From positions 1 to 35,404 of the forward strand of contig RFJU01000040.1 in assembly GCA_003694805.1 (NCBI GenBank): 35,404 bases of DNA. The letters run 5' to 3'. Each line of letters starts with the position of its first letter. The stretch's first letter is position 1. Under the pieces are notes generated by a model. That model saw only the letters and a program-made list of their open reading frames with translations. It was not told the origin of the DNA and did not search any database. This DNA comes from Candidatus Woesearchaeota archaeon (lineage in GTDB: Archaea; Nanobdellota; Nanobdellia; Woesearchaeales; J110). The position numbers and the translations under genes were made by a program. Below, in pieces: positions 1-35,404 of the stretch.

Positions 1-185
1 ATATAAATCTTTCGTTTTTTGTGGGGCCTTCGTGACGAATACAATGAAATCCCAAAGAAAAAGCAGCGTACCCTCCAAATCACTGCAAATCATGTATACA
101 TTGCTCGATTACATCCCCTCAGAAGAGCGTTTTTTAGAAGAAGAGAACACCTCCAGCATCCAGCAATTCAAGACCGTGCAAGAAG
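1..185 (+). other. Left-edge region; possible plus-strand promoter and uncertain ORF start
   Basis: The window opens with an archaeal TATA-like stretch (ATATAAAT at 1-8). A GTG at 32 and an ATG at 44 follow in one open frame that runs to 346. The first ~50 codons have a plausible composition (Ser, Glu, Lys, Leu, Tyr). From about 186 onward the frame is antisense to the 406-aa gene and turns into Arg/Pro-rich sequence typical of a shadow. So either a small convergent gene overlaps the end of the 406-aa gene, or this is only an intergenic region with a promoter-like sequence. The opposite strand just after the 406-aa stop carries a pyrimidine-rich run (roughly 141-152) that could act as a weak terminator. 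No function can be assigned. Confidence 0.25.
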
Positions 186-1406
186 TTAGGAAGATGCAGC
201 CGCGTGCGCAGTTGACGGCCCTTCATCGTGGTCGCCCTTGCCACCGCCGCTGGCGTCCTCGCCCTCCAATGATGCTCTCCCTCGTGTTTCTTGAGCAGTC
301 GCTGGCGGTGGCGATGTTTGCTCGGAGTCTTGTTCTGGATCGGTGAGCCGGTAGAGTGCTTGGAGCAGTTCTTCGCGATTTTTAGCTGGCCGCAGGGACG
401 ATGCCAGCGTTGCGTCGCCAAGGGCCGTTGCGACCCAGTTCGCGACGTGGTTTTCGCCACCTGCAAAGGCGTGAGCCCACGCCTCGTTGGTTGAGTGGAG
501 CAGGGCTTCTTTGAGTTGGAGGAGGGATCTGAGCTTTCTCCCGTCGCTGCAAAGAAATGCGTGCTCTTCAGGCACTTCTTTTTCTAGAATGGAGACGTGC
601 TTGAACTGGGCGATGAGCTCTTTGAGTTCCGCGACGCGCTTGTCGATGTCTTTTTCTTTGGTGTTGATGATGCCTTGGAGGTGTTTCAGCTCCTTTTTGT
701 GGTTGTACCACTCCTCCTCTAGTTTTTTGAGGTCGGAAAGCTTTGCTTTAAGCGCCTTTTTGAGAAGCGGCGCGGTGAAGTGGTACGTTTTCCCTTGTTC
801 TTTGAACGCGTGAAACTGTTTCATGCGGTTGAGAATGTCTTCTTTTACGACGTGGTCTGCGACGTCATGCAAAGCTTCTTTTTCCAGGGCTCGCTCGAAC
901 TCGTGGAAGAATCCCCTTGAGAGCGGCGATGAAGGAAAGCCGTCGTCCTTGGTTGGCGTGATCACGGCTCCTGACTCCTCGACAGATGCTAAGGCCTCTT
1001 CAAATTGGGCGAGTTCTTCTGCAGTGATGTGGGCTACATCATCATCAGTAGAAGCGGGCGTTGTGCGTGCGTGGCTTGCGTGCACCGCCGTCGTTCTTTC
1101 TGCTTGGCGCGTGCTTGCCGTTCTGAGTGGCGCTCTTGGTTTTGTGGGCATTCGAAAGTCATCAAGGTCAGGAAGTGCTGTTGGTGCAGCCTCCTGTTTC
1201 GTTCCTTGTTGGAGGGCAGCGCGACCTGCTGTGCCGTCCGGCTTGGGAGCCAGAGAATAAAGCTTTGCAGCTGAAGGGGGAAGCGCGCGCGTTCTGTCTT
1301 CACCCGCGGCGGGAGCGTTCCGATTGCTTGCAGCATCGCCTTTCCGGGCAGACGCGTCTGCAGCAGTGTTCTTTTTTGCTAAAAAGCGAGTTATGATGTG
1401 TAGCAT
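186..1406 (-). CDS. Cytoplasmic coiled-coil protein with conserved C-terminal module, hypothetical (406 aa)
   Basis: Function unknown. Residues 1-125 are low-complexity (Ala, Pro, Arg, Thr, Lys) and probably disordered. An acidic helix follows (about 127-147), then a helical block from 165. A Lys/Glu-rich coiled coil spans about 208-270. Residues about 283-353 form a compact module with the pattern FLCSDGRKLRSL, then NHVANWV, then GDATLASSL. This resembles a module I remember from DPANN proteins, possibly DUF5752-like; that link is from memory. The tail (355-406) is again low-complexity. There is no signal peptide or membrane segment, unlike its upstream neighbours. I chose the ATG at 1406 because a TATA box lies about 40 nt upstream and GGTGG precedes the ATG. 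An in-frame GTG at 1445 would sit directly against the TATA box and is unlikely. It lies 94 bp downstream of the 607-aa gene and has its own promoter. Confidence 0.75.
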   Translation of the reverse strand: MLHIITRFLAKKNTAADASARKGDAASNRNAPAAGEDRTRALPPSAAKLYSLAPKPDGTAGRAALQQGTKQEAAPTALPDLDDFRMPTKPRAPLRTASTRQAERTTAVHASHARTTPASTDDDVAHITAEELAQFEEALASVEESGAVITPTKDDGFPSSPLSRGFFHEFERALEKEALHDVADHVVKEDILNRMKQFHAFKEQGKTYHFTAPLLKKALKAKLSDLKKLEEEWYNHKKELKHLQGIINTKEKDIDKRVAELKELIAQFKHVSILEKEVPEEHAFLCSDGRKLRSLLQLKEALLHSTNEAWAHAFAGGENHVANWVATALGDATLASSLRPAKNREELLQALYRLTDPEQDSEQTSPPPATAQETRGRASLEGEDASGGGKGDHDEGPSTAHAAASS

Positions 1407-1443
1407 CGTTCGCCAACCACCCGGTTCCTTCTCAGAAGCGGTC

Positions 1444-1453
1444 ACTTATATAG
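1444..1453 (-). promoter_or_regulatory. TATA box of the 406-aa gene
   Basis: On the minus strand the sequence reads AACTATATAAGTG, a good archaeal TATA box. Transcription would be expected to start about 26 nt downstream, near 1422, leaving a short leader before the ATG at 1406. This supports both an independent transcription unit and the ATG start. Confidence 0.6.
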
Positions 1454-1500
1454 TTTTCGTCGAGAAAGTGGAAAGTCTGCAGAAGAGTGTTGCTACGTTG

Positions 1501-3324
1501 CTAGGGGGTGTTCGCTTGGAACACGACAGTGCCGTTGCACGTTCCAAGAGAGAGGGGAGGATCCGTAGGGGTAATGCCGAGCTGAAAATAAAGAGAATCC
1601 TCTGATGTTGCCTGCGTTGTTTGTGGGGGGAGCGTGATTCCTGCATCTTGAAGGATTGCGGTAAGCAGTGTTTTTGCCGCGTAAGCCACTCCGGGAGTGG
1701 AGGCGTACCGCTCATCAGAAATAGTAATGTTTCCTGTGGAGCAGACCATGGCCAGGCCGTCGCCGGGGGTCGCGCCGTACCCGTAGACGGAAACGTTAAT
1801 GGGAACGTTTCCCACGTTGGTGATGTTGACCGTTTGTTCTTGAGACGTTCCTCCTGCAGGGACGTTGCCGTAATCAATGAGGACGGGGGTGACATTGATC
1901 GCAAGAAGCGGATCAACGGTTGTTTGATTCGTTGTAGAGTTAGCAAGGCCTTGCAGGTCTTTGACAGAGGCGTTGCACTCCCACGTCCCATTAAGGGCGT
2001 AGTATTGGATGAAGAACGCGCACGTGTAGTTTGCGGAGTTCGCCGATGTTCCGTATTGTTGGCAGGAGGCGTTGGTGTAGTGGTACCTTGGGTGGTCGGG
2101 GTCGCTTGATGTGTTTTGCGTGTGGTACAATGTTGCATTGACTGTTGCGATGTCGCCAGGGCCGTCCTCGTCCGTGATGGTTGCGTTGCATTCCACCTGT
2201 TTCGTGCTGCCGGCATTGAGGATAATGTTTTGCGTGATCGCAACTATTCGTATGGAAGGATGATTGTAGGAAACAGTAATGTTTCTTATCTCGCTTGCTC
2301 CTTCATTACCTTCTTGGTCGGTGCAGTTCACGCTCCAATTGTGTTGTCCGTTGGTGAGGGTTGTAGTGAAGTATTGGTTGGTGTCTTTTGTTATGGTGGT
2401 GTTTGTCTTATTTATTGATCCGTCGATGATGAGCGAGCACCACTGAATCGGCGAGTGGTCGGTTACGTTGTAGGTGAACGTAATAGTGCTTGATGTTTTG
2501 TTTTCGGTGTTGTTGGGTGGCGATACGAGCTGGATGACGGGTGGTTGATTGTCAAAAATGGTGAGGTTAGTGAGGGAATCGGCAGTTGTTGCTGAAAAGA
2601 TTGGCCCAGTAGGTGAGCACGAGGCAGAAACCGTCACTGATGATGAGCCCGTGTTTGTTCCTGTGACGGAGAACGTAGTGTTTACGGTTGTTCCTTGTGT
2701 GATAAAGCCAAGGTCATTGGTGGTGTTTTCTCCTGGAGTGATATTGAGAATAGACTCGTTGCCGAAGGTTATAGTCGCGTTGCAGGTCCCGTCAGCAAAA
2801 AGGACGGTTATGTTTGCTGTTATATTGAATGCTTCGGTGATGTTCCATGTTGTGTTATCTGAAGGAATAATGATGGTGACGTTCGGCTCTGGTGCCCGCG
2901 TCATGTTTACCGTCACGTTTATTTCTGTCGTGGAGAAAAGCGTTCCTGCGGTTTTTCCGTAGTGTGTATCATTCCATGAGAAGACGGTTATAGCGTCTCC
3001 GTCGTTGCCGTCAATAGTTCCGGAGTACGCTCCTGCCAGGGAAGGTACTGGCGGTGCATCGACAGAGGTGAGCGTCGAGCTCCCCGTCACTGTGTTGTTG
3101 ATGAGGACAGGAATCCCGTTCGGCATGCCAGACCCTCCCTGGTCGAAGACGAATCCTTTAACGTTGTGCGGCGTTGGGGGCGGGGCTTGCGAGGGAGAAA
3201 AGGTGAGGATAAGAACTAGCAAGAAGGTTGCCGCTAGAACGGCCTTTTTTTTCTTTTTTGTAAAGGGCAGTGTCGGCTCGACTACGTGGCTCGTTTTTTG
3301 TTGTAGGATTGTTCTTCGTGTCAT
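1501..3324 (-). CDS. Secreted Ig-like surface protein (607 aa)
   Basis: Probable exported envelope protein. A basic N-terminus ends in KKKKK and is followed by a hydrophobic segment (28-45) and SPSQA, a plausible signal-peptide cleavage region. Residues 52-145 resemble a carboxypeptidase-regulatory-like/transthyretin-like fold (VKGFVFD, NGIPVLI, GDAITVF). Residues 259-352 are the Ig-like module also found in the giants (WCSLIIDG, HNWSVNCTDQ). Residues 355-470 form another beta domain with paired Cys (YTCAFFIQYYALNGTWEC). Residues 473-607 form a final domain with DYGNVPAGGTS and TNVGNVPINVSVYG, known in DPANN surface proteins. There is no C-terminal anchor. N-glycosylation sequons are dense. 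The start at 3324 forms an ATGA overlap with the stop of the 685-aa gene, suggesting translational coupling; an in-frame ATG at 3336 is the alternative and would give 611 aa. Substrate or partner unknown. Confidence 0.85.
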   Translation of the reverse strand: MTRRTILQQKTSHVVEPTLPFTKKKKKAVLAATFLLVLILTFSPSQAPPPTPHNVKGFVFDQGGSGMPNGIPVLINNTVTGSSTLTSVDAPPVPSLAGAYSGTIDGNDGDAITVFSWNDTHYGKTAGTLFSTTEINVTVNMTRAPEPNVTIIIPSDNTTWNITEAFNITANITVLFADGTCNATITFGNESILNITPGENTTNDLGFITQGTTVNTTFSVTGTNTGSSSVTVSASCSPTGPIFSATTADSLTNLTIFDNQPPVIQLVSPPNNTENKTSSTITFTYNVTDHSPIQWCSLIIDGSINKTNTTITKDTNQYFTTTLTNGQHNWSVNCTDQEGNEGASEIRNITVSYNHPSIRIVAITQNIILNAGSTKQVECNATITDEDGPGDIATVNATLYHTQNTSSDPDHPRYHYTNASCQQYGTSANSANYTCAFFIQYYALNGTWECNASVKDLQGLANSTTNQTTVDPLLAINVTPVLIDYGNVPAGGTSQEQTVNITNVGNVPINVSVYGYGATPGDGLAMVCSTGNITISDERYASTPGVAYAAKTLLTAILQDAGITLPPQTTQATSEDSLYFQLGITPTDPPLSLGTCNGTVVFQANTP

Positions 3325-5378
3325 TCTTTTTCCCATTCTCTTATGGTTGGCGGCAGCGTCTCCTTTTCATTCTTCCCTTTTTTGATACGTGCTTTGGTGA
3401 GATGCATAAAGGCGGCTCCTGCAAGGAGTGCGCCTGCAGCGAGTAAGAAGAAGAGCATGGCTAGATTGCTGTTTGTGAGTGGAGCGAGGACGGTGCTCGC
3501 TGCCGTTACAGCCCCCGTGAGTATTGTTTGCTTGGATGGCTTGAGGGGAAGCGTGATTTGGATGGTTCCCGGCGTTGCTTGTATTCTTTTTTCTCCCTCT
3601 AAGTTTTTCGTCTTCGCATAGAGAACAAGTTCGTGTCCTGCTACATCATGCAGCACCGCTGCAAAGCTCGCGGGCGTTGGTGTTGTTCCTGTGTCAAAAC
3701 GGTAGCGCTTGCCTGTTTGTGTGTCTGTTATGAAGACAGGCACTGGTTCGTTTATTGTTTCGTTTGTTGTTGGTGTGAGTGTGCCGATAATGGTTGTTGC
3801 TTGAGGAATCGCTACAATTGAGGGAGGTCTCGGTGCGGGCGGCGAGCCAGTAGTGAGTGCAAAGAGTGCTAGCTTGTCGCTCGTCGCTGAGAGGATGATG
3901 CCGTCGTCTGTTCGGCGCGTTTTTGTGTTGATTCTCTTCCATTGGTTGTCTTCAAGTTGGTAGAGTTGTAGATCGCCTTCGCGCTCATCCGTCGCTCCTG
4001 CTCTTTGGAGATCTTGAGTGGTGAGGTGGATAGTGAATGTTACCTCAGATATTTTGCTTACCGTTCCTTGAGGAACGAACCGGAAGTAAGAGATGACCGC
4101 TTCGTTTAGAGGCGGTGTTGATCGTGGTCTGCGTTCAAATGCACGGACACGAATAGTTTGCAGTGGTTGCTCTGCTGCAATTGTGATCGATGTTATGAGT
4201 CCGTCTCCTGGCTGGTAGGTGAGTGCTGCTACGCGCGTGTTTTGTTCGGTGTTTTCCTTGTCTTCCTCATTAGCGCTGGCGTTTGGTTGATTGCTTGCAT
4301 TCTGCGTGGCATCTGAGTAGAGTTCTTTTGAGAAGAGCGCTGAGGAAGAGCCCGATCCACCTGCATTGTCGTTGGAAGGTGATGGGAATTGGAAGGTGAA
4401 GCCATCTATTTGCAGAGTGTATGTTGTTGTTGCCTGGCCGTCGTTCAGTTCGAGGATGAGCGAGGAGCCCCGCGGCGGGGGTTGTTGGCGGTTGTAGGTG
4501 AGCAGCCCTGTCGGCGTGACTGAAAATCCGGGAGGCGCTTGTTTTAGCGTGAAGCGTACTGGATCGTTATCGAGGTCTTTTGCCTCGAGTTGGTAGGCAA
4601 GAATGTTTCCTCGCGCTTTCAGAACTGCACGGGTTGGTATGATGAGTTCTGGGGGGTCGTTGACGTTTTGGACGGTGAGGTTGTATTGTTGCGTCGTAGT
4701 TTGGTTTCCATCAGAAACGTGGTAGACCACGTTGTGGGTGCCGACTTGTGTCGCGTTGGGTGTCCAGGTAATAAGACCTGTTTCGTTGTCGATGTGCATG
4801 CCTTCCGGGCGGGTTCCTAGTGCGTGGGTGAGCGTGTCGCCGTTCCAGTCAAAAACGTGTGGGCGGTACGTGTAGCGTTGGTCTTGCATGACTTCTGTCG
4901 GTGGTGTTGAGGTTATGATGGGAGGGTAGGGGCTGAGCGTCATGTTGAGGTAGAGGTCGACGCCGTGGAGGATGCCTTCTAGTTGGACTGTGGCGTTGGC
5001 CTCGTGCTCGGGGTTTTGTGCAGTGACAATGACGGTTGTTCCTTTCGGCCAGTTGAGTGCTGCGGAGTACCTGCCTGGCCGCCCTCTCCCGGGATTGGTG
5101 TGTATTGTTTGGCCTGTTTCCTTGTTGTGAATGGTGAGTGTCACGTAGGGAGGAACGGGGGTGATGCCGTCGAGTTCGTAGACGGTGCCGTCAACGCCTT
5201 GTGGTGTTGGGATGGCGTGTGCTCCTGTGTTGATGAGAAGGAAAACGAGAAGCGCTGCAAGGATGGCGTATGGGGGGGTGGGCAAAGGGAATGTTGCGGG
5301 GCGTGCACGTATCGTGGAAGGATGCGTGCTTGTGGTTTTGTTCGCTCCTTTTTTTGTTTTTTGCTTTGGTGTGTTCAT
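3321..5378 (-). CDS. C-terminally membrane-anchored surface protein with PGF-pre-PGF-like domain (685 aa)
   Basis: Probable type I membrane protein displayed outside the cell. The basic N-terminus leads into a signal-peptide-like segment (37-55, ending near GAHA). Residues 58-148 look like a carboxypeptidase-regulatory-like domain. Residues 152-325 contain two cadherin-like/He_PIG-type Ig domains, with hallmarks such as MHIDNETGLITWTP and NVNDPPEL. After a linker, residues 386-512 match the general pattern of PGF-pre-PGF domains: LNEAVISYFRFVP, then LQLYQLEDNQWKRI, then DKLALFAL. A hydrophobic helix (639-660) followed by KARIKKGK anchors the C-terminus, with the tail inside. No PGF-CTERM sorting motif is visible. 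It lies 47 bp after the 3688-aa gene and overlaps the 607-aa gene by ATGA. I see no strong ribosome binding site. An upstream in-frame ATG at 5450 would overlap the giant gene and is less likely. Confidence 0.85.
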   Translation of the reverse strand: MNTPKQKTKKGANKTTSTHPSTIRARPATFPLPTPPYAILAALLVFLLINTGAHAIPTPQGVDGTVYELDGITPVPPYVTLTIHNKETGQTIHTNPGRGRPGRYSAALNWPKGTTVIVTAQNPEHEANATVQLEGILHGVDLYLNMTLSPYPPIITSTPPTEVMQDQRYTYRPHVFDWNGDTLTHALGTRPEGMHIDNETGLITWTPNATQVGTHNVVYHVSDGNQTTTQQYNLTVQNVNDPPELIIPTRAVLKARGNILAYQLEAKDLDNDPVRFTLKQAPPGFSVTPTGLLTYNRQQPPPRGSSLILELNDGQATTTYTLQIDGFTFQFPSPSNDNAGGSGSSSALFSKELYSDATQNASNQPNASANEEDKENTEQNTRVAALTYQPGDGLITSITIAAEQPLQTIRVRAFERRPRSTPPLNEAVISYFRFVPQGTVSKISEVTFTIHLTTQDLQRAGATDEREGDLQLYQLEDNQWKRINTKTRRTDDGIILSATSDKLALFALTTGSPPAPRPPSIVAIPQATTIIGTLTPTTNETINEPVPVFITDTQTGKRYRFDTGTTPTPASFAAVLHDVAGHELVLYAKTKNLEGEKRIQATPGTIQITLPLKPSKQTILTGAVTAASTVLAPLTNSNLAMLFFLLAAGALLAGAAFMHLTKARIKKGKNEKETLPPTIREWEKE

Positions 5379-5425
5379 CTTCTGTTCATCATCGTTCAGG
5401 ACTTGACGGCTTTTTGGTTTCGTGT

Positions 5426-8400
5426 TCAAGTTTTGGGATCGAAAGTCCATGTTGCATTCTTGACGGCGTCGAGGACGTAGCCCCTTGCCGGGTCCATTGT
5501 GGTAAAGTCCGGGTTGTTTGCTGATGGCCACCAGCCCCAGGGGGTTGAGCCGACGTCGTAGTGAATGGTGACCTCGAACGTGTTCGTGTCTGAGTTGTAC
5601 CGGTCTATTGCTTGGAGAGCATTTGCGGGGGTGGTGGTGAAGAGCGGGTCTTGGTAGTTTGTTGGGAGGGTTTGGTTGAGGATGGTGTGCCATCCCGCAA
5701 AGGTAATTCCTGAGTAGAGCGCGATTGTTTCGTTCTGGGTCGGCACCGTTCCGACGAAGGTGATATTGCAGCTCGTGTTCTTTTCAAGCCAGTAGCTGGT
5801 GTTTGTGTCGATGACGGTGAAGTTTTCGGAGCCTGCTGCTGGTACGAACTCGGTGCCATTCCAATCGGTTCGTTCATATCCTGACGAAGTGTAGCGCCAC
5901 AGGGACAGGACGCAGTCAGGGGTTGTTCTGAGGATAAGGCCTTCTGTCGCGTTGCGAAGGCGCGTCGTCGATGGGGTGAGGGGAAAGCTGAGGAGTGAGA
6001 GATTTCCTGTGAGTGAAACAGTGTATTTGCCTACCGGAACTGGTGCGATTGCTTCGGCTGTTCCTCTGACCGCGGATACCCAGTAGTAGCGTTGTTGGAT
6101 TTGCGATGCGTTCTGGTCGGTGTAGTTTGTGTCTGGGATGTTGCTTGCGTTGGGGTTTGGAGGTCTTCCTTGGGAGTAGTTGTTGGTGATGTACACGTTA
6201 TACGTTACAGCGCCGGGAGGAGGTGTCCAGTTGAGTGTTGCTGCTGCATTGATATAGTCGATAGTGATGTTGGTTGGCGGGGTGAGGTGAAAGAATTGGT
6301 ACGGCTGTGACGATCCTGTGTTGTTTGCTTCGTCCGTGCAATTGATTTGCCACGATGTTGTGCCGGAGGTGGTGAGGTTTCTTGTTGTCGTGGTGGGGAT
6401 TCCTTCTTGAGCGGGTTCTTGGCTTCCGTTTTGTGTTCCGTTAATGAGAAGGACGCACGTTAGGTTTGTTGCGAGGTTGTCGCTTACTGTCCAGTTGAAC
6501 GTGACTGGGCTTGATTGGTTCGAATTGTTTGCCGGTTCGTTGAGTTGGATTGTTGGAGGAGTAGTGTCGACGTTGACGGTGTAGTTCGCGGGGGAAAATG
6601 CTGCGTTGCCGAGGGAGTCGTTGCATTGGACATTCCAGAGGTAGGTGCCGTCTGCAATAGTGATGGTGAAGGTGTTGTTGGCGTTGTTGGTTGGTGACGT
6701 GTCGGTTTCGTTGGGGCTCCACGTGCCGGTGAAGTTCCCGTAGAGCGTGCACGTGTCAAGGACGTTGAGTTCGGAGGGTGTGTACGTGAAGGTGACCGTA
6801 GTGTTGCCAACGAAGGAATCGTTTGCGGGGGCTTGGAGGGTTGTGTTCGGCGGAGTCTGGTCGGGGCCGAGGGTTATGTAGGTGGCGTCGTCTGCGTTGT
6901 TGAAGTCAGGCCGGTATGCGAGAGTGACGATGGAGTAGTTCCCTTGCGGGAGTGAGAGGTTCGTGCCAAAGGAGATGGCGCTCAGGCCAGTGATGCCGTC
7001 CGTTTGGGTTCGGTTGTGTTGGTAGAGTTCTTGTTCTGCTGCAAGTGTTGTCGAGGGCTCATTTGCTACGAGGAATCGCACCATGATGTTGTCAGTGTAG
7101 TATTCGTACCCGCCCATGATTTGGAAACGGGTGAAGTTGGTGTTGGCAAAGGTCGGATCACTTCCCGAGACTGATTGGATGAGCGTTCCGTTTGTTTCTC
7201 TGATGGTGAAGTTCATGCTCTGCCCTATTTTGCGAAACGTCCAGTGGTGCCACGTGTTTGAAGGGAGGGTGATGCTTGTCGAGCTCGCTACGGTTGTTGC
7301 GCTAAACCCTGTGCGCTCTTCTATGTAGAGTGGCGTCGCGGTTCCGTAGGATTCGTAGCGGGGTCCGTACCCGTTTCCTGTGTCGGTGAGGATGCCGTAG
7401 CGGTTTGCGCTGCCGCCGTTCTCGTTGATGCGCTTGCTCAGGAAGGTTGTTTCGTAGTTGGTTATGTTGGCGGGGAGGGTTGCGTATCCGCCGCCGGGGT
7501 CGCTGTTGGTTGTTTTGAGTAGGACGCCGTTGCCGCTGTCGAGGGCAAAACGAAGGCCCGGGGTGGTGTGATCTTGCCATCCGTTGATGTCGCCGTCCTC
7601 GAAGTCGTCGTAGAAGAGGTATACGTTAGAGGGGTCTTCCGGGGGCGTGCCCGCGTTGGGGTTGCCGTAGTAGAGGAAGTAGTTGCTGTCAGAGCCGCTT
7701 GCGTTGATGCTTGCTTGGAGCTTAAAACGCAGAGTAGTTGTTGTTGTGTTGAATGGCGTTGTGTTGATGCGATCTAGCTCTGTGAGGGAGTGGTTGGTTT
7801 GGTTGTAGTAGACGATGCGGACGTCTGTGCCGTTGTCTTGCATTTTTGGTCCTGTCGTGTCAAGGGTGAGGTTGACAGTGTATCCTCGTGTGAGTTCTGA
7901 GGCTTCGTTGTTGGTGATGGTGATGCGCTTGCGGTAGGTGAAGTTCTCGTTCCACCAAGGGATTGTTGTTGTGGTTGTGTTGGTGTAAATGATTGCCGTG
8001 CTTGCATTGGTGGCGAGGGGGTTGCTGAACCGGTCTGTCGTGTTGATCGTTATTGGTATTGTTTGCCCTTGTTCGTACGCCTGGGTTGGTGTAGTGACGG
8101 TAAGGTTGATGAGTGTCGAGTCGAGGACGCTGAAATTTCTTGTTTCGCTGGTTGCGTAGTTGCTTGCGGTGTCGTAGCAATCGACGCGCCAGTTGTAGCT
8201 TCCGTCTGCGAAGGTGATGGTGAAGGTCTGGAGCGATCCTGGCTGGACGGTGGTGTCTGTTTGGTTGAGGGTGCCATTGATGTAAATGCTGCAGTTTTGA
8301 ATCGTTCCTTGGTCGGATACGTTGTAGCGGAACGTTACTGTCGCTTTGCCGACGGTTGCGTTCTCGTCTGGGAAGAGGAGGGTGATGGTGGGCGCTCTCG

Positions 8401-11400
8401 TGTCATTGACCGTGATAAAATGCGTGACGGTAGCGGAGGTGTAGTTTTGCGTTTCTCGATACAGTGCTGTAATATTATACGTGCCTGGGAGCGCGTACGT
8501 CGTGATGTTCGTTAGCGGCGCTGTTCCGTTGTTTATGAGGGCACCGTCTTGGTAGAGTTCCAGCTCTCCTGTTGAGGGCGTTTGGAGTAAGGCAGTGATG
8601 TTGACGGTTTGGTCCTCGACAATGCTGATGTCGTCTTCTGTTCCGTTGAAGAGAAGTGATATGGCTGTTGTTGCTTTATTGACGGTATAGTTGTTCCAGG
8701 GTGTCGTGTTGCTTCGGCCGAGAGAGTCGTTGGCGTGCCAGCGGTACGCGTACGTCCCGGCAGCGATTGGGCCGTGCGTGAAGGTGTACTCACTCCCCGT
8801 GTGTGTTGTTACGGTTTCATTTTGGAAGGTGCCGGTGAAATTGTGTTCGAAGAGTACTGTGTCTACGAAAGGTTCGTTGATAGTTATGTTGAACGTGTAT
8901 TGCTGGCTTGGCGAGTAGGTCGCGGGCGTAGCAGGGTTTGTTGCTTGTGCGCCGAAGATTGGTGGTGCCGTGTCTACTTTTGCGGTGTAGTTGGCTGGTG
9001 CAAAGCCAGATCTTCTTGAGCGATCCATGCACAGAACGTTCCAGAGGTAAGGCCCGTCTTGGAGCATCTTGGTGAACGTGTTAGGCGCCGCGTTCGTTGG
9101 CGCCGTGTCGGTTTCGTTGGGACCCCACGCGCCGGTGAAGTCTGCGTAGAGCGTACAATTAGCCAGGTTTGTATCTTGGGGCGTGTAGTTAAATACGACA
9201 GTTGAGGTGGTGATGAAGGTGTCGTTGAGAGGTGTGTTGAGCGCGATGGAAGGGTTGGTGAGGTCGATGGTGAGGTTTCTTGTTTCCGAGTCTCCCTTCG
9301 CGTTTGTGAGGTTGTCGTAGCACGTGATGTTCCATTGATGGTCTCCTTCTGCGATTGCTGTTATGGTGAAGTTGTTCATGGCGTGGTTGGTTACGTTCGT
9401 GTCTGTTTGGTTGAGTTGGCCGTCAAGGAAGATGGAGCAGTTCGCGATGCCTGTTGCGTCGTCTGGTGTGTAATTGAAAAGAACCGTATCTACGCTGAAG
9501 TACGCTGGGCTTGGGGGGTAGTAGAGGGTTACGAGGGGAGGGTCTGACTCGCTCAGTACTTCAACCGTTAGGTTATAGGTGGGTGAGCTTCCTACAAACC
9601 CGTTCTGATCGGTGCAGTTCACGCTCCAATTGTGCTGGCCGTTGGCAACGAAGGCGTTAAAGGTTTGGTTGATTCCTTCAGTTATGGTTGTATCCGCAGG
9701 TCCTGATTGGGCTCCGTCAATGATGAGTATACAGCTCGCAACGCCGGTCATGACGTCTGTTGTGTTGTAGGTGAAAACGATGTTGTTGGTTGTGTTTTCC
9801 TTCGTGTTGTTGAGCGGTGATTTGAGCTGAACCGCAGGGGGTGTCGTGTCGAGGCGGAACGTAAAATTCGTGGTTGCAAATCCTGCGTTGCCTTCTGCAT
9901 CGATGCATTGAACGTTCCACTCGTACGCCCCGTCCGCAATAGTAGTGGTGAAGGTGTTGTTGGCGTTGTTGGTTGGTGACGTGTCGGTTTCGTTGGGGCC
10001 CCACGCGCCGGTGAAGTTCCCGTAGAGCGTGCAGTTTTGCAATGCGTCATGGTCGGAGGGGTAGTAGATGAAGGTTGGCGTGCTGGTGAGAACCCAGGTA
10101 TCGTTGTCGGGTTCGAGGAGGGTTATGCTTGGAGGGGTAGTGTCTTGGACGGTGAGGAAGGCTTGTGTGGTGTTCGTGTTGTCTGCGCCGTCTTTTGCGA
10201 AGAGGGTGAGGGTGTAGATTCCCTTAACAGTGAGGTTTGCCGGGGTGAAGAGTGTGCTGTTGGTTGTGTACGTCCCTAGGAGGGTGCCGTTGGGGTAGGT
10301 GACATTGAGGTATGCTTCAGCCAGTGTTGGATCGGTCGCGGTCCAGTTGACTTCAACGTTTTCAATTCCTAGTTCTGAGGGGTTTGGCGTTATGCTGGTG
10401 ATGTTGACGAAGGGCGAGGTGTTGTCAACAATGAGGAAGGACGTGTTCGCCGCGCTGAAAAAGAGGTAGGTTGCGGCGGTTGTGATGTTGTATGTTCCTT
10501 CTGCGAGTGGGGTCGTGTAGTTGTATGTGTAGGTTCCTTGCTCGTTTGTCTTTGCGGGCCTTTGTTCTTCTGAGCCCGATGTGGTGGAGGGCGGCGTTGC
10601 GACGTAGCGCTTTACGGTGAATGTTCCTTCGCCTCCGATTGCCAAATAGGTTGCTGATTCTGTGGTGTGGCCGCGCTCCCCGTCTGACTCGTCCTCTTCT
10701 TCAACATGGAGCCCGATGCTTGCCGTGCTGATGCCGCAAGTCGGGGACCATCCTCCGTCGATTCCGTCTCTCCGGTCAAGGTCCGCTACTGCAAGAGGTG
10801 TATGCGTGAAGGCTTGGGTGAAAGTGAAGAACCAGCAGCTGGGCGCATTATCGATTCCTAAGATGGTGTCTGATGTTCCTGCCGCTTCGAAGGGAGTTCC
10901 GGAGAGATTTCCGGTCGTTCGTTCCCAGACGATGATGCCGAGTTCTTCAGGTTCGTGGCCTTCCGCGTTGGGGCAAAATGAGGCTCCTTGGTCGCAGTAC
11001 TGGCCCATTTCTAGCGCGACTTGGACGCTAGTCGTTCCTGGTGCGTTGATGTGATTGTCAACCCAGAGGGGGTCTTGGTAGCTCATGACTTGTCCAATGA
11101 CGGCCGGTGCTGAGGGGTAGGTGTGGAAGAACGAGAGGGTGTCGTACGTTGTTGGTGTGGATGTGCTGCTCCCGAGGACTTGGGATTCTTGGAACCTGTG
11201 TGCTTCAAGCAGGGTTGTACCGTCCATGGTTTCAAGCCGTCCTGCTTCTATGATAAAGACGCTCACGTTTCGCGGAGAAAAAACACGGTCTCCCGGATTT
11301 TGCAGTTTGAGTTGGAAGCTATTGCTCGTAACGTTTGCTATTCTCACTGAAACTTCTTGTGTGGGGGCGGCGACTTCTTCGACTTGTGCGACAATGACGG

Positions 11401-14400
11401 GGTTGTGGTAGGTTGCATTGAGCGTCACGTCTTGCCAAGTGCCTGTGGCATTGATGATGCGCTTTGTTTCGAGTGGGAGGTAGACGCGGTGAGGAGTCGA
11501 AGGGGGCGCGCCCGCGTTGGGGTTGCCATAGTAGAGGGAGTAGTTGCTGTCAGAAGCGCTGGGGGAGATGTTTGCTTGGAGGCGGAAGAGAATGACGGTG
11601 GCCGTCGTGTTGAAGGGTGTTGTGTTGATTCTGTCTAGTTCAATATTTTCGCTGCCGTTCCAGTAGACAACTCGCAGGTCAGAGCCGTTGGCTAGTAGTT
11701 TGCCCGCCGCGGTGAGGCTTTGCGTGTTGACGGTGACGTTGACGGTTGTCCCTTCTTGGAGGGGGTTGGAGGCGTCGTTGTTGGTGATGTTGATGGGTGT
11801 CCGGTATTTATAGGTGACGCGCCACCAGGCGGGTATGATGTTGCGAAGGCCGAGGGTTGTTTCGTTCTCGTCTGTTGGGTTGAGGGGGGATTCGTTGAGC
11901 GTTATTGCCAACTCGTTGTTCCCTATGTTTTGGTTGTCGCTCATGAAGAGCGAGCCGTTAATGGTTATGCGTGTTCCTGGCTTAACAACGGTGTCAGAGA
12001 GTTCTTGGGTGAGAATGAGGCTTCGGTTGTCGGCGTATAGTGTTCTGTTTGAGCTGGAAAAGAAGGAGTTGCCGAACGTGTCGGTTGCTTTGCAGTTCCA
12101 CGTGAAGAAGCCGACGGGCATGTCAACGGTGAAGGACGCTGTTGCTTGGGTGCCAGAAACGCTGGTGGTTTGGTTTTCTTCCCAAGAGCCGCTGGTGTTG
12201 AGGTAAAGGGAGATGTTGGTGAGGCCGTAGTCGTCCGTTGCTGAACAGTTGTAGGTGACAGTGAGGCTTGAGCTGACGTAGTCGTCTGGGGGCGTGAGCA
12301 AGGTTACGATGATGTCTTGGTCTTGGGCGGTGAAGGTCTTATTTTGAGCAGTGAATCCTGTGTTGTTTTGGTTGTCTTCGCAAAGGACGTTCCACGTGTA
12401 CGTCCCGGGGAGGAAGGAGTTGTTGAAGGTGTAGTTTTGCCCTTGGGTGATGTTGTAGAGGGTGGTGTTGAGGGTGAAGTTCCCTGTTGCGTTGTGGTAC
12501 AGAGAACAGGAGGGGAGGACGCCCGCGACATTGTCCATTGCTGAGAAGGTGAGGCCGGGGGTGAGGTTGGTTGTTGACGCATCCGGCGGGGTGTGAAGGG
12601 TGACAGAGGGAGGGGAGAAGTCGACGGTGGTGAAGTTGTACGTGCCGCTGGTGTTGCAGTTCCCAGCAGCGTCACAGCTCGTCACATTGTAATAATAGAG
12701 GACGAGGGGTGTGAGGCCTGTGAGGGTGATGACGTGGTCGGTGACGAAGCTCGTGCTGGAGGAGGTGTTGCCAAGGGAAGGAGTCGTGCCGTAATGAACG
12801 GTAGAGTTCGCAGGCTCGTCCGTCGTCCACGTCACGTCCGCGGTTGTTTCTTCCGGTGTTGCGTTCACATTGGTAATGGTAGGCGGTGTCGTATCCGGCT
12901 CGCTCGTGGTGGTGAAGTTGTACGTGCCGCTGGTGTTGCAGTTCCCAGCAGCGTCACAGCTCGTCACATTGTAATAATAGAGTGTGTTGGGTTGGAGGCC
13001 TGAGAGGGGGACGCCGTGTGCGGTGACAAGGGCAGAATCGGTTGTTGTATTGCCAAGGGAGGTGGTCGTGCCGTAATGAACGGTAGAGTTCGCAGGCTCG
13101 TCCGTCGTCCAGGTGATGAAGGCGGTCGTGTCGGTGATGCTGGTGGCGTTCACGCTGCTGATGGTTGGCGGTTTGGTGTCTATTGTGAGTGTTCTGTTCT
13201 GGTCGCCCCAGTCTGTTGCGCCGTCGAGGTCTTGGCAGACGATGTTCCATTGGTACGTGCCGTCATTGAGGGTTGTGGTGATGTTGGTTTCGGTGTTGTT
13301 CGTCGCGGTGGTTGTTTCGTTGGGGCCCCACGCGCCGGAGAAGTTCCCGTAGAGCGTGCAGGTAAAGGAGGTGGTGTCATTGTCGGTGGGGGTGAAGTTG
13401 AAGTCGACGGTGGCGGTGTTGAGGAGGGTGTCGTTGAGAGGCGTGTTGAGGGTTGTTGTTGGCGGTGTGTTGATGGCGTCGAGTGCTTGGATGTACCACC
13501 ACGTCCTGTTCCCTGTTGTTCTCAGCGCCGCGCTGGCGCTGGATGTTCTTCTGAGGTAGACGGTGATGTTGTCGCCCGCTGAGAGGTTGAGGAGGCAGCT
13601 GGCAAAGTTTGCGCCTTCAAAGCTGTCAGGCGTTCCTTGGTCTCCTCTGTTGTAGCCTTGCGACCAGCAGACCGTTTGGTCCGCGCCGTTGACGCGAAGA
13701 TTCCCTCCGATCTCAATTCTTTGTGTTACGCCAGGGTCTCCTAGCTGCCTGTTATTATAGACGTTGTAGGCGACGCGGTAGAGACCTGACTTTTCTATGC
13801 GGATGGTGCTCGCACTGGTCTTGTTAAAGAACGCGTCTTCTCGTTGTGTTGTATCCCATGTGATGTCGGTCCCGACGGTGGTGTCAAGGCTCTGGCCGCC
13901 CGCTGATTCTCGAACCATAACTACTTTTTGGTCTTGGTCGGGTATGCGCTCGATGTGGAGCCATGATCGGTCCGGGGTTGTGACTGCGTTGACAGAGGAT
14001 GCTGAAGCGCGTCCGCCTCGAATTTTTATGGTTGCGCCTGCGCCGAGCTCAACGAGGGCGTCTGCGGTGACAACGCCGTTTTGGGTGCTGTCAGTGCCTC
14101 GAAGGTTGACGTGCGAGTAGCCGACGGGTGCGAGGGTGTCGTTAATGAGTACTGCACCGTACGCGGCGTATCTCGTCGTTGTCGCGTGTTCGGTGGCGAT
14201 GCCGTACGTGATGCGGTAAAGGCCGGGCTGGGTGACGGTGACGTTGTTCGCGTCCGGCGTGAACTGGAAAGGCGAGTCTGCTCGATCTTGCGTGTCCCAC
14301 GTGAGGATGGTTCCTGCTACTTGGTCCATGTCCTGCCCTCCGCCTGCGTCGTGGGCAAGGAAGACGTCGGCATCTTTGACGAGTTGGAGGTGGAGCCATG

Positions 14401-16492
14401 TCCTGTTCCCCACCGTGCTTTCTGCGGTGGTGGTGCTGGAGGTGCGCAGCACGTTGAGTTTGAGCGTGCTTCCTGTGCCGAGTTCGACAAGGCAGTCCGA
14501 GGTGATAACGCCATCTTGCACTGACGTGCTGCCGCGCGTATATGTTGACCCCCAGCATTGAGGCTGGAGGGTTCCGTTAACGTAGATTCGGGCATTGTCT
14601 TCGATGCGTCCCGACCCTGCTTGTCTCACGGCAACGCCGTAGCTGACGCGGTACACGCCGGGCGTGTTGATGGTAATCGTGCTCGTTCCAAGCGTGTGGT
14701 TGAATGCCGGGTCAATGCGGTCTTGCGTGTCCCAGGTAATGTCGGTTCCTGATGTTTGGTCGGCGGTTGACTGGCCTCCAGCGGCGTCTCGGAGCTGGAG
14801 GATGCCCGTTGCGCTGGCGTAGTTCTTTGCGTATTGAACGTCGTTTCCAAACGTGAATCTGAGCACGTGAACGCCTCTTGTTTTGACGGTTGATACTTCC
14901 TTTCCCGTTTCGTTGCAGGAGTAGTGAGGAATGATGACTTTGCCGTTGCTCCAGGTGTAGTTCCTTATCGTGTCGCCGCAGGTTACTTGAAGAAAGGAGA
15001 GGTCGATGCCGACGGGGTCGAGCTGGCCTGGCTGGTGCTGCACCCAGGTGGTTCCGTTTGACGCTTCTATGGTGAGGGTTGCATCTCCAATGGTGGTGAA
15101 GCGCACGGTCCAGTTCCCCCCTACGGTAGGGTAGCTTTGGACGTTGATGATGGTGAGATTTGTCTCTGCAAATGCAGGGTCAGTTGCGTTAAAAGAAATG
15201 GTGTACGGCATTCCCGGCGTTATGTCTTTGACGTAGCGCCACGTTCCCGAGCAGGTTTGAGCAGTGAAGTTCCACTCAGTGCATTTCCACAGCTGGGTTC
15301 CTGTAGCGTTCTGTTCGATGGTGCCGTTGGTAAAGTTGATATGGGTCGGGTCGATGGCGAAGGCGTGAAGAGCGCTCCTTCCCTTGATTCGAGGTTTTTT
15401 TGTGAGGTCTTCTGCTCCGAGAAGAATGCGTTGGGGGAGGATGACGCCGTTGAGGGTGATGCGTTGGGTTCGGGAGAGGGGCCTAGGTATGCTGATGTCG
15501 TACACTCCTTTAAGCGCTGTGAGGTTTTTCGGTGTTGTCGTTACGAAGGTTTCAGTGCTCCTTTCTGCCCCTCGTGCGTGTTCGCGTGTTTGCATATTTG
15601 TTCGTGCAGGTATGTTCGTTTGTTCGCGTTGCGCAAGCGGCGTTGCTGGGCGGATGAATAGTGTTGGCGGTTCGGTCTCGACACGCGCCCTCTGTTCGCC
15701 TTGCTGCTTATTTGTTGGCGTGTTCTGTTTTGGAACGCCGTTGCTGACGAGAAGAAGTGTCGGTTCCCCGTCTGCAGCGCTTTGTCTGGGCGGGGGCGTT
15801 GTTGTTTTTTGTTCTGCCGTGGGAGCGTTTGGCTGATGTGTTGTTGAATGATTCGTTTCTGGTTGATTGTGGTGTGTTTGATTGTTTGTTTGGTTGCTCG
15901 GTGTTGGAAGGTGTGTATTGTTGTTACTTTGTTGTTCTTGTTGCGTTTGGTTTAGCGGCGCTTTTCGTGGTGTTTTTCGTGGTGTTTTGTTGTTTGTGGG
16001 GTCGGTGTTGTTTGCTGACGATGCAGTGATGGTTTTCGTTGCGAGGGTTTCTCTGGTTTGGGCGTTGAGGAGATAGAAGGTGTGCTTGCCCGGGTTTGTC
16101 GGGATGAACGTGAGGGGGAGGGTTGCCTGGTTGCTGTCTGGCCGGAAGCGAAGGAGGGTTGTGGGGGTTTGGACTTCTATGAGTAGATTGGTCGTGTCTA
16201 TTGTGCCTGTTGCGGCGGGCATTGCTGTTGTAGTGTTTGCAGGCGCCCTTTGGACGGCTGGCACGAGATTGATGGTGATGTTTTGCCCGACCAGCACAGT
16301 TTTTGGTGTTATGTGGAGTTCGAGTTCCCCGTTACTGCTCTGCGCCGTCGGGGCGAGGAAGGTCGCGGCTAGGATGATGGCTGCTATGATGAGTGCTGCT
16401 GCGATGTGAAGGTAGAGCGGCGTGAAGAGAGGGAGGTGTGCAGCGAAATTGCCTTGCCTGTTGTCTTTGTTCTTGTCGTCGGTGCTGTTCAT
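5426..16492 (-). CDS. Giant modular surface protein with C1q-like, FN3, Ig-like and DUF2341 modules (3688 aa)
   Basis: Exported adhesin-like protein; ligand unknown. The only membrane segment is near the N-terminus (25-47), acting as signal peptide or signal anchor. Order: beta domain 50-155; Asn/Gln/Thr/Pro linker 155-320; Cys-paired module 400-445 (LWKCTEWNF); three C1q/TNF-like jelly rolls 560-704, 706-848 and 855-1002; Ig-like 1010-1104; two near-identical FN3-like domains 1108-1195 and 1202-1289; Ig-like domains 1294-1485; DUF2341 1554-1662; lectin-like block 1668-1962; a run of Ig-like domains 2030-2790; DUF2341 2844-2950 with LamG-like 2955-3145; Ig-like 3213-3402; FN3 3405-3475; a C-terminal domain 3490-3688 with a GYW-type motif (MDPARGYVLDA). 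Sequons are abundant, for example four in residues 2151-2200. Its ATG overlaps the RHH stop (ATGA) and is preceded by GGGAGG, a strong ribosome binding site five bases before the start. The frame is unbroken. Confidence 0.9.
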   Translation of the reverse strand: MNSTDDKNKDNRQGNFAAHLPLFTPLYLHIAAALIIAAIILAATFLAPTAQSSNGELELHITPKTVLVGQNITINLVPAVQRAPANTTTAMPAATGTIDTTNLLIEVQTPTTLLRFRPDSNQATLPLTFIPTNPGKHTFYLLNAQTRETLATKTITASSANNTDPTNNKTPRKTPRKAPLNQTQQEQQSNNNTHLPTPSNQTNNQTHHNQPETNHSTTHQPNAPTAEQKTTTPPPRQSAADGEPTLLLVSNGVPKQNTPTNKQQGEQRARVETEPPTLFIRPATPLAQREQTNIPARTNMQTREHARGAERSTETFVTTTPKNLTALKGVYDISIPRPLSRTQRITLNGVILPQRILLGAEDLTKKPRIKGRSALHAFAIDPTHINFTNGTIEQNATGTQLWKCTEWNFTAQTCSGTWRYVKDITPGMPYTISFNATDPAFAETNLTIINVQSYPTVGGNWTVRFTTIGDATLTIEASNGTTWVQHQPGQLDPVGIDLSFLQVTCGDTIRNYTWSNGKVIIPHYSCNETGKEVSTVKTRGVHVLRFTFGNDVQYAKNYASATGILQLRDAAGGQSTADQTSGTDITWDTQDRIDPAFNHTLGTSTITINTPGVYRVSYGVAVRQAGSGRIEDNARIYVNGTLQPQCWGSTYTRGSTSVQDGVITSDCLVELGTGSTLKLNVLRTSSTTTAESTVGNRTWLHLQLVKDADVFLAHDAGGGQDMDQVAGTILTWDTQDRADSPFQFTPDANNVTVTQPGLYRITYGIATEHATTTRYAAYGAVLINDTLAPVGYSHVNLRGTDSTQNGVVTADALVELGAGATIKIRGGRASASSVNAVTTPDRSWLHIERIPDQDQKVVMVRESAGGQSLDTTVGTDITWDTTQREDAFFNKTSASTIRIEKSGLYRVAYNVYNNRQLGDPGVTQRIEIGGNLRVNGADQTVCWSQGYNRGDQGTPDSFEGANFASCLLNLSAGDNITVYLRRTSSASAALRTTGNRTWWYIQALDAINTPPTTTLNTPLNDTLLNTATVDFNFTPTDNDTTSFTCTLYGNFSGAWGPNETTTATNNTETNITTTLNDGTYQWNIVCQDLDGATDWGDQNRTLTIDTKPPTISSVNATSITDTTAFITWTTDEPANSTVHYGTTTSLGNTTTDSALVTAHGVPLSGLQPNTLYYYNVTSCDAAGNCNTSGTYNFTTTSEPDTTPPTITNVNATPEETTADVTWTTDEPANSTVHYGTTPSLGNTSSSTSFVTDHVITLTGLTPLVLYYYNVTSCDAAGNCNTSGTYNFTTVDFSPPSVTLHTPPDASTTNLTPGLTFSAMDNVAGVLPSCSLYHNATGNFTLNTTLYNITQGQNYTFNNSFLPGTYTWNVLCEDNQNNTGFTAQNKTFTAQDQDIIVTLLTPPDDYVSSSLTVTYNCSATDDYGLTNISLYLNTSGSWEENQTTSVSGTQATASFTVDMPVGFFTWNCKATDTFGNSFFSSSNRTLYADNRSLILTQELSDTVVKPGTRITINGSLFMSDNQNIGNNELAITLNESPLNPTDENETTLGLRNIIPAWWRVTYKYRTPINITNNDASNPLQEGTTVNVTVNTQSLTAAGKLLANGSDLRVVYWNGSENIELDRINTTPFNTTATVILFRLQANISPSASDSNYSLYYGNPNAGAPPSTPHRVYLPLETKRIINATGTWQDVTLNATYHNPVIVAQVEEVAAPTQEVSVRIANVTSNSFQLKLQNPGDRVFSPRNVSVFIIEAGRLETMDGTTLLEAHRFQESQVLGSSTSTPTTYDTLSFFHTYPSAPAVIGQVMSYQDPLWVDNHINAPGTTSVQVALEMGQYCDQGASFCPNAEGHEPEELGIIVWERTTGNLSGTPFEAAGTSDTILGIDNAPSCWFFTFTQAFTHTPLAVADLDRRDGIDGGWSPTCGISTASIGLHVEEEDESDGERGHTTESATYLAIGGEGTFTVKRYVATPPSTTSGSEEQRPAKTNEQGTYTYNYTTPLAEGTYNITTAATYLFFSAANTSFLIVDNTSPFVNITSITPNPSELGIENVEVNWTATDPTLAEAYLNVTYPNGTLLGTYTTNSTLFTPANLTVKGIYTLTLFAKDGADNTNTTQAFLTVQDTTPPSITLLEPDNDTWVLTSTPTFIYYPSDHDALQNCTLYGNFTGAWGPNETDTSPTNNANNTFTTTIADGAYEWNVQCIDAEGNAGFATTNFTFRLDTTPPAVQLKSPLNNTKENTTNNIVFTYNTTDVMTGVASCILIIDGAQSGPADTTITEGINQTFNAFVANGQHNWSVNCTDQNGFVGSSPTYNLTVEVLSESDPPLVTLYYPPSPAYFSVDTVLFNYTPDDATGIANCSIFLDGQLNQTDTNVTNHAMNNFTITAIAEGDHQWNITCYDNLTNAKGDSETRNLTIDLTNPSIALNTPLNDTFITTSTVVFNYTPQDTNLANCTLYADFTGAWGPNETDTAPTNAAPNTFTKMLQDGPYLWNVLCMDRSRRSGFAPANYTAKVDTAPPIFGAQATNPATPATYSPSQQYTFNITINEPFVDTVLFEHNFTGTFQNETVTTHTGSEYTFTHGPIAAGTYAYRWHANDSLGRSNTTPWNNYTVNKATTAISLLFNGTEDDISIVEDQTVNITALLQTPSTGELELYQDGALINNGTAPLTNITTYALPGTYNITALYRETQNYTSATVTHFITVNDTRAPTITLLFPDENATVGKATVTFRYNVSDQGTIQNCSIYINGTLNQTDTTVQPGSLQTFTITFADGSYNWRVDCYDTASNYATSETRNFSVLDSTLINLTVTTPTQAYEQGQTIPITINTTDRFSNPLATNASTAIIYTNTTTTTIPWWNENFTYRKRITITNNEASELTRGYTVNLTLDTTGPKMQDNGTDVRIVYYNQTNHSLTELDRINTTPFNTTTTTLRFKLQASINASGSDSNYFLYYGNPNAGTPPEDPSNVYLFYDDFEDGDINGWQDHTTPGLRFALDSGNGVLLKTTNSDPGGGYATLPANITNYETTFLSKRINENGGSANRYGILTDTGNGYGPRYESYGTATPLYIEERTGFSATTVASSTSITLPSNTWHHWTFRKIGQSMNFTIRETNGTLIQSVSGSDPTFANTNFTRFQIMGGYEYYTDNIMVRFLVANEPSTTLAAEQELYQHNRTQTDGITGLSAISFGTNLSLPQGNYSIVTLAYRPDFNNADDATYITLGPDQTPPNTTLQAPANDSFVGNTTVTFTYTPSELNVLDTCTLYGNFTGTWSPNETDTSPTNNANNTFTITIADGTYLWNVQCNDSLGNAAFSPANYTVNVDTTPPTIQLNEPANNSNQSSPVTFNWTVSDNLATNLTCVLLINGTQNGSQEPAQEGIPTTTTRNLTTSGTTSWQINCTDEANNTGSSQPYQFFHLTPPTNITIDYINAAATLNWTPPPGAVTYNVYITNNYSQGRPPNPNASNIPDTNYTDQNASQIQQRYYWVSAVRGTAEAIAPVPVGKYTVSLTGNLSLLSFPLTPSTTRLRNATEGLILRTTPDCVLSLWRYTSSGYERTDWNGTEFVPAAGSENFTVIDTNTSYWLEKNTSCNITFVGTVPTQNETIALYSGITFAGWHTILNQTLPTNYQDPLFTTTPANALQAIDRYNSDTNTFEVTIHYDVGSTPWGWWPSANNPDFTTMDPARGYVLDAVKNATWTFDPKT
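6664..6751 (-). repeat. Near-identical Ig-module repeat, copy A
   Basis: This stretch matches 9946-10033 almost perfectly: 6664-6717 (54 nt) is identical to 9946-9999, and the next 34 nt differ at two or three positions. It encodes part of the GNFTGxWxPNETDTSPTNN Ig-like module. Conservation at synonymous positions points to a recent duplication or gene conversion inside the 3688-aa gene. Confidence 0.7.
7574..7617 (-). repeat. 44-nt stretch identical between the two giant genes, copy in the 3688-aa gene
   Basis: These 44 bases recur exactly at 23933-23976 in the other giant gene. Both encode FYDDFEDGDINGWQ, the start of the LamG-like domain that follows a DUF2341 module. The surrounding protein regions are also similar (both end with GGYEYYTD), so the DUF2341-LamG pair was probably copied between the genes. 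Confidence 0.7.
9946..10033 (-). repeat. Near-identical Ig-module repeat, copy B
   Basis: Partner of the repeat at 6664-6751. It encodes the Ig-like module carrying NFTGAWGPNETDTSPTNN around residue 2160 of the 3688-aa protein. More diverged relatives of the same motif occur near 9100 and 13310. Confidence 0.7.
12626..12700 (-). repeat. FN3 unit repeat, copy B (75 nt identical)
   Basis: These 75 bases are identical to 12908-12982, exactly 282 bp (94 codons) away. A second identical block of 47 nt (12783-12829 and 13065-13111) has the same 282-bp offset. Together they mark a tandem FN3-like unit in the 3688-aa gene that duplicated recently or is being homogenised. Encoded motifs are DEPANSTVHYGTT and YYYNVTSCDAAGNCNTSG. 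Confidence 0.85.
12908..12982 (-). repeat. FN3 unit repeat, copy A (75 nt identical)
   Basis: Partner of 12626-12700. It encodes the C-terminal strands of the first FN3-like domain (around residues 1171-1195). The central part of each unit differs between the copies (for example VTAHGVPLSGLQPNT against VTDHVITLTGLTPLV), so exact identity is confined to two blocks. Confidence 0.85.
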
Positions 16493-16740
16493 GGTTTCCT
16501 CCCTCGAACGCCTCGTTTCGTTTTTGTGCCGGAATGGTGTTTTGTGCTCGCGGGAATGCTGTGTCGAACGGGAGAATCGTGTTTGGGTGCGCGCGCTTCT
16601 TCTGCTGCCACTGCGTTGATGAACTCTTGCATCATGAGTTCTACTTTAGAAGAAACTTTCATCGCGTTTGCTTTGCAGATGCGTTTGAAGGCGAGAAAGG
16701 TGTCGCCGTCAATAGTCATGGTGACTTTCTGTTTTCCCAT
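16489..16740 (-). CDS. Ribbon-helix-helix DNA-binding protein, putative operon regulator (83 aa)
   Basis: Small transcription regulator of the RHH (CopG/Arc-like) fold, by pattern. A short beta strand (KQKVTMTID, residues 3-11) would pair in a dimer and insert into the DNA major groove. Helix A covers about 12-28 and helix B about 30-46 (SSKVELMMQEFINAVA). The C-terminal half (50-83) is a basic, probably disordered tail rich in Lys, Arg, His and Ser, which could add non-specific DNA contact. The stop overlaps the start of the 3688-aa gene as ATGA, so the regulator and the giant are probably translated in a coupled way. The promoter upstream carries a perfect inverted repeat around its TATA box, suggesting autoregulation. 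I chose the ATG at 16740; an in-frame TTG at 16788 would add 16 residues that do not fit the fold. No assigned target is known. Confidence 0.75.
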   Translation of the reverse strand: MGKQKVTMTIDGDTFLAFKRICKANAMKVSSKVELMMQEFINAVAAEEARAPKHDSPVRHSIPASTKHHSGTKTKRGVRGRKP

Positions 16741-16797
16741 GCTGTCGTCTCTGGCTTTCTTTTGGTTTTTCAGGCCTTCAAACCTCAAAAAACCAAC

Positions 16798-16829
16798 AAA
16801 ACCATATTTTTATGTATTTATATGGTTTT
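16798..16829 (-). promoter_or_regulatory. Promoter of the RHH-giant operon with overlapping inverted-repeat operator
   Basis: The minus strand has a TATA box CCATATAAATA at 16815-16825, about 80 nt before the RHH ATG. Two perfect 10-bp arms, AAAACCATAT (16798-16807) and ATATGGTTTT (16820-16829), flank a 12-bp spacer and cover the TATA box. Further AAAACC (16789-16794) and GGTTTT (16831-16836) half-sites lie just outside. Repeated short half-sites of this kind suit RHH dimers. Binding here would block TBP, so negative autoregulation is the natural inference. Confidence 0.6.
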
Positions 16830-16848
16830 CGGTTTTGTGACGGGTTGC

Positions 16849-16866
16849 CAAAACAAGCAAAAAAGG
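16849..16866 (-). terminator. T-tract terminator of the 5905-aa gene
   Basis: Just after the stop codon (16880-16882) the minus strand reads CCTTTTTTGCTTGTTTTGG. Such T-runs end transcription in archaea without needing a hairpin. It separates the first giant gene from the RHH operon promoter immediately downstream. Confidence 0.5.
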
Positions 16867-16879
16867 CGCAAGAGCTTCG

Positions 16880-19800
16880 CTAGGGAATCTCTGTGTAGAA
16901 CACAACCCTGTCGTCAGTGCCGGTGTAGTTCCGCAAGGAAGCAGGAACGCGTATTTCGTAGTCAAAGATGCCGCCGAAGCCCGGCTTGTCCTCATTGACC
17001 TGCGTTATGAAGACGATGTCCTGCGTGCCGTTGTAAGAAGCGCCGCCGTCGCTCGTGTCCCATAAGATTCCTGTTTGGAAGTCGGAAGAGTTTGTTGAAT
17101 TCGCGACGGGGACGGTGGTGATGAGACGGTCAAACACTGTCATGTCTTTCGTTGCTACAGGGCTGCCCGCAACGGTGTAGGTGTTCTCCACCGAGTCGGT
17201 CAGGCCCGTGCTGCCAAAGTGCACATCGATGTCGGTGAAGTCGTCGTCGACCGTGTTGTTGTCAACGTCGAGACCAATCGCCTGGAAGCTGGTAAAGTTT
17301 AGGACGCTGTCAATGTCCGCTACGATGATATTGGAGGATGTTGCGTTCGTGACATTCCAGGTGAAGAGGTTCTCGATGTTTCTGTCGTGGACGACGAGCT
17401 TGTCGTCTGTTTGACCGCCGAAGAAGTTCCAAAAGCCTACAACGAGGGTGTTGCTTGCTTTGTTGTTGGTTTCGTCACCTTCTGCAATGGTATTGTCCGG
17501 GTCAACGACGAGATAGATGGTGTTCAGGCCGAGCTGGGCAATGAAGGTGTCGTTGATGGTGACATTGCCTCCCGCGGTGATGTTGAAGGTGTGGTTTTGC
17601 CCGATAGGCGTTCCTCCGGCGTCAGGGTCTCCCCGGTAGAATCTTGCAAGAACGTTGGTGAAGTTCGTCCCGCCAATGTTCCATATGGTGCCAAACACAG
17701 TGACTGACGAGTTCTCAACAGCAGAGGTGGTGTTGAACGTGACGCTTGAGCCGTTCACCATCAAGTCTTTGTCAATAACCGAGAACTGCCACGTGGCGGA
17801 GGTGTTGGCGTTCCCTGCTTGGTCCGCGCACGTGACGTTCCACGTGTGAAGACCGCTGGCGAGGTCGTAAATAGTCGTGTTGGCGGGCTGGCCCGACTGT
17901 GCTTGAATGCCTGTTTGGTTGACCTGGCCATCAAGGGTGAGGTTACACACGAGCTGGCTTGCATGATCGTCGGTTGCGGTCCAGTTAAAGAAGACGTCCG
18001 TCGTAGTGAGCGTGGAGTCGTTAAGAGGGTAGTGAAGGTCTACCGTTGGGGAACTTCCATCGAAGTAGAGCGTTTGACTGTCTTGGTACGTGCTCCCGAT
18101 GTAGTAGAAGAGTTCTGGCTGGTTGAAGATGCGGCAACTGAACGCCTCACTGCCCGAGTAGGCAGAGCCATCAATGGTGAGGGTGGCAAGGCCCTGAGCG
18201 TCTGTCGTGGCACTGCCTAGTGATGCGGTGCTATTGTAAAAGTAAACAGGGTAGTTTGCGAGCGGTTCTTGCGTGTCTTCATCAGTAACGTTACAGACGA
18301 GGTCGATGGTTGCTTGTGGAACGTCTCCTATGGGGGCGTGCCAGGAAATGGTACTCGTCCCGGTGAGGTTGAACTCAAGGTAGGGGAGGTCGTTATTCGT
18401 GTTGTTGCTGAGGTCCTGCGCAGTGATTTTTGCTACGTGCGTACCTACGAGCCATGAGAAGTTCGTGGCGAAGGTGTAGTTCGTCCAGTTGTTCGTGTAC
18501 GGCGGGGGGATGGTGTCGTTCTCAATGGCGGGGGTGGTAGCGTTGAAGAAGACGGTCGCGTTCTGGATGGTCTCATCCCAACGTGCGTAGATGGTCGTGT
18601 TCCCTCCTCGCTTAAATTGGGTTTGGGTGAGGTTGTACTCGAGTGCCTGTGGAGGGGTAATGTCTGATCCAGGGGGGAGGGTGTTGAGTTGTTCCGAAGC
18701 TTGAGTCGGGGGCGTGACGTTGTAGTACAGGGGTGCAGAGTCGGTAATGTTACAAACGATTGTTTCAAGCCCTGTTGAGTTGTCCGTGAAATTCAAGCTC
18801 GCCCATCCTGAGCTGTTGGTTGCGGCCGTGCCGAGCTCTCCTGTGCTGTTGTAAAAGCTCACCAGCATGCCCGTAACGGGAGCTTGGCTGGCGTTGTCAA
18901 GAACGCGGCAGCTCATAGTCGTCGTGTTCCCTTGAATGATGCTGCTCGGGTCGAGGTTGCTTTCTGAAATGTAAGCGTACCCCCACACCTCGATGGAGCC
19001 CAAGGGTGTCTGGTTCGTATTCCCGCTCGTGTCGTTGCCGTAAATAATCCAGCTCTGAAGGCCGAGTTGGGCATCGGCGGGGTATTGTACCGTAAAGTTC
19101 GACCAGCTCTGCGTTCCTGAAAGCTTCATTGGTGCAGAGAGCGAGTCGTTCGTGAGCGTTCCTGTGTCCTCCGTTGCGAGCCTGGCGTAATCGAGTGCGT
19201 AGTTGTCATGCCAGAGGGCGTAGAAGGTTACGTTCTCGAGCTTGTGAATCACCGTTGCCGACTGGCCGACGTTGTCCGCGTAGGGAACGCCGAATTCTTT
19301 TGTTGTCAGGTTTTGTTTGAGTTCGTTTTGCGCTGAAACGTTGTCGTATGATGCCAAGTCGCTGGTGATGTTACACGTAATTTCTTCAACGCCCGGGGAG
19401 GTGTCGTTGTAGGCGTAGACGGCCCAGCCGGTTGCGTTGGTTGTGTTCGTTCCTAAGAACGCAGTGGCGTTGTAGAACGAGACGAGGTAGTTTTGTGCAG
19501 GTTGTCCTCCTTCATCGACAACTTGGCATCCGATGATGACTGTTGATGAAATATTGGCCGGGTTGGGATTGAGGAAGGAGTCGTTAAGGCTGAGCTGGCG
19601 GTACACGTCGAAGAAGAGGTATTGCAGTGAGTTGTTGATATTGCTGACGAGGTCGTAGGCGTAGAGCTTCACTGCGTGGCGGCCCTTGAGCCATGAGCTG
19701 TTAGTTATGATAGTGTGATTGGTCCAGTTGTTCGTGTAGGGTGGATTGACGGTGTAGTTTTCTAGTGAAGGCGTGGTCGTGTTGTACTCGGCAATTGCTG

Positions 19801-22800
19801 TGAGGATTTCTTCATCCCAGAGTGCGTAGACGGTTGTGTTTTGTCCTCTGATAATGCTCGTCTTCGTGATGTTGTAGATGGAGTTCACCAGTCCGGGCGG
19901 GTCCGTCTCGTAGCCTACGAGGCGGAAGGTGGAGAAGTCTTCTTCACCAAAGTCACTTCCTTGCACGGAGAAGTGGACGGGGTAGAAACCCAGCCCTTGG
20001 TCGGTCATGTTGATGATGTAGTCGAAAGCAACCGTACTGAGTGGCTGGACGACGCCGCCGTTTGACGTGTTCCATGTCACGTTTCCGCCGGTGTAGGCGC
20101 CGCCGGTGTAGTCCACCTCGCCTATGCGGTAGAAGATGTTATTTTGCTCGTCAATGGGCCACGTGCTGTTCAAGCCGGCGTGGGTGACGTTGCTTTCGTT
20201 GATGGTCCAATTGTCGCTGTTGGAGAGCGTGTTCACGTAGAACTCAACACGATAGGTGTGGTTCGTGTAAAGGATGAAGGTGTCGTTCAGGCCGGTATCG
20301 TGAAGAACCGATGTGTCTGTTTTCTGATTGGTAGCGTTGGTAACATCGTAGATTTTAATAACGTTCATGTCCAGATTGACTCTGGAGGGGAGGATGTTGA
20401 ACTCTGCAGTTGCGTTGAGTGGTGTCCCGTTGTTGGTGACGATGACATTGCCATGCACGTCTTTGAATGCGGCATAGACCCTGTAGAGGCCGTCTTCTCT
20501 CGTGAGCGTGTTGAAGGCGCCGTTGGCAAGCCAGATGTCTGCAAGGTTGAGGATGTTGTAGTCTTGAACGGTCCTCACGGTTCCATTCGCTGCGTCGTCA
20601 ACAATGACTTCTTCTGTTATCCAGCCTTCTGAGCTGTTGAATTGCACTTCTAGGAAGAGGACGCCTCTGAAGGGATACGCGAGCGTGTTGCGGATGCGCG
20701 AGATTGCCTGTTCCTCTTCGCCAAATGATGTTTTCGGCCGTCCACCCCATGCCGAGGACGCTTCGGGGACGCTGAACGTGTAATCCGTTCCGCTCTCTTC
20801 AGTGAAGAAGAGGAAGAGGATTGGCTTGTCCGAAGTGATGTTCACCGTTGCATCGAGGGGAGGATTGAAGGTGTAGGGCGTTCCTGCTGTTGCAATAGTG
20901 GTGAGGAGAACGCCGTTCTGGTACACTGCAGTATTGTCAAAGAGCGGCCAGACCGCGGCCATTTGTTGGCCGATAGATCCTCCTGTTGCATGGACGTAGA
21001 AGCGCGTTCCGACCATGTGACCTTGGTCTGCTTCTGGCACGTAGTCTCCAGAGTCACCTTGGCGGTTTGCGTTGCTCAGGTATTTGTCATCAACAAGGAC
21101 AGGGTTGTCGGCAACAATTTTGAGGACGTGGTCGTTGGTGGTGAGGACTTGGTAATGGCTACTCAGTGGCGGGATCGAGATGGCGTTGATGGTGTCAGTT
21201 CCGTCTGTGACGTCGATGATGTCGGCCGTGACGTAGGCATTGTTAGGGTTGTAGATGCGCAGACCGTTATTGTTGTTGCTAATGCCCCAGATTACCGTGT
21301 CGCGCTTGGTTCCGTTTTGGCCGACCCACCAGCGCTGCGCGTCTCTGCTTGTTGGCGTGTCTGCTTTTCCTGCAACGATGAAGCCGGGCTTGGAGAGCGT
21401 GACGCTGTAGGTTTCGTTGGCCCCTGTTGTGCTGTCCTTGAAGAGTTCGCCTTGGTTGAGTGTGCCGTTGTGGAGTAAGGTGTCATCGCTAGTCCTGCGT
21501 ACTTCGTAGGCCGTGTTGTTTTCAAGAGCGACAATCCAGAGGGCGCCTATGTTGGATTGGCCGGAAGAGGTGTAGCTCCAGACGCGAAAGTCGGTGCCTG
21601 AGCTGTTCATGCGCTTTGGCATGACGGTTGTCCACGCGTTCGGGTTGCTTCCTTCCAGGACGCCGACGAAGACGGAGAGAGGCTTGCTTGAGGTGATCGT
21701 GTAGGTGTTGTCCGTGCCGGGGAGGTTGAAGTTCTGGTAGGTTTGGTCTTTGTTGAGTGTTCCGCTTGCGCTGACGCCGCCGGTAATGGTATAGGTGGTG
21801 TTGTCGTAGTACGGGATAAGGATGAGATCTCCGCCATTGCCATTGACAGTATTGCCGTCCATTCGGGTGTAGTACGTGAACGGTTCTATGTTTTGCGGCG
21901 GGTTGGTTGCGTTCTCGTTTCCGTAGTAGAGGTAATAGTTCGCGCCGGTACCGGTGAACGCTGCAGGCGTTTTGAACCACACTTGGGTTGTTGTTGTGTT
22001 GAAGTCGAGGACGACGCGGTCGAGTTCGACTGATTGGTTGTTTGTGGCGTTAAGCCAAACGACGCGAAGGTCCGAGCCGTCAGCGCGTACTTTATGTGCT
22101 GAGAGCAGGCTTTGCGTGTCGATCTCGATCATGACGGTGAAGTTGGGCTCTATTTGTCCTGTGTAGGATGAGGTAAGGTTGAAGGGTGTTCGGTATTGGT
22201 AGGATTCATTCCACCAGGGTTGCTGGTAGCCGGTCAGGTTGACTTGTTCGTTTTGGGAGTAGTTTGCCTGTTCCGTATCGACGCGTATGTCTGCTTGGGT
22301 GGTGACGAGGAAGGTCTTCGGGGATGATGTTGTGTTGTCTGACGTGTTGTCTTCGACGGTGATGGTGTAGTTGTAGTAGAGCAGTTGCCACGTGTCGTTG
22401 AAGGTGTAGGTGTAGAGGCCGGAGTTTTCTTGCATTGTGTCGGTGACGCTGGTCCCGTTCGGGTATGTTATCGTTATGGTTACGTTGGCAATGCCGTCGG
22501 CGTCACTCACATTGGCGGTGATGGTGACAGGGATTCCTATGCCTGCTGGGTTGGGGCTTGCTGTTATGTTGTTGAAGCTTGTTGCTTGGCGGATGGTGAT
22601 GTTTTGCGTTCCTGACCCTGCATCGTAGTACTTGGAGGGTTGGCTCGTGACGGAAGCATTGAAGAGGTGTGCTCCAAAACTTGCCGTTTCGGGTATGGTG
22701 TAGTAAAGGTAGGCGACCCCGTTCGCGTCTGTTGTGTTGCTTCCTATGAGGAGGTTGTCTGTTTCGTCGCGGAAAGCAACGGTTCTGCTGCCTTGAGGTG

Positions 22801-25800
22801 TGCCGTTGTCAAGGAGGACGGTCGCGTTGAGGAGGATTGTTTGGTTGCGTTCGGGGTTTGTGTCGTTCGCTTGGAGGGTGACATTCATGCCTGCCCAGAC
22901 TTCAAGGATGATGGCGTCAATTTCTCCTTCGACGTTGGTTGAGTTGGCGGTGAGGTTGATTTGCTGGGTGCCGAGGGTTGATGTTGTGTTAGGAGTGAAG
23001 GTTGCGTTGTTCCAGAGCCGTTCCCCTGAGGTAAGAACGGGGTCTGTTGTTGTTAGGCTCCCTGCCGTGACTTGCCAGCCTTGTGGAAGGTGCCAGGTGA
23101 GCTCCGCGTTGAGGGCGTCGGCGCCGTTGGTGTTGTTGGCAAATCCTGAGAAGTCGTACGGAATGGTTCTCGTTACTTTGGTGTAGTTTGAAGTAATGTT
23201 GACTGCGATGAGGCCGGGGGCGCTGACTTGGAGGGTGAGTGGTTGTTGGTTGGTCCAAAGCTTTGTTTCAAGGCCTGGGTTGGTGTACGTGACGTTGACG
23301 CTGATGGTGTACACGCCGATTGGTGTTGAGTCGTTGGTGGTGATGTTGAATTGCGGGAACCAGCTTCCCTGAACGGCGCTGTCTCTGCTCTCCTCGCCCA
23401 GTGTTGAGGCGGTTGGCTCGTTGGTGACGAGGTGGCGGACAATGATGTCATCGGTGTAGTATTCGTACCCTCCGTGGATGACGAAGCGGTCAAAGCCGCT
23501 CGTGACGGTCAGGTCGCTTGCTTCAAGGCTGTCAAGGTAGCCTCCTGTGCTGTTGAAGACGGTTATGTTATGTGTGCTTCCTAGTTTGCGGTGCCGTATG
23601 TGGTACCACGTGTTGAGGTTGAAGTACGTGGTTGAGGTGCTCGCGATGTCTCCTGCGCTGCTTCCCGCGTTTCGCTCTTCTATGGCGAATGTCCCGCTCG
23701 GATTGACATCCGTGATGCGAAAGCCGTACCCGCTGAATGCGCTATTGGAAATGGCGTAGCGGGATTGAGCGCCGCCGTTCTCGTTTGGTCTGTTGAAGTT
23801 GAAGGTTACTTCGAAGTCGTCAATGGTCGAAGGGAACGTTCTGTATCCTCCGTTTGGGTCGTTGCTGGCTGTTTTGAGGATGACATTATCCCCGCCGGTC
23901 GTTGTGTGCTGGACGACGCCGCTCGAGTAGTTTTGCCATCCGTTGATGTCGCCGTCCTCGAAGTCGTCGTAGAAGAAGTAGACGTTGCTGTAGTTTTCCG
24001 GGCCTGGACCTACGCTGGGGTTGCCGTAGTAGACGTAGTAGTGTTGGTCTGAAGAGGTTGCGGGGATGTCTTCTTGGAGTTTAAACCAGAACGTGCTCGT
24101 GGCTGAGTTGCACGCGGTGCTGAGGTGGCGGTCGAGCTCTTTGAGTTCGCCTGATGTGGTGTTTTTCCATACAATGCGTACGTCGTCGCAGTCGAGCTGG
24201 ACTTTTCCTGCTGAGTAGAGCGTTGCCGTGTCGATGGTGACGTTGACACTGTAGCCTGCTTGGAGGGTGCTTGCCTCGTTGTTGGTGAGATTTATTTTGG
24301 TGCGGTATTGCCAGGTGTTGTTAAACCACGGGTCTTCTTGGCTTGAGCCTTCGAGGGAGGTGAGGTTGCAGTAGGGGAGGGTTGTGTTGAGGCAGGTGCA
24401 GGTGATGCCTGGGGCTTGTGGGCAGTTGATGGAAACGTTGAGGTCTGTGAGGTTTTTGCTCCAGAGGTTGACCATGCCGAACTCGTAAATGGCTGAGTCG
24501 TTCTTGTTCACTTTGCCAGGGTTGATGGTGGCTGAGAACTCGTCGGTGAGGCGGTGGAGCTTGAAGGTGAAGTTCGAGCTGGTCTTGTCTTGAAAGTTCG
24601 TTCCGGAGAAGGTGGTTTCCCAGAGCATGTTGTACGTGCCGGTCGCGGCGTCGAAAGGTATGTAATACCCGTTGGACGCGTTGTTCCATTGCTTCGTGCA
24701 CGTCGCGCCTGGAGCAAGGTCGCCGCAGTTTTTTTCGCTGTCAGGGCCCCACCCTGCAGGTGTTTGGTCGGGGTTGAGAATGCGCAGGTAGATGGATGTG
24801 TTAAGGGCGGTGGCGTTTTCGTTGCGTGCGGTGACGTTCACCCAGTCTAAGATGTCTTCCACTTCAAACTCGTTGATGGCGTGTTCGTAGAGGTTTTCGT
24901 GGGTGATGTTTTCTATCGTGAGGTTGGGCGAGAGTATGCTAAAGTTGTACGTTGCCATGAAGTATTCGCTGGTTGAAATGTTGAGGAGGTTGCCGTCGGG
25001 GTCGTAGAGCCGCGCCGCGACTCGATACGTTCCTGAGGGGTTGAGGGCTGTGTCCCACGCGCCCCCGTCGGCCCAGGTTTGGTTGAGGTAGAGGATGCTT
25101 CCGGGAGTGAACGTTCGCTCGTTGCTCGTTGCCAGGTCGTCAACAACGGGGAGGCCTGAGCGCTGCCACGACCCTCCCGTGTAGTACTCTGTTTGCATGA
25201 CGAGATATCCTTTGAAGGAGTACGCCCCAACGTTTTTGAGGGTTGATTCGGACGGCCTCGCCTCGACTCCTCCTTCTGTTTGCAGAGGCGGCGTGGTCGG
25301 GATTTTTCGGTAGAGCGCTTGGCCGAGCGCGTTCTTCTCGTCGTTGGTGGCTGCTTCTTGGTACGCTACCCACACGGGCTTGTCGCATCGGATGGTGTCC
25401 CCAGCCCCGCTCGTTCTTGCTGAGAAAAGGATTTTGTAGGGGCTCTTGCCCGTTCCTGTTCGCGAGGCGGTTGCTTGGTCTACGAGGTTGCCATTGGTGT
25501 CGTACAGGGTGCACGTCGTCTCGTTCGGCGCTGAGATGGTGATGTAGTCGTACCCGTGGGGGATGGCGTACGTGTTTGCAAGGTAGAGGTCGGGGAGGAA
25601 GGTGGTTGCTTCTCCGCCGTTCCCATCTGCTATTTGGACGGCCCAGACGGGTTTGTCTGCTTCAACGTAGTAGGCTGGCCCTTGGCCGTAGTTATCACCG
25701 ACGTCAAAATGCTTTCCGGACCCTTGGTTGAGGGTGAAGGTGTAGGTGGTGCCGTTGCTGAGGTAGACGTTGACGTTTGTGTTGTCTTGGGCTGCCGCGA

Positions 25801-28800
25801 CTTGAAAGTCTGTTCCGGGTACGCCGTAGAGCCTTCTTCCCGGGGGTGGGAGGACGTACGCGTCGTAAATGGACGTTCCGCTCTGTGCTCGGTGGGTGAT
25901 GATTACGGGTGCGGTGGCGTTGATGTAGCCGCCGTTGCTATTGCTCGCGGAGAGCGAGTTGAGGTCTCGTTCAACGTCGGCGGTGGTTCCTTGCGGGACG
26001 TTGACGCACGAGCTGATGAGGGTGAGGGAGGTTCCATCGCCGTTGTAGAAGCAGACGGTGCTGTCATTGTACGGGCTGTAGATGCTCCACCGGTCGGTTC
26101 CTCTGCTTGATGAGACGGCGAACTCCTGCGCGGCGAAAAGGAGGGGCGCTGCGGCGTCGGTCGCGTCTGCGTCTCCTGCGGCGAAGAACGCGCTGTTTGC
26201 TGATATGGGCCCTCTCGCTGGCGTGGTGAAGCTTCCTGTTTTGGACTCGTCAAGTGTGAGGCTGGCTGCGTTGTGGGTGATGGTGTTGTTGTCTGCAAAG
26301 CTGACGACGTCGAGGTTGCCGAGGGGTGTTTGGTTGGAAACAACAAAGAAGAGCGATTGGTTGGTGGTGAAGTTGAACGTTGCTGACTCGCTGGAGGCAT
26401 CGATCGCTGCGGGGTAGTTGTAGTAGAGGTAGATGGTTTTGTTCTCATTCGCGGAGAGGTTTGTTTTGACGAAGAAGAGGGTTTGGTTGGTGCCGCACGC
26501 GTAGGCGGGGACGTCGAGCCGGTAGTACGGGATCTCTGTTTGGTTTGCATCGGTGAACCGAACGTCTGCGCAGTCGCCTCTTAGCTTGTTTTGTGCTTGC
26601 AGGGCTTGCGTGTCGAGGGTTATGCTGACGTGGAATTCGCCAAGGTTCGTCCCTGACTGTTCCGTGAGGTTGATGCTTTTCCTGTAGGCATAGTTTTGGT
26701 TCCACCACGTGCTATTGTCTTCTTTTCCTACGAGGTAGACAACTTCGTTTGGCCCATACCCATCTTGAAGGGTCACGACTGACATGGCCGCGTCGGCTCC
26801 GACGAAGAAGGTGGTGTTTGCCGTGCTTGTTTGTGTGGAGACGTCCGTGGCGGATACGAGAAAGGTGTGGTCTCCGTACGTCCAGGTGTCATTGAAAACG
26901 TACCAGTACGTGTTCCCTCCTGCGTAGGTCGGGGTGACGCTCAGGGTTGTCCCGTCTGGCTTGGTGATGTTGAACGTCACGCTGGCAATGCCTGTTTCGT
27001 CGGTCACGTCGGCGCTGAGGTTGGTGGTATACCCGAAGCCAACGGGGTCTGGCGTGGCGGTGAGGTTTTCTATAATTGGTGCAGAGTCGTCAATGACTTT
27101 CCATGACGTGTGGTTTTTCGCGGTGTCATTCGTGTCTGGAGAGGGGAGGCTCTCTGACCATGCGAAGAAGGTGCCAAAGTCGTAGAGGCTGGTGTTGTGG
27201 GGGATGATGAAACCAGTGGCTCCTGTGTCGTTGTCGTTGGTGTAGAGGAGTTCTTCTTCCGAGTCCGTTGCGACGCTCGGGGCTGGCCAGGCGAGTTTGC
27301 GGTGTTGTTTTGGGTTCCAGAGATTTTGTTCTTCATCTCCCGTGTCATATTCTGCGTAGGCGTACACCGGTGCCGAGCAGTTCAGGAATGACCCTGCTGG
27401 GATGTCAGGTCCTGCACCGTCGCCGAAGAGGATTTGGTTCGGCCTTGGCCTCGCGTTTGACCCGCCTGTGCCGCTGAAGAGAAGCGTCCCCGTACTTGAG
27501 TAGATAGTGCAGGACGTGTCCGGCTGGGTTGCTGCGATGGCGACGTAGCTGCTGTCGTGGGAGAAGACGTACTCCTTGGCGAGTTCGCTTTCGGGGAGGA
27601 AGGTTACTGATTCCGTTCCGTCCCCGTCTGCTATTTGCTTGACGCCAATGGGTTTGTTGGATACGACGTGTGCAGCGGGTGCTGATCCTTGCGTGCCGTG
27701 GCCCCCGCTGATGTGCTCATCTCCTGCGTCGAGGCTGACCGTGGTCGGCGTTGCCGTGTCGCTCCAGTAAATCGTCGCGGTAGTGCCGTTTTCCAGGGCG
27801 GCAATTTCAATTGAGCCGGAGGGGACGCCCCACCAGTCCGTCGTTGCTGGATAGAAGGGGAAGGCGTCATCTCCCTGTCCTGACTCGACGTGAAAGACGA
27901 GGACGGGTGCTGATGCGCTGATGAGCACGGCGACGTTGTTGGGCGTGTCGGTGGTGGTTGAGACAACGTTGCCCTTGGTTATATTGTGGCTTTCCAGGAG
28001 GGTTCCCCAGTTGGTTCCGTAAAAGATTTGGACTGACGTATCGTTGAACGGGGCGAGGATGTGAAACGTGTTCACGTTTGAACCCGAACTTCGGTCAATA
28101 CGGTAGACGAAGGTGGTGCCTGCGAAGCTGATAGGCACGAGGGCATCTCCTTCCCCGTCGTGTGTTGGCTGGACTGGCTTGTCGGTTGTTATGGCTCCTG
28201 CTTGGGTGAGTTGCGTGTTCGAGATGAGGCCGACATCGCCTTTGTTGAGGGAGAGGCTGGTCGTGCCTGCCTGAACGGACGTTCCGTTGTAGAAGGGCGT
28301 GACGCTGACGGTGGATGTGGTCGCGGCGAAGCTGTCAACGACATAGTAGATGGACTGTTTCGTGCTGTAGCTAAAGGTTTCGTTCATTAAACTCTGAGAT
28401 GTCGTGGCTGAAGGGTTGCCGTAGTAGAGGAAGAGGTAAGACGTCGTGCTCGCGTTCAAGGCGCTTGCTTTCACCCAAATGGTGGTTGCGGAGGTGTTGC
28501 ACGTGTACGTGGGGTTTTCTTCGATGTAGAAGTCCAGGAGGTTTCCAGAGGAGTCAACGGCGCGAAGGTCGGAGCAGTCCGAGTTGAGTTTTCCTGAGCT
28601 GATAAGCGCTTGAGTGTCTATGGTGACGTTGACTTGGTATTCGGTAAGGTTATTGCCTGAGTTTTCTTGGATGGTCACGGGAGTGCGGTAGGTCCAGTTT
28701 TCATTCCACCAGTCGAACTCGTAGGTTGCCTTGATCACTTTGGTGTGAACGGTTGCGTTGACGACGTCTCCTCCTTGGTTGGTAAGGTTGATGGTGATGT

Positions 28801-31800
28801 TGACGATTTTTCCCTTGGTGAATTCTGTTCCGTTCGTGTCAATGGAGAGCGTGACGAAAAGACTGACGTTGAAGGGGGTGATTGCGCTTGAGCCGAGATT
28901 GCCGAGTGAGTCGGTGCAGTTGACTTGCCAGGTGTGGTTGCCGTTGGTCAGGCCTGGCACGGTATAATTTGTTGGTGTTCCGGTGGTGCTGTTGATGTTT
29001 GCTTGTTGAACGGCTCCGTCAACGATGAGGTCGCAGAGCGCCCATGCTTGAGCGTCGTTGGCGGTCCAGTTGAAATTGACTGTGCTGCTGTAGACGACTT
29101 CTTGGCTGGAAGGGTAGTGTTGCGTGATGGTCGGTCCGTCGTTGTCGACGGTGAGGTTGCTGGTGTTTGTGGCTTCTTTGTTCGCGAAGGTAACGTTTAC
29201 CGTGACGGCATAGGTGCCGCTCGTCGTTGGGGAGGAGAAGGTATAATTGTAGTTTCCTTGCCCGTCGGTTTGGAAGAGACTTTCTACTGTTTCCTGTGTG
29301 AAGGAGGGTGTTTCGTTGGTGAGGTTGACCACTACCGACCAGATGGCTACGTCATCGTAAATGACTTCGCCACCGATTGCGGTGTCGTCGTCGTTGAAGT
29401 AGTGGATTGCGTCAACGGGGGCGTACCCGCCGTTGTCCGTGTTCCAGTCGCTTCCGATGGGAATGGCAAAGACGCGCCACTGGTTTGTTGAGGTTGAGTG
29501 GTAGCGCTCGATGTCTTCTGTCCAGTCTCCGCAGGAGCCGCCGCTCCACTGGCAACCTGCCATGATGTAATTAAGCTCGGTTGTTCCGGTGTTGTCGCTG
29601 CTGTTGTCAAGGCCGATGCCTTCGATTTCTCCTTCTGAGGGGATGTACATGCGCACCGTCATGGTGGTGTTCTCTGTGAGGGAGATCGGGGTGATGTCTT
29701 CGCGTTTCCACGTGTTGCCGAAGATGTGAAATGACCTTGACCCTTCCGCGTAAATGGAGGTGTTGTATTGCCAGTTGCTAGGCTCGATGTCTTGTGCTCC
29801 TGCAACGCCTTGGTAGCTGGTGAACGTCGTGCTTTCTTCAAAGCCGTTGTGATGGAGGCGGAGGACTGGGTAGCCAGGGTCTTGTTTGGTTCCGTGGTTT
29901 GTGGTGTCAAAGTAGAGGTAGTACGTACGGGTTGCCGTGTTTGTGCCGTTGGCCACCCAGATGATGTCCGCATAGGCGTTGGTTGTTTCGTTGTAGGTGT
30001 TTTTCGGCTCGAATTGGGATGGCACCTCTCCAAGGATTGTTTGGCCGGAGTACTCGATTACGCGTACTGAGTTGTTATCAAAGCTTCCTGTAATGCCTTT
30101 TTTTGCGAGTTCTTCGGTGAAGTTTACTGTTTGGATGACGGGGTAGTCATTAATGTTTGCACTGGAGAAATCGATTGTGATTTTGATGCGGTAGTTCCAT
30201 GAGTAATTCCACCACGGGTCCGCGTGGACGTTTTGAGCGATGAGGTTGCTCTCGTTGAGGGGGACGCCGTCGATCGTGATGGTTAGCGTTGCGTTGGTTG
30301 CGTTTGAGCCGTCGGTAAGCGATGCTTTACCAGTAACGGTTACGTTGTCGCCTCCGAAGGTTATGCTTGGCGTGAGGGTTTCCGTTATGCTTAGATTCCG
30401 CGTGTCAAGGGTGAACGTCCCGTTCTCGCTGGCAAAAGAGAGCGAGTTGTTATCTGCTGCGGCGCACGTCCAGAGGTACGTTCCGTCAGTAAGGGAGGTT
30501 ACTGTGAATGATGCGTTCGCTGAGGTGTCATTTGTTCCAGGAAAGGTTTGTGTCTGGCTGGGTTGGAGTGTTCCTGAAGTGTTGAGGTAGAGCGTGATGT
30601 TCACGATGTCATTGTTGTCGGTTGCGGAGCAGTTAAGCGTAAACGGCTCTTGTTCGATGAAGGCAGAATTGGAAGGGGCGTCGAGCGACACAATGGGAGG
30701 GAAGTCTTCTTCCTTCCAGGTGAAATTGACTGAGGTGATTGCTATGGCTTGCCTCGCTGGCGAGGTGTAGTTGGCGACGAAGAGGAAGCTTCTTCCAGGC
30801 GTGAAGGAAGGATAGGATGTTGAGTTTATCTCGACGCCTTGTTGGGCGGCGTGGTAGGTGGCTCCTCCATCAACACTTACCCAGAGGGTTATGTTGTTTT
30901 GTGCATCGGTGTTGTTCGTTGTCCATTCTGGCGTGATTGCCGAGATGTAGTTGGTTGTGTTGATGCGTGTTGATATGACGCGGCCTGTTTTTGGTCCGAG
31001 GCTGCTGAGCGTCACGTTGTCAAAGCGTGCGTCGCTCATTCCCCACGAGTAGAGAGCGATTGATCCCGCTGCGTGGGCCGTGTCCGTGGCGTTGAGGACA
31101 AGGGTGCCGTCGAGGTAAACTTCGATGGTGTTTCCTTCTGCAATAACGGTGACGGTATGCCAAGCGTTTTGTGTGAGGCCGCCATCTGTGAGCGTGTCAG
31201 AATCGAGTACGGTAACTGAGTCGTTTACTACTTTTTCGAGGCGTCGGTAGTTGCTCGTTCCTTCGAAGCGGACTCGGTAGTAGTTTGTCTGGTTAACGTA
31301 GCGGAACATGAGGCCCATGCCGTCGTTGTCGCCGGCGTAGAGCTTGGCGGTGAGGTTGAAGTTGGTTACGTTGATGCCTTGCGCGTATTGGTATGTTCCT
31401 TTCGCGATGGTGTCCCTGTTCCCGACGGCGTCGTAGGCATTTCCTGTTTCTGCAAAGTATCCTCCTGTCAGGACCCAGAGGGGTGTGTTATCCGCTACGC
31501 CTTCATTCACTTCCACCCACGTGACAGGCGAGCCGTCAGTGGTGCTCCCGTCAGCGAAGGTTTCATTGAAGAGAAGCGTTATCGTTCCGGAAAACGTCAG
31601 CGATCCTGGTGTGAATGTCACGTTCGTGCTCGAGGCTATGCTGGAATTGTCAGGGTATGCGTCGTAGTAGCTTTTGTTCATGTCAACGGTGAAAGAAGAC
31701 GTATTTGATGCGAGGTTGCCTGCAGTGTCGTTGGCGTACACGGTGAGGGTGTAGCTCCCTTCCGCTTCAACGTCTTCGAAGACGAAGCCGTCCGTGCAGG

Positions 31801-34597
31801 CGGTGCAGAGTGTTTTGTTTGTTCCGCCATTAACGCTGTACCAAGCATTGACCGTTTCGGAGAAGCTTGCGTTGATGGTCGGTGTTGAATCTTTTACAAG
31901 TCCTTGGGGAGTGTGGATGGTAATGACGGGAAAGGTCGTATCGACGATGAAGGTGTAGTTGTTCGTGGCGAAGCTGCTGTTGCTTTCGTTGTTGACTGCG
32001 AAGCAGTTCCAGATGTAAACGCCTTCTGTTAGGTTGGTGAGCGTGAACGTTGCGGAGACATTGGTATCAGACGAGCCGGAAAATGTTTGTGTCTGGTTTG
32101 CCTGCCACGAGCCGGTGATGTTGTGGTAGAGGGTGATGTTGATAATGTCCTGACCCGCGAGGCTTTCAGCTGAGCAGTTGAACGTCACGCTCCCTCCTTG
32201 TTGGCTTGACGCGTTGGGAGGCGTGTTGAGAGTGACGAGGGGAACTTTGGCGTTGTAGTAGATTTCTTCTCCTAAAGAAAGCGTTGGCTCCTTGGACGCT
32301 GCTTCCCTGAGGATGATGTTGCTAAACCAGCCGTCGGGAACATCGGGCGGGGGGCCGTTGTCGTCGGCGTCTTCGTCGCTTCCAAAGGTGAGGTACGAGT
32401 AGCTCCCCGTCACCATGTCTGCACTGACGTTGATGACGTAATGCGTCCAGTTTGGGCTTGTGTAGTTGTGGTATGTTTGGAAGCCGAAAACTTGCGTTCC
32501 GTAGAGCTGAAAGAATCGGTTGCTTGAGAGTGAGGCGGTCTGCGTTTCTAGGCCGATGCCGTTGATTTCTTGTTCTTCGCTTCCGTTGTAGCGATTGCGA
32601 AAGTCCAGTTCGAGGATGGTGCTGGTCGTGACGGTGTAAGGGTAGTTGAGCGCTTTCCAGCTGTTTCCGTAGAGGTGGAGGGTCCTGTCTGTGAGGTTGT
32701 TCGACGTTGAGTCGACGTCTTGAGCGGTGCCGCCGTAGCTGGAGAGGGTGTAGGCGGAGAGGTTGAGAATGACGCTGGCGTTCTCTGGCGGATTGCTTGC
32801 TGAGGGGTTGCCATAGTAGATGAAGTAGCTATAGTTCTCTGCTGTGAGTGGTGTTTGTGTACGAAACCACACTCTTGTTGCGGTCGTGTTTGGGTCGATA
32901 ATTTCCCTGTTGATTTCGTTCCAAGTTGCGCTGGAGTCGTTGTACCAGAGGACGCGCAGGTCGTCAAGGTCTGCTCTTGCTTTTCCTTGCGACACGAGCG
33001 CTTGCGTGTTGAGGACGAGCTTGACCGGGTATCCTTGACTGAGCCCTTCTGTTGCGATGTTGCTTATGTTGATTTGGCGGCGGTAGGTGTAGTCGTTGTT
33101 CCACCAAGGGAGGGATTCTCCAAAGGCAGGGTCTTGGGGCGTGATTGTTATGGTGTACGTTTCTCCTGGGGTGAGGCTTCGTTGTTTTTCCCAGGTTGAC
33201 TCGCACGTTGCGGTTTGGAAGTTCCACGCGGTGCATTTGTAGAGAGCGTTTCCTTTGGCGGTCCTGGTGAGTGTTGCGGTGGTGTACGTGAGTTGTGAGG
33301 GGTCAAGTGCGAGAAGGTTCGTGAGGCGTTCGCCTTTCGCGAAGACGACGTGCTGGTCTTCGTCAAGGTAGAGCTTTGCCTGAGGGTTGTGTTCGAGGGA
33401 TGCGAACGTGAGTGTCTGGAATGCCCCCTTCGTGGGAAGAATTTCGAGATCGTAGCGCTCTCCTGGAGTGAGTTGTGTGGGGGAGATGGTGTGCCCGGCT
33501 TTTTTGTAGCGCATCTGGAGGGGTTCTGGCTCGAAGCTGGCGAGGGGCGGCGTGGCACGAGTGGGTTGCGTGGGCAGTGTTGGCTTCCTTGGCGTTTTCT
33601 GGAATGGCTGGGTTGGTTGGTTGCTGTTGCTTGGCTGGGGTGTTGATGGTTGTTGTGGTGTTCTGTGCGGCTGGGTTGTTTCCAGAGCAGGGTTGTTGCG
33701 CGTCTCTTTGGCGGACGTTTCTTTGGCGGTTTTGGCAGGGTTTGGGAGGACGGTTATGTTTGTTTGTTCAAGGAGGTGGTTTCCGAGACGGAGTTCGAGT
33801 TCGTAGAGAGCGGGCTCTTCGGGGTAGAGGGTGATTGGTTCGTTGAGGTCGCCGAGGTAGCGCTGATAGGTGTTGTTTGTCTTCAGAATCAGCGTTGCTT
33901 GTGGCGGGGCTCTCGCTACGGTTATGGTAATGGGGTTTCCCGTGGTGGTCGCGAGCGGTTCGACGAGGAGGTGAGCGTTGGCGTGTTGAGTTTGGCCGTT
34001 CGCTTGGGTGCTTTGGCTTGAGCTGTTTGTGCGGAGCTGTGTTGCGTTTGTGACGGTGAAGGTGTGGCGTTCGAGTTCGCGTCCTGAGCTGTCTTCTATG
34101 ATGAGTTGGTACGCGCCTGGTTCGGGAGGGTTGAAGAGTGTTGTTGTGTTGGGGCTTCCCGTGTAGCGAAGGACGTTCTCGCCGTGGATGATTTTAATAC
34201 GGGTTGTAGAGGGGAGGTCGTGGAGGTTTACCCGGACAAGTTCTCCTTGGGTGAAGACGGTTTTTTCGAGGCGTGTAAAGCTCGCTGCGGGGGGGATGAA
34301 GAAGAGCGGGCTTGCGATGAGGGCGATGATGATGAGGGGGAGTATTTTGGTGGTGATGTTCTTGAAGACGAGTGTCTTGAATAGGCGCGAGTGGTTGGTA
34401 GTGGGGGTTAACGTGGCGCGTGGGGTTTGTGTTGGTTTGGTTGCTTGATGCCTTGATGGAGGTTTCTTCGTGGCAGTGCGTTCTCGGCGCTTCTTTGTTT
34501 TCTCCCTAGTCGTGCTCCTTGCCGCTGTTTTTTTGCGTGGAGGACGTATTGAAGAGGAGCTTCCTCGTCTTGTAGATTTTACGTGCTGTGCGCTCAT
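16880..34597 (-). CDS. Giant modular surface protein with six DUF2341 modules (5905 aa)
   Basis: Very large adhesin-like envelope protein; ligand unknown. An ~80-residue highly basic N-terminal tail precedes one hydrophobic segment (83-104). Order: two beta domains 105-290; Pro/Thr linker 290-350; Cys-paired module 450-495 (LYKCTAWNF); DUF2341 modules near 497-602, 1460-1565, 1962-2066, 2629-2732, 3422-3530 and 4126-4233, each opening WWN or WFN then YR. Partner modules: GNxWK sugar-binding-like 610-770 and 1585-1755; LamG/TSP-C-like 1005-1200; IgGFc-binding-like blocks 2078-2440, 2745-3105 and 4240-4635; LamG-like 3533-3730. Ig-like domains lie between. Three ~200-residue repeats fill 4898-5500, then an Ig-like domain, CARDB 5618-5720 and a C-terminal domain 5725-5905 (TGILWDTSDGG, DYEIRVPASLRNY). 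No C-terminal anchor or sorting motif is visible. No clear ribosome binding site precedes the ATG; an upstream 31-codon frame overlaps it by ATGA. The frame is unbroken over 17.7 kb. Confidence 0.9.
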   Translation of the reverse strand: MSAQHVKSTRRGSSSSIRPPRKKTAARSTTREKTKKRRERTATKKPPSRHQATKPTQTPRATLTPTTNHSRLFKTLVFKNITTKILPLIIIALIASPLFFIPPAASFTRLEKTVFTQGELVRVNLHDLPSTTRIKIIHGENVLRYTGSPNTTTLFNPPEPGAYQLIIEDSSGRELERHTFTVTNATQLRTNSSSQSTQANGQTQHANAHLLVEPLATTTGNPITITVARAPPQATLILKTNNTYQRYLGDLNEPITLYPEEPALYELELRLGNHLLEQTNITVLPNPAKTAKETSAKETRNNPALETTQPHRTPQQPSTPQPSNSNQPTQPFQKTPRKPTLPTQPTRATPPLASFEPEPLQMRYKKAGHTISPTQLTPGERYDLEILPTKGAFQTLTFASLEHNPQAKLYLDEDQHVVFAKGERLTNLLALDPSQLTYTTATLTRTAKGNALYKCTAWNFQTATCESTWEKQRSLTPGETYTITITPQDPAFGESLPWWNNDYTYRRQINISNIATEGLSQGYPVKLVLNTQALVSQGKARADLDDLRVLWYNDSSATWNEINREIIDPNTTATRVWFRTQTPLTAENYSYFIYYGNPSASNPPENASVILNLSAYTLSSYGGTAQDVDSTSNNLTDRTLHLYGNSWKALNYPYTVTTSTILELDFRNRYNGSEEQEINGIGLETQTASLSSNRFFQLYGTQVFGFQTYHNYTSPNWTHYVINVSADMVTGSYSYLTFGSDEDADDNGPPPDVPDGWFSNIILREAASKEPTLSLGEEIYYNAKVPLVTLNTPPNASSQQGGSVTFNCSAESLAGQDIINITLYHNITGSWQANQTQTFSGSSDTNVSATFTLTNLTEGVYIWNCFAVNNESNSSFATNNYTFIVDTTFPVITIHTPQGLVKDSTPTINASFSETVNAWYSVNGGTNKTLCTACTDGFVFEDVEAEGSYTLTVYANDTAGNLASNTSSFTVDMNKSYYDAYPDNSSIASSTNVTFTPGSLTFSGTITLLFNETFADGSTTDGSPVTWVEVNEGVADNTPLWVLTGGYFAETGNAYDAVGNRDTIAKGTYQYAQGINVTNFNLTAKLYAGDNDGMGLMFRYVNQTNYYRVRFEGTSNYRRLEKVVNDSVTVLDSDTLTDGGLTQNAWHTVTVIAEGNTIEVYLDGTLVLNATDTAHAAGSIALYSWGMSDARFDNVTLSSLGPKTGRVISTRINTTNYISAITPEWTTNNTDAQNNITLWVSVDGGATYHAAQQGVEINSTSYPSFTPGRSFLFVANYTSPARQAIAITSVNFTWKEEDFPPIVSLDAPSNSAFIEQEPFTLNCSATDNNDIVNITLYLNTSGTLQPSQTQTFPGTNDTSANASFTVTSLTDGTYLWTCAAADNNSLSFASENGTFTLDTRNLSITETLTPSITFGGDNVTVTGKASLTDGSNATNATLTITIDGVPLNESNLIAQNVHADPWWNYSWNYRIKITIDFSSANINDYPVIQTVNFTEELAKKGITGSFDNNSVRVIEYSGQTILGEVPSQFEPKNTYNETTNAYADIIWVANGTNTATRTYYLYFDTTNHGTKQDPGYPVLRLHHNGFEESTTFTSYQGVAGAQDIEPSNWQYNTSIYAEGSRSFHIFGNTWKREDITPISLTENTTMTVRMYIPSEGEIEGIGLDNSSDNTGTTELNYIMAGCQWSGGSCGDWTEDIERYHSTSTNQWRVFAIPIGSDWNTDNGGYAPVDAIHYFNDDDTAIGGEVIYDDVAIWSVVVNLTNETPSFTQETVESLFQTDGQGNYNYTFSSPTTSGTYAVTVNVTFANKEATNTSNLTVDNDGPTITQHYPSSQEVVYSSTVNFNWTANDAQAWALCDLIVDGAVQQANINSTTGTPTNYTVPGLTNGNHTWQVNCTDSLGNLGSSAITPFNVSLFVTLSIDTNGTEFTKGKIVNITINLTNQGGDVVNATVHTKVIKATYEFDWWNENWTYRTPVTIQENSGNNLTEYQVNVTIDTQALISSGKLNSDCSDLRAVDSSGNLLDFYIEENPTYTCNTSATTIWVKASALNASTTSYLFLYYGNPSATTSQSLMNETFSYSTKQSIYYVVDSFAATTSTVSVTPFYNGTSVQAGTTSLSLNKGDVGLISNTQLTQAGAITTDKPVQPTHDGEGDALVPISFAGTTFVYRIDRSSGSNVNTFHILAPFNDTSVQIFYGTNWGTLLESHNITKGNVVSTTTDTPNNVAVLISASAPVLVFHVESGQGDDAFPFYPATTDWWGVPSGSIEIAALENGTTATIYWSDTATPTTVSLDAGDEHISGGHGTQGSAPAAHVVSNKPIGVKQIADGDGTESVTFLPESELAKEYVFSHDSSYVAIAATQPDTSCTIYSSTGTLLFSGTGGSNARPRPNQILFGDGAGPDIPAGSFLNCSAPVYAYAEYDTGDEEQNLWNPKQHRKLAWPAPSVATDSEEELLYTNDNDTGATGFIIPHNTSLYDFGTFFAWSESLPSPDTNDTAKNHTSWKVIDDSAPIIENLTATPDPVGFGYTTNLSADVTDETGIASVTFNITKPDGTTLSVTPTYAGGNTYWYVFNDTWTYGDHTFLVSATDVSTQTSTANTTFFVGADAAMSVVTLQDGYGPNEVVYLVGKEDNSTWWNQNYAYRKSINLTEQSGTNLGEFHVSITLDTQALQAQNKLRGDCADVRFTDANQTEIPYYRLDVPAYACGTNQTLFFVKTNLSANENKTIYLYYNYPAAIDASSESATFNFTTNQSLFFVVSNQTPLGNLDVVSFADNNTITHNAASLTLDESKTGSFTTPARGPISANSAFFAAGDADATDAAAPLLFAAQEFAVSSSRGTDRWSIYSPYNDSTVCFYNGDGTSLTLISSCVNVPQGTTADVERDLNSLSASNSNGGYINATAPVIITHRAQSGTSIYDAYVLPPPGRRLYGVPGTDFQVAAAQDNTNVNVYLSNGTTYTFTLNQGSGKHFDVGDNYGQGPAYYVEADKPVWAVQIADGNGGEATTFLPDLYLANTYAIPHGYDYITISAPNETTCTLYDTNGNLVDQATASRTGTGKSPYKILFSARTSGAGDTIRCDKPVWVAYQEAATNDEKNALGQALYRKIPTTPPLQTEGGVEARPSESTLKNVGAYSFKGYLVMQTEYYTGGSWQRSGLPVVDDLATSNERTFTPGSILYLNQTWADGGAWDTALNPSGTYRVAARLYDPDGNLLNISTSEYFMATYNFSILSPNLTIENITHENLYEHAINEFEVEDILDWVNVTARNENATALNTSIYLRILNPDQTPAGWGPDSEKNCGDLAPGATCTKQWNNASNGYYIPFDAATGTYNMLWETTFSGTNFQDKTSSNFTFKLHRLTDEFSATINPGKVNKNDSAIYEFGMVNLWSKNLTDLNVSINCPQAPGITCTCLNTTLPYCNLTSLEGSSQEDPWFNNTWQYRTKINLTNNEASTLQAGYSVNVTIDTATLYSAGKVQLDCDDVRIVWKNTTSGELKELDRHLSTACNSATSTFWFKLQEDIPATSSDQHYYVYYGNPSVGPGPENYSNVYFFYDDFEDGDINGWQNYSSGVVQHTTTGGDNVILKTASNDPNGGYRTFPSTIDDFEVTFNFNRPNENGGAQSRYAISNSAFSGYGFRITDVNPSGTFAIEERNAGSSAGDIASTSTTYFNLNTWYHIRHRKLGSTHNITVFNSTGGYLDSLEASDLTVTSGFDRFVIHGGYEYYTDDIIVRHLVTNEPTASTLGEESRDSAVQGSWFPQFNITTNDSTPIGVYTISVNVTYTNPGLETKLWTNQQPLTLQVSAPGLIAVNITSNYTKVTRTIPYDFSGFANNTNGADALNAELTWHLPQGWQVTAGSLTTTDPVLTSGERLWNNATFTPNTTSTLGTQQINLTANSTNVEGEIDAIILEVWAGMNVTLQANDTNPERNQTILLNATVLLDNGTPQGSRTVAFRDETDNLLIGSNTTDANGVAYLYYTIPETASFGAHLFNASVTSQPSKYYDAGSGTQNITIRQATSFNNITASPNPAGIGIPVTITANVSDADGIANVTITITYPNGTSVTDTMQENSGLYTYTFNDTWQLLYYNYTITVEDNTSDNTTSSPKTFLVTTQADIRVDTEQANYSQNEQVNLTGYQQPWWNESYQYRTPFNLTSSYTGQIEPNFTVMIEIDTQSLLSAHKVRADGSDLRVVWLNATNNQSVELDRVVLDFNTTTTQVWFKTPAAFTGTGANYYLYYGNENATNPPQNIEPFTYYTRMDGNTVNGNGGDLILIPYYDNTTYTITGGVSASGTLNKDQTYQNFNLPGTDNTYTITSSKPLSVFVGVLEGSNPNAWTTVMPKRMNSSGTDFRVWSYTSSGQSNIGALWIVALENNTAYEVRRTSDDTLLHNGTLNQGELFKDSTTGANETYSVTLSKPGFIVAGKADTPTSRDAQRWWVGQNGTKRDTVIWGISNNNNGLRIYNPNNAYVTADIIDVTDGTDTINAISIPPLSSHYQVLTTNDHVLKIVADNPVLVDDKYLSNANRQGDSGDYVPEADQGHMVGTRFYVHATGGSIGQQMAAVWPLFDNTAVYQNGVLLTTIATAGTPYTFNPPLDATVNITSDKPILFLFFTEESGTDYTFSVPEASSAWGGRPKTSFGEEEQAISRIRNTLAYPFRGVLFLEVQFNSSEGWITEEVIVDDAANGTVRTVQDYNILNLADIWLANGAFNTLTREDGLYRVYAAFKDVHGNVIVTNNGTPLNATAEFNILPSRVNLDMNVIKIYDVTNATNQKTDTSVLHDTGLNDTFILYTNHTYRVEFYVNTLSNSDNWTINESNVTHAGLNSTWPIDEQNNIFYRIGEVDYTGGAYTGGNVTWNTSNGGVVQPLSTVAFDYIINMTDQGLGFYPVHFSVQGSDFGEEDFSTFRLVGYETDPPGLVNSIYNITKTSIIRGQNTTVYALWDEEILTAIAEYNTTTPSLENYTVNPPYTNNWTNHTIITNSSWLKGRHAVKLYAYDLVSNINNSLQYLFFDVYRQLSLNDSFLNPNPANISSTVIIGCQVVDEGGQPAQNYLVSFYNATAFLGTNTTNATGWAVYAYNDTSPGVEEITCNITSDLASYDNVSAQNELKQNLTTKEFGVPYADNVGQSATVIHKLENVTFYALWHDNYALDYARLATEDTGTLTNDSLSAPMKLSGTQSWSNFTVQYPADAQLGLQSWIIYGNDTSGNTNQTPLGSIEVWGYAYISESNLDPSSIIQGNTTTMSCRVLDNASQAPVTGMLVSFYNSTGELGTAATNSSGWASLNFTDNSTGLETIVCNITDSAPLYYNVTPPTQASEQLNTLPPGSDITPPQALEYNLTQTQFKRGGNTTIYARWDETIQNATVFFNATTPAIENDTIPPPYTNNWTNYTFATNFSWLVGTHVAKITAQDLSNNTNNDLPYLEFNLTGTSTISWHAPIGDVPQATIDLVCNVTDEDTQEPLANYPVYFYNSTASLGSATTDAQGLATLTIDGSAYSGSEAFSCRIFNQPELFYYIGSTYQDSQTLYFDGSSPTVDLHYPLNDSTLTTTDVFFNWTATDDHASQLVCNLTLDGQVNQTGIQAQSGQPANTTIYDLASGLHTWNVTCADQAGNANTSATWQFSVIDKDLMVNGSSVTFNTTSAVENSSVTVFGTIWNIGGTNFTNVLARFYRGDPDAGGTPIGQNHTFNITAGGNVTINDTFIAQLGLNTIYLVVDPDNTIAEGDETNNKASNTLVVGFWNFFGGQTDDKLVVHDRNIENLFTWNVTNATSSNIIVADIDSVLNFTSFQAIGLDVDNNTVDDDFTDIDVHFGSTGLTDSVENTYTVAGSPVATKDMTVFDRLITTVPVANSTNSSDFQTGILWDTSDGGASYNGTQDIVFITQVNEDKPGFGGIFDYEIRVPASLRNYTGTDDRVVFYTEIP
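18128..19906 (-). repeat. Three protein-level tandem repeats (~200 aa each) in the 5905-aa gene
   Basis: Residues about 4898-5085, 5100-5290 and 5310-5495 share one plan. Each starts with a beta domain containing NxTxYAxW and ends with a Big_1-like domain carrying SFYN or YFYN, then LGT/LGS, then a GWA/GLA turn and a Cys pair. Copies 1 and 3 also share PPYTNNWTN. The DNA has diverged, so this duplication is older than the FN3 pair in the other giant. Confidence 0.75.
23933..23976 (-). repeat. 44-nt stretch identical between the two giant genes, copy in the 5905-aa gene
   Basis: Partner of 7574-7617. It lies at the junction between the fifth DUF2341 module and its LamG-like domain (around residues 3542-3555) of the 5905-aa protein. 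Confidence 0.7.
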
Positions 34598-34689
34598 GGT
34601 TTCTTTATTGTCGTGGTTTTCTTTATTGTTCTCCGCGACGTGTTTTCATGGTGCTTCATGGTGTTTTTCATGTTTGAGTTTTTTTTCAT
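34594..34689 (-). CDS. Possible 31-codon upstream ORF coupled to the 5905-aa gene
   Basis: A short frame begins with ATG at 34689 and has further in-frame ATGs at 34671 and 34659. Its TGA stop overlaps the giant's ATG as ATGA. The peptide is rich in Lys, Thr, Asn and Arg (ending TIKKTTTIKKP), with no recognisable domain. No Shine-Dalgarno sequence precedes any of the three ATGs, and none precedes the giant's own ATG. Termination-reinitiation from this frame is one way the giant could be translated, mirroring the RHH-giant ATGA overlap. The region is A-rich and repetitive, so the frame could be fortuitous. Confidence 0.3.
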   Translation of the reverse strand: MKKNSNMKNTMKHHENTSRRTIKKTTTIKKP

Positions 34690-34740
34690 TGATTTTTCAT
34701 TGATGTTGTATTTCTTCGTGTTGTAATTCTTGTTAATCTC
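34598..34740 (-). promoter_or_regulatory. Repeat-rich leader between the winged-helix gene and the 5905-aa gene
   Basis: These 143 bp hold three pairs of short direct repeats (plus-strand reading): GGTTTCTTTATTGT (34598-34611) with GGTTTTCTTTATTGT (34615-34629); TTCATGGTG at 34645 and 34655, 10 bp apart; and a tandem 11-mer TTTTTCATTGA at 34682 and 34693. No convincing TATA box or terminator T-run is visible on the minus strand, so the giant may be read through from the winged-helix promoter. The repeats could be operator half-sites. Confidence 0.4.
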
Positions 34741-35325
34741 TTACTGCCAGGTAATCGTTGCGTGGCGTTGGGCGAGTACGGGTATGATTTCTGAGAGGAA
34801 GGTGTAGTAGTTCTCATATCCTGCGAGGAGGAGGGGGTGCTTGTATTCCGCATATTGTTTGATGAGTGTTTGTTGCCAAGAGGTTTTGGTGTGAAATTGC
34901 AGTGTTTTTCCAAGAATTTTTGATGGTGTGCTGGCTGCGTCCTCAAGTCGTGGGAGAATGACGATAATGCGGTCTTTGTGAAGCAGGGCGGTAAGGATTG
35001 GTGTTGGCGTGTGGAGTTTGTTAAGTTCTTCTCTCAGAAGGGCGGCTTCTGTTTTTTTCTTAGAAGGCAGTGTTTGGAGGCGTTCGATGGCATTTCTAGC
35101 GAGAAGGTTGCGGGAGAGCGGGTTTTGGAGGTTGATGGAGCAGAGATGGGCTCTTCCCACGACAGCCCAGCGAACCACGCCTTGTTCTCGAAGAGAATGT
35201 ATTGTTTTGTTAATGTGGGGGTATGCTTTGTTGAGGTTCTTCGAGATTTGGTGGATGCTGTATGCTTTGACGAGGTCTTGTGCGAAGAGCCCGACGAGCT
35301 CTTGCTCCAGTCGTTGCTTTGCCAC
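34741..35325 (-). CDS. Winged-helix transcription regulator with degenerate C-terminal domain (194 aa)
   Basis: Putative cytoplasmic DNA-binding regulator. Residues 1-75 fit a winged helix-turn-helix: helices around 3-20, a helix-turn-helix at 23-48 (IHQISKNLNKAYPHINKTIHSL), then a beta wing (GVVRWAVVGRAHLCSIN). Residues 90-194 are an alpha/beta region with LLHKDRIIVILPRLED and a final HPLLLAGYENYYTFL. This layout resembles archaeal wHTH proteins carrying a nucleotidyltransferase-like domain, but the GSxxxG and DxD active-site residues are missing, so it would be inactive; this comparison is inference. Translation starts at a GTG, supported by GGTGAGGG about nine bases upstream and a strong TATA box. 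It is the first gene of a unit that probably includes the 5905-aa gene, which begins 143 bp downstream. Confidence 0.75.
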   Translation of the reverse strand: MAKQRLEQELVGLFAQDLVKAYSIHQISKNLNKAYPHINKTIHSLREQGVVRWAVVGRAHLCSINLQNPLSRNLLARNAIERLQTLPSKKKTEAALLREELNKLHTPTPILTALLHKDRIIVILPRLEDAASTPSKILGKTLQFHTKTSWQQTLIKQYAEYKHPLLLAGYENYYTFLSEIIPVLAQRHATITWQ

Positions 35326-35334
35326 TGTGAAAAA

Positions 35335-35395
35335 CCCTCACCAGGTATACGTTATCACTGTCATTATTATACTTTTTTTATATAATAATATTTAA
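35335..35395 (-). promoter_or_regulatory. Promoter and ribosome binding site of the winged-helix gene with TATA-spanning inverted repeat
   Basis: On the minus strand a TATA box, TTATATAAAAAA, sits at 35375-35386. A start about 26 nt downstream would give a ~30-nt leader that includes the ribosome binding site GGTGAGGG (near 35335-35342) before the GTG at 35325. Two perfect 9-bp arms, ATTATTATA (35363-35371) and TATAATAAT (35381-35389), flank a 9-bp spacer and overlap the TATA box. The arms are pure A/T, so chance is possible, but the geometry suits autoregulation by the encoded dimeric regulator. Confidence 0.6.
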
Positions 35396-35404
35396 ACATT
35401 TGTA

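Follow-up and report, generated by a model that had tools for sequence, protein, structure and literature searches.

Giant surface-protein genes of a Woesearchaeota archaeon are headed by small DNA-binding genes that probably control their own promoters

Regulator-first, autoregulated operons are already known. One such operon is that of the AbiE type IV toxin-antitoxin system, in which AbiEi, whose wHTH is joined to a further domain, binds inverted repeats at the promoter and represses its own operon (PMC3985639). An archaeal RHH operon, CdrS-ftsZ2, serves cell division; CdrS is reported to be absent from DPANN, and the protein that binds the promoter is another RHH protein, CdrL (PMC7439475). 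Giant, Ig-rich, membrane-anchored surface proteins, termed SPEARE, occur in nanohaloarchaea (DPANN) and are proposed to bind hosts; the available parts of the source paper describe no dedicated upstream regulator for these giants (PMC10266531).

Here these systems are compared with a locus of a Candidatus Woesearchaeota archaeon. The window (i.e., the whole stretch of DNA analysed, 35,404 nucleotides) is one entire contig, which ends at position 35404, upstream of the wHTH promoter, and whose genes all lie on the minus strand (Table 1). The organism is a symbiont-type archaeon. The coordinates bear out the arrangement reported in an earlier note on this DNA, namely a winged-helix gene before the 5905-aa gene and an RHH gene overlapping the 3688-aa gene by ATGA. 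The wHTH gene is separated from giant 1 by 143 nt, unlike most relatives, in which the two genes overlap; this gap holds no obvious TATA box, and a separate promoter within it is possible. Giant 1 ends in a conserved C-terminus, FDYEIRVPASLRNY...FYTEI, and the Ig/cadherin-like gene likely shares an operon with giant 2. A third giant in the same genome has a tandem-HTH gene as its leader. Each giant surface-protein gene of this archaeon is headed by a small DNA-binding gene of its own, which probably controls its own promoter.

Table 1. Positions of genes and candidate promoter elements within the window
Feature	Position	Strand	Remarks
TATA-like box TTTAAATA of wHTH promoter	35389..35396	-	from sequence
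wHTH operator dyad ATTATTATA-N9-TATAATAAT (candidate)	35363..35389	-	9-bp perfect arms
wHTH regulator gene (P0001, 194 aa, GTG start)	34741..35325	-	N-terminal winged helix and C-terminal nucleotidyltransferase-like domain
Giant 1 (P0004, 5905 aa), exported	16880..34597	-	DUF2341, Ig-like, CARDB and 3-keto-disaccharide hydrolase-like domains
RHH operator dyad AAAACCATAT-N12-ATATGGTTTT (candidate)	16798..16829	-	10-bp perfect arms
TATA-like CATATAAATA of RHH promoter	16815-16824	-	inside RHH dyad
RHH regulator gene (P0002, 83 aa, ATG start)	16489..16740	-	stop overlaps giant 2 start (ATGA at 16489-16492)
Giant 2 (P0003, 3688 aa), exported	5426..16492	-	Ig-like, fibronectin-like and DUF2341 domains
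Secreted Ig/cadherin-like protein, C-terminal TM	3321..5378	-	inferred start, set at signal-peptide Met
P0006 (611 aa), further secreted Ig-like protein	1501..3336	-	overlaps the Ig/cadherin-like gene

Pfam alone barely detects either regulator, and profiles built from relatives were used. The N-terminal part of P0001, for which Pfam yields only a weak match (HVO_A0114, E 0.025), matches MarR/ArsR-type winged helices when its AF2 model (pLDDT 90.9) is searched with Foldseek (probability 1.00, best E 2.9e-3). Its C-terminal domain is homologous to the nucleotidyltransferase of wHTH-nucleotidyltransferase/HEPN pairs (hhalign probability 98.2, E 4e-14); this assignment is based on profile alignment, the Foldseek matches being dominated by the wHTH and adding no confirmation. 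The same alignment indicates that the catalytic segment GSxxxG...SDxD is absent from P0001 and from its giant-linked relatives, and the neighbour of P0001 is giant 1, with no adjacent HEPN gene. P0002 by itself has no Pfam match at 0.05, and its sequence matches in the PDB (CopG, CcdA and protein 56B) reach only E 0.1-0.3; within its family, 10 of 11 members match DUF6364 and two match RHH_5.

Whether such regulators are linked to giants was surveyed in 353 genomes of the order (Woesearchaeota). The earlier note had named relatives with regulators unlinked to giants as the outcome that would speak against its proposal, and the opposite was found. All 27 wHTH homologues scoring above 140 bits precede a gene encoding an N-terminal hydrophobic segment, a count that excludes matches below about 130 bits, which largely belong to wHTH-nucleotidyltransferase/HEPN pairs or to other neighbourhoods; about 16 of the 27 genes behind them are giants, whose lengths run from 2,300 to more than 6,000 aa, and the wHTH-giant junctions are mostly -4 overlaps. 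Members of the RHH 'MKVS[ST]KVEL' group lie upstream of secreted ORFs in seven of seven cases, three of these ORFs being over 4500 aa. This group alone is giant-specific within RHH profile A2; the profile as a whole was set aside as a giant-specific marker, many of its 'NGMKISTKVE' members being orphans. The linkage is also apparent from the giants' side: in two samples drawn without regard to regulators (DUF2341 giants and LamG giants, n=68 together), a DNA-binding gene adjoins about 32 of 68 giants, versus about 1.5% of ordinary genes in the retrieved regions from which background rates were drawn; roughly half of the giants in the samples lack a neighbouring regulator. The minimum, counting Pfam matches only, is 21/68 giants versus about 4/274 ordinary genes (Fisher p 8e-13), where the genomes are related and the counts therefore not independent. 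Regulator-giant linkage spans dozens of genera.

The leader slot is filled by at least four families: wHTH proteins with a degenerate nucleotidyltransferase domain, RHH proteins, tandem-HTH proteins and catalytically dead tyrosine recombinases. In 11 of the 12 recombinase-like regulators of relatives, neither Arg-I nor the Tyr nucleophile is retained. The recurrent design that the earlier note had proposed from two fold families is thus strongly supported and wider than was supposed; that at least four unrelated families occupy the slot points to an order-wide regulation of very costly surface proteins. There is a good chance that Woesearchaeota follow a convention, whereby a dedicated, cis-acting DNA-binding gene is placed directly before a giant exported protein and unrelated folds (RHH, wHTH, tandem-HTH, loop-less nucleotidyltransferase-wHTH, dead tyrosine recombinase) have been recruited independently and interchangeably, each with a private operator.

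Both regulator promoters had been described in the earlier note as carrying perfect inverted repeats across the TATA box. The perfect arms are present in both and the RHH dyad does enclose its TATA-like sequence; the wHTH dyad, however, does not straddle TTTAAATA but abuts it on the downstream side. Because these dyads are kept in relatives and are almost absent elsewhere, they go beyond chance. Among 35 homologue promoters, 20 carry the wHTH dyad (its strict form is missing from the other 15), as against 0.66 in shuffles (about 0.7 expected), and its own genome contains just two sites. The second of these (contig C176:12-32), which lies where a contig ends and ahead of a PhoU-like gene, was dismissed as a chance match. 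The full 28-bp RHH dyad occurs at only three sites within the 353 genomes, all of them RHH-giant promoters, and once in its own genome; other AACCATAT-N8/9-ATATGGTT matches (G265, G023, G282), in which the TACATA core is missing, were likewise attributed to chance. Conserved candidate operators are therefore found at the regulators' own promoters, and the comparative evidence supports their interpretation as putative family-specific operators. Their position over or near the TATA box favours autorepression, the predicted effect being repression rather than activation.

Computed linkage, coupling geometry, the conservation and near-uniqueness of the operators, and the loss of catalytic residues make it likely that the giants sit in regulator-first, autoregulated operons, in which the product of the small first gene would recognise a palindrome in its own promoter. 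The first gene of such an operon would encode a DNA-binding protein and the second the giant; the regulator would recognise a family-specific palindrome, lying over the TATA box (RHH) or just downstream of it (wHTH), and its action there would set the transcription of its own gene as well as that of the giant that follows. Translational coupling through the stop/start overlap would be added in most relatives and, in the window, for giant 2. The operon may be held at a low, buffered level until some signal releases the regulator; for the wHTH protein, the input is likely the C-terminal nucleotidyltransferase-like fold without its catalytic loop.

Stop/start overlaps, usual among relatives (-4 to -60 nt) and present also at giant 2, could mean that the small genes are mainly translational leaders--that is, short, well-translated ORFs that bring ribosomes to the point where a very long message begins, DNA binding being secondary. 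Any short ORF would serve this role, however, whereas DNA-binding families are strongly enriched, the leader-gene promoters retain family-specific dyads and the wHTH-giant 1 pair has no overlap; this interpretation is improbable. Linkage across dozens of genera and the scarcity of full dyads in the genome (two wHTH sites, one RHH site) render it quite improbable that the regulators act in trans on other genes, with the giants as mere neighbours, even though archaeal regulators can have wider regulons. Phase variation is common among bacterial surface proteins, and some giants stand behind recombinase-like genes; hence on/off switching by DNA rearrangement or slippage, akin to the phase-like control suggested as one option in the earlier note, also merits consideration. 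The promoters, however, contain no simple repeats, 11 of the 12 recombinase-like regulators are missing both Arg-I and the nucleophilic Tyr, and no invertible element was seen in the assembled sequences, so that phase variation, which we regard as very improbable indeed, was rejected as unsupported.

A further, tentative possibility, to which we give a minor chance, is that regulator and giant move together as a transferable cassette, with repeated re-pairing, and that the regulator mainly silences or tunes the giant in a new cell. The RHH-giant unit is patchily distributed (families f1, f2, f21, f23 and f62), a giant C-terminal type that usually stands under wHTH stands under RHH in G086, and an RHH unit, complete with a promoter, is interposed between two giants that in at least eight relatives follow each other directly in tandem; on the other hand, neither mobility genes nor borders were detected. 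Such transfer is compatible with, rather than exclusive of, a regulator-first operon.

If the giants sit in autoregulated operons, the regulators and operators provide a first handle on when the cell-cell contact apparatus of DPANN archaea, to which the giants may belong, gets made. The operators are defined well enough for in vitro testing without culturing the organism, and a practical rule follows: a dedicated giant can be recognised by the small DNA-binding gene that precedes it.

In the open papers searched, no description was found of giant surface proteins being paired convergently, throughout an order, with private regulators that belong to four or more unrelated families. Like the giants described here, SPEARE are DPANN giant Ig-rich surface proteins, but, according to the source paper, they have a VirB4/TraG-like ATPase domain (PMC10266531), whereas Pfam scans of giants 1 and 2 detected no ATPase domain in either. 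P0002-giant 2 would resemble CdrS-ftsZ2 in that a small archaeal RHH gene is co-transcribed with the next gene; the CdrS operon, however, governs cell division and its promoter is bound by a separate RHH protein (CdrL). The putative P0001 operon resembles AbiE in starting with a gene for a wHTH protein that has a further domain, but the second gene of AbiE encodes a nucleotidyltransferase toxin and that of the P0001 operon a giant, and in P0001 the nucleotidyltransferase-like domain, without its catalytic loop, is fused to the wHTH. Within the same genomes, the wHTH-nucleotidyltransferase/HEPN pairs have the wHTH in common with P0001, and their nucleotidyltransferase is homologous to its C-terminal domain; in these pairs GSxxxG...SDxD is kept and a HEPN-like gene follows, whereas the giant-linked proteins have lost the loop--so that, with the tyrosine recombinases, two enzyme families have been turned in parallel into apparent regulators.

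The earlier note had described in the window that each giant surface-protein gene is led by a small DNA-binding regulator. This arrangement is confirmed, apart from a small correction to the wHTH dyad, and is well supported as a recurrent design, both by searches forward from the regulators and by a survey blind to them. It is also broader than proposed: the slot before the giants is held by more than two families, namely winged-helix (wHTH) proteins with a loop-less nucleotidyltransferase (NTase)-like domain, ribbon-helix-helix (RHH) proteins, tandem-HTH proteins and tyrosine-recombinase catalytic domains. The genome carrying the window, which is the entire contig C40, measures 1.21 Mb and is 96% complete. 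Each window giant has one N-terminal hydrophobic segment and is therefore predicted to be exported; because T-rich stretches and a new promoter divide giant 1 from the RHH gene, the giants likely form two transcription units.

Genes and promoter elements of the window
Feature	Position	Strand	Remarks
TTTAAATA of wHTH promoter	35396-35389	minus	immediately upstream of dyad
wHTH promoter dyad	35389-35363	minus	ATTATTATA-TAAAAAAAG-TATAATAAT, immediately downstream of TTTAAATA
wHTH gene	35325-34741	minus	first in minus-strand order
Giant 1, 5905 aa	34597-16880	minus	DUF2341, Ig-like, CARDB and 3-keto-disaccharide hydrolase-like domains
RHH promoter dyad	16829-16798	minus	AAAACCATAT-AAATACATAAAA-ATATGGTTTT, TATA-like box within
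RHH gene	16740-16489	minus	between giant 1 and giant 2
Giant 2, 3688 aa	16492-5426	minus	Ig-like, fibronectin-like and DUF2341 domains
Ig/cadherin-like protein, TM-anchored	3321 to about 5378	minus	after giant 2
Further secreted protein	1501-3336	minus	last in this minus-strand series

The check that the earlier note had called for, a search of relatives for regulators adjacent to DUF2341 giants, was made by choosing giants in 155 genomes by DUF2341 or LamG, without regard to regulators, and inspecting their 5' ends. Among the 68 giants with a start in hand, which are not phylogenetically independent and whose gene calls are mechanical, 40 are adjoined by a small ORF on the same strand, lying between -75 and +60 nt; about 32 (47%), versus about 4 of 274 ordinary genes, have a neighbour assigned as DNA-binding by eye and profile (a figure that includes wHTH and RHH members missed by Pfam); and 21 are counted by Pfam only (Fisher p 8e-13). 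Pfam, applied to all giant neighbours alike, reports HTH/sigma70-r4 in 12, phage integrase in 5, DUF6364 (RHH) in 3 and single RHH/HTH matches in others; for 100 ordinary-gene neighbours it reports HTH_5 in at least 2 and integrase in at least 1, among the 25 families listed, outside which control singletons fall. At one locus (L220) a KaiC-like ATPase gene lies 10 nt upstream of the giant, where others carry a DNA-binding gene.

Relatives of the wHTH protein (E below 1e-8) occur in 144 of the 353 genomes of the order (Woesearchaeota), and regions of about 20 kb were inspected for 40 of them. All 27 relatives above 140 bits lead a gene with an N-terminal hydrophobic segment, the two mostly overlapping (-4). 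Giants make up about 16 of these 27 genes, ranging from 2319 to over 6112 aa, and those that are full-length have in common a C-terminus resembling that of giant 1, [YF]D[FY]E[IM]x[VI]PAxLRxY...FYxE. Relatives with lower scores lead either a short TM protein and then a different giant, or a pair of secreted proteins (770-1060 aa); those with an intact NTase motif have HEPN-like genes downstream. At L101, L120, L123 and L128 the relative leads a 330-380-aa TM protein with a pilin-like N-terminus (KGQVTIFIIIG...), followed, at all but L120, by a 5000-6000-aa protein of a type unlike the Ig/DUF2341 giants. A cytosolic domain with '...SDGxxIRSLxEL...NDFANWI', present in P0007 (window 186-1445, minus), recurs beside wHTH-giant loci (L092, L103, L106, L108, L111, L112), and at L111 and L112 a second wHTH copy leads the gene that encodes it.

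The AlphaFold2 model of the window's wHTH protein (pLDDT 90.9) matches MarR/ArsR winged helices over its N-terminal part; no whole-chain match was found among PDB structures. In a profile alignment its C-terminal domain matches the NTase domain found in wHTH-NTase proteins (prob 98.2, E 4e-14) but lacks the segment GSxxKGxAxxSDxDL; the C-terminal domain may be a disabled enzyme retained as a sensor or dimerisation domain.

The tandem-HTH family (Sigma70_r4-like, '...NRDDRTIWTVY...') is found in 103 of 155 genomes; of its 27 top hits with room, 17 lead a secreted ORF of 480 aa or more (background 22/489), and several others have a shorter membrane or secreted gene downstream. On contig C38 of the window's own genome a third giant (3818 aa) shares 17 nt with a tandem-HTH gene, and the genome has another such gene before a 247-aa secreted protein, which ends ...FYAEL, like the giants' C-terminus. 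Across L258-L287 and own contigs C38 and C169 (L320, L321) these genes precede giants and small secreted genes, the latter encoding proteins of about 240-247 aa at L274, L284, L285, L287 and L321; repeated motifs resembling TTACTTACA or TTACATAATAGTA are present in several of their promoters and are putative operators.

Among tyrosine recombinases that score above 115 bits and have room, a large ORF whose N-terminus is hydrophobic comes next in about 11 of 11 cases; XerA-like members have any large ORF downstream in 1 of 18 cases, and that one lacks a TM segment. Arg-I and the Tyr nucleophile are each lost in 11 of the 12 recombinases above 105 bits, versus retention of both in 18/18 XerA-like controls. 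Catalytically dead domains of this kind, without Arg-I and Tyr, stand directly before giant secreted genes at L188, L193, L199, L202, L213, L227 and L288-L299, and possible dyads occur at the promoters of such genes (e.g., GTTTCGT...ACGAAAC in L213). Within the RHH group 'MKVS[ST]KVEL' (the window's RHH protein and six relatives) a secreted ORF lies downstream in 7/7, exceeding 4500 aa in three; consistent linkage to secreted ORFs was not found in the wider RHH family beyond this group.

At least 8 relatives have another giant behind giant 1, at -4 to +104 nt, with no regulator between; in the window, unlike these, that junction is occupied by an RHH unit under its own promoter, and in genome G086 a giant with a giant 1-type C-terminus stands under an RHH gene instead. 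Hence giants can exchange regulators, a pattern consistent with either repeated recruitment or the transfer of cassettes.

The inverted repeats had been described as lying across the TATA box; this holds for the RHH promoter, where the box is inside the dyad, and is slightly off for the wHTH promoter, where the dyad is directly downstream. The strict form TTATAY-N6-9-RTATAA occurs in 20 of 35 regions upstream of giant- or secreted-linked wHTH genes, versus a mean of 0.66 and a maximum of 4/35 in dinucleotide shuffles; among the other upstream regions of these loci it is confined to two divergent genes sharing the promoter, and within the window's own genome its two sites are the window promoter and the end of one contig, against zero in the control. 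Across the 353 genomes the 28-bp RHH form AACCATAT-N3-TACATA-N3-ATATGGTT has three sites, one each in the window, G103 and G332, and an MKVSS-type RHH gene lies immediately downstream of every one; since these genomes belong to separate families, the dyad represents conservation amid otherwise diverged promoters. A degenerate copy precedes the G086 RHH gene, and half-sites precede RHH genes in G022, G098 and G260. The window's RHH leader also contains, downstream of the operator, a second inverted repeat with 9-bp arms (TTGGTTTTT...AAAAACCAA; 16762-16796, minus); at the same position in relative L144 there is another, different hairpin, TCCTGAAAG-GC-CTTTCAGGA.

Phase control of the giants, which had also been suggested, is not supported. 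A role of the giants in host attachment is suggested only by the domains they contain and by what has been proposed about other DPANN giants (PMC10266531). The regulators stand before the giants, are coupled to them and have conserved, near-unique operators; dyads over or just downstream of the TATA box would, once bound, block TBP/TFB or RNAP, and very large proteins would then be made at a buffered, low and inducible level. Binding of each regulator to its dyad and repression of its own operon are suggested by the parallel with AbiEi, an autorepressing wHTH protein that is encoded by a first gene and binds an inverted repeat at its promoter (PMC3985639).
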